From Undaria pinnatifida (Eukaryota > Sar > Phaeophyceae > Laminariales > Alariaceae): 64,000 nucleotides of DNA. Where the stretch lies: positions 6,503,151 to 6,567,150 of the forward strand of contig JABAKD010000017.1 in assembly GCA_012845835.1 (NCBI GenBank), written 5' to 3'. The notes under the pieces were generated by a model, which saw only the letters and a program-made list of their open reading frames with translations, did no database searches and was not told the DNA's origin. Both the position numbers and the translations under genes were made by a program. Positions 1 to 64,000 of this stretch are shown here, piece by piece (within the stretch, counting starts at the first letter, position 1; the number at the start of each line of letters is the position of its first letter).

Positions 1-880
1 CCAGCACTACGCCAACATCTACATAGTTATGGCCTAATAAGAACCTAGTCAGAAAGCCAGGCAACGTCCAGGCAACGTCTAGATAACGGCTTCTCAACGT
101 CTAGACACGACTAGCAAAACCACCCAGCCGCTACTAGCCGCCACAAAGCTAGCACCGCACCGATCCAACATCTGGCCTGGGCCGAACACGCTAGTCAGAA
201 GCCTAGCCAACATCTAGCCACGGCCTGACTAGCACTTGGCCAGAAACCCATACAACGCCTACGTCTAGACAGCGTCTGGACAACGCCTAGAGAGCGTCTA
301 GGGAACGCCTAGAGAGCGTCTAGGGAACGCCTAGACAGCGCCTAGATAGCTTCTACACAGCGTCCAGACGGTGTCTAGCCAGCGCCTTGCAAAGCACCTG
401 GCCAATACTAAGCCAGCACGAAGATAACACCTCCTCGACAAAACCGAGTCACACATCAAGCCGGGGCCGAAGGCGCATCCAGCCAGAAACCAAGCCAAGG
501 TCTAACCAGGGTGTACGGAATCGCCCTCGAGAGCCTGCAAAGGCCTGAAAGGGGATAAGTGTGTTTCCCAGGCATCTTGTTATAAAGATCTAACAAGCAC
601 CTACAGTAGCCAGAACCTAGCACGTCTAACCGACGACGAGACAACACCCGAACACCTGGCCAACAACAAGCCGCCACATAACTAGCATATCGGCAGGACC
701 GAGGCAAACACCTAGCGAGCAGCCAGCGATAAACACCACAACGCTAACATAGCGCTCACAACCAACCACTAGTCAACCAACAAAACAGTAGCACACATCA
801 GGCCACCAACTATACGCTAATTCTAAGTCAACACAAAGCCAGAACCCACGCAGCACCTTTTAGCCAGATCAGTAACCGGA
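1..880. repeat. Degenerate CTAG-rich minisatellite
   Basis: Words such as CTAGCCAACATCTAG and CGCCTAGAGAGCGTCTAGG recur in loose tandem through this stretch. The most regular part is about 240-375, where a unit near 20 bp (cgcctagagagcgtctaggga) repeats several times. It probably continues left of the window. Confidence 0.6.
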
Positions 881-1447
881 GTCGGCGGCATTCGACACGT
901 CGTCCACAATCCTGCGGGTAATGGAGGCGAGGGAGAGAGGGAACGAAAGGCGACCGAGGAGGTTTTGTCACGAAAGGCTCTCGTCCAGCGCTTACACATA
1001 TCACGATCTAGATCGTCTACATTATCTAGATCCTATGCCGGCCGTTATGATGAGGTGTGAAGGCTCTGTGTATTGCACATCAAACGAAGCATGCCTAGAT
1101 CATTCAGATCAACGTCATCTATAGGCCACGCAGATCAAATAGGCCAGGAAAAAATGTTCCCTGAAGGACATTCATCATGAACACGAGTCTGGTATCTTCG
1201 GCGTGTAAAAGCTTTGCCTCGTCGGCGGGACGGAGCTAAGGCGTCGACCAAGCACATCGCAAGGACAGGACGCGACAGCCAAAGCGGCTGTTTCGGGGGA
1301 TACACCAAGCAACGAACAGGACGCGACAGCAGAAGCGGTAGTTTTTTGTTTTTCGCCAGTCGGCGAGTGATGCCACATTACAATGACATGGTATTATATA
1401 TTTGGCAAGTGATACGGGATGGTATACCGCAGCCCTTAGTGACCCCC

Positions 1448-1954
1448 TTGCGATAGAGGTGGCACTTTTAGCATTGCTATTTTTGTTTCTGAACGATTGG
1501 GCTACTTAAGAGCCATTCCACGGTAGGGTTGCAGCAGAAAGTACATGAGCTCCTCACATGAGGAAGTCAATATCTCACCCGAAAAATGACTTCGAAGGCA
1601 TTCTCGTTCGCACAACCCGACTAAGCTTCTATGCCTTCATATGCCTTAAAAAAATATGCACTATCGTGAAACTACTCCATTGACCGGCAGTTCCTCAAAT
1701 GAGGAGCTCAATTGCTTAGGGACTTTTTGGCGCAAAAAAGTGCAACCCCTACCGTGGGATGACTCTAAACTCAAAATTGTCGGAATGCCATTCTTAATTT
1801 TTCAATATTAGATGTCTTTACACCTAGGGCATAGGTTTGCCAATCGGTTTGCATTTTCAATTTACTCCAAACCAATGTTTGGGTGAGGTATAGAGCTCCC
1901 CTCAATAGGTTAAGAGCCTCGGAAAACAAAAAGGTACACCTCTACTGTAGCATG
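1448..1954 (-). mobile_element. MITE-1 copy (reverse orientation), interrupted by a MITE-2
   Basis: The outer ends GCGATAGAGGTGGCACTTTT (left) and the complement of GGTACACCTCTACTGTAGCA (right) are the inverted ends of family MITE-1. Its inner landmarks (CTCAAAATTGTCGGAATG and the CCTAGGGCATAG region) lie to the right of the insertion. The element is split at about 1509-1766 by a different inverted-repeat element. Confidence 0.7.
1509..1766. mobile_element. MITE-2 copy inserted in MITE-1
   Basis: It has inverted ends AGAGCCATTCCACGGTAGGG and CCGTGGGATGACTCT. Inside are paired GAGCTCCTCACATGAGGA and CAAATGAGGAGCTCAATTGC blocks. It is about 258 bp with no coding capacity. Related copies lie at about 42300-42486, 51745-51999 and, partially, near 61240. 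Confidence 0.7.
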
Positions 1955-2179
1955 TGTCCACCGCGTTACTGCGTTGAACGCATTACTTCATGCGCGTATT
2001 TTTCTTCCATCGGGATTCATTTGCAGTTTTAGTGTGGCCGCAGACTGGTCGTCAGGGAAATTAGCTCCAACTTGAGAACACCATCACGGCAATAGTCACG
2101 AGACGCAAGCCTGAAAGCGCCCTTCGCCGCGGGTCCTTGCGTATCAACCGGGCGGGTACCATGTTACGGTTGCGGTTGC

Positions 2180-2262
2180 GTCCACGGTGTTGGTGTTGGT
2201 GTTGGCGTTGGCGTTTTGATGTTGGTGTTGGTGTTGGCGTTGGTGTTGTTTGTTGGTACAGG
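2180..2262. repeat. (GGTGTT/GGCGTT)n microsatellite
   Basis: Imperfect hexamer repeat just downstream of the USP stop. On the minus strand it gives a Pro-Thr-rich open frame that I regard as a shadow. Confidence 0.7.
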
Positions 2263-2423
2263 TGACGATATTGGCGTTGTTGCGGTTGAAGCCGTCGTTT
2301 GCTGTGTTTTTTTTTGTCAGAATTCCACATTCCCACTCTGCGCAAATTTAAACTGTCCAGATTTTCAATATTGCAAAACTTTAAAAGCTTACAATATCTT
2401 CACAAATTACTAATATCCCCTCC

Positions 2424-4554
2424 TCACCTCTCTCCTTCAGGAACGTGGATGCAGTGGATCGCCTTCTTATCGAACCTGAACCCCCTGATCTGTATCGCCT
2501 CGGGGACGGAAACTCCGCCACCCTCGCCGCCGCCAGCTTCGTCCCCCGTTGCCTCCCCCATCTCGGTCTTCGACAGGGCGATGGGAACCCATCCTTCGTT
2601 CTTCACCGTAAGGTTGCGGATCACCAGCGACGCTCCGGCTTCCACCTGAAGCAACACAAGAAAAACAGAACCATCGCGAAAGTGCAAACGGCGAGTATAC
2701 ATTACACAAATATTTCATAGCAAAAAGAAATGCGACGGGTTTACCAAACATAGCAGCGTCAAAAACATTTTAAGTTCACAACAAAACATTGCGACCGGGT
2801 TTACCAACCAAAAACAGAACAGCATCTAAACAGCAATCCCTTATAGTTCGCTACAGAAAAAAACAGCACCGGGTTTACCAAACAAGACCGCAACAACAAC
2901 AACAACAACAACAACAATTTACATGTATTGTAGCATTTTGCGAGGAACTAGCGCCGGTGGGTATTATCAACTCTCAACAAATGCGTGCACTGGGCAAGGG
3001 ACACAAAGAACGGGGACTTTCGTTAGGACGGCGATGATTTTCGGTACCTGGTATGCATTTCCTCAAGACCTCCGCGTTCAACCCGTAAGAAGGACCGTTA
3101 TAGGTTTGGCGACCGTGAAAAATAGCAGTGCGCCTTGCTCGTACTATTGTAACTACCGATGGGTTACAAGAACACAACAAAAAGCCGTGCCTGTGGAAGC
3201 AAGTATAATGGCGAACAAAGTACTGTACTATCGACCTATATCCTTAATGAGGACACACACCCAGTAATATGCGTGATCGGAGCATCACGCACAGCTTGCA
3301 GAGATGAGTTTCGACAACCTCTTCGATCTCACAGCTGGAGTGTATTTCCATTTCTTACGATATTAAAGCACGGGCAACTAAAGAAAATACCATTGATAGC
3401 GGCGATTACAACAGCGCAACCCTTAAAATCTAGCCCTATCGCTACCTCTACCTCTCCACACGGAGTAGGAACAGTGCTCCGTTTCGAAAAAGATGCGTGG
3501 TCAAGGGTCAAATGACTAAGGCGCGCAACAAACGAGTACGCCCCCCCCCCCGGGTTAACTCCAACCCCAACCCTATCCGTATCCCAATATTGCCCCACCG
3601 TCACCGCTACCCCGACTACCACCCCTCCCTCTACTCCTATATCTACCTCCAACCCCACCACCACGCCCCCGTCCACGCCTACCCTTAACCCCCAACCCCA
3701 ACCTCAATCCCCTACCCCTACCCGTGTCTCTGCCCCCCCCCCCCCCCTTGTCCCTCCTCCTGTCCCCAGCCCTAACCACTACCTTACTCCCCATTCTCCT
3801 CCGCGCGCCCCCTGAACCTAGCCCTACCCCCAACCCCAGCCCTACCAGCGCACCCGAATTTCAAGCACACGGCCATGCATGAGGTAAACGATGGTAACGG
3901 TGCCCTTTCCCTTGACCCCTACATTTACACCTACACTACACACCTAACCGTCGCCCTATCCCAACCCTACTCACCTCTATCTCAAGGGCGCCGTCGAGCA
4001 CGAGTCTCTCGATGGTAACTTCTCCCTTTCCCTTGATGACGAGGGTAGAGCGGGCGGTAATCGAAACCTTCGAGGGAGTAGCAAAACGGCTCCGTAGCTC
4101 CGAGTAGAAAACTGCGAAGGAGGGGCTTAGGACCACCTGGGGTCCGAGAGATGCGCTCACGCCGGCAAATTCCTTTGATCGCAGATGATGGGAGTGGAGA
4201 GTGGGGGCAGGAGGGGGGGGGGGAGGAAACAAGGAGAAAACAAAAGACGGGGGTTACTGTTGGCCATGTTGGCATTGCGGCTGGTGGTGCTGTTGCGTGC
4301 ACGGCAACGCGCATGATAAGGAAGCGCAAAAACGACAAACGCCATAGAACACGGAAACGGAAACGAAACCGAAAAAAACGAAAACGACAACAAAAATGAA
4401 GAGCAAAAGGAAAAGGAAACCAACGAAACGACAATGAACAATAACACGAAAACGACAATGAAACTGAAAACAACGAAACGACATCGCAAACGCAAACGGT
4501 AAAGACGACGAAAATGAGACGAACGCGAACACGAAAAAGAAACCGTAAACAACC

Positions 4555-4592
<38 letters not shown>

Positions 4593-7500
4593 AAAATACT
4601 GACCTGCGCCCCGCCTTCTTCCACCTTGCACCCGGCCTTCCGCATCATCTCTGCCCACACCCGGTACTGGTCAGCCTCCGCGGAAACCGCCGCCGCCGGA
4701 GGAGTCCCACTCGCCTTTTGAAGAAGGGTGGAAGGGTGGGGGTTAGCAAAGCGGACGAAATCGATTTGGAGATATGCTACTGTACGAGTACTGACGAAGG
4801 GGGTGTACTGAGTTTGTGCATAGCCGTAATCGTATGACCATAGACCCGCGCATCCATACTATGCCGGGACGGAGCACGTCGGGTTTTCACCAACCAGACA
4901 GATGTTGCTTGCACCAAGCGAGAAGCGCCGTGAGGTGTTCGGCGAGTCGCATGAAGGGTGAACTGCATCCTTCCGAGAACCGCTCGTAAGACGGACTTCA
5001 GCACCTTGTGCCTACTTTTTTGCTTATGGATGACAGCGCCAATGAGTTACTTTGTTTTTTTGGTGTGGCCACTCCAGAGACAGCAATGGGTATTACTATG
5101 TAACTGCCGCGTGGGTGCCTTACCATGTTCACACTACGTGATGCGATCATTCCCCTTGTGCGGAGTTAGGGTTCTCCACCCCGCACAATATATTTTAACT
5201 CAATAGCCATTATGTTGACCGCCAAAAACTAAACAAAACAAAAAACCGTACCCTGGTTGTCTAGCTCACGCAGTGATTGGTAGATCGGCATGTTTTACAT
5301 CGTCTTTGCCAACCAACGCCAACATCAGTATACATACGATGTTTTACAGCGTCGGTGCCAACCGAGGCCAACACTAATAGGTAGTAAGGAGGCAGCACTG
5401 AGGGAGGGGGTAGAAACGCGTAAGTACGCGGTTCAGAAGTTTTCTGCTTTAGTAGGACTGCTGAAGCCCAAACGCGTTCATCAATTGTTTTTGCAAAATA
5501 CAACGTTGAATTGAACAAGATCTGCAGATTTGCTAACGCCTACTAATACCGCTGAGACCAAAACGTGTGGATGCATTTCCCTTGTGAAAAACGTCGAGCT
5601 AAACCGCCGCCGTCGAAGGAGCTCTACTCGCCTTTGACAAAGGGGAGGGGGGGGAAGCGCATGAAAGAGGTTTTAGTATTTGATACTTCAGTATTAACAG
5701 TACAGTTGAGGCCAAAACGCGTGGATCGATCAATCGCCCTTGCAAAACAGAGCATTCGAAGTGATTGCAGATTTGCTACTCAAATACCAGGTAGTAATTT
5801 TGAGGGCAAAACTTGTGGATAAAATTCCGTTGCCAAAATAAAGCGTCAAGTGAAACCGCCGCCGTTGGAGGAGTTCTACTCGCTTTTCTCACAAGGGGAG
5901 GGGGACGTACCAGTATCATCATATCACTCAGGGTTTCCCCTCGCATCTCTAGAAAGGGGATAGGACAACTGATGGAATTCAGTTGCAGATTGGCTACTCT
6001 AGAGGTACTTATTGAGACCAAAACGTTAGGAACAATGACCCTACAACAACAAAGCGTCCGAGTGATTCTACGATAGCGCCCCCCAAAACCACCGATTTAT
6101 TTACCGAACGTTCCATGGTTACTCGACACGAGGAAGGATGCTATTAAAAAAAAATGCCTCCTTACATTCTCTTGTGTGCAAAGGACTGTCGAACCATGAC
6201 CCCGGGGTGGCAGGGGACACCGTCTTTCAGGAGATAAGACCGGGAGCTGGTTTCAAAACCGGCGACTTCTAAAATGGGGGGGCTACCGACGTGGAACGGC
6301 TCGCCCGGTTAAACCACCGCTGTCGGAGAAATTCTACTCGATATTTTGCAGACGGGGGTCGGGGTGGGGGTTAGGGAAGCAGATGAGTGGTTGGCAAATG
6401 GGCTACTGGTGATGTTCGCGGGTGTGCTACTCAAACTGGCCGCCGGAGGGGGGGCTGGGAAACCGGACGAGAGTGGTTTGTGGGTTTTACTACCTGGCGG
6501 TACTGTTGACGCAAACACGCGTGGGTGCAGTTCGAAAAGGGATCAAATCCATCGCGCCTGCGCCAATCCGCTCAAACAAACAATCGGAAACAAGTTGCTA
6601 TCAGTGCAATCCCGCTTTTCTGAACAGCAGCGTATTGTTCTTGCACGCTACGTACTGCAACTCTAAATAGCATCTCCCCATAAACGTGTGTGCAGTTTGT
6701 AAAGCGGTTAAATCATGCCGTCGTGGGGCCGGCTGAGAATACATCTGCCGCTGTGCACAGCGTACGTAGTACATACCTGGGCTTTGGCGGCGTCAGCGGT
6801 ATTGTTCTTGCAGGGAGAGAAGCACAGCCAAGGGTCCACGCTGGTGAACCCCACCTTGGCCCCCGACCCCAGCGACTTCGGGTAGTCCTGGGGAAAGCAA
6901 AAGCGTGGGCGTTGCGGACACGAAACGCGGTCAAGCACCATCGTCACGACCACCGTCATTATCGCCATCATTACCATCTCCATAGTCGCATAATCGTCAT
7001 CGTCACCATAGTCATCATCATCACATGATCACCACCACCATCACCAAGACTATCACCACCACTTACAACGTCACCAACACGACCACCAATACCGACATCA
7101 CCACTATCACCCCCCCCACACATCTCCTCCCCCCCCACCACCACTAATACCACGTCAATACATCCACCACCACCACCACAACCACCACCACCACCATCTC
7201 TCCAGTGCCAACATCACCACAACCACCATCACCATCACCGGCGCCATTAGCACCAACATCATCACCAACACCACGGACATCATCACCAGGATAACGAGTC
7301 ACCGACACGGTCACTACACCACTACCCCGATTACCACCACGTACCTGCATCATGCACTCCAAGCGTGTAGGCTTCTTGAACGTTACTTTCGTTTCGTCCG
7401 CATACTGAAAATCAGGAATGAAATGCAGGAAGCAATACCAGCGGGGCCGAGGGAGGGGGAAGGGGGGGGGCGGGCTCGGATGGATTCGGATGGGATGGAG

Positions 7501-10500
7501 AGAGGTGTAGTGGGAGGGGACTCATTATCATGCGCTGCGGTAATCTTAGAACTGGAGATGGGGGGGGGCATACACTCGATTTTTACGCACCAAAAGCAAA
7601 GCGAAAGAAAAACACGGAAAAACTAACACCAAACGGCACCACTAGTACGAGTGGTCGTGAACTGATCAAACAGTAGAAGTGCTATTCGAAACCACAAGAA
7701 GAAACAGCCAAAAACTGGCCAAGGAAAGCCTAAACATATGCGGGGCGGGGGGGGGGGGGGGGTACGAAACAGCAACAATGGGGCAACAAGAGCAACTGCA
7801 ATTGACAAATTGCAAAATGGAGGACAAATTAACCATACAGAGCATACAAAAAGCAGAAAAACTGAGCAACCTAACGCAGTGACGCAGGTCTAGTGCTAGC
7901 ACGTCGCGTAGAGGTGAGGTAGCTGCTTCCCGGCGTGTTTTCAAATGCAAACAAAAACAAAACGAAGCAAGAATAAAATCATCGACTCACCTTCGGGTTG
8001 ACGAACTCATCCAGCATTCCGCGCGTTTTTTCCAGAACCTAGTTTCGTTTTCGGCAGTTGTTCAAAACCATAAGCATTGGTTTCTTAGAGTCAGGGTTCC
8101 TAGTTCGTTTCTAGCAGTTGTTTGAAAGCACAAGCGCCGTTTTCGTTAACCGTTTGGCCCACAGAGGGGATACAGAACAGAGCTCGTACCCGCAACAGTC
8201 GAACACCAAAACTAAAACGCCATGAGCAAACCTCTAACAGCAAAAAAAAAGCACCCCGACCACCCCGACCATATCACCCGTCACCACCACCAGCAACATA
8301 CCTTACTGTAAGGGTCCACAGCGAAGACGAGCTGATTAATGTTCCCTGGGTAAGGACTAAATCCGGTGGTTGGATCGTTCACGTCCCCGCTGCCCTCTGC
8401 CTCGCGAAGCAAAGGGTCCAGCTGGTTGTACTCCACGTTTAGCTGCAGCAAAACAGTCCAGCAGAGGGAGGGATTGCGCAAGGGGGAACAAATGGGTTAT
8501 CAAAGGGGAAAGAGGGGGGGAGAGTGGGGGGGTACGTAATTCGCCGAATTTTCCCACGCAACAGACCGACGAAATCAACAGTAACCAGAACACCACGAAC
8601 AACAGATCACCACAGCAACCACAACCAACACCACCGCCATTACCATCATCACCACCATCACCCCTACTACTACCACACCTGCTGTGTCCTTTATTTGCTC
8701 GTGAGATTCTCCCTGGTTGTGCCTTTTCGTGGCGCCGTGCTGGATCCTGACGTTAGGCCGGCAATAATGCGCTAAACGCGCACACGCGCACCAACGCACA
8801 CGCACATGCACACATCCACCAAAACCACCACCGTCACAACCACCACCACCTCTACTTCCACCACCACCACTACCAACACCAACACCACCCTACTTCCCCT
8901 TTCCCCCTCTCAGCGTCATCTGGCTTTCGTCTTTGCGCGTGAGCTTGGCGATGCCCCCCACAGTCTGCTTGGCGTTAAGTGGCACAGCCAAACTGTTCAT
9001 CACCACGGCCACGACGACCAACACCACCAACACAACCACTACCACCACCACGCTGTTTTTGCTCTCACCGTCATTTGGCTGCCGTCCTTGCGCGTAAGTT
9101 TAGCGATGCCCCCCACAGCTTGCTTGGCCTTTCGCGGCACCGCCATGCTGTTCACCTCTAGCCCCATCGAAGCGCTCACGCCGAGAACCGGCGCAAGCGT
9201 ATGCAACGCGAGACCGTTTGTGTCCTTCGTGTGGGTTCAGGGGGGTAGCGGACGAAGCACAAGACAACGCGGCGTCGTTAGTGCCATGATCGTTACCTCA
9301 CCATGTCTGATATCGTTACCATTACCGCCGCCACCATAATTACCCGTAACGCTACCGCTCCCGTTCCCGTTACCGACACAATCACCGTTGCCGACGCCAT
9401 TACCGTTACAACCACCGCCACCGTTACCGCCAACGTCACCGATACCGGTAACGGCATTAATACCGATGCCCTTACCGCTACAATTACAGTTACTACTATT
9501 ACTACAAGTGCAGTTACCATCAACATTACCCCTACCGCCACAATTGCCGTTACCGCTACAAGTATTGTTTCCACCATCATTACCGTTGCTGCCACCACCA
9601 CGTTACCGTTACCGCCAACGCCACCGATACCGACACCATCATCGATACCGATGTCGCCGTAACCGCTATAATTGCCTTCACTACTACAAGTGCATTCACC
9701 ACAATTTTTACCGCTACCGCCATAATTACCACTACCTACCACCATAAATAGCCGTTACCGTTACAAACACTGCACAGTTATCCTTACAGCTACCGATACC
9801 GTTCCCGTTACAGACACCACCACCGTTACCGTTGCCATACCGTTGCCGTTACCGGCACAACTATGTACCATTACGGATACCATTACCGCCACTGCCCCTG
9901 TTCACCTGCATGAACACGACCCACTTGCACCCGTCTTTCTTCCACCCCTCCAAAGTTTTGGTGCTGTGCATGAGGGCGTGTACATCGCCGTGGCCGTGAG
10001 GCTTGGTCAGGATGGCAAACCTGTCGTCGGGGTCGAGCGCCAACGCTCCGTTGGAGTCCTGGCAAGAGACGTGACAGGGAGAAAATATGTGGCGTATTCA
10101 GCATTTAATTGGTTCGTTGCGGCAGTCGAGATGGGTTCATAGCTGGGCGCTCATGGTGCCAGGGACACGAAGAGTAGCTGCATATTATCACAGAACACAA
10201 CAGTATATTACAAAAAAATAAAATACACTCCAGCTGTTGTAGTGAATTGGGTGCATATCCCTCTGTCCTATGAAATGCCCCAGGGAGGAACATGGGTGAT
10301 GTCCCAGACCGTTACACAGTCATCTCGACCACCTCGCACACTCAACAAAACAACGAGTTATGAACAGGAGTCGGCAAAACGTTCTAGGGCGGGAGAAGGG
10401 CATGGAGTTGAAGAGGGGAGAGGTGTACTCAGTTTGTGCATGGCCGTAGCCGTATGACCTTAGACCCTCGCAGGGGGGGAACAAACACAATATTCACTGT

Positions 10501-13500
10501 GACAACCGGCATATCCTTACGCACAAATCATCTCTTTAATTCTACACCAACAGAGAGAGGAACCAGCAAAAAAAAAAAAAAATCAAGCAATAAAACTAGT
10601 ACCCTCAAGTCTTTAGACGGTCGTCCGTCACAGGCCGAAGTTGCCGTCTCCTGACACAGCTATGGAGACCCCCACACAAAAACTAGTATAACAAAGTCTA
10701 GACTGCCGTCCGTCAAAGGTCTCAAACTATTGCCGCCTCAGGAAATAGTTGCACACAGCCGTGGTCCCTCTATAGTGCGGTGCCTTACCAGATGATGACA
10801 CACGCACTAAAGTGGGGGCCCCAACTATACCGGGTTATACCAAAGCTGCGGAGCGGGGGTCATTTTTTTTTTTTGGCAGTGGCTTCTTGGTGACCCATTG
10901 CGAGTGACCCCATTGCTCGTTTTGGGATTTTACGCTCTCGTGCTTCTAAAATTGTTCGGTATGAGTCCGCAAAGGAATGGCTAGCTACGCTGCGCCACAC
11001 AAAAAACGCCTGGGGTAGTTTTCGTCAGTGAGGTACAGTCACTCGTGCGAGTGGCGAAAACCCAGCAGCGAAAAATAGGCTACTCACATCCCCCCTAGCG
11101 AAAAATAGGATGTTCACATCCCCCCTAGCGACAAAGAGGGTATTCACACACCCCCCAGCGAAAAATAGGGTATTCACATCCCCCCTAGCGTATCTTTGGC
11201 CGCTATCGCGATACTCTCGGCGTTGGAGGAGGTCGTGACAACAATTTTTCAACGCATAGAAAACTGAGGTGCCCCGAGCTATAAGGTACCACACAAGCCC
11301 GGGACCATCACCATCACTGCAAAACAGTAAAGTTGATCGCGTTCATCAAGGGCGCGGTAGGGGAGTGGGAAACTTTTAGAGGGGCTCTCGCGAGTGGCTG
11401 CCCGATATCTGTGTTTTTTAACCGTTTGTGATTTACGGTCTCGTGATATGCACCGCCGCCGTTAATTGATTTGCTACGCCGCGCCAATAACATATGCCAG
11501 GTATTTAAGATCGATTTTGAGCAGGGTGTGGAGACCTCGCGCGGGTAGCCATCACTCGGTAGTGATGTGGAGGTACATCGGTATACTATGTTTATGAAAA
11601 ATATGCTTCTTAGGCATGTTGTTCTCGGGCGACCGAGGGTTTTTCTCGCACTTTCGGCTGCGAGAAAAGCAAGGAGGCAATCCGTACATTACGGCGCATG
11701 CCTGGATGCCAGCCGAGCTCCGTGGCGGTGCTCTGAGCATTCAACGTCACCGAACTGGCCCTTTTTGCCAAAGGGTTGTGTTCCGCCTTGCTGAGACGAG
11801 CATGTGCATGGAGTATCCGTAATCTTTGTTATTTTTCAAATTAGCCCGCTCCGTTCCCACATTTTTTAGCCCGCTCCGCTTTCCCGCCCGCTGTATAACA
11901 TCATCAGTCCAGCTTGTTCACCCTCTCTAGCAGCAGCACTCATTTGTGAAAGCCACGGACGGTGCTTCTATGTGGGTATGTGTGTCGCTTCTGTATGCAT
12001 GTATCAGCGGAGTGTAGGCCATGGACACAAAAAACGATCAAGAAGAGCGGCGTTACGTTTTTCAAAACCAGCCGCTGAGGCACAACGGCAGCCGTGCTCC
12101 AAGCTTTTATGCCATCCACGGTGTACGTGTGTGGTTCGCGCACAGGAGCACGAAGAGATCGAACGACGACAATAAAATGTTCACCTCCAATCTTTGCTTC
12201 AATGCAACAAGAATGAAACACACATGGTCGGACCTCATACCAAGTAAACGAAGCATACAGCAGCAGCAAAAAACAGTAGCTCATACATGTCATTGGAACA
12301 GCTGCGTCGGGGGGTGTCGCAAGCCCAAAAGGGGGACATCCTAGACGTTCCAATGATATATATAAGCTACTGCCTTTGCTGCTGCTGTGTGCTTCGTATT
12401 CCTGGTATGGGGTCCGACGATGTGTGTTTCATTGTTGCATTGGACGTGGAAATGTTGTCGTGGTTCGACCTCCTGCTGTGCACCAACCACACATATACAC
12501 CGTGACTACTGGCCCGAAGGCGAGAGCTTAACGCACGGCTGCCGTTGTAATGCTACTGCTGCGCTGCTGTATACTGATGTTGTGGCAGCACACACTCCAC
12601 GCACACACAGAAGTACAGAAACATACACATTCACAGAAGCACCGTCTATCACAAAGGAGAAAGTTCACAGCACGGATGCTGCTGTACCATGACTACAGCA
12701 AGTACTAAGCCTGCAGAGCCGTACCAGGTATGCGATGCAGCAGCACAGCACCAGCAGGGGAAGGAGATATATAAACATATGGGCTCCTATGAGCCCTTCG
12801 CGGCCCGGCGAAACGAGACAGGAGGCAGCATGGGCCTTGCTCTGTAGATCTTGCCCAGTGATACTACCTCCCAGATGCGGCGCGAGGAGCACAACTACGC
12901 GAAAAACAGTAGCTAGGTAGCTCCGAGGTGGACGCGCGTGGGGATGCAGGTTTGCCAGGCGAGGTATGTTACATGTTTAGTGCGAGGTGTACAACAGAAG
13001 TCAGGTGCCACAGACACGTAAGGTGCTCGAGAGATGTGCTGCTGCTGTTGCTGCTGCTTGCTGTATGTAGCTGCGTTGTAACAGAAAACAGAGGGGGCGA
13101 AACACATTGGACTGGTGAGGTCGCACAGCTGGCGGAGAGCGGAACGATACATAAAAAGTGATAACGGAACCGATCATTCTTTAAATGAACAAAAAAACAG
13201 GGGTTTCCCATGCACCTTGAGACAAAGAGCCAGCTCAGCGACTTCGAATGCTCAGAGCATCGCCAGAGAGGTCAGCCGGGCTCCTGACAAGCATCGTAAT
13301 GCACCGACGGCCCCCTTGAGTGCCCCGCAGCCGAAAGTGTGAGAAAAAAACCTCGGTCGCCGGGGAACAGGATGCCGAAAGAAAGAAAATTCGTATTTAC
13401 GTAGACATATAATACAGGTATGTACAATATGTAGACTATACGTATAATTGTCATTTTTTTTTTCTTCGGACTCATCTCTTCGTGCTCGCACCTTTACCCG

Positions 13501-16500
13501 AAACGTCAGATGGGGTGAGCACAGTTCGACCCATGCGGTCACGTTGCCGGAGGTTTGGCCGCGATCCGTGCAATGTGTCGCGCGTGGCAAGCCTTCTCAA
13601 CTTTTTTGGCCTTTTCGCATGGATAAGGCAAATCCCCGGGTTTCCGCAACACCTCCGCGGGGATTGGGTTTCCGCATCCCCTATCTCCGTGTACGCACGT
13701 AAGAATTGGATGCGAGCCGGGTTTTCTGCTAGAGGGTACACGCACATTTCCCTCGCTTTGCACAGGGCACCACGCTACGATCCTGCCGCCCAGCAGCAGC
13801 AGCCTACAATTCTATGCGCGTGTGGCTGCTGTTGTAGTAGCTGATTCTTTGATCGGAGCGTGGCATTTGTCACCTCACCATACCCCATATTTCTGGTGTG
13901 CGGCCGCGTTGAGCGCATCTCAATTGCATGTCCTTAGATCACGCCAATTCGGTCGGTGATATGGGAACCTTTTTGATAGTAATTTATATACCAACCCATC
14001 CTTACATTTACGTCCAAAGAAGCCGTATTTTTCCGTACATACCAGAGGGGTAATGTTTTGTGTCGGAAATTTGGCTCACGCCACAGATGACAGGCAACAA
14101 ACATGAGGACGGCACAACGCTACATGCCCTGCCGCACAGCAGAAGTAGTGGGATACATCATGTACGTGCGCGTGGCGAGTCCTCGCTATGCTGAGGCGAG
14201 TTGCTTTCATCTCCACGAGGGGACGATTTTGAATCGGACGATAAAAACAATCTAGCGTGATTTTTCTTGACTCTAAAAAGCAAACAGCAGTGGATATAGG
14301 CGCTGATGGCACCACGCTACGATCCTGCCGCGCAGCAGCGGTCCAGCCCCCTAGCATCAGCAGCCTGCAACTCTATGCGCGTGTGGCTGCTGTTGTAGAA
14401 CCTGACTATTTGATAGGAGCGTGCCATTTGTCTACCCACCATCCCCATATTTCCGCTGTGCCAATTTGGGCGGTAATACAGGAACCTTTTTGATAGTAAT
14501 TTATATACCAACCCATCCTTACGATTACGTCCAAAGAAGCCGTATTTTCTTGTACGCAACAGGGCGGTGATGTTATGTGTCGGAGATTTTGCTCACGCCA
14601 CAGATGACAGGCACCAGACAATATGAGGACAGTACAACGATACGTGTACAACCTTGCCGCACAGCAGCAGTAGTGGAATACATCATGTACGTGCGCGTGG
14701 CGACTCCTCGCTATGCTGAGGCGAGTTGCTTTCGTCTCCACGAGGGGACGATTTTGAATCGGTCGACGATCAAAACAATCCAGCGCAATTTTTCTTGGAT
14801 CTAAAAAGCAAACAGCAGTGGATATAGGCGCTGATGATCCATTAAAGAGGGCTTCTCTGTCTCAGCGACAATACAAGCCCTACAGTTCCTCATTCCGTGC
14901 ACTCTCTGCGACGAGCTGGTGGTGAAGGGGGATGATTGCCCATCCTGGCGTGTATCACTCGTCGTCAAGTTCAATATCTGGCTCAACGAGACAAGAAGAG
15001 TACCTATTCTGAAATTGCTGATTCCCATACGAAACAACAGGAAACAAATAAACAAACATCAAAACCACGATAGAAAGACGGCGAACGGAACAACTGCTGA
15101 TTTTGTCTTTTTTGCAGGTTGAAAATCCACCTTTCGTCATTTTGTTGTTACCCACGCAAATTTTACTGCACAAGAGTCGCCCGTATAAAAAGTCCGCATC
15201 GCACGAGCACTGGCGCTGAACACGTACTGATGGGATTACCACATATTTACGTTCTCCACCACAACGGGGAGAGAGCGAACCGTACCCAGGAGGGCGCCTC
15301 CCCACACTCCGCTTGTCGAGCTGCGGACAAGAACATACTTTTCACTACCACCAGGTACATCTTATTTGCCCACAGACAGTCAGATGTTGGATGCTCGGGT
15401 TTCGTTCTTGTGCCACCCCCTTAGGCACTTCCTGGAGGGGAACCTTGTACTATATAGCACTGTACAATGCTATGTAATACTATGTAAAAAACTACAGTGT
15501 CTATCATACCGTGTCCTTGGTTTCGTTCGGAACTAGCGAAGCAGGACATTCGTAACTGTCGTCAATAAATGCGCGTTGATGATTGGCGGGCGCTTCAGGC
15601 AACTCCAAAGGGGTTCCCCGTTTTCGTCGCCGGAAATAACTTGGAACCTTTGAAATCGCTCGCAGTAAAAGCACTCACCTGAATAGCGGCAACCTTTTCC
15701 TGCTTCATGAGGGTAACTTGCCCTTCCTCCATCCCGAACCAGCCGCCTTTCTCAAGCATGTCTTGCGTTCGGTCGTGGGTGTCATCACTAACCATGATTG
15801 ATAGAGGAAGCTTGCGCCCGTTCCCGTATCTAGCAAGGGAGCAATAGCGCATCCGTACGCAGGAGGGGGGGGGGTGTACTCAGTTCTTGCATGGCTGTAG
15901 TCGTATGACCATAGACCCTCGCATCCCTACAATGCCGGGATGGAGCATGTCGGGTTTTCACAAACCACGCAGACATTGCTGGGGGGGGGGGCATATTTGT
16001 TGAACGCGGGCACTGACAACGTAACAGGCTGTTGAAAATAACACATGTCAAAGGCGAGTTTCGACCGTTGTCGTTGGTCCTCGCATTGGCCACAGCATGA
16101 GGTAGGCCGACGAAACGTTTGGGCTTCAGGTAATTACCTGGGTGAGGATATGTGCGATGTATACCCCATAGTCACTTGGCCTCAAGGAAGTGTGCGATAT
16201 GTGCAACGCACAAATGATCGTATTCACTCACTTGGCCTACCGGCGTGGCATGTGCGACATACAGCTCACATTCACTAACTTAGCGCTGCACGTGTAGAAT
16301 ATGTGCGATGTACAGCTCATAGTCAGTCACTTGGCTTGAACGTATAGGATCTGCACGGTGTACAGCCAATAGTAACTTACTCGGCCTACAGCAGGTGCAC
16401 AATTTGTGCGACGTACAGATCATCATGTTCAACTCACTTGGCCTTCCGGTGTAGAATATGTGCGACGCACAGCTCATATTTACTCACGCCCTGCAGGTGT

Positions 16501-19500
16501 AGGGTCTGATCGATGCTCATCTCAAGTAACTCACTCGCCCTGCAGGAGCTGAATAATCTGTGCGACACACAGCTCATCATTGGCCTGCCGGTGTATGATC
16601 TGTGCGACGCACAGCTCATTTTCACTTCGCCTGCCGGCGTACGACCTGTGCGACGTACATCTCATATTCATTCACTCGCCCTGCAGGTGGAGATTACGTT
16701 CGATGTTTATCCCATAACATTTCACTCGGTCTGCAGGTGTACGATCGGTGTGGTGCACAGCTCATAAGTCACCCACTTGGCCTGAGGATGTAGGATGCGT
16801 ACGATGAACAGCTCATAAAAAAAGCGTAGGATCCACGCGTCTTAAAAGCTCATACTACGGAGGATAACATCTAGTAATCAGAACTCACGATATACACAAA
16901 AATCTGTGTATTTCCTGTTTTCCTCAAGGATAGTTACGGTGTACAGATCATAGAAAGTGAAGGGTCCATGCGATGTACAGCTCGTATTACAGAGTATTTT
17001 AGTGTACCTTAGTCGGGAGGGGGGAGAAGAGCCTGCATGGTGGCCCCGGATCTGAGTTATGTCTGGGGAGTGAGAAAAGGAGACACACATGTGGAAAGAT
17101 AATAGACAGGACGAGCAAAAAACAAACACCAATTTTCATAACCTACGATATACACAAAAACCTACATATTTATCTGTTTTTGCCATCTAAATTTGGTCCT
17201 GATGACTAAACATATGTTCCCCCGTAATAGCAACTCACTTGGCCTGTAGGTGTAGAATCTGTGCGATGTACAACTCGAGGTAGGCCGTCATGGTGCAGGT
17301 CTCGCTCGGGAGACGCAGCTTGATATCCCCGTATCCCAACCTTTCTCCCAGCCCGCCCGCAACCAGAACGAACCCACAGTATTTCACCTATAGTTTAGTA
17401 AGGCAATGTCAAGGAGGGAATTAGGGGGGGGGAGGTTGTCATTTGCACCGTCATTAACGACAGCCTTCAATACGAGCAGCAGCCAGGAAAACAACGCGTT
17501 CATTCAGTCGCAATATATGTAGAAGGCTTTCCTTCGGAGTGGGCTGGAGATGGGGCCGTTTCTTGTATGCATAATTATAGTTTAGTCGGCTTTGGGCTAT
17601 TGCGCCCAATTGCAGTTGGCCTAAAGCCAACCAAACGAAGTTGTACGTGCGCAAGAAACGGTTCAAATTTTGATCGGTACAGTCATTACAGTCACACTGT
17701 CAGTACAAGCGGGTGGCGCAAGTATAAGTGTTAAACCCGTGGTAACCGTGTCTTCGCTTCCCTTTTCGTTTTCGTTTCCGTCTTCCTTTTCGTACTCGTT
17801 GCCGTGTTTGTTTTCGTTTTCGATTCCGTTTTCGTGTTGGCTTTGGTTTTCGTTTTCGCTTCCGTTTTCCGTTCTGTTTCGTCTTCATTTTCGTTTTCCA
17901 TTCCGTTTTCGTTTTCGCCAAGGCCCACCTGTTCCATCCCGCTCTTCTCGAAGGCGTCGTACTGCTCCGTCCCCAGCTCAAGGCGCTGCCCCTCCGGCAC
18001 AGAGGGTTTCCACCCAGAGAGAGGGTTGCTTCCTTCCTGTCGTACACGACATGTGCCGCCACCATCGACCCACAAAAAGTAACAACAACAGACACAAGGA
18101 CGTAGTCATAAATACTAAGGATTGTTACAAGTACGGGAGAACTCTTAGCTTACGCCTTTATACTTGAAAAAAAAAATCCGTCCGCCTTGAGTTCTACCAA
18201 CTGACCGTTTCACACAATTATCAATAAAAAAAGCTAACGACCAGCGCGCAAACAGTTAACGACCAGCAAGTGAACTTAACGGTCAATAGTTACAGCTTAA
18301 TTCGGATACTACGAGAGGTATCCGTGTTATATTTCCCCTCTGTTCCGGCACAGGGGGATTCTATCCTAAGCGGAGGTTGCTTTTCCCTGTCATACACGTC
18401 ATGCACCACCGCCATCGGCCCCACACAAGAAAAGCAACAGCAAAAGCACACCAGCACATATGCATATAAACCATTATTTACCATGATTCATCACTGTTAC
18501 GGGGAAGCTATCGACCAGCCAGCGAAAAACCGACGACGGGAAAGAGACGCTAAACGACCCTGGTACGAGCTATGCGTATTATCACGAGCGCTTGGCGCTG
18601 TACCCCGGGCAAGGAGGGCTTCCATCCCGAGACAGGCTTGCTTGCTTTCTTCCTGTCATACAAGTCATGTCGTCGACCTCACAAGCAGTTTATCGCTAGC
18701 GTGTTTGCGAGATACCAAGTTTGGTTGGGTAGGAGTTGGGTGGGAAAATGTACCAAGAATAGTACTGAAACCGTCGAACGTCACAACCCACGGCCAATCC
18801 AACCCATGAATAATCAGCGATAAATTACGAAAAGTTTTCCTACTATTAATATTAATACTTATTTGTTAACCTAGTGGGTTTAGTTGGCCTTTGCTTATGA
18901 CGTTCCTTGGTTCCAATACTATCGTTACAATAGTTTTGGTATATTTTCCAACCCCGAAAAAAATTGGAAATCGCAAACACCCTACCGCATTACAGCCTAA
19001 AACGCAAAAATAAACCAGACACCAGCAAATAAAACTAACAACCAGCCCGCCAAAACGTTAACGACCAGCAGGTAACGCTAGCGGCCATCAGGAGGTACAC
19101 AAGAGTCCGAGATATGCTTATTTTCACAATGCACTGCTCCTGCGGACAGAAGGTTTTCATCCCTAAAGAGGGTCCGGTTTAAAGGCCCCGTCGGAACATA
19201 CCCGTGTCAGCGCTCTTACCTCCGTGGCGCTCTTGGTTCAGAGTGGGTTTCGTACAGGATTTAGAACAGACATCACCACCATATAGGTTGTAGCATAGGC
19301 GTCGCCAGCACATAGGCTACTCTATAGGCATGGTCTTCATGCAGGTTTCCGTGAAGGTGTGACAATACATGACAAGCCAATTCGACCGTTCTTCACTCTG
19401 TTCTAATATATTATGGACGCTAGTCAGTCGGGATCTCCGCTGCACTTGTTCGCACCTTCGATGCCGTTAGCAGATCCCTTGCTCTCTCTACGTATGTCGC

Positions 19501-22391
19501 CAACCCTCCTATGGCCGGGTAGGTGTCGTGAAGCGCTTGCACCTAAGGGGGGGTGGGTGGGAGGGGGGGTGGGAGGGGGGCGAGGCGAGGGGTAGGGGTA
19601 GAGGGGGGGAGAGCGAAGAGGAGAGGGGAGGGGGGTGAGGGAGGGATGTAGGGTGAGGGGTGGGGGGGGGTGAGATAAGTGCCGTAGCTACGCTAAACCC
19701 ACCAGAAAACAAAAAAACGGTTCATGTTTACACAACTACAGCAGTAGCTTCTTTTGTTTAAAAAATATGTCAATATGTCACCACATGCTGAGGAATGTGC
19801 ATCATAGCGTGTGGTAGAGCGTTACGCGATATCGTTTGCTGCCTCTGGCACTGCGCGCGTCGGTGATAGCGTTGGTACCGATAATTTTTTCGTGTGTGCG
19901 GTATACGATCCGTGCGTCTCGCCTGCCTGAAGAAGCGGTGCTTGTCCTCGTCGTCGGTCCCGGGCAAAGGCCAACCATCCATGAGATGTACCTGGTTCTC
20001 CTCGCACAGCATGGTCACAAGGCCCACCTGACGAAAGACATGCGGTCAACAACAGCAGCAGCAGGGGGGCAAGTAGTAGCACCAGCAGCGGCAAGAACAA
20101 CGACAGCAACAATAACAACAACCAGCGGCAGACGCAACATCAACACCGACAACTATAGCAGCCATTCACTTCCGCAGCTACACCGCCACCACAACTACCA
20201 CCGCTACTACGACCACGTCAACAGCCGCCGCCCCCCCCCCCCCCCCCCCCCCCCGCGCGCGACTGCCCCCACCATCCCCCTTACTACCACTATCCCCACC
20301 GCCACCCCTAAAGATGTCTGAAGACGGCCCGGCACAAAAAGAACGTTTTGGTCACGGGCTTACGGCCGACGCATTCCACTCCAAAATCTAGTAGTTGTGG
20401 TATTCGCAGACGTCCGTCACGTCATATATTTTCTACAGATGCCGTCTGCTAGATAACTTACACCCCGATCACCACCACCAACAACACCATCACAAAAACC
20501 ACCACCACGCCGTCCCCCCGCCCAGTACTCCCCATCCCCTATCCTCCCCACCCACCGCCCCCGACGCTGTAAAACATGACAATCGCTGCGCGAGCTAGAC
20601 AACCCTGGTACCTTTTCTTTCTTGTTTGACGGTCACCATGGTGGTTGTCGAGTTAGATCATATTATGCGGGGTGGAGAACCTTAACCCCGCACAAGGGCA
20701 ATGATCGCATCACGTAGTGTGAATATATGGTGAGGCACCCACGAGGCAGTTACCTAGTAATACCCATCGCTGTCTCTGGAGTGGTCACACCAGACAAAAC
20801 AATGTAATTCATCGGCGCCGTCATCCGTAAGCAAGAAGGTAGGCACAAGGTGCGAAGTCCGTCTTACGAGCGGTTCTCTTCACCCTTCATGCGACTCGTC
20901 GAAGTCGAACATCTCACGGCGCTTCACGCTTAGTGCAATCAATGTCTGACTCTGGTTGGTGAAAACCCGACGTGCTCCGTGCCGGCATAGTAGGGATGGG
21001 AGGGTCTATGGCCATACGACTACGGCCATGCATGAATATCGAGTACACCCCCCCCCGCCCCCGCCCACCACCACCATGACGCTGCTCCTCCTCCCCACCA
21101 CCACCACCAACACGGCCTCACCTCCTCATCCGAGAGCACACTGTTGTTGTCCAGAACACAGCGGGGCAGCACTGCGCCGGGTGCAAAATGCGAGAGTGCC
21201 TGCGAGACGCGTGGAGAAAAAACACGGGAAGAAACGAAAATTACGCTCCTGCTTTATGCATAAGGTATACTTCGCATAAGGTTAATGTATACAAAAATGG
21301 CAGTACACATTGAAGGAAGAGGGGGATGCTTATACTGTGGAGGCGCGGGGGGGGGGGGTTGCTTTGGCTGTACGATTCAGGCCGTCATGCTGAAAATTGT
21401 GCATGTGAAGGGAAGATGGGAATACTTTTACTGGGGACCCAGGAAAGACAGACAGGCATACACGCATACATGTAGACAGACAGACACATAGAGACAGAGA
21501 CAGAGATACAGACAGAGACAGACAGAGACAGAGACAGACAGACAGACATAGAAAGACAAGACAGACAGAGACACAGAGACAGAGAGGCAAGAGAGACACG
21601 GACACAGAAGAGACAGATACACAGAAAGACAGGCATGCAGGCAGACAAACAGGCAGGCAGGCAGGCAGACAGACAGGCAGGCAGGCAGACAGACAGGCAG
21701 ACGCGCAGACAGAGCAGTGTGTGTTCGTTGTCTTCACCTAAATAGTCCGTTCTACCCCGCGGTGAATTCACGCGTTTTATACCTGGTACTATTAGGCTAG
21801 CCTTGTTTCGCATGTAGGCTACACAAAAAACGACATCCCACACAATTTTCGGGTTCCTTCAGTAAAGAGAGTAGAGCTGTCGCTATTAACAGAAACTCGC
21901 GAAGGATATTTGCAGTAGTCGTCAAAAATCATCTTGTGAGCGCTCGTGGTCGGGCGACGCTTCGAGCAACTCCAACAGGATCCCTGCTTTTTGGCGCTGT
22001 CAAAAATAGAACCTGCCTGCTTTTAAATGAGGGCTGTTAACAGCCCATTTCTAACCGGTCAGGTCGGACAGGGTTGGGCGACCCGACCCGACCCGATCCC
22101 ATCCGATCCGATCCGATCGGACCCGACCCTACCCGACTCAACCCTACCCGCCCCTACCCGCCCCGACCCGCGAAAGGTTTGAGCTGCCTACATCTAACTT
22201 GGCCCATGATATTTCGAACAACCTCCTGGCCCGGCCGGTGTGTCTGGTCATGACCCGTGACAAGCCCTGGTGACTCGTTTCGTCTGAGACGATATTTATT
22301 GAATGATATCTGTTTGTGACCCCCTCCTCTCCATTTTTACCTCTCCTGTAGACTTGGGGCTCATGCTGGCTTCGCTGTTGACCTCGTCCAT
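2424..22391 (-). CDS. USP: UDP-sugar pyrophosphorylase (UTP--monosaccharide-1-phosphate uridylyltransferase), 16 exons, complete
   Basis: The enzyme joins UTP and a sugar 1-phosphate (glucose, galactose, glucuronate and others) to give UDP-sugar and pyrophosphate, usually in the cytosol, feeding wall-polysaccharide synthesis and sugar salvage. The spliced product is 642 residues, against about 600-615 in plants. Visible marks are the nucleotide-binding loop [12 protein letters not shown] (151-162) with K166, [11 protein letters not shown] in exon 7, [10 protein letters not shown] (261-270), the uridine-site stretch [11 protein letters not shown] (348-358), [12 protein letters not shown] (373-384), RLECMMQDYPKSL (423-435) and the C-terminal RIRGF-type motif IQIRGFRF (620-627). 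Order and spacing match the plant USP family throughout, so function is well supported. ATG at 22391 has A at -3 and G at +4. No signal peptide is seen. The glycine-rich insert near residues 597-613 is longer than in plants. Lone UGPase is less likely because USP-specific motifs are present. Confidence 0.93.
2721..2895. repeat. Three tandem ~65-bp units near the acceptor of USP exon 16
   Basis: The core GCGACCGGGTTTACCAA recurs at about 2729, 2790 and 2865. It weakly resembles the exon 16 edge with its acceptor (CTCCGGCTTCCACCTGAAGC, near 2633). This may be a decayed echo of that junction, but the match is the poorest of the set. Confidence 0.45.
3235..3385 (+). mobile_element. MITE-4 copy in USP intron 15
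   Basis: It shares ATGAGGACACACACCC, CATCACGCACAGCTTGCAGA and GATGAGTTTCGAC...GATCTCACAGCTG with copies at 23325-23450 (reverse), 37075-37230, 38430-38560 and 39850-39990. It is short and non-coding. Confidence 0.55.
3540..3870. repeat. C-rich simple sequence (CCCTAACCCC-like) in USP intron 15
   Basis: This is a degenerate C-rich stretch with blocks such as CCCCAACCCCAACC and CCCCTACCCC. It looks telomere-like locally but is irregular and internal, so I treat it as intronic simple sequence. Confidence 0.55.
3877..3920 (-). repeat. Echo of USP exon 15 (3' edge)
   Basis: ACGATGGTAAC...CCCTTTCCCTTGA copies the sequence at about 4010-4036 inside exon 15. It lies about 55 bp beyond the exon's donor site, in intron 15. 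Read on the minus strand it repeats the KGKGEVTIE-coding stretch with many changes. Confidence 0.55.
4320..4595. repeat. (AACGAA)n and A-rich simple sequence in USP intron 14
   Basis: Imperfect CGAAAA/AACGAA tandem repeats lie between exons 15 and 14, most regular at 4540-4595, directly before the exon 14 donor. The Phe/Ser-rich and Arg/Lys-rich frames across it are artefacts. Confidence 0.65.
4797..5206 (+). mobile_element. R410 repeat element, plus orientation, in USP intron 13
   Basis: About 410 bp running from GGGTGTACTGAGTTTGTGCA through ACGGAGCACGTCGGGTTTTC and GCGCCGTGAGGTGTTCGGCG to CTCCACCCCGCACAATAT. A nearly full reverse copy lies at 20640-21050. Partial copies lie at 10421-10482, 15865-15990, 35396-35565, 43215-43410, 46643-46692 and 55436-55620. 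No open frame spans it. It is an unclassified dispersed element. Confidence 0.65.
5520..6345 (-). repeat. Tandem ~245-bp units carrying echoes of the USP exon 14 acceptor edge
   Basis: Three copies (about 5596-5650, 5846-5900, 6305-6355) resemble the first 50 bases of exon 14 and its acceptor (4665-4722); the core AACCGCCGCCG...GGAG...CTACTCGC is shared. The first two sit in longer tandem units that also share CAGATTTGCTA and GACCAAAACG blocks. The copy near 5636 keeps a CAAAG acceptor-like end on the minus strand. All lie in intron 13, upstream of the true exon. Confidence 0.65.
6955..7335. repeat. ACC/ATC trinucleotide-rich stretch in USP intron 12
   Basis: Degenerate CACCACCATCACC repeats fill the intron between exons 13 and 12. 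The Val/Gly-rich minus-strand frames here are shadows. Confidence 0.6.
8043..8135 (-). repeat. Echo at the USP exon 11 acceptor
   Basis: The stretch from about 8036 (ACCTAGTTTCG...GCAGTTGTTCAAA...CATAAGC) is repeated at about 8098 (TTCCTAGTTCG...GCAGTTGTTTGAAA...ACAAGC). The copy includes the CTAG that forms the exon 11 acceptor on the minus strand. It lies in intron 10. Confidence 0.55.
8622..8900. repeat. ACC-rich microsatellite and flanking sequence in USP intron 9
   Basis: CACCACC-type repeats at about 8622-8680 and 8818-8890, separated by unique sequence. No exon features are seen. Confidence 0.5.
8910..9010 (-). repeat. Echo of USP exon 9 (3' edge and donor)
   Basis: On the minus strand this reads [20 protein letters not shown], almost the end of exon 9 ([20 protein letters not shown], 9069-9165). 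It lies about 60 bp past the real donor. The exon's donor is ACG|GTGAGAG; the echo has ACGCTGAGAG, so its donor GT is lost. The match runs about 100 bp, which makes this the clearest single echo. Confidence 0.8.
9300..9900. repeat. (TTACCG/CTACCG)n hexanucleotide-derived stretch in USP intron 8
   Basis: About 600 bp of imperfect GTTACCGTTACCG repeat fills most of intron 8. The Thr/Val/Ala-rich open frames on both strands are produced by the repeat. Confidence 0.75.
11060..11192. repeat. ~32-bp minisatellite, about four units
   Basis: The unit is near TAGCGAAAAATAGG then GTATTCACATCCCCCC, repeated with few changes. It is eukaryotic intronic sequence with no spacers, so it is not a CRISPR array. 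Confidence 0.75.
11620..13375. repeat. Long fold-back (inverted-repeat) structure in USP intron 7
   Basis: The outer arms at about 11625-11780 and 13215-13370 are inverted copies (shared core CTTTCGGCTGCG and ATGCTCTGAGCATTC). Inner arms of about 330 bp at 11955-12300 and 12340-12655 also pair (for example GGTATGTGTGTCGCTTCTGT against ACAGAAACATACACATTC, and CATTGGAAC against GTTCCAATG around a short centre near 12300-12345). Arms contain TGCTGC runs. No protein is encoded. It looks like a fold-back transposon or nested MITEs. Confidence 0.65.
13767..14842. repeat. Tandem duplication of ~540 bp in USP intron 7
   Basis: Copy 1 spans about 13767-14306 and copy 2 about 14307-14842. Shared landmarks in the same order are CACCACGCTACGATCCTGCC, CTATGCGCGTGTGGCTGCTG, CCAACCCATCCTTAC, GCTCACGCCACAGATGACAG and CACGAGGGGACGATTTTGAA. 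Divergence is perhaps 10 percent. Confidence 0.75.
16117..16810 (-). repeat. Array of about 14 tandem echoes of the USP exon 6 donor edge
   Basis: Each unit of 45-55 bp resembles the last ~45 bases of exon 6 with its 5' splice site (17230-17280: CTCACTTGGCCTGTAGG then GTGCGATGTACA). Units begin near 16149, 16177, 16228, 16277, 16329, 16380, 16435, 16484, 16532, 16581, 16626, 16673, 16727 and 16772. On the minus strand single units translate to variants of [13 protein letters not shown]. Several keep a full GTGAGT or GTAAGT donor. Unit length is not a multiple of three and units contain stops, so the array is not extra coding sequence. It lies in intron 6, downstream of the true donor. Confidence 0.82.
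16870..17200. repeat. Dispersed-repeat fragments (MITE-6 related) between exon 6 and its echo array
   Basis: GATATACACAAAAATCTGTG (about 16888) and GATATACACAAAAACCTACA (about 17148) are direct copies of an end sequence also seen at about 22893-22925 (ACAAAAACCTATATATTC). More weak exon-6 echoes (GATGTACAGCTCGTA, 16972) lie between them, so insertion has broken the echo array. Confidence 0.5.
17755..17922. repeat. (TTTTCG)n simple sequence in USP intron 5
   Basis: Imperfect CGTTTTCGTTTTCC repeat directly beyond the exon 5 donor. It gives long Glu/Lys/Thr frames on the minus strand that read through the donor but are not supported as coding. Confidence 0.65.
18341..19180 (-). repeat. Echoes of the USP exon 5 acceptor edge
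   Basis: Copies lie at 18341-18425, 18591-18680 and, weaker, 19126-19180, all in intron 4. They resemble 17990-18060, which is the first 40 bases of exon 5 with its acceptor (minus strand GTACGACAG|GAAGGAAGC). The two nearest copies keep an intact AG at the equivalent place (GTATGACAG|GGAAAAGC and GTATGACAG|GAAGAAAGC). Spacing is roughly 250-500 bp, so the duplicated units were larger than the matched parts. Confidence 0.75.
19543..19680. repeat. G-rich/C-rich tract forming the exon 4 acceptor tract of USP
   Basis: On the minus strand this is a long CCCCCACCC tract leading to CCCTTAG|GTGCAAG, so it doubles as the polypyrimidine tract. It is also a simple-sequence expansion. Confidence 0.55.
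20640..21050 (-). mobile_element. R410 repeat element, reverse orientation, in USP intron 2
   Basis: It is a near full-length inverted copy of 4797-5206: ATGCGGGGTGGAGAACC, AAGTCCGTCTTACGAGCGG, CACCCTTCATGCGACTCG and GACCATAGACC-type blocks recur in reverse order. It ends in a C-run at about 21050. Confidence 0.65.
21428..21715. repeat. (AGAC/AGGC)n tetranucleotide repeat in USP intron 1
   Basis: About 290 bp of GACAGACAGAGACAGA grading into GGCAGGCAGACAG. The Cys/Leu/Ser-rich frames on the minus strand are repeat products. Confidence 0.85.
22070..22190. repeat. GACCC minisatellite, copy 1
   Basis: GACCCGACCCGACCCGATCC with CCCTACCCGCCCC variants, beside exon 1 of USP. The same motif forms arrays at 26140-26700 and 27460-27760. 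Confidence 0.65.
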
Positions 22392-22649
22392 CTTGTTTTT
22401 GGCAGCTACTGCTTGAACGAGCGGCTAGCGCGAGAAGTTTGGAACTCTCGTCTAATGGTTTCGTCTGGGTTTGTTCCGGTTCGCGCAGGTTATTCCGCCG
22501 CTTTTGCTGCTGTTGTCGACGAAGCTGCAGTTCCGAAGTGAGGAAGAAAACGATACGTGTAGGGCGGTTGACAAGCGGGCGGGGGGAGAGAAGATGATCA
22601 AGGTTGGGTCTTGGGTCTACTGCTGTTTTAGGGCATGGCCAGCGAGCGG

Positions 22650-23000
22650 CACATACTGCTAAAAACGGTATACTATGGTGTTTGTGGGACACCAAATTTA
22701 GTTGGGTAAGATTAAATATAAAAATAGTATTGAAACCGACGAGCGTCACGACCCAAAGCCAATAAAATCCAAGAAAAATGAGCAAAAACGGGCCACAATG
22801 GCACGCCTGACCTATTTTTTCGTGGATTGGTCTTGGCTATTGAAGTGCGTCGGTTTCAATACTATTACGGGGGACCCTAGTAAATAGGACTTACGGTGGA
22901 CACAAAAACCTATATATTCATATATTTTTACTAACAATATTTGGTCCCATTTACTATCGTCCTCCGTAATATTACTATGTTTTCCCAACAGTATTGAATA
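22650..23000. mobile_element. MITE-6 inverted-repeat element
   Basis: Left arm ATTGAAACCGACGAGCGTCACGACCCAAAGCCAAT pairs in reverse with right arm ATTGGTCTTGGCTATTGAAG then CGTCGGTTTCAATAC around about 22790. A related half-element lies at 18712-18830. Confidence 0.55.
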
Positions 23001-23029
23001 CACAACCAAGGTGGTGATCCCGCAATCAC

Positions 23030-23290
23030 CTTTCGTAGTGCGAGACGTTTAGAACTCACTCCTTGTCGTGCCCTCTCCGACGGTTTCGTATCGTATCGTC
23101 CAGTTGATTCCGCGTGTTGTTGTTGCTGCTGCTGTTAGTTGTTACTGTTTTTGTGTTGGACGCGCTCCATCTACAAGAACAGGTGAGGAGTAAAATCTAC
23201 TGCAGCAGCAACAGCACCCGACGAGTTGAATAAAGAAGGCAGCAACGAGAAGTTTCGCGCCTGGAACGTCATCAGCACGTCTCTCCGAGG
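23030..23290 (-). repeat. Duplicated copy of the USP 5' flank
   Basis: GAACTCACTCCTTGTCG...GGTTTCGT...GTTGCTGCTGCTGTT resembles 22438-22520 (GGAACTCTCGTC...GGTTTCGT...TTTTGCTGCTGTTG), just upstream of the USP ATG. A further partial copy (GAGAAGTTTCGCGCCTGGAA) lies at about 23249. The echo pattern therefore reaches the 5' flank. Confidence 0.45.
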
Positions 23291-23324
23291 TCAGACTGCA
23301 TATTATAGATAAAAATACACTCCT

Positions 23325-23450
23325 GCTGTGAGATCGAGTATGTTGTCGAAACTCATCTTTGCAAGCTGTGTGATACTCCGATCGCGTGTATTACGGGTTG
23401 TGTGTCCTCATTCAAGATATACAGTCCGTCTGCTATACTTGGATCTAAAG
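23325..23450 (-). mobile_element. MITE-4 copy, reverse
   Basis: GAGATCGAGTATGTTGTCGAAACTCATC and GTGTGTCCTCATTC are reverse-complement matches to the landmarks of the copy at 3235-3385. Confidence 0.55.
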
Positions 23451-24139
23451 ACTGAAAGAGAAGCTGGCTCAGTGCGCGCCTCTCTGTGGCTACGTAGAGA
23501 AAAAATGCAGCATCAGACAGCAGCAGGCAGTCAGCGTGCTGGCCCCGGATCCTTGAGTGAGTCAAAACATCAAACGAAACACACTCGACAAGTCTCGTCG
23601 TGGCCACACCATAGGGTCAGTCGGCGTGAGTTCGGATTCCGCGTAGACAAGGCTACTTCGAGTCACATGTATTACAAGTATCCATCGGTCCTACGTACGT
23701 ACCTGAGGCACCGGCATTTCAGTCGGAATTCTAGCAAAACAAAGACCAAAATCTAAAGCTCGGAATCGGATTCGCATAAGAAACGGCATACATGACGATA
23801 CGGAGTTCATTGTTAGGCTATATTGAACTTTGGCATTACTTTACATACTGTACCAGCCGTACATACTACGCGTAGACTATGGATATGTCGACGTGCGAAC
23901 TATTGTCGAACAAGTCGAAGAGCTGCCCTGCCCTACCCGATTCATAGAGCCCTTGAACATATCGCAATGTCTTCATCCTACTGCAACCCTTGCCTTGGCA
24001 TGTGAAACGCTTACAAGCTAACATATGCATCTGTGGAATATACTTGATCCTGCAAGCGTGTGGACAGGTATCAAAACATGAGACCAAAACATGACACAAG
24101 GATTTTAGCCCATCGGAAGAACTGGTGCCGGCGAATGCC

Positions 24140-24480
24140 CGTACCCATGCGGGGCCGTTGTATGATACAACAAAAAGCTCGTTCTGCTATTATCATCTGC
24201 TGCTGCTGCTGCTGCGGCTGCTGTGTTCTGCTATAGGATGGTTCATGTTGAAAGCCCGAAATTCTCTCCCCACGAATGCCTCTCGCAATATCTAGTCAAA
24301 GAGAATATTTTGTATCATACTGACCCCCATGACCAGTGTAAGGGGGTAAGAGGGTCACATGGACAGCTTTCTTAATAACGGCCTCGGGGCTGTCTCTAGA
24401 AGCGAAACTCGTATCGACCGATGACAGGCCTTCAATTTTTTCAATAATATACATGATTTTTCCAAACGGGGAAAAAAAAA
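24140..24480 (-). mobile_element. Dispersed element related to 60110-60415
   Basis: In reverse orientation it shares TTGGAAAAATC, GGTCGATACGAG, GAGACAGCCC, TGATACAAAAT and GATATTGCGAG with the copy at 60110-60415. It carries a CTGCTG run near 24200. Non-coding. Confidence 0.5.
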
Positions 24481-24799
24481 ACGATTGCGCGGCATGTTGA
24501 TGCAATATTAAGCAACCGCAGAGAGAGGTGCGTTGGCTGCGCACACCTGCTGCCTGCTGGTGCGCATCCGTACGCCAGCATGCGCTCCTTGTAGTGCACC
24601 ACCCGTCGTCACGATTCCACCGATGCGAGGTGTGGCTACGACAGCCAAACAAAAAACTCGGCTTTGACAACAGCGCAGTGCACCAAATAAAAGCGTTGGA
24701 AGCTGAGGCAGGTACTATTCGGCGCCGTAGACGAGGGGCACCCGGAAAGACACCTCGTGCAAGTATCAGCCAGGGTCGGAAGGGTTCGTAGGTGTGCGG

Positions 24800-24936
24800 G
24801 GCACACTAGCGATTTTAAAACCAGGTACCGCCGACTTCACGCGTTACTTGGAAAAACGGGTGCTGACTTGGAGAAGTTGAAGCAACAGCACGGCGGGGCG
24901 GAAGGCTTGAAGCTCGTCGATAAAATGGTGGCCAAA
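24800..24936 (+). other. Exon-like open stretch, unrecognised
   Basis: Reading from about 24800 the frame gives FKTRYRRLHALLGKTGADL followed by EKLKQQHGG and LVDKMVAKCK, then a GT (AAG|GTCCAC). This looks like ordinary protein composition (charged, amphipathic) rather than repeat. There is an AG before it (ACCAG|GTACC), but no partner exons were found. It could be a gene fragment, a transposon-derived piece or chance. Confidence 0.25.
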
Positions 24937-25118
24937 TGCAAGGTCCACCATAACGATGATTGCAGACATGGAGGTGACGTTTCTCAACACGAATTGATTC
25001 GCACGGTTGGTCCAGTATGTGCTTCAGGGATGTGCCATTGTCAAGTCGGGGGATGGAGGGAGGTGTTACCCTCGGCAACAAGAGGCAAGAACTCACAAGG
25101 TTCGTGGTTGGCCGTCGG

Positions 25119-25215
25119 GCCGTTGTGATCGAACAGCCTGTGTTATGCCTCTTTCGGACTGAGCTGTTGGGCCGTTGTGGTCGAACAGCCTGTGTTATGC
25201 CTCTTTTGCACTGAG
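25119..25215. repeat. Twofold direct repeat
   Basis: GAACAGCCTGTGTTATGCCT recurs 62 bp apart, each preceded by GGGCCGTTGTG and followed by CTTT and an ACTGAG. Confidence 0.7.
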
Positions 25216-25914
25216 AAGTGAGATTGTACAGCAGCATATGCCACGACTTTTGCTGCCATTTTGCATTAGTGTGTGTACTTGTGGTGTGACGGCGGGGTGC
25301 TTTCTTTGTTGTGACCTTCGCTCAGCTTTGGCCTATCAATGCCCACGTGCTCTGTTGTTTCTGAGATGCAGAGACGTCGGTTCTCACCCCGGGGTCAGCC
25401 TAAAGAACGGACAAAAAAAGGGAGGAAAATAATATTTTCAGTGCATACTCTATAATATTCACGGATATGTTATATGCATCAATAGTTTGCGCCACGACAA
25501 CAGGTCGTCCCACATTGGGTCATGGCACCTTGTTTTTCTCCACCCGGTGTCAGGTTCAACATCCAATGCGCCAAACATTTCGTTGGGCAGAGAATTGAGG
25601 TGTTCAGTGATTCGGTAATTACTAGTAATTGCACATTCGTCCCAGATCCGTCGATTTTGAGGTTGCTTCTTTCTTGGGATCCCGAACAACCGATCATTTT
25701 TTTTTTTTTTGCGACCCGGTTGCAGGTACTCCAAGGCATGCCTGCAGATTTTTACGCGCAAAAAACCGAATGTCTGACCCGCCTATGTTCAAAATTAAGC
25801 AGAATGTAGCGAAAAAACTGGATACAAGGCATTTGAAGGAAATGGCGTATCTTACTCGCTTTTACGCACAAAAATCCAAAAGTCCACGCCGTTATGAAGA
25901 GATAGACCCTGAAA

Positions 25915-26119
25915 GTTTGCACACGTGTTCTACATGCCCATTCCGAGGCCTGACCTCCGTTGTTGTTGTTTTTCTTGTTTTCGCCGAAAATGCTTGGTCT
26001 AAGGTGGTCCAGATGTTTCCAAAAAATCTTGACTAACGAAAAATCAGGCAAAAAAACAAAGCAACCCCCCCGCCCCGACAGGTGAGGTTTTCGCAACGGC
26101 ATGTAGAACACGTGTGCAA
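25915..26119. mobile_element. MITE-7 with a perfect 23-bp inverted end
   Basis: The left end TTTGCACACGTGTTCTACAT (then GCC) is matched exactly in reverse at the right end (GGC then ATGTAGAACACGTGTGCAAA). It is about 205 bp with no coding. A diverged copy lies at 59945-60080 (TTTTGCACACGCCTTCTATG). Confidence 0.75.
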
Positions 26120-26139
26120 AAACTCCAGGGCTGTTCATG

Positions 26140-26700
26140 GGTCAGGTCAAATCTCACGGGTCGGGTCCCGACCAGACCCGACCCGCGAAAATTTCGAGAC
26201 GCGTGCTACGATAGAGGTGCCTCCACTTTTTCTGAGGTTCCTCAATTTGGGAGCTTGAGATCTTCCCCATTAACTGAGTTGGAAAAAAAAAAAACTGCTA
26301 ACGGACAAAAATATCCCATGGCCTAGGTACACCACGAGAATCATGCAAAATACTGTCATATTCCCGACGATTTTGGGCTAAGGAGCCCCGTCATTCAGAA
26401 ACCATTTCAGACGAAAAGTGCTACCCCTACGGTGGCATGAGTCTTGAAACCGACCTGACTCGACCCGAACCCGCAAGATTTGGAAGCCCTCTGACACGAC
26501 CCGATCCAACCCGCGATATTTTAATACACCTTGACACGACCCGACCCGACCCGTGAGATTGGAAAATCTCCCGCCCCAACCAGACCCGACCCGCGAGTTT
26601 TGAAACCCTGTTGACCCGACCCGATCCGCCACACTCGAGTAACCCGTGAGGTGCGGGTTTCATGCGGGTCGGGTCGACTGGACCCGTCTCACGGTCAAAG
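26140..26700. repeat. GACCC minisatellite, copy 2, interrupted by MITE-1
   Basis: Units of about 45-55 bp have the shape GACCCGACCCGCGAGATTTTGAAACCC with CTCCTG spacers. The array begins at about 26140, is broken by a MITE-1 (26204-26437), and resumes to about 26700. Confidence 0.75.
26204..26437 (+). mobile_element. MITE-1 copy
   Basis: Ends TGCTACGATAGAGGTGCC and GTGCTACCCCTACGGTGGCA are inverted to each other. Inner landmarks are CCTCAATTTGGGAGCTT, ATGGCCTAGGTACAC and GGAGCCCCGTCATTCAGAAA. It is 234 bp and non-coding. Sister copies: 40491-40747, 48652-48893, 62256-62496 (reverse) and others. Confidence 0.8.
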
Positions 26701-27459
26701 TCGAAACGTCACGGGTCAAAACATGTCTGGATATATACCTTGATCGGTTGGTTGGTTCTTGGTCCCTCGCACTTTTCCCAGAATGTCGTGCTCTGTTTTT
26801 TTTACCGCTTTTGTTTGCAGCATTTTGTGGTGTGCATGCGAAAAATGAGAAAGAGAGACAACATCCATTTGCAGTGCCCGTAGCGCTAGACCCTCGGGTC
26901 GACCCGGCAGCTCTAACCCGATGGCTTCTGCTTCCCCCCCGACGAGCGAGTTAGCTACGCAGTCTCCGGCCCCGGCAAGCAGCCCAGTTGAACCGCCTCC
27001 GGCACGCAACCCCCAACTGGGGCGGTGGATTTATCAGCTGGGGCTGCGATCCGCGAGGATCCGGAGTTTGCTGCTGCCGCCGCCGCTGCTGCTTCGACGA
27101 CTGCTCTTCGCCTTTTTACGTTAGGTCATATTTCGTACAGGCATCACATGATCATTCTTATCGGGTATTCAACGTGTACGAACGTCGTACATGGGTTCTT
27201 ATTACACTGTAACGTGGTGTCTTTATTGTTGTACCCTGCAAGAAGAGTGTGTGGCCTGGCTTTTGGTAGAGGACTTGGATGGATGGCAATATACCAGAAT
27301 ACCTGAATAATACCAACGGCTTCATCCGATACGTGATTCGCGTAATACCTCATGCATGGTACGAGAAGTTATTGCTTGATGTGGTTGTTCTGGACGCTAT
27401 GACAACACACGATCGGACTATCGGTACGAGAGAGGCTTTCGGGCAGGAAGCGGTAAGTT

Positions 27460-27760
27460 TTGTGTCATTTTCGGACCCGCGGGTCGGATCCTCGAGTCCG
27501 GCCCGCGGGGCGCCGGCACGACAAGGGCCCTCAGGCAGCTGTACGTTTTGAAAAGGCGAATCCGCAAAGCCAGATGCGCGGGTTCGACCCGCGTGTCAGC
27601 AAAAAACAACCCGCGGGTCATGGTGGCTTGACCCGCATGTGGCCCGTATCTTGCGGGTCATGACCCGACCCGACCCGCGAGATTTCCAGACCCGACCCGA
27701 CCCGCGACATTTTGAAAACCTCCTGACCCGACCCGCGAGTGGGGTCATGACTCGTGTACG
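27460..27760. repeat. GACCC minisatellite, copy 3
   Basis: GACCCGACCCGACCCGCGAGATTTCC units, densest at 27655-27745, preceded by CGGGTC-rich degenerate sequence. An isolated strong open frame in this area is repeat-driven. Confidence 0.65.
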
Positions 27761-28804
27761 AGTAAAGCCCTGAACATTTCACGGTCTGAATCGAAAAACA
27801 GCGTGGACATTCGCCCGGGAATACATTTCCGCCTTTTAGCTTGAACCAACCTATACGGACCTTTGACCACGGAACCGCTACGCACGTATACCGCGAGGAT
27901 GAAGAGTCCCACGGGCACTTGGCCTTCTAGATGCCGAGGGTCGACGGAGTGAAGAACACGCACATCTACACTCAGCTGCTCAGCTGGATCTGCATGATAC
28001 TACCGGTGGTTCTATGCTACGAGTATGAGCACAGCACGAGCACGGCAGTAGGAGAATCATACTACCCTTGCACAACACCGGCATACTAGGGAAACATACA
28101 AGTGCTGGTCTCCCATAGTATGACCGATCTTTGGACAAGGCAAGCGGGGAAGACGTCCACCCGAAAGCGGGGGGGGTACGATTTTGAAGCATTGCACGTA
28201 TTCGGAATTCCTGGGTTGCGTCCTGCCTCCCGCTCGACGGCGGCAGGGAGATTGACTCGCAACAACACTTGTCAGTGCTTAGGTAGGGGGCAACGCACAA
28301 GTATCCCCGAAAGCTGCGCTCTTTTCAGCTCGTACAGGTACCATGGGTGCTACCAGGTCTATGTCACCTATACGGCGGTCGCGCCTGTTGTGCACATGTG
28401 AGAAGCAACGACAGATTTTGATGTTTGTCCGAGAACTACATTTCAGAATTGCTCTCTTGCCTTCCCCTCCCAGCCTGGCTACCCTACACAACAATACCTC
28501 TAAATTACTCTCCATGCCCCACCGTCCTCCTTGCGCGATTGATCCAATTGGATCCATGACGTCACTCACCCCTATGTTGTAGCAAACGTTGATGGACGCA
28601 GCGACAGCAGTAGCAGCACAGCTGGCAGAAAGAGCGGCGGTGGAAATTTTTGGTTTAGGAAAAATCCCGGTTGGAGAAGGCCGAAGAAGTGTTGGAACTC
28701 CCTACTGAAGGTTGGACCGCATTTTTCCGTGGTCTGTGCAGCTACTGCTGCTTGTGAGACTGTGGGCTGCCTTGCCTCGTAGAAGCCAACCGAGCATATC
28801 TGCC

Positions 28805-31800
28805 ATGCCGAAGGGGAGGAAGCGCGCTATCAAGGCCGCAATGGCGGACGAAGTGGAGGTGAGTCGCCCTCGCTTGTAGTAGCATTCAATCTTGACACAA
28901 AACGTCAAATCAAACCCTCTCAGCAAATTGTGTCCACCAAACAAGGAAGGCCTCTGTTGCCCAGGGTGCTGCTTGCATAGCACTACGAAGCGCAGCAGCA
29001 GAGACGGCAGCAGTAAGAGCAGCAGATGGGTTTCAAACCTGGTTATGTGGTTGGGTGATGTGTTGTTGCTGTAGAGGGGCATTACTTATTTTTGTCCTTG
29101 CTTCAGGCTGTATGTACTGTACGCAGGCCGCCGGTGTATGGTATCATACCAGGTGTGCAGCTGCAGGCAGCAGTGCGCTCACTGACAGCAGCAACGGCAG
29201 CAGCGGCAGCAGCAAGTCGATTCGAATCCTGGTTGAGCAATGAAGCAATGCCTTGTCGTTGAGGAGGCAGAACATTCTTTGGTTTTCGTCCCCTTGCAGA
29301 CTTCATCTAGACTGCTGCTTTGTTTGGAAATCAGAGGGAAAACTTGTCGCAAAAAATGACGAGTATAACTCGGGGTGGAGGGTAAAAGGGTGTAGATTGC
29401 AGGAGGGCGTCGCGGTTACGGTTGGGAATAGGATTGATTCATGAGCTCGTCGTATCGGCCCTCCGGCGACATCAACACCCTGCGTCGCGGTGGGGGCGGG
29501 GTTATGAGTTGTGGGTCGGAGTTGGGGGTAGTACTGGCGTATGTGGCCATACGACCTGGCGTGGTCGCAGAGGCTGGCGCTGGCAGCAATTAAGCCAACC
29601 GAAGGAGCGTGCAAGATGCACGAGGAAGAAATATATTGATGTTTTAACGGGCGCTTTCGGCCCAGGATAACAAACACTTGGGAACATTAGACTGTAACGA
29701 AGACCACTGATAGGGACAGCTTACGCTGTACCTACAATGGGATCCGAAGGGTCCGAGGACCAACGCCCGAATGGGTAGGGTGGACCGTAACTGGACCAAG
29801 TCCGGCGGAAGGCTATCTCCCATGGCCAGGGGTTTTGTTAGTGGGTGAGCTTGCGCAAGTCCCACACTACCCGGAAATATGACATTCCGGGTGGCTATCT
29901 CCACCGAACCTGACCCTCAGGGGACAGGCCGGGTCGACATACACACGCACCCGTATACAACGGCAGCTTGCGCTGCCGGGGTTGTAACGAAGACCACTGA
30001 TAGGGACAGCTTACGCTATACCTACAATGGGACTCGAAGGGTGCGCCAGCTAGCGTTGGGCTGCGAAAGCAACTGAGTTAAATCGACATACGACGCGTAT
30101 GAAAATACGTGGAAGTGTGGTGACGTAAAGCTTTATTTTTCCCCATCCACCGGAGGATGAAAAAAAAAGACTGTTTTGTCCAGAGTTCAGGAGACACTAA
30201 AAACCGACGAGAAAGAATAGAAGGATGAGAGACGAGTGAATGGAGTGGGGAAACTCGCATCATCCGTCTCAGCGTCCAAAGCACTAATCCTTGCAGAATC
30301 CTCTGATTTCGAGAACTCGACTACCTGGTACGATACGATCTTCTCGAAAAATACAGCAGTAGTCGAACAAGTGGTAATCCCGCCGCTTTTCTAGATCATT
30401 CCTTCCAAGAAAGTTCCGGCTCAGTTGTGACGCTGTAACTTCCATACTCTATTTTGTAGCTACGACTACGAGTACAGCAATGAAAGTCATTCAATGCTGC
30501 TGAACATTGCCTCGAATTAGGTGGTAGTCTAAAACCCCTTTCCTCATTAGACATGGGTGAAGGGTCGGTGTGGATGTGAGGCTGTGGGCGGAGGTTGCCG
30601 TGGGGGTCGGGGAGAGAGTTACGGCGGTGGGGTGTCGGGGTCGCGGGTAAGGGTTAAGGGGATGAGGACGGAGGGGTTAATGATGGGGCCGGGGGTAGGG
30701 TAGGAGTCGGGGTGGGGGTGGCCTTGGGCTTTAGTGGTGTGAGTAGGGTCGGCGTTGCAGGTGGGGGTGGGCCATGAGCTCTTCGCCATCGAGAATCCTG
30801 GGCCGGAAATAAAGGAAGCGCGGCGGGGGCAGGGTTGGGCCGGTGCTAGTGGGAGGTCTATATTATAAAGAAAAAAAAATCCGAAGATCACAGCCAAAGT
30901 TTATCTTGACGATCGGGTACGATATTGTCCCAATTGCATAGATCCGTTTTTTTAATTTTCCAATTTCCCGGAAAAAATAGATCCCTCGCGGCAATCTGGG
31001 CTAACATCTGCTGTAGAATTTCTAAAGGAGATCCTGGATTAGACTCGGCGTGGTTTCGTGTGCGCCACACGCTTCGTTCGCCGAAATCAACGACAGCGTC
31101 GTGAACTCTGAATGTGACGAGCTCGGTAGGGGCTCCGACCTTTCCTTGGTGTACAGTAGTGCCCACTCTACGGCCGTTGAATTGTGGCGGGCGCCGACCA
31201 GGCTTCTACATTTGGCGGCTGATGTGTAGAAAACTGAGACACGAACTCTCTCGTCTCCCAACGGGCAAAAAACAAATAATATTGACCGGATTTGACTGAA
31301 GACCACAGGACAACACAAACAACCTCTCACGCCCTACTGCACGTATCAAGACGAACTACTTCAGCGCTGTCACCTACACTCATGTGACCTTGTCCGGAAC
31401 GAAGAGCAGTGACCATGGGTTGTCTCTATCTCGAGATCGAATGTCAATCGTGTTTGGTGGACAATGTTGATCGAGGCTTGATGAAAACTTGACAAATTGA
31501 CAAATTGAGCCACATGACCAAAGGCGGAGCCAGAAAAAGAATCGTTTATTCGTTTTTTCCCCATAGCGATCGTAATGGACATCTTTCAGCAAATATAAAA
31601 AAAAAAACATATTTGGAAACTTACAAAAAATTGGTGAAACTATCGGTTTTCCATTGGCACCGGCCTTACACGACCTTTTGGTTTTTGAAGAGCGGCCTGG
31701 CCAACCCTCAAGGGTAAGCGATCTGCAGTAAGTACACGTTGCCCAACCTCGACCGCCTCCCCGGACCCCTAACCTCAAATCCTCACCCCCCCCCCCCCTC

Positions 31801-33823
31801 CTCCCTCTCCAATCCTCCAATGCGAACCCCCACGCAGGACCCAGACGCCACCGGAGGGCCGGAGGACGATGAGTTCATGATGGAGTTGGAGGCTGCTAGG
31901 GCGGCCATGGAGGAGCAGACGGCAAGACGGGAGGCGTTGCGGAAGGGGGAGGAGGGGGAGGGGGGTGAGGAAGCCGAGGGGGGGCGGGGGCGCGGGGCGG
32001 GGGTGGCGGTGGCTTCGGTGGGATCGTACAACAAGGTACGTAGGGATACAGGCAGGGATACATTGCGAAGGCGGCATGAGGAGGCCGAAGGGCGGCGAGG
32101 GGGGCGGGGGGGGGGGGCTTGCAGTGACTTCGCTTGGATCGTACAGCGTGGTACATGGGGAAAGGTAGCAGTGTTTTGTTGACGGAAATAGGAGGGGAGG
32201 AGGGGGGGGGATAAGGAGGCCGGAGGCGTGCGTGGTGACGTCGTTGCTTGGATCGTACCATAGGGTGCATAGGAATACAGAGGCAGCTAGCGGTGTTTGG
32301 TGCTAGTAATTCGGCTCATATTGTAGCCTATCGATTCCGATTTTCTTGCGTAAGCTTTTTTGTACTATACACCCTTGTGGGACTTGATGGAATACCTACA
32401 GCGTCGAAACACCTCGACGAATGCAAGCACCAGCCCAACGAAGTAGCCCGGGCTGTCGGCGAGAGGAGTGCAGTGGAACTGCAGTCTTCCGACCTGTATG
32501 AAGCGTGTTCGTCGTTGCTTTTCTTGCACTGCCGCGCTCGTGTTCCAAGAGTCTTGCCGTGGTCGCACTCGTTGTCTTTTTGGTCGCTCCCACGCGTTCC
32601 CTTGTTAGTGGGCATCTTGTCAGACGGGATACCGGCGCTTACGTGGAACCCCGCACTGTAGTGCGTACACGTAAAAGAGGTCGTGACAAGCGCACTAAAC
32701 TGGAGCCCCGCATCAGAGGTTACCGCGCTATCGTGGGACCACGAGTACTATTCACATGGGGGTAAAAAAAAAAGCTTTATTTTTCCCCATCCGCCGGAGG
32801 ATAAAATAAAATAAAAAAAAAAGTTAAAAAAGGGTGAATAGTGGCTACTATCATGTGTTTTTGTGTTTCCTTCGCTTCTCCGTAAATGTTTTTATGTAAT
32901 ACAAACGGTAAGAGGTGGCATCAGTTTTTTTTTGCTCCTCATATGTAGAGCTCTCCAACGCATCCCTCCATTGGCTGCAAGGAAAATACAAGCGAAATCC
33001 GATTGTTACTCCAACAGCCTAGGTATAGACAGTAAGACATAGCGATGGGTACTACGTGTAAAATATACGGGGTAGTCTTCCCTGGGTAGCAAGCGGTATG
33101 GTCGGTTTTCAGGCGCGAGTAGTGAGACGTATGCACCAGTATGGACCTGGCACATCATAGGCTGACTCCCGAATTCACTTTTATATGTTTCTGGTGGAGA
33201 CATGAATTGCGTCAGCTGTGATATATGCGTGTACCACCTTTGGTTCGTTTGTGTTTTTTTTTCTCTCTGGGGTATTTCTCAGCTCCAGAGTGACTGGAGC
33301 CTGTCCTGAGACCACGGACTTGATTATGCGAGTTAATGTGAGAACAACAACACTATTAATAGTAACAACACCACACCACCACCAACAACAACAAATAACA
33401 ACGGGTTTCCAGTTGTAAAGGCGTTGAAAATTCCTTAGTTGAGGACCCTTGTCAGACATATATTGGTTTGGCTGAAACTGCTACCTCTATATGGTGCAGG
33501 ACACCTGCTCAGAACACGAGCAATGAGACTGTATCCGGTCGCCCCGGTGGCGTATCAGGTTATCCTCGAGCCTGGTATAGGTCAGTTTCGTGAGTTCGAG
33601 CCCCGCCGAGTGCATACTCGTATAAATTCGTTGGGACTTTTTCTTGTGGACAAATTGACTTGCGGAAAGCGCGAGAGCGTGAGTTAGCAACATTCGATGA
33701 ACAATCGACGAGCAGTGGGATTGCTGAACCCTATGCGCGATAAAAATTGAAGGCAAGAACCGGGGAGGAGAAGGGATGACACCTGTGACCACGGCTTGTC
33801 CAGAAGCTGGAAAGTGAAAGTGT

Positions 33824-33859
<36 letters not shown>

Positions 33860-35867
33860 ATAGAACCAGGTTGAGATTTTCAGGGAAACAAGAAATCCAG
33901 GAGCCGTTACGCTGAAGCCGGTGTGGAACGCACCCTTTCGAAGTTGAGAAACCCAGTCTGAGCCAGTATTCCAGTTTCTTAATTGATGCCCTATGCTGTA
34001 TCAAAAATTATGTCGATCTCTACTATTTTTCATCTGCAGTATATCTGTCTATTGCTTAGTCTGAGTGTAAATATATTTGCTGTATCATACGTGTTTCTCT
34101 CGTTCAGGCGGGACTTCTCCAACACGCGGAACAAATGAAGCGAGCGATTCCTTGGGAGGAGACGCTGACCGTTTGCGACGTGCCTCTCGAGCTTGAAGAC
34201 GTGCATGACGATCTCAGACGGTGAGAGCGCAGCCTCACCCCACCTGTTTCATTTTGCTTTCGTTGCTTGGACTTGTTTTTGGGTGTTCGGTGTGCTTTCA
34301 TGTTTGTAACATATAGTTTCTCTTTTATCACTCTTTCTATTTCTCTTATCTCTTTGCCTCTGCCCCCCACCCCCCCTCCCCCGAGTTCTTTCCCTTCTTG
34401 CTGTGTTGAATGCTTTGTGTTATTTTTTTGTCTCGTTTATTGTTGTGGTGTGTGTTGCTTGTTCCTTGTGCGTGCTTGTTTGCTTTGCTGCGTCCTTGTT
34501 TGCTGTAATTTCGTTGCGTCACTCTCTTTTCTTGTTGGCTTGTTTTTATTGCTGGAGGAGGTGCACGATGATTTCAGACAGTCAGATCTCCCCGCCCCCC
34601 CCCTGCGCTTGGTCGGTGAGAGTCCCCTCTCCCCCCCCCGGCGCTTGGTCGGTGAGAGTCCCCCCCCCTTGGTCGGTAGGGGTGCCCCCCCCCCCCCCGC
34701 GCGGGCACTTGGTCCGCCTCCCCCCCCCCTGCGCTTGGTCCGGGGCAAGTTCTCGCCCTTTATCGCTCACCCCCTCGGTCGCTGGCTTGATGAGTCTCTT
34801 ATTCGAGTGCTGCTGTTTCCGCCCTGCACAAAAACTTGAAAAATAGCGAGGTGGGCTTCTACAACAACACTTTGGAGGCGGTAAAGCGGGGCCGATCACT
34901 CCTCGCCGCGGCTGCGGTGCCGTACAAGCGACCCGAGGACTTCCTGTGCGAGATGATCAAGAGCGACACGCACATGGACAAGGTAAATGCTCAAACGTCC
35001 GTGTTATATTTTGGTGCTTTGTTCCTTTTTCTCTATTTGCATTCAATCGCATCTGTTGCTGTGTTTTTGTTCTTGCTTTGCTTTTTGCTTTTTTGTTTTT
35101 TACTTTTGGCTTCATGTTTTTTTTGTTCGCTATTTTGTACCAGGTAGATCGTTGCTCTTTGCTTGATTTTTTTCTTGCGTTCTATGATGTATTTCGGCCC
35201 TTTTGCTTTTGTTTTCTACTGTTGACGTTTTTCATTTATTTTCAGATCAAGGATGCGTTGATCGTAGAGCATCGCATGACCCCCTCCCCCCCCCTCCCTT
35301 GCCACACCGGAATCAAATGAACCCATACCACATTGCCATCCGATATGCAAGAAAATTTGCACAAGGTGCCAAAGTCCTCCTGGCATGTGGTTCTTAGTGG
35401 GATGCAGCTCACCCTTCATGCGGCTTGCCGAACACCCCACGGCGCTTCTCGCGTGGTGCCCGTGATGTCTGTCTGGTCGCTGAAAACGCGACTTGCCCCG
35501 TCCCGGCGTTGTGGGTGTGCGAGGGTCAATGGTCATATGACAACGGCTATGCGTGAAAGGAGTGCAACCCCCCCCCCCCCGCTTCCCCCAACCACTCACA
35601 CCCACATCCACCCTCGCCATTCCCCCATCCTCCCCCCCTACACTCACGCTATCTCCTATTTTCCAGATCAAGGACAAGCTTATCTTCGAGCAGCAGAAGA
35701 TGGACGCGTTCGAGCAGCGCAAGGCGAGGCAGGACCAGCGCAAGTACGCGAAGGAGTTGTCGTCCAACAAACAGGCCGAGAAGTCCAAGAGAAAGAAGGA
35801 AGGCCTCGAGGAGATTGAGCAGTGGAAGAAGGGGGCCAAGCGAGCCAGGTGCGGCTTGTTGCTGTTG

Positions 35868-35899
<32 letters not shown>

Positions 35900-38004
35900 G
35901 GTGGTGGTGGTGGTGGTGGTGGTGGTTGTTGTTGTTGTTTTTCTTGTTCTTGTTGTTGTTGTTGTTGTTGTTTTTCTTGTTCTTGTTGTTGTTGTTGTTG
36001 TTGCTGTTGTCGGTGCTTTTGCTGGTGCTGTTGTTGTCGGTGTTGGTGCGGGTGTTGTGGTTGGTGGTGTTGGTGCTAGTGTCAGTGTTGGTGTGCAAAA
36101 GTCGAAGCGACAGAAGGAGAGCTTCGGGGAGATAGGGCGGTGGCAGAAGGAGACCATGGAACACAAATCTTTTCTTACTATTGGTGTTGATGCGGTGGTA
36201 GTGATGGCGGTGGAGGTGCTGGTATTGGTAGTGTTGGTGTTTACAAACGAAGAGGGAGTGGCTCGAGGAGATAAGGCCACAGGAGAAGGGGGTATATATC
36301 ACCAGGTGTTGTTCTGAGTTCTTGTGCTTAATTTCGTTCTTGTGCTGGTTCGTGTCAGTGTCGCTGTCCTCGTGGTTATCGTTTTGATGGTCCTCGTTGT
36401 TTTCGACGGTGTTTTGTTTGTGTTGCTGCTGCTTTAGTCTGCGCTAAGGGTATACCAGTACAAAACGTTCTGCCAGCGTACGAAGCACCTGTGATGGAGG
36501 TGTCTCCCATAATATAACCCTTACGACCAGCCCGCGAAATGTCAGCAACCAGCAATGTAAAGTGCACATCAATCGGTTAGTTTTACCACTGGTATGTATA
36601 TACTCGTATACACCTTCGGCGCTTTGTTTTGTTGATCGCAGGGGAGGCCCGCTCGCAGATGACGACGGACTTGATGCTGTCCTATCCGGGGGTGGAGCTA
36701 GAGGAGGCCGAGGAGGTAAGCAACCCAGAAAACAGACGAATCCAAAGCCACATGATCGGCGATCTTTATCGAGGTGGATCGTTTTTGTTTTGCCGCGCGT
36801 CGGGGTAGTGGTGGTGATTGGGGTGGTGGTGGTGGTGGTGTAAGGCCGTCATATTTTGTCCTCCTCAAGACGGGTTTTATTGTTCCGTTCACGTATGTAC
36901 TCACTGGCACTAAGGGGAGTCGCCGACCTATCATCCTGTTGACCCTGGTACTAGCTGGTGCAAGAGGGAGTTGCCGACCTATGTGCTTCATGCGGACCCC
37001 CCCCCCCCCCCCCCCCCCTAACACGCTTGAACGAGTCATCAAACACAACGTACAAACCCACATAGTATACTAAGTACCAACAACGCAGCTTGCAAAGATG
37101 AGTATCGACCCTAAATTTGTTGAACTCACAGCTGACGTCGTTAGAATATTTTTTTAAAATATGAGGTTCGACAAAATCCTCGATCTCGCAGCTGTGGTGC
37201 ATTTTGGACTTTTAATAATAAAAGTGCGGGTGCGCTCCAGGCGTGGGATGCGCTGCTGTGTTTTTTTTGTGCATTTTGATTGAATACCCTGGTATGTTTT
37301 TCTGTTTTCTGCATTTTTTTATTGCGTTGTTCTTAAATCCTTTTCTTCCTTATTTCTTTTCCTCATTCTTTTTGCCTTTTTTTGGCTTCATGTTTTCCAC
37401 CATTTTTCTTGCTCCCATGATCATTTTTGTGTTTCCATCATGAATTTATTTAGAAAGTTCTTTAAAGATACGTTAGCTGTGAACTCAATCAATGTAAAAG
37501 TTTGCAAGCTTTTTCGGCTTTGCGTTCTGATTCAATTTTGCGTTCTTATTTTTGTCACAGGGAATGGGGGACGGAACACGAAGCGAGAGGGCAAGGATAA
37601 GAAGTACGGCTTCGGGGGCAAGAAGAGACAAAAGGGGCAAAGCGATCCTCGCTCCCTCAACGACCTCAGCGACTACAACCCCAAGCAGGGTGGCTCGGGG
37701 AGGTCTAGGCAGGCAAGAGAGCGTTGGAGGTAGTGGTGGTGGTGCTGCTGTTGGTGTACCTTTCGTGATGCGTTAAATGTATGGTAAGAACGGTAGTCGC
37801 CGACCTACCGTAGTATCCCTTGAGAACGCCTCCCTCATTGAAAACGCCCACCCCGAAAAAAATCGGCCGGGGATAACATGGAAAAAATGATAACGCAGGG
37901 AGCGAGCTTTTTTTTTTCCGCCCTCCTACCCTTGAGTTCGCCCCGGAGCATTTTTTTTTTTTTAGGGCACCTTTACGTGACGTTCCCAAAAATCCAAGGC
38001 ATTT

Positions 38005-38061
<57 letters not shown>

Positions 38062-39041
38062 ATTTTTCCACATTAAAAACCTATGCGACAAGTTTAAAAT
38101 CGCGCACCACCTCGGTACTCCTCCCAACAAACGTACGACGTGCGATATCACAATGTGCCGGTGCGCACCGCCACCCAGGCACATGCATGGCCGCATGACA
38201 ACGCGCCTAACACCAAGCAGCAAGCGGTACTATAGCGAACGATTGCTTATTGATTACGTAAACCGCCGTTGATCCTAAGGGTATACCTACGGTAGGAATT
38301 TTAGCCCCGGGGAATGTTCTTGTTTGTGTGGAAATATCCCCCCCCTGCCTTTCCGAACGCCCCGGGGAGCTTAAAAATAATAATGAAGTTATAGGCGCCC
38401 CGCGAGGCTTTCTCAAGGGATACTGCTGTATGTTGTTCATGAGGACATACACGCCCCGTAGCAGGCGTGACCAGAGCATCAAGCACAGCTTGCCAATATG
38501 AGTTTCGACGAAAACCTCGTTCTCACAGCTGCGTCTTTGTTTGCAACTTTTTTTTGTATAAATGTACAAACCTTTTAGATTCCGAAGATCGCTTCGTTTT
38601 AAACTACGAAGTTCAAGTCGTGTAATCCACACTCCCCCACACCTTGTACGAATTAGGTAATACGTATGACAATAGGAACTTAATGCCCCCCCATCCGTCT
38701 CTCCGCCCCCTCCCGCTGCCCCGTTCCTCCCTTGACCTTGTACGCAGCAGTTAAATGTATCAATGATAGCTTAACCCCCCCCCCCCACGTGTAGGGATGC
38801 GAGGATCTGTGGTCTTGGCTATGCCCAAAATGAGTACAACCCCCCCGTTACCTGCCCCCTCAAGCGCGTCTCGAAGGGACGCGTGATCGACGGTTGAATG
38901 GCTAAGGCAAGCGACAAATGACGCCCCCCCAACTCCCCCCCCCCAACTATTTACTACTTTATGCAGAAACCCGTGAAGGGCACGAATCGGCCTGGAAAGT
39001 CGGTGCGCACGAAGAACAAGCAGAGGAAAGGACGAAATTGA
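28805..39041 (+). CDS. EBP2: EBP2-family ribosomal RNA processing protein, 8 exons, complete
   Basis: EBP2 is a nucleolar factor needed for 27S pre-rRNA processing and 60S subunit assembly. The spliced protein is 327 residues (human EBP2 about 306). It starts MPKGRKRAIKAAMADEVE, followed by an acidic and Gly/Glu-rich stretch (exon 2). The conserved core then begins with GLLQHAEQMKRAIPWEETL and RREVGFYNNTLEAVKRG. PYKRPEDFLCEMIKSD (exon 4) is the family signature. A basic helical segment follows (exon 5, IKDKLIFEQQKMDAF to KKGAKRAR). The C-terminal tail has DDDGLDAVLSGG, KYGFGGKKRQKG and KGTNRPGKSVRTKNKQRK, matching the GFGGKK and RPGK tail of the family. The basic tail suits RNA binding and nucleolar targeting. 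It is divergent from USP and convergent with the WW gene. Identification rests on several collinear motifs across seven introns and is firm. Confidence 0.93.
28859..31837. other. EBP2 intron 1
   Basis: Apart from the direct repeat at 29695-30055 and G/T-rich sequence at 30550-30850, I see nothing definite. The motif TTTATTTTTCCCCATCC at about 30131 recurs at 32774 in intron 2. Confidence 0.5.
29695..30055. repeat. Direct repeat of ~65 bp spaced 291 bp, in EBP2 intron 1
   Basis: GTAACGAAGACCACTGATAG with GGGACAGCTTACGCT...CCTACAATGGGA occurs at about 29695-29760 and 29986-30051. The spacer is unique here. This could be a small direct-repeat element. Confidence 0.6.
32077..32285 (+). repeat. 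Two echoes of the EBP2 exon 2 donor edge
   Basis: Copies at 32077-32160 and 32190-32285 repeat the Gly/Glu-rich end of exon 2 and its donor (GGATCGTACAACAAG|GTACG at 32021-32040). The first copy reads GGATCGTACAGCGTGGTACA and the second GGATCGTACCATAGGGTGCA. The flanking GGGATACAG and GAGGAGGCCG blocks are shared too, so the unit is about 120 bp in tandem. Confidence 0.72.
33533..33610 (+). mobile_element. tRNA-like head of a SINE, in EBP2 intron 2
   Basis: TGGCGTATCAGG (33549-33560) fits the pol III A box apart from one base, and GAGTTCGAGCC (33593-33603) resembles the B box, 33 bp apart. No clean tRNA cloverleaf can be drawn. An A-run lies at 33825-33857, possibly the tail of this or another retroposed copy. 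Confidence 0.45.
33825..33857. repeat. Poly(A) run
   Basis: About 33 consecutive A residues in EBP2 intron 2, about 215 bp downstream of the tRNA-like sequence. Confidence 0.9.
34551..34592 (+). repeat. Echo of the EBP2 exon 3 donor edge
   Basis: GTGCACGATGATTTCAGACA followed by GTCAGA copies the exon 3 end GTGCATGACGATCTCAGACG followed by GTGAGA (34201-34226). It lies 330 bp into intron 3 and is followed by two or three GCTTGGTCGGTGAGAGTCCC repeats (34610-34680). Confidence 0.72.
34600..34740. repeat. C-rich tandem repeat with GCTTGGTCGGTGAGAG units
   Basis: Three to four units separated by C-runs, in EBP2 intron 3 just after the exon 3 echo. The Pro-rich open frames here are shadows. Confidence 0.65.
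35230..35283 (+). repeat. Echo of the EBP2 exon 5 acceptor edge, with intact acceptor
   Basis: TTATTTTCAG|ATCAAGGATGCGTTGATC copies TATTTTCCAG|ATCAAGGACAAGCTTATC at 35657-35684, 420 bp upstream of the true exon. It translates to IKDALIVEHRMT against IKDKLIFEQQKMD. The copied acceptor has a T-rich tract and AG. Use of it would soon meet a stop (35318-35320). Confidence 0.78.
35396..35565 (-). mobile_element. Partial R410 element in EBP2 intron 4
   Basis: CACCCTTCATGCGGCTTGCC, CGGCGCTTCTCGCGTGG and AAAACGCGACTTGCCCCG match the reverse-orientation R410 at 20880-21050. It lies between the exon 5 echo and the true exon 5. Confidence 0.55.
35849..36095. repeat. (GTT)n/(GTG)n microsatellite directly after the EBP2 exon 5 donor
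   Basis: About 240 bp of imperfect GTTGTTGTT and GTGGTGGTG. The 354-residue minus-strand frame and several Val/Leu-rich plus frames over it are repeat artefacts. Confidence 0.85.
36096..36290 (+). repeat. Two echoes of the 3' part of EBP2 exon 5
   Basis: 36096-36155 reads KSKRQKESFGEIGRWQKE and 36243-36290 reads TKREWLEEIRPQEKG in another frame. Both resemble KSKRKKEGLEEIEQWKKG at the end of exon 5 (35785-35840). They are separated by GTT/GTG repeat and lie in intron 5. Neither keeps the exact exon 5 donor. Confidence 0.7.
36980..37230 (+). mobile_element. MITE-4 copy in EBP2 intron 6
   Basis: CGCAGCTTGCAAAGATGAGT and GAACTCACAGCTGACG, with a second GATCTCGCAGCTG block, match the family; a C-run at 36999-37018 precedes it. 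Confidence 0.5.
38003..38060. repeat. (TTG)n microsatellite in EBP2 intron 7
   Basis: About 19 TTG units, nearly perfect. Confidence 0.9.
38430..38560 (+). mobile_element. MITE-4 copy in EBP2 intron 7
   Basis: CATGAGGACATACACGCC, GCATCAAGCACAGCTTGCC and GTTCTCACAGCTGCG match the copy at 3235-3385 in order. Confidence 0.55.
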
Positions 39042-40490
39042 TATATGGCCGGACAAGGAGGCGTGCAGACGGGGGCGGGGGCGGTAATAATAAATTCCGG
39101 GGGGAGGGGGGCCGGGGGGCTGGCGCACAACAACCAGCAAACTGGAAGCGATGCGGTAGTGCAGGAAGCGTTTGGCGTGGCGGCGGCTATCCCGTCCCCG
39201 CCCGCCAAATGATTCGCGGCTTCGTGGTGATGGTGGTGGCGGTGGCAATGGCGGCGGCCGTTTGTCTCCGATTGCAGCAGAAAAGCCTAATTCTATAGTG
39301 CGTCGAAACCCTGTCGCAAGCACGTCCTTTGTGGCATGTAGTTCTCGGACAAGGCGTACAACAATTCGAAATAGTTTTTTTCTTTCTTGTCACAGGTTGT
39401 GTTCCTCTCCTCTGGGGCGGCGGTGGGTTGCCTCTGTCCTCGATTTCGTTTGCGATGCTGTTCTCTACCGGCATCGTCCGTAATGTTGCTGTCAGCCAAT
39501 CCAAGCACTGAGTGGTGCCGACTGAGTCTTTTAATTGTCTTTTGCTTTTTTTTTCTAATGGACTGGGCGGCAAACCTCTCGCCCCGTGTTTTTTCTGGGT
39601 GCTTCTCGCGCTTTCATCGATGGGAAGTAGGGAACTACTGCTCGCGAGTTACCTCGACCTTTGTTTTCCCTTTTGAGGCGTCGGAGAGAAAACTGACGGC
39701 ACAACATGAGGGTTTGAAGCATACATGTCAGCGGTCGGCCATGCTGCGTGGCTGGGGGGAACAGGCGGCACTGATACTCCTTGCCCTGTGGAGCGCTCAT
39801 ACTTTTTGGTGACGGAATTGCCTTCCTGGCCAGTGAGGAAAAAACATACACAAAAGTCATACACATTCAAAGGATCATACCTGGTACACGTGAAAAAACG
39901 AGCGGCCGAGGTGTATCACGCAGCTTGCAGAGAAAAGCATCGACCCTACATTTGTCGAACTCACGCCTGACGTATTTTGAGTCACTTCATACAATCCTGT
40001 TTGGTTTTTGTCGAGATGCTTTTGTTTGAACTATGTATTGACAGAAGGAGTCGTACGGCACATATGCAGCCGCAGGCGGCACTGATACTCCTCGCCCTGC
40101 GGAGCGCTTATACATTTTCCACACGTTGGACAGATGACGATCTAGATCGTAGAGATCATATAGATCATACATGTCATATAGATCGTATAGATCATCTTCA
40201 ATAGATCCTGTATCAAGGTTACGGTAGGGCGGAGCGCTCACATCTTTTCCACACGTCGGACAGATGATCTACATCATGTAGATCACATAGGCATGTGGAT
40301 TATACGGAGTATATATTATCCTTAGTAGATACGTTGTGCGGGATCTGTAAATACAGATCCATATCCAACTGAAAACATTTGCTAGATGATGCTGATATGG
40401 CATGTTGTTCAGTATCTTAATTTAAAGAGCACATATCAAACCATGAACACACTTGCTAGATCATGCAGATCGTACGGCTCCCACCCCACG

Positions 40491-40747
40491 CGTGCTACAC
40501 GATAGAGGTGCACCACTTTTTTTCGGGTAGTTTCCTCACTTTCGGAGCTTAAGACCCCCTCCTCCCAAAAGCTGAATTGGACAAAAATAAAACTGCCTGC
40601 TACAAACCGGATGGAGAATCTCATGGCCTAGGTACACAACGAGATATCATGCACACAAAATGGCCTGTTTCCGACGGTTTAGGGCTAAGGAGCCCCGTCA
40701 TTCAGATATCGTTCGCAGAAGAAAGGTGATACCTCTATCGAAGCATG
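40491..40747 (+). mobile_element. MITE-1 copy
   Basis: It runs from CGTGCTACACGATAGAGG to GTGATACCTCTATCGAAGCA, with the family landmarks TGGCCTAGGTACACAACG and GGAGCCCCGTCATTCAGA. Confidence 0.8.
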
Positions 40748-41422
40748 TCGCCCGGTAACATGAGCTAAATAGATCATAACAGATCTTCTCTAAAATAGCT
40801 AGATCACCAGGTGGACCTTGTATCCAGGAAATAGCATCGGACGAACAAACCAGAAAAAGCACTCGCCACAAAACGGTATATCGTGGCGATTGGAGCCAGC
40901 GTACCTTGTTGGACTTTTGAGATGGTTTTATTTTCTCTCTCTATCCCCGAAAAATGGCGTAGGGACCAAGGTATCCCGTTTACGGCCATTAGATCTTTGG
41001 TCCGTTAGACAAGTTTGACAGCTTGGGGGTTTAGATAAAAAGAGCAAGGGTATGCTGAATCGATCCCGGCGTGTATTCATCCTCCCCCAACCCGGCCGAG
41101 GAACAAACACAGTCTGCCTCCTTTTTCGCCATCTCTCGCTCACAATCGCATATCCTTCCCTCCGAGAGCAGAAGCATTACCAGACACATGCGCTTTGCTT
41201 GGCTCTGGGATGCGCGCTACGATGTAGGTATCAAGTGTACCGCTTTTTGGCAAAAGTTTTTTTTGAATGATGGGGACTCCTTGACCTAGTAGGAAAATCG
41301 TCGTTTCCGGAATACCATTCATTCTTGTTTGGCAATAAACACGGTATGCCAGGGCAGTCGTGAGAGTCATCCCGTGGTTGGGGCTGTGTTAAGGGTACGG
41401 CCTTGAAAGGCCTGCGATCATC

Positions 41423-41672
41423 TGTTATAAGGCTTGGTTCGGGTAAGCTATTGGTTAACCTTTTGCAAGTGGTCAAACGGACTATGACCCCACTAAATTC
41501 CTCAACAGGCGTCGTCGGCAGGACAGAAAGAAAAATTAATGGAAGAACCGCGGCCGATTTGCTATCCCGCCGTTACAGGGGGGGGGAGTGTTACAAGGTT
41601 TAGTTTGGGTAAGCTATTGGTTAACCTTTTGCAAGTCGTCAAACGGACTAATACCCCACTAATTCCTTAACA
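41423..41672 (+). mobile_element. TRIM (miniature LTR element), with 4-bp target duplication
   Basis: A fossil-type non-coding LTR element. The left LTR is 41423-41507 and the right LTR 41589-41672; both begin TGTTA and end AACA and are roughly 88 percent alike. The 81-bp interior ends in a purine tract (GGGGGGGGAG) just before the right LTR. CATC flanks both ends (41419-41422 and 41673-41676). It is whole as a TRIM and encodes nothing. Divergence between the LTRs suggests it is not recent. Confidence 0.78.
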
Positions 41673-42299
41673 CATCTGACTTGATAGGTAATTGGCCGTT
41701 TTCGCATGATATGTTGTTGTGCGGGGCGGTATGCGGCAGGTTTTTTTCATGGGTGGTTTGCCTGGTTGTAGGATCTATCTGTGTTCCTTCAACTGATTTT
41801 CTTAGCGTGTTCCTGGCTCCGTAGCCAGGCCGTTCGAGGTGTGGGAGTGGGTTTTGAGGAGCCGCATCTTCGCCTCATGGTCTAGTTTGTAGAACTGGAG
41901 TTTGTCCGAATTTCCCATATTTGTGCATATATATGCGGCTCATCAGGGTGCGCTAGTGTTGAGGTATGGCCTTAAAAGGCCTGCAATTATTTGATTTTAT
42001 AGGTAATTGGCCGTTTTTGTGTATACCATATATATGTTGGCGTTATCTAATAGGGGTAGTCCGGAAATGAAACCGAGGCATGCGCCTCGGCTCTCATAGG
42101 TCATCCAGGGCTCTGGTGGAATCAAATAAAGCTACGTCTCTCCTAAGTATATAATAAGGCTAAAATAGCGAGTACTCTCCGAGGACCTGCTCAATTGGCA
42201 GACCTGCAGGGGACACTCTGTGTCTCCGCCCAAATACCCTTACATTTGCATCTTTTTTTGGGCCAATGAAAGTTTCTGATTGGCTGAGTTCTTCAAGCG

Positions 42300-42640
42300 T
42301 CGAACTATCAGTTAGTACATGGTACTGTTAATAGTGTATTTGTTTTAAGCCTAGCGCATAGAAAGTGTTGGCCGGGTTGCTGCGCGAAAGAATGTCTTCG
42401 AAGTCACGTTTGGGGTGAAAAATATCGAGCTCCTCGCGTTAGGAGATCGTAAACTTCTGCCGCGCCCTTAGCGTGGGATGACTCATGGGTGGGTTTGTTC
42501 ATCGGGTTTTCAGTTTCGGTTTGCTCGGCAATATTATGTTTTCGGGTGAGGCATAGAACTCACTCTTCAAAAGGTTGGGATCCTCAGAGAAAACACTGTT
42601 GCACATTTCCCGTGGCGTGTGTCCTGGGCCGATGCCTATC
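42300..42640 (-). mobile_element. MITE-2/MITE-1 composite remnant
   Basis: The left part ends in GCGTGGGATGACTC like MITE-2 and contains CTTCGAAGTCACGTTTGGGG. The right part resembles the MITE-1 segment right of the insertion at 1766-1954 (GGGTGAGGCATAGAACTC, CAAAAGGTTGGGATCCTCAG). It may descend from the same nested composite. Confidence 0.45.
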
Positions 42641-42869
42641 TTTCACATGTTTAAACATATTTTCAACAAACGACCATGTCGTTGTATGACCTGCAAGTCC
42701 ATCCAACTATTCGATAAAATTCACTGCGTCTCTCGAAACAATAGATAGGAAGGCGCCCCTCACTCCCCCCTCCCCTAAAACCCTCATGGCATGTCCAGTC
42801 AAAACTCTACAACATGCATGCATGTCTCGAATCACTTACACAATCGGGCATCCTCCAACACCCAACACC

Positions 42870-42985
42870 CACCCGCCCACCCATCTACCCACCCACCCAC
42901 CCACCCACCCAGCCACCCACCCACCCACCCATCCGCCCACCCACCCACCCGCCCACCCGCCCGCCTACCCACCCAATACACACCA
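42870..42985. repeat. (CACC)n tetranucleotide repeat
   Basis: CCCACCCACCCACC with occasional CGCC units. The Thr/His/Pro frames over it are shadows. Confidence 0.85.
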
Positions 42986-43214
42986 TCCACCCTGTATGCG
43001 GCTGAGACACGCATCAGCCTCCCCTGCTTCCCGCCAACTCCCCCTCTCCCGTTGTTCGATCAAAACTGCATCGGGCCGCGGTGGATTCTCCCTGATCATC
43101 ATGAAGACTCAGCACTCCTCGCTACCCTCCCCCAACCCTAGACACTCCTACTATCTAATAAACGAAGAATGAGACACGAATTTAACTCTCATCGCTTCTT
43201 GTCGATTTCCGACC

Positions 43215-43410
43215 AAGGCTATGCTAGGAGGGCGCGGGTGTATCCGTGTCATGCATGCCCATAGTCCTATAGGACCATATACCCTCGCACCCCTAAATTG
43301 CCGTCGTGGGGGGATGTCGGGTTTCCACCAATCAGGCAGGCATTGCTTTGCACCACGTGTGAAGCGCCGTGAGGTGTTCGGCAAGCTTAACGAAGGGTGA
43401 GCTATGTACG
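43215..43410 (+). mobile_element. Partial R410 element
   Basis: GGTGTATCCGTGTCATGCAT, ATGTCGGGTTTCCACCAATC and GCGCCGTGAGGTGTTCGGC match 4797-4960 in order. It lies just beyond the 3' end of the coiled-coil/WW gene. Confidence 0.55.
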
Positions 43411-43638
43411 ATGCCATGCAGTGAAAATGGGAGGATCATCCCGACATAGACCCCCCATACCATTTGCCGGGTGCTGTTTTCGCCCATCATTCTTGGGCCG
43501 GTCCCCAGTGAGTCTCTCCCGTGTAAAGTTGAACCGTGACCGTCCCCCCCCCCCCCCCCCCTTGCGCAACATAGGCTACCTGCCCCCCTTCCCCGCCCCT
43601 CCTTTAGATGGGATGCTCCTCCACTCTCTGTTATTGGA

Positions 43639-46600
43639 TCACTGCGTTGATCCCCAATGAGTCTCCCCCGTCGTTAAATTGAACCAGTACTCCTCCCCCG
43701 AGCCATCATCGAGATAACACACCCAGTCCTCTGGGTTCTCGAACTGAGGGATTCCTCCCACGACCTCTGCTGTCTTGCTGGGCAACAGCTCCGCTGGTGT
43801 CTCCCACTGGGCTTCTCCCTGAAATTTAATTTTATGTTGGAGGGGAGGCAAGGGGGGGAGGGGGGAAAGGGCAGGCGGGGAGGGGAGAAGGATGAGGTCC
43901 TCGTAATCTGTTTCATGCCTTGGTCATCAAACCATTGACTACGCATCTCGTTCGAGACGGACGAAACCGTTCCTACGCGCTATTAGAGACACCTCCAAGA
44001 TAGGGAGGGAGGAAGAAGGGAAGGGAGGGAGGGACGGAGAGGGGTTGGGGGAGGAAGAAAACCGAAGAAGAGGAAATGAGTAGAGGGGAGGGGGGGGGGG
44101 GGGGGGCGTGGAGAGGGGGGGGGGGGGGGGGAGGGCAGCGGGGGGCGTGGAGGGGCGTGGGGGAGAAGAAGAGAAAGAAAAGAGGAAGGGTGAAGGGAGA
44201 AAAAGAGGGAAAGCACTACAAACTCAGTGCAAAATAAAAAGGGGGGAAGGAGAAAAGTGGGGACGGGGAAGCAGGGAGGAGAGGGAAATACGGAGGAAGA
44301 GGTGAAAGGGCGAGGGAGAAGGGGGTGGGGACGGTGGGTGGCTCCATCGTTCTGATGGCCTCATCTTGCACCGATGTCGGCAGACGCAGTGTAGGAGGGA
44401 AGTGGTAGATTGGAAAGGGGGGGTAGGGGGAAGAAGGGAAGGTGAAGGGGGGCGGGGCGCCCACTGTTAAATGCTGCACTTTGGTGCCAACATTAAGGTA
44501 TTATAGTGATACTAACATCGCGGGTTTTCGACGATGCCTGTAGACGTTTTTCTTTGTGACCTTACCGTGATAACGTTGTAGTAGTACGTTGTTCCAGTGG
44601 CCTCGTCCACAGCCTCCGCCCACTTTGTTCGAGCGTCCTCGAGCTGTGATACCGCTTCCATCTCTCCGGTTGCTTCTTCCGCTCCCGCTCCTACCCCGTC
44701 TCCTCCTCCGACGCCTGCTGCAGGAGTCAGCGTGGTGGTGGTGTCGGTGTCCGTGGTCTCTCCCCCCTCGTATGGGTTGGTCCAGCTCGCCTCCTGAGTG
44801 GATTGTGGGGCCGGGTGTATAGCGATGGGGGTGGTGATGGTGGTGATGGTGGTGGTGGTGACGGTAAAGGTGCATCATGTGTGTGTAGTGAGGCTCATAA
44901 CCATTTGAGGAGGTCTATACCTTGTCTAAACCCAAAACCGCTATTTGTTTTGAAAGAAACGAAAGTACACCCCGATGAACAGATCCATGGACTTGGTATA
45001 AAAAACAAATACTGCAGAAATGTTTTTGGCAGTTTTCCGCCGATTATGGGTTAAGGAGTGTCTTAAGTCATTCAGAAGATGCTTTAGCAAAGTAGCAAAG
45101 ATCTATCCCATCTGCCGTAGCACGTGTCTGGTGGTGGTAGTGGTGTTAGCTATGGTGTTGTCGTTGCTGATGTTGTTGTTAGAATATCACTCGGGTGGGG
45201 AGTTGGATAACATATTTGCGGGTGGTCCGTAGCTTAACGGGCAAATGCTGTCATACGTTGTGTCGACGACAGGATATCCCCAGCGTTTTGAAGTTGGAAT
45301 GACTTTTCACAGTTGTGTACCGAATCACAAAATCACCTGTGTAATGGTGTTGAAGAAATAACTCGCCCCCGCGCTCTCGTCCCAGTACTCCACCCATTCC
45401 GGTTCGGCGCCGACCGTCACCACCGCCTCTACCACCGCATCCGTCATAGCAGCTGCAGCAACAGCAGCCTCAGCAGCTGGAACCACGACCCCCGCAGACG
45501 AAGAAGAAGGAGAATAAGAATCTTTGTTAACAGTCGACGTTGTCAGAAGGGTAAGCTCGCTGGTAGTAGAAGCCGACGTCTGCAATGTTTGGGCGTTCCT
45601 TTCAGCGGTGTTTTCTTGCCCAATAGCCGCAGCCGGCTCAGCCGCCGCTACTGCTGTTGCTGGCGTTGCGGTCGATATTCTCCCCGTGCTTACCCCCACC
45701 TCAACCCCTACCCCCGCCTCCACTACCCCTGTATCAACGCTGGACTGGGGGGTTCCCGCGGCAGAGGCGGTGGTGGCGACAGCGGTAGTGGTGGTAGCGA
45801 TGGCGGCGGTAGCAGTGGCAGCCGTAGCGGTGGTGGTAGTAGCGGTGGTGGTGTTTGTGGCAGGACTAGGCGTCGATGTTGTTGTTGGGATCTCTTCTAA
45901 CTGATTGCTCTTCTGATCTAATTGTCCGGTCGAGAGAGTTTCGGAAGGATCTGGGGTAGCTCCCCTTTCTTCTCTAGCGGAAGGGGTCGAGCCATGCCGC
46001 GGAGCTTGGTCGCTCAAACAGGTGCTTTTGCTGTCCCTAGTCCTTCCGCTCTTACCACCACCACCGCCGCCGCCGCTGGTGCTGCCTCGACTGCCATCAT
46101 CACCGATGCCACTAGTCGCTGACAGACTGCTTTTCCCCGGCGAGGTTTTCCGGCTAGTAGTTCCATCATCGTCACTATCGCCATAGTCAAGGTCGTCGTC
46201 CTGAACGCAACAGTGGCAATAAACAAGAAACAGGAATTCAGGAGAAGCACAGTATGCGTTGGCGTGTCGTGGGGAGTTTGAACAACCAAAAAATGCAACA
46301 CCAAAACCGGCGCCAACACCAGCACGAACACCGCCACCACCACTAATCTCGCCACCGCCACCGCCACCACCATCACCACCACCCCCACCAACACCACCAC
46401 CACCACCAACACCACCACCACCAACACCACCACCACTATCATAACCACCACAGCCACCAACACCACCAAACTTGCCACCACTACCATCGCTACCACCACC
46501 ATCCCCATCACTCTCACCCCCATCACCATCACCGCCAACGCCACCGTCATCGCCACCACCACCACCACAACTACCACAACCACCACGACGCCACAACTAC

Positions 46601-49600
46601 CACAGACGCCACAACCACCACCACCACCATTACCCCCCCCGAGCAATGTCGGCCTGGTCGGTCACAACCAAACACGCTCCGTTCCGATGTCTTAGGGGTG
46701 CGAAGTTCTACTTCGTACATTCTTAAGACTATAACATTCCAAGAGTACACCTCTTCGTTCCTCCACGCTCCTATTCGCTCTCCCCCCCCCCCCCCGCCTT
46801 CCTTTGCTAGCAAGGATTCAGCACTAAATATCGGGTACATTTTGGCTTTGGGTCGTTCGGGAAGTGCTTGTGTTTTGCTTCTATACATCACCTACTAGCA
46901 ATGCGCCGCTGCGGGGGTCTCGGTCGTCTGAGACCACCAAACAAAAAGCCCTCGTTCGCCCCCTCTTGCCGCTTACCCACCTTCACCGTCTCTCGTGGGC
47001 GTGGGCTTCATTTTGAACTGTTGTATGTCCACCATTCACACCAACACCACCACCAACAACAACATCGGCACCAACACCACCAACAACAACAACGCCAACA
47101 CCACCACCTACGCCACCGCTACTACTACCACCACCACCACCACCAACACCAACATAAATACCAACACCAACACCAATACCACCGTTACCACCACCACCAC
47201 CACCAACACCAACATAAACACCAACACCAACACGAACACTAACACCACCGTTACCACCACCATCACCACCACCAACACCACCAACACCAACATAAACACC
47301 ACCACCAACACCAACACCACCGCTACCACCACCACCACCACCACAACCATCACCACCACCACAACCACAACCACCACCACCACCACCACCACCACTGCCA
47401 CCACCACCACCACCACCACCACCAGCACCAATTTTCTCGCCTGCATAAGCTTTGCGCCCGCTTCGACAACGGCTTGCTCCCTGACCCTTTCTTTGGCTCT
47501 CGTGTCGCTCTCCACCTCCTTTCGGATCTTATCTTGATGCTCAGCCTTCTCCTGTAGTTACGAGGGGAGCCGGGTTTTGACCGGTCATTGTGCCGGAAAT
47601 CATTATTCGTGCGAAAAACAGAAGAAACACAAAAAATCATTTTCTATAGAACTTAACGTGTTTTTGGGGGCACCCTGCATAAGAAACGATAATGGGATTT
47701 GTTTTTGCGTTGCAGTGGAAGAAACATGCTAAAAATGGTTAGGAATGTTGGCGCGCGGGAGGGAGGAGGGGGGTTAATCCGAATTTTTTCGGAATTGTGT
47801 TTTTTTTTTTGTTCGTGTGCATAGGCCATGGGATTGTTGATCAGGTCACGTGTACTTTTTAGTTTTTTTCTAAAACAGGTGGTGTTTTGAGTAGGGGGAA
47901 TATGGAGATCGTCAAGCGAGCAATCTTTGGAAAAAAACTCGGTGCACCTACATCGTGGCATGCGTTGTCAATCGGCTTATAAGGGCCTCTCGCGCAAAAT
48001 CCATAAGCTTGTGTGTGTTTTTTCGTTTCGCTCGACACGAACCCCCTTGGAATCGTATATGTCGCTGGCCTGCCTGCTCGGTTGCAACCCGACGTGCTAT
48101 TGTCCCGGTTTTTCAAGGGTGCGACGGTCTATACGATCTAAGGGTCTTTCCTAAAGAATGCAAAAAACCAAAAATATCGAATCCTGCCAAAAGTGTCAAG
48201 ACTCCTTACATTTTGAAACTCTGAAACGTCATGGTTTCGAAAACCAAAATCACGTTTATTTTTGTCAGAAACCCTTATATCAATATTTTGTAGGAAAATT
48301 TGTACAAAAAATGCTCAAAATCCGGATTCTTGACAAATATAACAATTCGCGGAAATGTCACGTTTTTCTGTCACGATTTCTGACGTTCTTCGTGTTCGTT
48401 AGCAAACGCCCTAAGGACTACGGCCATGGATGATTATGAGTACCCCGCGTGCCGGCCCCAAACAAGAAGTGGGTGACGCTGGAGTCGTGATTGGTTTTGT
48501 CCGTTTTCGTCTCCCATGTTCCAACCAGATCAATGGAACCTACGCAGGTCGGTCAACGTGGTCGATTGCACTCTGCATCAGCAGCAGCGTTTAATGTCTG
48601 CTGTACCCGCGGAAAGCAAGGATTGCAGCATCGATTACCCAACGGAGGACGCGGGCTACGAAAGAGGTGCACCACTTTTTTTTTGAGGTTTCCTCAATCT
48701 GGGAGCTTAAGACCTCTCCCAAAAACTGATTTGGACAAAAATAAAACTGCCACCGGATGAAAAATCCCATAGCCTAGGTACACAACGAGAATCGTAAGAA
48801 AAAAAGGCATTTTATCCGACGATTTTGGGTTAAGGAGCCCCGTCATTCAGAAACCATTTGGCCAAAAAACGGTATACCTCTATCGTAGCCATATGTCAGA
48901 GTTAGAGGCGTGAAGGGGGGGAGGGAGGGAGTCGTTTCTGTTCCCCTAGTTGTGTGTCAATTCTACCTATTTTTTATTTTCAATTTTTCGTATGCGCTTT
49001 TTTCGATAAAGGGTCATAAAACGACATGATGTCATTGTTCCCTCAATTGTGCTCGACATTCTCTACAGAAAGATTCAAAATTCATTTTTTTTAAACGCTC
49101 GTATACAACGTCCAACTTTAATATGCTGAACAATGTATTGCCAGCATAATCTAATGGATACTTCGTGTGCGAGTATATTTCACCCGAGCATGTTTCTGGA
49201 GGGTTAGAATGAGGCGCGTGGGGGGTGTTGTTCTCGCGATTACACCACGTTGGTTTCGAACCTGCAACGTGCGAAGGTTTTCCATCTGCAGCCGTAGGTC
49301 GGCGCTCCGCAGCTCTTGCTCCTAACGTGCGATGATACACGTGCCGCATGGGAGAGACCGAAGTGAGGCGAGGGTTGCGTGGGGCAGGAGTGGGTGTGGG
49401 GAAGGAGGCCGGGGTGAGTGCAAGCGTGCTTGTAGGTAGGTGTCAGAATGGCAGTAGTAGTCAGCTTCGGGACGGGGATGAAAGTGAGGGTCAGAGTAGG
49501 GTTGGTGATTGCAATTGAGCTTGGACGTGAGGGGTGAGAGTCAGGGATAGTATGGGAATGGGGGGGCTGGGGGGGGATTGTGTATAGAGGATTGTCGGTG

Positions 49601-52600
49601 TGGTGGACGGTATTGGGGTAAGGATCGGGGCAGGTTTTAGAGTCCGGGTAGATGTGAGAGTGAGGGTGGAGGTGCTAGCGTGAGGGTAGCCGAGGGCGTG
49701 GGGGTGGGGTGGTGTTTCGGGTGGAGCTGGGCGGGGCGGGTGGGCGTGGGAACCAGGGCGTGGATTAATGTGACCGTAGGGGGAATAGTGTGGGTGGGGT
49801 CCAAGGTGGGAGCGCGCTGGGGGTGAATTGTGATGATGGTTTGAGGTGAGGCTAAGCGTGGCCTTGAGGGTGGGGAGTAGGGGGAAGGTGGTGTTCAGGA
49901 AGGCGCTGAGCGTGGACGCGGATGGGTGGTGGTTCTGATGGAACTGGTGGGGTGGGGGTTAGATTGGAGGTGAAGCTGGGGGTTGGGATCGTAGTGAGGG
50001 TGGAAGCGACGCCAGGGGTGGAGGTGGGTTTGATGTGTCGGAATAGAGCTGGGCGTGGGAGGTGGAGGTAACGGTAAATATGGAACGGGGGGATTGACGT
50101 GGAGGTGAACGCGGAGGTGGGGGGGTGAATTGGGGTGCTGGCGGGGTGTGAAGATGGTAGAAACGATTGGGGTGGGGGTGGGGGTATGACTAGCAATGAG
50201 GGAGAGCGTAGGGGCCTAGGCCGGGGTGAGGGGGAAGCTTCGATTGGGCAATGGGAGTTGGTGTGGGGTGTGTGTTTGGACCGGAGCTGAACGTTGGGGG
50301 TGAAGGTGGAAAATATCGTTGGGGTGGGAGTTGGCGTGAGGGTAGGGCTAGGGCTAGGAGTAGTGGTCGGGGTGAGGGTGGGTCTGGCGGCAGGGGTGCT
50401 GATGAGAATGGTGGTCGGGACGGGGGTGAGACTGGGGAAGGGGGCGGGGGTGGGCGTGAGGGTGAAGGTGGGGTGGGGGGTGGGGGGTGGTAACATGGTG
50501 GGTCCTGGTGAAGGTGGTGGTAGGAGAACGCGAGTGGGGATGGAAATAGGTATAGCGTTGTGGGTGGGAGGTGGGGCGGTGGTTAGGGAAGGGTTGTGAT
50601 TGGACGTGTCTGTGGGGTGACCTTTAGGCTAGGGCAAGTGGCATGGAGGTGGTGATGGGTTGGGGTTACGCGTCGAGGTGTTAGGTGGGGTGGTGGTGGC
50701 GATGGGCTTGGTGGGTTTGGGTGGGGATTGGGGTGAGGTGGGGGTGTTAGGGAGGTCGGGAGTGGGTGTGGACTAGCAGTAAGAGGTAGGGTGGGGATGG
50801 GGGTGTGGGTAGGGGTTGAGGTGGGCGAGGGGCTCGGCCCGGGCATGGAGTTGGGAGTGGCGGTGGTGTCTGGCGTGGCGTGGAAAACTGGGCATACGGG
50901 GTGGGGGTGAGCGAAACCTGAACATACAAACCCTGTTGATCGCTCGGAGGGCGGACACAACGGTGGAAGAAGATAACGGTCATCTTTCCCTCTCAACCGA
51001 CCCAAGGGCCTGGCTACGGTAGGGAGCGACACCTGACGTTCCAGGTAATCATCATTTACAACTTCCTATGCCCCTCAAAAACAAAAAACATCTATGAGAT
51101 GTTTTACACGCACAGCCCGGTGCACAACCCCACCGACTAGGAGAATCAGAGGACGCACTCATTTTCAATAAGCATATCGCTGCGAAGATACCGAGCAGCG
51201 TTTTTCAAGTAAGGGGGTCCCTCAGTCAGTCAGGATTTGGCCCAGCCGTCGCCCCGCTATCGTGTGGCATGGTTCGAGAATGCTGTTGATGTACTGACCA
51301 GGCGAGCTTTGTTCTTGTCCTCCTCCAGTTGGCGCTTCAGCTTCTCTATCGCTTCGAGCTCGGCACGTCGCTCCTCCTGCAACGCGGCGCGAGTCGAAGC
51401 CGCGCTAGAGGTTAAATACACGCCACGGTAGAAGGGAGGCGCCAGCTGAGTTTTATGAGGGCCGTTTTCTTAGATGAGCTACATGCCTCACCCCCCCAAA
51501 AAGAACGCGCGGAACAATGAGCATGCGACCGATGAAACAATCCCATTTGCCTACCGTATGCAAACAACGAGGGGGATGTCATCGACAAAAAACAATGGCG
51601 CTCCAACGATATCGCTGAGTGCCCCAGCTAAGGAGCTATCTTTCCCGCCAGTCGGAACCGTTATGCCAGACAAGGTGTTCCAATTGTAGAGCCCGTCGGG
51701 ATTAGGCCATGACCAATATTATGGTGGGGGGGGGTGGAGTTATCCCCCCCTAGGGGTGCAGTAGATTCTAAGAGTTTTCTGAGCTCCTGTCATGAGGAGC
51801 TAGCTCAATAGCTCACCCGAAACATGACTTCGAACACAATCATTCGCGCAGCACGACCAAAACATTCTATGCGCTAGTCGAAAACAATATACTGGCAAAA
51901 CTGCCATTCCAGTAGCCGGTGGTTCCACACTTTCATGAGCTCAACCGGTCCGAACCGTTCGGCTCAAACCGTACAGCCCCCACCGTGGGATGACTCGGGG
52001 GGGGGAGATATAACACACATGCCCACACGGGCAGAGTGTTGTATTTCAGCCGTAGCAGAGCTACTCGCGCGATTTCTACCCCACATAGTGCCTGGTATCA
52101 ATCTGAACGTCTTTGACTGAAGATTGTGGAAACCGCACCGCCCTACATGGCTTTGTTTGAGACGCCGTGTCAGCGTTTATCTTCTGGGTTTCGTTTTTGT
52201 TTGAGGCACAGTGCCGCCCGGTGCTAGCGATCTAACCCGGCAGCGGTAGCGAAAATGGGAGTGTCGTGTTGTTTTTAATCCGTGTCCTTGGTAGTATACC
52301 TTTGCCTTCTCGTCCTTTTCTGCTTGACGGGCTTCCCATGCGGCGTGGGCCTCAAGCCTCTTCGCCTCCTCCAGCCGCAACTGTTCCTGTTAGGTTTGTC
52401 ACATCAGAAGGCGGAAGACACGGAGACGGGTGAGGAGAGGGCGGAAAGAAGAGGGGGCGGGGGCGGCGGAGAGAGGGAGAATGAAGGAGTAGAGGAGAGG
52501 AGAGGGGTACGGTGTGGGAGTATTCGGTTTTTGCTTGCCTTAGTCAGCTGGCCTTTGACGACGCATCGCTCTTGAGAAGTCGGTAGAGGGCAGTGGATTA

Positions 52601-55600
52601 CAGGAGGACGTGGGTAAGGGGGGGTAGTTGTTCAATGGCGGGAGGTCTGTTGCAGGTGGGGAAACGATAAACCGCGCTCTATAAAGAGCTGCCCCGGTAT
52701 ATGCCTGGTAGGTTTTGGGCGGGTGATGGTTGACGACAAATCCCTGCTATCATCGCAGTACTCCATCGCCCATCGAAAGAAACGTGCTTGGAAAATTTGA
52801 CCAAGGCCTTGGTAGGGGGCTGGGTCCCTTTATTAGGGACTCTTTTTGACGTGGCTTTGGGTCACTCGCGCGCGCGAGTGACTCGCCTGTTTCTATGCCG
52901 TGTTCAGGTTTTGTGCTGTTTTAACTTTCGCTGCACGAATCCGCAATGGAAGGGTCATCGATCCTGCGCCAAAAGAAGACCTCAAGACTTGTCTGTCCGT
53001 GAGGTACAGAGTCACTCGTGCGGGCTTGATAGCTCAAACCCGGTAGCGAAGATCGGGGTACCCCCCCCCCTACCCTATCCTTTGTGATTTTTGCGTACCT
53101 GAAGTTGATGAAGTGCTGCCTTCTGTGCCTCAGCAGCTTCTTCTGCGGCGCGTTGCTTTGATTCGGCCTGTTTCTGCAGCTCCCGCTGCTCCTGTAGCTG
53201 CTTCTCCTGCCGCTGCTGCTGCTCCTGCTGTTCTTTTTCCCGCCGCTGCTCGCGCTGTCGCTGCTGCTCCTGCATGTCCTGTAGGCGCTTCTCCTGTTGT
53301 TGCTGCTGTTGCTGTTGCTGCTGCAGTTGCTGCTGCTTCTTGTGGTCCAGCTGCTGCTGTTGTTTCTGTTGCCACTCCAACCGTTGCTGCTGCTGCTGAT
53401 TTTGGGTGTTCTCCTGTTGGTCGCTCAAGGCGCTTTCGCTCGTCTCCTGCACCCGACGTTGAGAGGTCGGGAGATTGGGTGGATGGGGTATGGCGTTGGT
53501 ATGATATGCTAGGGTAGGACACGTGCTGCAAGAGGTGTATGTAGCCCTTCTTGGCTACCGTTGTTCAGATTGACGATTCTCCTCCAATAGAGAACAACTC
53601 AATATTGTCGGAATACCCTTTTTTTCCCGAAACTATTTGCACATTCCGAAGCTATGGGACTATACAGATTGTCGGTAAATCCTTGATGTGAGAGGGGCCA
53701 GCCAAGTAGAATATTTTGTGCCCAAACCCGAATGGGACTTCCCCCCCCTCGTGGTGTGGCTTGACCAAGCTTCCTCGCTCGTGCGCCACCTACAGGCAGC
53801 CAGTTCCAAGCGTCCCACACGAATTTCAAGTCGAATTCGTCTCAAGAAAATCTTGGTGCAGTTCCATGAGGTCACGCCGGCAACAAAATGTTCCTTACGA
53901 ATTTCATGCGTCTTGTCCCCCAAAATTGTTTCTGCGACTTGCAAAGGGTTATGGTGAGAATCGCTCCTAAAAAAATGACGTATTCCTGCAATATTGGTGG
54001 TAGATCCCCGCGAGCATGCATCCATCTCGTACTCGATATACATAGCCGTGGAGCGAGCTACCGTGCACTTCAAGTTACATACGGCACAGTTGATACTTGA
54101 GACAACCAGAAACAAGCGATAAAACCAGGGAGCAATTATTGTTTTTTTACACAGCACATACGGCCGAAAATTGACCGATACATGTGGATGTGCTCTCTTC
54201 CAAAATCCGTGAAAGCCTGCAGTGCCGGTAGATTTCAAGAGTATCCAGAAGTCATGCTCGATACAGATGTGGCAAGAGCTACCTTGCCCCTCGATCCCTA
54301 ATATGACACGCAAATACTTGAGAAAAGCGCAACGGCTATGAATGATTAGTGGACCATGGTTGCTCACTCACACAACTCATACAGCCCAATGTGCACCCTA
54401 TGACCGTCCATGCATTAGCCCCCGCACCTATGTCTTAGGGGCTCGTCCGCTTCGCTTATGTTCGTGCTAGGAGTACCGACCTCTTTCTTTCGCCGATCGG
54501 CCTAAGCGGTGGTGACCGTTTTCTCCAGTGTTTGCGTGTGAATGCGGCCCCCAAATTCAGCGGTCCCACACGAGCACAAAACCCCAAAGCTGGTCCCCTA
54601 GACTACCCGGCCGTCTATTGCATCACGTATCTATCCGTTGCCTCCTCACCTTCTTGTTTAACGTTTTCGCGTCCGCTTTGCTATCGCCTGCGCTGGGGGT
54701 GGCGAGCGCCTTCTCAAACTGATCGGCCTCCACGGCAGTGCCTTGCTCTACTCGAACGGCTTGCGCGGCCCGTTCTACGTCCGCCTGACGCTTCCTAGCT
54801 TCGTCTTCTGCCTCCATCTTGCGACGGAGGGCTACCACCTCCTCTGCGGCTTGTCGACCCCTCTCGACCTGTCTCGTAAAATGAATCGTCCCGCCATAAG
54901 CACGATTATTTTCTCCATATCGTAGCTGAGGAATATATACAGACTATATATACATTTTTTCAACTAAAAATTCTAAAGTGCTAGATTCTACGAGTGATCG
55001 ACGTGTAAGCTCATGCCGTACATGGCTCCTATGGCAATGTATAATAAAAATATTGTCAGGGAGTTAGACCTTTGGGCATAGATTTCCGTTTGTTTATGAG
55101 GGTTTCTTCTCCTTTCGAAAATATTGTGAGTGATCAACGTTGATTCTCGTACTGCGCGTTATCTAGTGGTTAGCACAAAAATAATATCAGATAAGCCAGT
55201 GTCGCAAAATGGTCCCACAAAGCATACAAGCCAATGTCGAAATATTTCGTCCATAACTTAAACATGCCAGTATCCCATACTCTCTACACCAAATATGATC
55301 AGCCATTGTCTCAACACTATCATCACACATATCACAAACAGGACACTTTGGGGCAAAGAACGCGTCCATGTTCATCCCTTCTGAGGCACGCCTGCGGCGA
55401 CAAAAATGCGGCAAAAACTTGGATTCTCCCCGCCTGAGCACCTAACGGCGCTTCGCGCTCGGTGCACGCGATATCTGCCTGGTTGGCGAAAATCCGACGT
55501 GATCTGTCCCGGCAGTGCAGGGGTGTGAGGGTCTATGGCCCTACGGAATACGGCCGTACATGACAATGACTACACCTCCCACCCCACCTCCTCCCAGCTA

Positions 55601-58600
55601 CTCGCCCAACACTTCACGGCGTTTCGAGCTTCATGCAAGAGATATCTGCCCCTGGCGTTTAGCGCGTGCCTAATGTGCGGAGTACGTTAAGTGCGGAGTG
55701 GGGGGTGCACCTCTGCCAAAGCTTCTTCGCGGAGTTGGGCTAGACGCCGCTCGTACTCCTGGAGGCTGGCGTCGTGCTCCGCGTGACGCATGGCCTGGAG
55801 AGAGACGATCGAACATGGTTGGTAATTACTGAGGAGGCATGCGTGGGTGATTGGTTGCCGCTTGGGAAGATGGACCGTTGTTTTGAAGCTCTTCCTCGGC
55901 GGCATTCCGCCCAGGAGCCGTGCAAAGTGGTTACTATTGAAAAGGAACATATAAATATGAGGATAACAGCTAAAATAACAGCAACGACCTGGCGTTATAC
56001 TGCACGGGGGTCGGGGAAAAACAATAGTACCGAGAGAATGCTTACACGTGAACACAATGGCTTCCAACAACAGCAACAGCAGCAGCAACGGTAGCATCAA
56101 CGTCATTGGTACCTCTCTCGTGAGAAGTGAAGGCCACAACGACAGCAAAAACAACAGCAACATCACCCGTACCTATTTCGTGAGAACTGACGACAATGAC
56201 TGCAACAACAGCGACAACAATCCCTCACGCTTATCTCTCTCGTGACAGCGGTCGAGAGCGTCACAACTTGCGAGTGCACGGCCAATTAAAAGCTGATTGA
56301 AACGATTTTGGTGCCCCCCGCACCTACACTAAACGCGCGAAAATGGATAAAACTGTGCTTCTGCCACCCGAAGAACCAAAAGGGCACGTTTTGTTCGCCT
56401 TTACCGCGGCAAGAGAACCTAGCCACACACAGCCGAAACCGCATTTATTTACAGTGTGTGTAACGCCCCAAGACCATACCAAACATTCGCCAATAGAGCA
56501 CTCATATGTTCGACGATGCCAAGGCTCGGAAACAAACAGGATAACAGGCGACTGACGCACACTCACTTCCTCTTCCTTGAGCCTGTCTTTCATGCGAGCG
56601 ATCTCCTCGGCGTCCTTGTTGTGCGCCTCACGAACTTCCCGCATGGCCTGTCACCAACAGATCGATCGATCAGACAGTTGTTACGGTAGCTATTGCGCTA
56701 TCATGATACGAACTATCGGGGTACGCTGGGACTCGGATGCGAGCGGAACGCGTGCTGTGGTAGCGGTACACTATCCTGTTTCAGATTATTCTCACTTGAG
56801 GACTGCTAGATGAAAAAACAAAAACACAACAATCTGGGAAAACGGAAAGAGTGCGACGCTAAAAACAAGCACCATGGCCTAGGCATACGATGAACAAAAG
56901 GTAGAAAAACGAGAATTACACCCCGAAAAGTTTGGGGAAAAGGAGTCCCCGCCGTTCGGAAAACGTTTCAGTCAAAACGTTCTGCCTCTCCGTCGTACCA
57001 TGCGCCGCGGTGCCGCAGGGGAACACACCTGCTACTAACAGATGGACGCGCCGCTGCTGCTGACGATCGCCTTCACAAAATATTTTGCTGGTGATCGAGG
57101 GATCAGACGTTCGTATGTACTGCGAGGTTATTCCGTCATGCTATTCGGTTCTGCTGACGTTAAGGTGTATTCAGTGAGACCAGGGGAACACGGTACAGAG
57201 TCGAGTCGTGCGCTCGTCAGTGGTGGCAGACTCATGGTTCCTGTCCCAACTCGCGTATGTATCATTTTTGATGGAGAGGCAACTCCTGTCTCGAAAAATT
57301 CCTGATGAGGAATTAACTCCTGTCTCATTGTCGTGCCATAATATGTGATCAAACTACAGCAGTACGACGGCATACAATGGATTGCAGATACGCGAGCGCC
57401 ACACGGCGTGTGTCACGCGAGAACCCGAAACCTTCCTTTTTAGTTGACACGATCAAACTTCCCGAGAGCATGTACAGACATCGACCTGTGTTCACGTGGT
57501 CTCACGTATGCCTGGGCCGTTCCGCAGCTCGGCCTCTGTCGGTACTACTCTTGCGTTGGAGAATGACGACGATAACGGAAGGATCTAGCCACGAGAGATG
57601 AAGTGTGGTGGCCTCCCGACCAACATTTACTGGCTGCCTATATATGAAAGGCGTTTTCTCATGATTTTTCCCCTTTTGATTCTTCTCCCATGTTACTTTC
57701 TAGAAGCCCCGCGGGTCCACTGTTGATTGACCACAACATCGTGACACCCCCCTTGTCCGGTTGGTAAGACAAGGCTAGCTATATGGTATCCTGGACGGTG
57801 GACTCAACGTGTTCTAAACCAAGACTGAGAGGAGAAAACCCGGCCATATATTTCCAAATAGGAAAATCTCGCCCGGCGCGCACATTACATGCTCCGTACG
57901 GCTCCCCAACGGAGCGAACGGAATGCGCCATACGTCATAAATAGAACATTCCTGGGGGCTCGCCACGCGTACCTTTTTCACCCTCTCCTACTGTATCCTA
58001 TCGGACACTCGTCTACTCTCGAAGTAACCACTGTCACTCTCCCACCTCCGCCGCCGCCCCGGACAGCGACTGCCTCTCAATTTCTGAGAACTCCAATTCT
58101 ACATTGGAAGCCGTCAGCATTGGTCTGAAACGCAAGCTACGGTAGAGGTGCACAATCTATGTTCATGAACTAACCTATTGAGGGGAGGTCTATGATTCGC
58201 CTTCTGAGGCAGAAAGTGACGATAAAAAAAGGCACATGCTACGGTACAGGTGAACATTTTTTTTGTTTTCTGAGGCTCCTAACCTATTGAGAAGAAGTCT
58301 ATAACTTTCCTTCTGAGGCAAAAAGTGACTACGAAAAAAAGACACATGCTTCGATACAGGTGTACTTTTTTTTGGTTTCTGTCGCCTAATCTATTGAGGG
58401 GAAGTCTACAATTTGCTTTCTGAGGCCAAAAGTTACTATAAAAAAGACACATGCTCCCGTAGTCTAGAGGTGTATTTTTTTTGTCTTCTGAGGCTTCTAT
58501 CCTATTGAGGGGAAGTCTATAACTTGCCTTCTGAAGCAAAAAGTGACTATGAAAAAAGACACATTCTACGGTACAGGTGTACCTTTTTTTTGTTTTCTGA

Positions 58601-61600
58601 GTGAGGCTCCTAACCTATTGAGGAGAGGTCTATAACTTGCCTTCTGAGGAAAAAACTATTTTTGAGTAACGAAAAGTTCAAACCGGATGAACAAACCCAT
58701 TGCCTATTAACAAGTATACAACAAGCCATATTGCAACATCGAAAACGGTCATTCCATTACGACGATTTGGGGTTAAGGAGCCCCGTCATTCACAAAAATA
58801 AAAGCCAATAGTAAGTGCTACATCGATCGTAGCACGCTTGTTGTACCGCGTCCGGTACTCGGACCGATTTAGTGGGCCCGGCCTTCCTGCAGCGTGTAGT
58901 AACCGAAACAGCATAAACGATCTTGTCAGCTAAACAAGTCTATCACAACCAACCGTTTCGGTGCTTAACTGGTCTCCACTCCAGAATGCCGTATCACCCT
59001 CTTCACCTACCAGCCAGGTCCCAACCCGCCCCCCCCGCGCAGCACCAAAACATCGGAACAGTTTTGAAACCGCAGAACCCCGGAAACCCAGCGCCGGCCC
59101 TGTGCCACCTCGCATCTTCCTCAGCTATACTACGTCACTCAACCCCAACGGTGGCTCATGGGAGTTGACGGCCTCCACTTAGATGAAGAACACAGAAGAA
59201 TAACAAAATGGCAACACTCAGCAAAACACATCCATGCTGGGAACCGATAGGACACAGGACACAATTGCCTACTTCTCGCGGCGGTGCAAGGGGCCACTGG
59301 ATATCTATCCGGCCGGAGCACCCCGAAACAGTGAATTCTCGTGAGAGGGTGCACATGCAGAGCGAACCTTACCGTGAAGTACCGTACGAAGCTGGAGACA
59401 TTCCGTTATTGGGTTGTATCTGAGTTGAGGAGCCCCGCCAGTATTACAAACTCGGGCCCAGAAGTACTCTTCCTGCCACCGCAGCATAGCTCAGACGTTT
59501 AGCGTTGCCGGCATCACCCCCCCTCCCCCCCCCCCGAATGAATGGGGTTGGCTAGTAGAAAGGACGGCCTAGAAGACGATAGTCTTGAACCGATTCAGAG
59601 AGAGGCGCGGGCGGGCTACAACAGGTAGCACGTGCAGGGCACAATATTTTCTTGATGACTGCCGGGGCCCCTAAACCTTAAACCCGCAAATACTCGGAAT
59701 GTCAATATTGTTTTTTTTTCAGAATATTTTTCGTTGTGTACCTCGCCCATGAGGCTTTTCGTCGGTTCGCTCATTAAATAAGGGACCTCAAAAACAAAAC
59801 GATTTTAGCCTCGACCCTAGCATGCTCCAAGCGTTCCCTTTTAAGAAACGCAGTGGGTTGGTTCTTTACAGGGTGGTTCACGAAAAAACTAAACGAAAAA
59901 TTGGTCACAAAATGTCCACGCCGTTTTCTCGATTCAGGCCGTGAAGTTTTGCACACGCCTTCTATGTGCCATTGCGAAGACCTCGCCTATCGGTCTTTTT
60001 GTTTTTTTTTGTCTGAGTTTTCGTCAGTTAAGGTGTTTTGGAAAATGTGTACCACCTTGGACATGCCTTGGAGTGCCTCCAACCAGTTCGTGCAAAGTGC
60101 GGCGCAATTTTTTTTCTCGCCTCCGCTTGGAAAAATCCTGGATTCTATTGAACGATGTTAAGGTCTGTAATTGGTCGATACGAGGTTTCTCCTAGAGACA
60201 GCCCGAGGCCGTTAAGAACAACACTGGTCATGTCACCCTTTTCCACTGGTCACGGGGGCCCGTATGATACCAAAATTCATCCTTTGACTGGATATTGCGA
60301 GCGGCATTCGCCGGGGAGAGAATTTGTTTTTCGTTTCGTGAACCAGACTGAAGGCTATCTAAGGCACCCTGCTACTGTATGGTATTTTCGAAGCACGGGT
60401 GTAGAGGCCTAAAGCGCAATAAACGCGGCATCATTACCCTTCTCTGGCGAGATTTTAGCGGCAGTACCACGATCGTCATGCTCCTCAGCGTGTCAAACAT
60501 CTTCTTCGCTTGAACCTCGGACTCATCCACTGCCACAGCGGCTGGTCCGAGTGGCCGATGCTCTGCGCATCAGGTGCTTCGGCGCTTTTCCCTTTTCACG
60601 GCCCAGTGGAATTACTCGGCAATCCGTTCCAGCAACACGCATTGAATTTTCGTAAAAGCCGATCGCAGACGCATGGTACGATAAGATAAGTTGTTGTAGT
60701 AGTAGTCGTAGTAGTAGTAGTAGTAGTAGTAGTAGAAGTAGCAGTAGTAGCTACCCAAACGTAGGTATAGTCTGCCAGTATAACAACTCGGCAAAAGCAC
60801 AAGTTTTCGGCCGACATCTTCTGATTGGCGTAGGTTCTGTGTATTAATAGCATTAGTAGCGTATAAATACAACGTATCCGACTGAAGGGCTTCCCTTCTG
60901 AGGGACTATCTAATATCGCTGGAATACCCTTCTTTCGTGTTACAAACACATGATTCGTTGTTGCATATCGAGGCAACGGAACTGTTCATGGCGTTGAACT
61001 CCTCATTTGTTCGCTATTTTTTCTCGAAGTCGGTCTTTTGCGTGAGGTATATATATATATACGTACAAGACTTCCTCGAGCGGAAAAGCTCGAAAGAAAA
61101 ATAGAGTGCGCGACCGACCGCGGTATGCATCTATAACATGCACCACTTCACGGCAAGATGCCTCGTTGAAAAAAAAAGCGGACCCTTCTCTTTTTCAGCC
61201 GGCGTTGCTACGATAGCTGGTATAGTACCATACCTCTCAGCCATCCCACGGTATGTCTGGTACTTTTCGTGCCAAAGGTTTCTGGCCGGTAGTGAGCTCC
61301 TCACGCGAGGAACTACCGGATACGATCAAAGGCTACGGTGGGCGGGGGTACTCCCTTCTTCACCATCGGGTCTGAGCCACTCGCCGCACGAGTGACCGTA
61401 CCTCACTGCTTGGCGCAGCGTGCAGCTAACAATCCCATTGGGGATGCGAACCCGGGGATCGGGGATGCACATCGAACACTTGCAACAGCTCGAACGTCTA
61501 TGACCGCAAGGAACGGGGGGGTGGGTCACTCGCACGAGTGACTCCGAGCCACTCCTAAGAAAGGCCCCTGATAGAGGGACCCACCACCCTAACCGAAGCA

Positions 61601-62965
61601 TAGCACATATTCTGGTACTTACGTAGGACTATATTCGTATTAGCGCTAGTGAACAGAAGTGCCGGTCAGATTGCGTTAGCGAATGCTTGCTTTCGAATGG
61701 CGGGTGATATTCTGGGAGAAGGTCACAGCTCCCGCTGCACCCAGACGGGGGGGGATGACTCCTCTTTCGCGCCAAAATAAATTGCTGCCTCGAACGGGGT
61801 TCCCTCAACTCTAGGGTGGCCCAGTTTTCGTTGGAACCCCTTCGTGTGGTTTTCAGTTGCTTTACCATTACGCGTGCTACGCTTAAGATAGCGGTTTTGG
61901 GCGGATTCCCTTCCTGAATGATGGGGATTCTTAGTTCAAAATCGTCGGAATTTTCGTTCTTTCTTTTCAATCCCTTCAGTTGTATACCTAGAGGCCATGG
62001 GGTCGTTCGTGTTCGGGAAACGTTTTTAATTTCCGCAAGAAACAGTTTTTTCGGGTGAGGTGCTACGGTAGAGGTGCACGACGTGTGTGTGTTCCGAGGC
62101 TCCAAACCTATTGAGGAGGATTATACTATTTTGTACTATTAATACTATTAGTACTGTTAGTAACTCACCCAAAGACACGAAAGTCTGAGTAAACTGAAGA
62201 TGCAAGCAGGTGAAGAATCCGATGACCTAGGTATACCAACAAAAGAAAAAGAAAAATGCCACGATAGAGGTATCACTTTTCGCCTGAAATAGTTTCTGAA
62301 TAACTTGGCTCCTTAACCCAAAATCGTCGGAAATAGCCCATTTTGTTTTGCATGACTCTCGTTGTGTACCTAGGCCATGGCATTGCTCATCCGTTAGCAG
62401 TTTGTTTTGCTCCAAATTTTACTTTTGGGAAAGGGCTTAAGCTCCCAAATTGAGGAACATCATCAGAAAAGAAGTGGTGCATCTCTAACGTAGCTTAGTG
62501 CCAAAATTGCGAAACAACAACGACGCTCCCACCGTATTGAGTTAAGGAGCTCCCCCCGTCATCCAAAAAAAACAAAATAGCTAAAAGTGTTACCTCTATC
62601 GTAGCACGTGTCTGCTGCAGAGTTCTTCTGAAAAAGCAACCACCTTCCTGTGCAGGAAACGAAAAAAAAAAGGTGCTTCCTTCGCCTCTGCCGTGGCATG
62701 CGTCCAATGCGAGTGTTCTTCCGGTTAATTTTTGCGAAGATATAATCAAGTGAAGAACACGGAAACAAAACAAATAAAGTGCTGTCCTGCACCGTAACAC
62801 GCGCGTCCTACTCACCTCCTCTACCGCCTCCCTGTGCCGCGCCCGCTCCTCCTCCGCCCGCTTCGAGGCTCGCTCCCTCTCGGCATCCTGCTCCTTCAGC
62901 CTGACCGCCACCTCCAATTTTAGCTTCGCCGCCAGCTCTCTCTGCGTTCCCCGCACGACAAGGGC
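43639..62965 (-). CDS. Coiled-coil protein with three C-terminal WW domains, at least 11 exons, 5' end not in window
   Basis: The gene is not recognised as a known family. The visible part encodes about 813 residues. Seven or eight exons give highly charged Glu/Lys/Arg/Gln helix (likely long coiled coil), including a 116-residue glutamine-rich exon. A 288-codon exon follows that is acidic (DDDLDYGDSDDDG), then Ser/Thr/Ala-rich and probably disordered. Three WW domains close the protein: PEWVEYWDESAGASYFFN...ASWTNPY, TKWAEAVDEATGTTYYYN...QWETP, and a last one EDWVCYLDDGSGEEYWFN...THWGSTQ. The first two have both Trp residues, the central aromatic pair and a following Pro; the third ends at the stop, two residues after WG, with no Pro. 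WW domains bind proline-rich or phospho-Ser/Thr-Pro peptides. Coiled coil plus WW suggests a scaffold, but no pathway can be assigned. Confidence 0.8.
43845..44480. repeat. G-rich simple sequence in the intron between the last two WW exons
   Basis: Mostly GGGAGGG/GGGGGAGAAGG on the plus strand (pyrimidine-rich on the sense strand), with G-runs of about 10 and 13 near 44090-44130. It fills most of the intron 43819-44565. Confidence 0.7.
44880..45125 (+). mobile_element. Degenerate MITE-1
   Basis: CCATGGACTTGGTATA, CGATTATGGGTTAAGGAG and ATCCCATCTGCCGTAGCACG are worn versions of the family landmarks. It lies in the intron between the first two WW exons. Confidence 0.5.
46300..46640. repeat. 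(ACC)n microsatellite before the 288-codon exon
   Basis: CACCACCACC with ATC and AAC variants. It makes the minus-strand open frame appear to extend to 46596, but the true exon starts at 46200 after CAG. Confidence 0.8.
47030..47428. repeat. (ACC/AAC)n microsatellite after the eighth coil exon
   Basis: About 400 bp of CACCAACACCACC starting directly at the donor of the exon ending at 47429. On the sense strand it is GGTGGTGGT, so it provides many GT dinucleotides and makes the donor choice uncertain. Confidence 0.85.
48652..48893 (+). mobile_element. MITE-1 copy
   Basis: From GGGCTACGAAAGAGGTGCAC to GTATACCTCTATCGTAGCC, with CCTAGGTACACAACGAGAAT and GGAGCCCCGTCATTCAGAAA inside. Confidence 0.8.
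49350..50930. repeat. 1.6-kb strand-asymmetric GGGTG/GTGAG tract
   Basis: The plus strand is dominated by GGGGTGGGGGTGAGG-type words with little C. The sense strand of the host gene is therefore a C/A-rich, Pro-Thr-coding-like stretch. The 214-residue minus frame over it is low complexity and not considered a gene. Many closely spaced G-runs could form G-quadruplexes. Confidence 0.75.
51745..51999. mobile_element. MITE-2 copy
   Basis: TTTTCTGAGCTCCTGTCATG, CTCACCCGAAACATGACTTC and the end CCCCCACCGTGGGATGACTC match 1509-1766 in order. It lies upstream of the exon at 52300-52386 in genome order, in the intron 51377-52299. Confidence 0.65.
52807..53083. mobile_element. MITE-3 copy
   Basis: Inverted ends GGTAGGGGGCTGGGTCCC and GGGGTACCCCC...CTACCC enclose inverted GGGTCACTCGCGCG and AGAGTCACTCGTGCG blocks. 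A second copy lies at 61336-61592, and a piece at about 11024-11060 (GTGAGGTACAGTCACTCG). Confidence 0.6.
53099..53446 (-). repeat. CAG-rich polyglutamine exon of the coiled-coil/WW gene
   Basis: This 116-codon exon is about half Gln, with CAG/CAA runs of up to ten codons near its middle, mixed with Glu, Arg and Lys. Heptad-compatible spacing suggests coiled coil. CAG density makes it length-unstable. Antisense frames give poly-Ala/poly-Leu shadows. Confidence 0.75.
55436..55620 (-). mobile_element. Partial R410 element
   Basis: ACGGCGCTTCGCGCTCGGTG, CTGGTTGGCGAAAATCCGAC and GAGGGTCTATGGCCCTACGG match the reverse R410 at 20910-21050. Confidence 0.55.
56090..56255. repeat. Threefold ~70-bp tandem repeat
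   Basis: TACCTCTCTCGTGAGAAGTG, TACCTATTTCGTGAGAACTG and TATCTCTCTCGTGACAGCGG recur with AACAACAGC-type spacers, in the intron 55795-56566. Confidence 0.65.
56753..57003 (+). mobile_element. Diverged MITE-1 copy
   Basis: CCATGGCCTAGGCATACGAT, AAAAGGAGTCCCCGCCGTTC and CTGCCTCTCCGTCGTACCAT are recognisable family landmarks. Confidence 0.55.
58136..58835 (+). mobile_element. MITE-1 copy with its left end amplified about fivefold
   Basis: Left-end units start near 58136, 58238, 58348, 58453 and 58564, each about 102-111 bp: a GCTACGGTACAGGTG-like end, a T-run, CTCCTAACCTATTGAGG, CTTGCCTTCTGAGGC and ACATG. After the last unit the ordinary MITE-1 interior follows (GGGTTAAGGAGCCCCGTCAT) and it ends in GATCGTAGCACGC. 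Confidence 0.8.
59945..60415 (+). mobile_element. Dispersed elements related to 25915-26119 and 24140-24480
   Basis: 59945-60080 matches the left part of MITE-7 (TTTTGCACACGCCTTCTATG, GTCTGAGTTTTCG). 60110-60415 is the plus-orientation partner of 24140-24480. Here they are adjacent, so they may be parts of one larger element. Confidence 0.5.
60685..60755. repeat. (GTA)n microsatellite
   Basis: About 20 GTA/GTC units, mostly perfect at 60700-60735. Confidence 0.85.
61336..61592. mobile_element. MITE-3 copy
   Basis: Inverted blocks GAGCCACTCGCCGCACGAGTGAC and GTCACTCGCACGAGTGACTCC in arrangement like 52807-53083, ending in TAGAGGGACCCACCACCCTA. Confidence 0.6.
61880..62060 (-). mobile_element. 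MITE-1 copy, reverse, abutting a second MITE-1
   Basis: TGATGGGGATTCTTAGTTCA, AAAATCGTCGGAA and CTAGAGGCCATGGGGTCG are reverse landmarks. Its right end abuts the element that starts at 62061. Confidence 0.55.
62061..62607 (+). mobile_element. MITE-1 copy (outer) split by another MITE-1
   Basis: The left end TGCTACGGTAGAGGTGCACG (62061) and right end GTGTTACCTCTATCGTAGCA (62606) belong to one plus-oriented copy. Its interior is broken at about 62255-62497 by a reverse copy. Confidence 0.72.
62256..62496 (-). mobile_element. MITE-1 copy (inner), nested in the outer copy
   Basis: It runs from TGCCACGATAGAGGTATCAC to GTGGTGCATCTCTAACGTAG, with ACCTAGGCCATGGC and CTTAACCCAAAATCGTCGG in reverse orientation. 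Confidence 0.75.
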
Positions 62966-64000
62966 CTTTAGGTTAGTACGATGCAGCAAGGGCACATGCT
63001 TCGGTGAACAGGATGCACCGTTGTTTGTTCAGAGGGTCCTCACTTGCTCCATATCTTCATCCACAAACTATTTTGGAGAAAACCTGAAAGCACTAGCCGA
63101 TGGTTAAAACCATGGCTTAAGGTGTGGAAATTATTCACATCGCGAAACAAGAATGACAGGTCCACTATTTTGGGATTTAGGAGCGCTCTCAGTCACAAAA
63201 AATGTTTCGCCAAAACGGGCTGCCTTTGGCGCAGCACGAGCCGTAGAAGCCACGGGAAGTCTGTTGACTCGCGTGCTATTCGGTAGGCCGAGTGCGCGGT
63301 GACCCCTTCGAAACACAGGGTTGCGAGGCGCTCTTACACGTAACCGTGTGAGAGGGGTGGAAAGAGGAGAGGAGCGGAGAGAAAGGGAGGAGAGGGGAAG
63401 GGAGTAGGACATTTTGCGAATTTGACTCCTTCCGGGCGTGCTGGTAGCTACCACTAGTAGCTACCACTAGAGTTGTAGATCAGATCACCACGTTAGCGAC
63501 GAAAACATACGTGAATGTTACAAGGCCTGGTTTGCGTAAGCTATTGGTTAATCTTTTGCACGTGATCAAACGGACTAATACCCCACTAATTCCTTAACAA
63601 ATTGCGTCATAGACAGACCATGGGCTTTTGGGGCGTGGGATCGAATCCCACCATCCACAATAATAAAATATTTTCAGACATTCTATCGAACTTGATAATT
63701 GTTCTCCCCGGTATCCCCAGGAAATGATGCCTCTTGAATATTGACACGTCCGCCCGCATATCCGTCCGACCTGCTATCCCGCCGTTTCGGGGGCGGAGAG
63801 TGTTACAAGGCTTGGTTTAGACAAGCTATTGGTTTACGTTTGCAAGCGGCCAAACGGACTAATACCGCACTAATTCCTTAGCATGAACCATCAGACAACT
63901 AAATATGGCTCAAGTCGTACGCAGCATAGGTTTATCACCAACAAACAGGTATACTCGAAGTCCGAGAGACGCTATACCGAAGTTATTGTGGAACGCACTC
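62966..64000. other. Right edge of window, upstream part of the coiled-coil/WW gene
   Basis: It holds a diverged MITE-1 (about 63000-63245), a GA-rich stretch (63345-63415), a twofold GTAGCTACCACTA repeat (63445-63471) and a TRIM element (63516-63883). No exon of the coiled-coil gene is visible. Confidence 0.5.
63516..63883 (+). mobile_element. TRIM (miniature LTR element), second copy, with 4-bp target duplication
   Basis: The left LTR is 63516-63599 and the right LTR 63801-63883; both open TGTTACAAGG and close TTAACA or TTAGCA. The 201-bp interior ends in the purine tract GGGGGCGGAGAG. TGAA flanks both ends (63512-63515, 63884-63887). The interior includes GTGGGATCGAATCCCAC (63638-63654), which looks like a tRNA T-arm. 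It is whole as a TRIM, encodes nothing and looks fairly old. Confidence 0.75.

What the first reader, a model, noticed from the sequence alone, without database searches (positions are those of the whole stretch)
2424..39041. Splice-junction echoes: introns carry decayed direct copies of the adjacent exon edge with its splice site
Seen directly: copies of exon-intron junctions lie in the neighbouring intron for USP exons 5, 6, 9, 11, 14, 15 (perhaps 16) and EBP2 exons 2, 3, 5 (both edges). Copies of donor edges sit downstream of the exon and copies of acceptor edges upstream, as tandem duplication across the junction would produce. Inference: intron growth in this lineage may proceed by repeated local duplication spanning splice sites, leaving spare, decaying splice signals. 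I know of intron gain by internal tandem duplication in the literature, but not of this systematic pattern.
Basis: partly seen in the sequence, partly recalled or inferred. Interest (0 to 1): 0.88.

Follow-up and report, generated by a model that had tools for sequence, protein, structure and literature searches.

The report
Exon-edge copies littering kelp-like introns
In this large, kelp-like genome, introns contain decaying copies of the edge of the neighbouring exon together with its splice site, most likely left behind by short tandem duplications that happened to cross the exon-intron border, so each copy is a datable fossil of how the intron grew.

Summary
In the UDP-sugar pyrophosphorylase (USP) and EBP2 genes, 9 of 38 exon edges have a strong same-strand copy (z>6) in the intron at that same junction; 0 of 38 do in its reverse complement, 0 of 1,368 in other introns or on the exon's other side. 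In conserved genes sampled elsewhere, 17 of 150 edges show it against 0 of 150 reverse-complement and 0 of 150 wrong-side tests; leaving out a family where I had seen a hint beforehand, 13 of 125. Some edges have arrays: 13 copies at one USP donor, 7 at one CCT donor.

The copies decay neutrally: codon positions 1/2 differ by about 0.15, position 3 by 0.25, intron flanks by 0.22; stops 10 seen, 9.3 expected. Local repeats are mostly direct (171 versus 13 inverted), and 7 of 11 at 90% identity or more are exactly head-to-tail, 60-133 bp.

Best explanation: indifferent short tandem duplication, tolerated across a junction because the outermost original splice site is kept (inferred). Junctions are near the intronic background, donors perhaps above it.

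The parts
2424..20027 (-). USP (UDP-sugar pyrophosphorylase) gene body as modelled: exons A 2424-2645, B 3975-4172, C 4604-4714, D 6777-6887, E 7345-7404, F 7991-8038, G 8302-8442, H 9069-9224, I 9906-10058, J 15679-15829, K 17239-17387, L 17929-18036, N 19456-19542, M 19923-20027; 5' exon(s) not found
   Evidence: phmmer against MbUSP 9uml and Leishmania USP; joined exons give one open frame of 600 codons with the stop
31838..39041 (+). EBP2 gene body as modelled: exons X2 31838-32035, X3 34108-34220, X4 34847-34982, X5 35667-35848, X6 36642-36715, X7 37561-37712, X8 38967-39041 (stop); 5' exon not found
18343..18450 (-). echo of exon L acceptor edge, 81/109 identical, acceptor AG kept in the alignment
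18581..18670 (-). echo of exon L acceptor edge, 65/89 identical, AG kept
   Evidence: a third, weaker piece at 19126-19173
16137..16983 (-). array of about 15 decayed ~50-bp copies of the exon K donor edge (exon end plus GTGAGT), some partial; 16140-16830 has a single place in the genome
   Evidence: (13 copies pass the threshold there)
17004..17126 (-). dispersed ~120-bp repeat between exon K and most of its array: a later insertion separating the copies (inferred)
   Evidence: similar places on many contigs (40 of 909 candidates scored)
8859..8999 (-). echo of exon H donor edge, 107/141 identical, offset 155-163, so nearly a full tandem unit; donor GT now CT
6310..6386 (-). echo of exon C acceptor edge, 56/76 identical
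5851..5897 (-). echo of exon C acceptor edge, 37/46 identical
5600..5654 (-). echo of exon C acceptor edge, 45/57 identical, AG kept
8098..8144 (-). copy of the exon F acceptor region, intron side and AG
3815..3914 (-). marginal echo of exon B donor edge, 66/99 identical
   Evidence: z 4.9-5.5
32100..32162 (+). echo of EBP2 X2 donor edge, 49/62 identical, GT kept
32191..32281 (+). second echo of EBP2 X2 donor edge, 61/91 identical
34551..34606 (+). echo of EBP2 X3 donor edge, 41/56 identical, GT kept
35237..35272 (+). echo of EBP2 X5 acceptor edge, AG kept
36099..36224 (+). echo of EBP2 X5 donor edge, 89/128 identical, GT lost

Best explanation
The genome undergoes frequent short (mostly about 60-130 bp) head-to-tail duplications. 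One that lies wholly in coding sequence usually damages the protein; one that crosses a junction does not, because splicing can still use the outermost original site (the first donor, or the last acceptor), and the spare exon edge with its splice site becomes intron. Some units are duplicated again into arrays. Later mutation, indels and repeat insertion separate the copies. The exon is held by selection while the echo drifts, so old events stay visible at exon edges and can be dated. Shown: copies are local, direct, junction-crossing, private in the one array tested, and decay neutrally; most of the youngest local repeats are exactly tandem. Inferred: that the echoes themselves began as such tandem units, break repair as the cause, which splice site is used, and the share of intron growth.
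For: 9 of 38 window edges and 17 of 150 edges in other genes have an own-junction same-strand copy; all 188 reverse-complement tests and all 184 same-strand other-side tests are negative at z>6. 171 direct versus 13 inverted repeats within 1.6 kb in 309.8 kb; array members are counted pair by pair. Of 11 direct repeats at 90% identity or more, 7 have length equal to spacing (ratio 0.99-1.07, 60-133 bp), 1 is a multi-unit array (2.06), 2 are spaced by multiples of an array unit (363 = 4 x 91; 90 = 3 x 30) and 1 is spaced. The 9 tandem-like units at 85% or more are 60-133 bp. Exon-echo mismatch: codon positions 1 and 2 0.161 and 0.131, position 3 0.247, intron 0.215; p3/p12 1.7 (95% 1.19-2.36), near the factor 2 expected if only the exon is constrained. 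Stops in echoes 10 versus 9.3 expected, in 644 codons from all copies, array members included. Splice dinucleotide kept in 20 of 24 aligned echoes. Region of the K array found at one place in the genome, with a dispersed repeat before it. Rice precedent: tandem duplications are highly enriched among 50-200 bp mutations (PMC7971508, passages).
Against: Many echoes lie further away (102-916 bp) than they are long: length/offset is below 0.5 in 17 of 25, so adjacency must have been lost, or some were pasted at a distance; some of these are array members. The one clearly spaced repeat among the 11 youngest is itself an exon echo (L026 donor: 106 bp matched at offset 255, 90% in its exon part). Of 17 direct repeats at 88% or more, 8 have length/offset below 0.6. 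No echo above 90% identity that is still exactly adjacent was seen in the sample. Donor edges exceed the background, which an indifferent process does not predict except through better detection. No relative's genome was available to show the state before duplication. Edges in the sampled loci were called with a splice-site score based on a recalled general consensus, without RNA.
Confidence: 0.82

Rival explanations
1. Junction-targeted growth: duplication is favoured at 5' splice sites (for example through transcription-linked breaks), so introns grow from their donor end.
For: Donors 16 of 84 versus acceptors 8 of 97 (p=0.047); sampled-loci donors 11 of 66 versus background 6.6% (p=0.004). 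The largest arrays start at donors (K with 13, L032 with 7). Window introns show more local direct copies than the rest of the window (57/378 versus 36/634).
Against: Acceptor calls are less reliable, which dilutes them; acceptors equal the background (5 of 78, p=1); window edges do not differ from window introns (p=0.34); tests are not independent; the slow-evolving exon half raises detection at edges.
Confidence: 0.12
2. Echoes are alternative or formerly coding exon copies (exon duplication with alternative splicing).
For: Most keep the splice dinucleotide (20 of 24); the exon H echo keeps an open frame with 12 of 16 differences at third positions; in-frame stop or frameshift in only 5 of 25 best copies. 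One exon (L009, at 8242) has copies of both its sides.
Against: Same-strand other-side matches 0 of 184; stops over all copies at the neutral rate; p3/p12 only 1.7.
Confidence: 0.04
3. Copies were pasted at a short distance (template switching or templated insertion) rather than tandemly duplicated.
For: Offset larger than match length in most echoes (17 of 25 below 0.5), including the L026 echo, 93% over 57 bp and spaced 255 bp.
Against: Inverted copies are rare (13 versus 171), while such mechanisms are recalled to make both orientations; most of the youngest repeats are tandem; an insertion between copies is seen.
Confidence: 0.13
4. Chance or low-complexity matches, or assembly error.
For: Introns are rich in simple repeats; some controls pass z>4 (14 of 1,368).
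Against: At z>6 the reverse-complement, other-side and other-intron controls are zero and other-locus controls 1 of 152; holds after masking; exon parts of the copies mostly differ by 10-28%.
Confidence: 0.01

Closest known systems
Short tandem duplications from patch-mediated break repair (rice; PMC7971508, passages seen) and from fill-in of break ends (mouse cells; PMC8355091, passages seen)
   Same: Direct; in most young cases head-to-tail, 60-133 bp, with at most 6 bp of extra match beyond the unit
   Different: Here seen through their effect on splice junctions and kept as decayed copies; most echoes are no longer adjacent; the repair pathway is untested
[quoted passage not shown] potato RdRp PMC4974935, abstract and introduction seen; Drosophila PMC2891723, abstract seen)
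   Same: Tandem duplication; in potato the segment crosses an intron-exon boundary
   Different: No sign of a new intron in the window's two genes: 0 of 38 end tests; an existing intron gets longer and the spare junction is left unused (inferred)
Minisatellites in introns (recalled)
   Same: Tandem arrays, unit about 50 bp in the K array
   Different: Founder unit is an exon edge with its splice site, private to one gene in the one case tested

Membership tests
Short tandem duplication by break repair | Copies in direct orientation, local | tested here: met
   171 direct versus 13 inverted within 1.6 kb; edges own 17 of 150 versus 0 of 150 reverse complement
Short tandem duplication by break repair | Copy spacing equals unit length | tested here: inconclusive
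   Of 17 direct repeats at 88% or more, 7 have ratio 0.99-1.07, 2 are arrays (2.06, 3.77), 8 are 0.20-0.51; 17 of 25 echoes are below 0.5
Short tandem duplication by break repair | Unit size about 50-125 bp | tested here: met
   The 9 tandem-like units at 85% or more are 60-133 bp; of all 24, 17 are 56-133 and 7 are 166-542
Short tandem duplication by break repair | Shown as an insertion against an ancestral state; dependence on end joining | not testable with these tools
   No relative's genome held; no experiment
Intron gain by tandem duplication | Intron is bounded by the two copies (exon-edge copy at the far end of the intron) | tested here: not met
   0 of 38 tests at z>4, window genes only
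Intron gain by tandem duplication | Intron absent in relatives | not testable with these tools
   No relative's genome held
Duplicated alternative exons | Whole exon copied with both splice sites | tested here: not met
   Same-strand other-side matches 0 of 184
Duplicated alternative exons | Copy under coding constraint | tested here: not met
   Stops 10 versus 9.3 expected; p3/p12 1.7, 95% 1.19-2.36
Introner or transposable element | Similar copies at many places in the genome | tested here: not met
   K array region: one place. H copy: elsewhere only its simple-repeat intron part, query 170-228. Only these two were tested

The most novel reading that the evidence does not exclude
Introns in this lineage grow preferentially from their donor end: 5' splice-site regions are hot spots for repeated short duplication, giving introns with arrays of spare 5' splice sites that the spliceosome must ignore, a large natural experiment in splice-site choice.
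Probability: 0.12. Interest if true: 0.8.

Novelty: new variant of a known kind. Interest (0 to 1): 0.56.

Why it matters
How introns lengthen is usually unreadable because intron sequence turns over. Here the constrained exon is a fixed reference, so each echo dates one step of growth (one-branch divergence at codon positions 1 and 2) and shows its size and direction. It also gives natural cases where an intron holds a splice site scoring about as high as the one presumably in use, so splice-site choice can be tested with RNA. Kelp introns are reported longer than Ectocarpus introns (1,057, 1,203 and 1,816 bp versus about 703 bp; passages of PMC4421812, PMC6507550, PMC11836290), and this is a candidate contributor, not yet measured.

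Tried and rejected
The PF00443 search found nothing in the window because USP here is UDP-sugar pyrophosphorylase; PF01704 also missed the window's gene. The 'far' control wrapped onto nearby sequence in the intron rows and is discarded. The extended alignments overlapped themselves (offset 0) in 12 of 25 rows; its per-case rows are discarded and redone. The codon counts (longer alignments: 77/441, 55/439, 116/445) give the same picture. Considered and rejected: chance, transposons, functional exon copies, intron gain by duplication. Seven literature searches aimed at the pattern showed no description of systematic junction-crossing echoes in their listings; the library is open-access PMC only and I opened nine papers, none in full, so this is weak evidence of absence.

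Choice of rows: of 79 family matches lay in the fetched stretches and were used, some with internal stops; of 81, 43 were used. For the UDPGP family I had noticed overlapping matches on C33 and C34 in the list before fetching them (note), so that family was not a blind choice: it gives 4 of 25, UCH 3 of 46, CCT 10 of 79. In one search, 8 edges were skipped as too masked. L022 was dropped from the background and repeat counts for overlap with L021. After the recount, the confidence of the best explanation was lowered from 0.85 to 0.82 and the pasting rival raised from 0.10 to 0.13, because 7, not 8, of the 17 young repeats are exactly tandem and the clearly spaced one is an echo.
Full report
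What is there. The window lies in a 511.1-Mb genome of 68 contigs whose genes have introns. I take it for a kelp from recall, genome size (Undaria 511.3 Mb in a table of PMC12116465, passages) and long introns; no call proves the species. The first gene is UDP-sugar pyrophosphorylase on the minus strand: phmmer matches MbUSP exon by exon, and 14 exons join into one open frame of 600 codons with the stop (one search printed 601 before one acceptor was moved by 3 bases). First exons were not found for either.

Noticed in passing
window 17004-17126: Dispersed repeat of about 120 bp with similar places on many contigs (40 of 909 candidates scored, 74-87% identity): a short element family in this genome.
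   Followed up: partly
window 4799-5304, 20563-21052, 15870-15980, 35334-35552, 43252-43403, 55431-55554: Another dispersed repeat with several copies in both orientations inside the window (81% over 519 bp for the best pair).
   Followed up: no
window 13766-14836: Head-to-tail duplication of about 542 bp (79% identical) inside the long USP intron between exons J and I.
   Followed up: no
window 12082-12548: Stretch that matches its own reverse complement (68% over 511 aligned columns), like a large fold-back element.
   Followed up: no
window 19922 and 37713: USP exon M and EBP2 exon X7 appear to use GC donors (GC-AG introns); the frame supports it, no RNA checked.
   Followed up: no
window introns versus 21300-30000 and 41000-62300: Introns show more local direct copies than the rest of the window (57/378 versus 36/634); could mean duplication is linked to transcription, but only two genes were compared and hits are clustered.
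   Followed up: no
L032, donor of the exon covering HMM positions 220-279: CCT gene intron with 7 copies of the exon's donor edge within 700 bp.
   Followed up: partly
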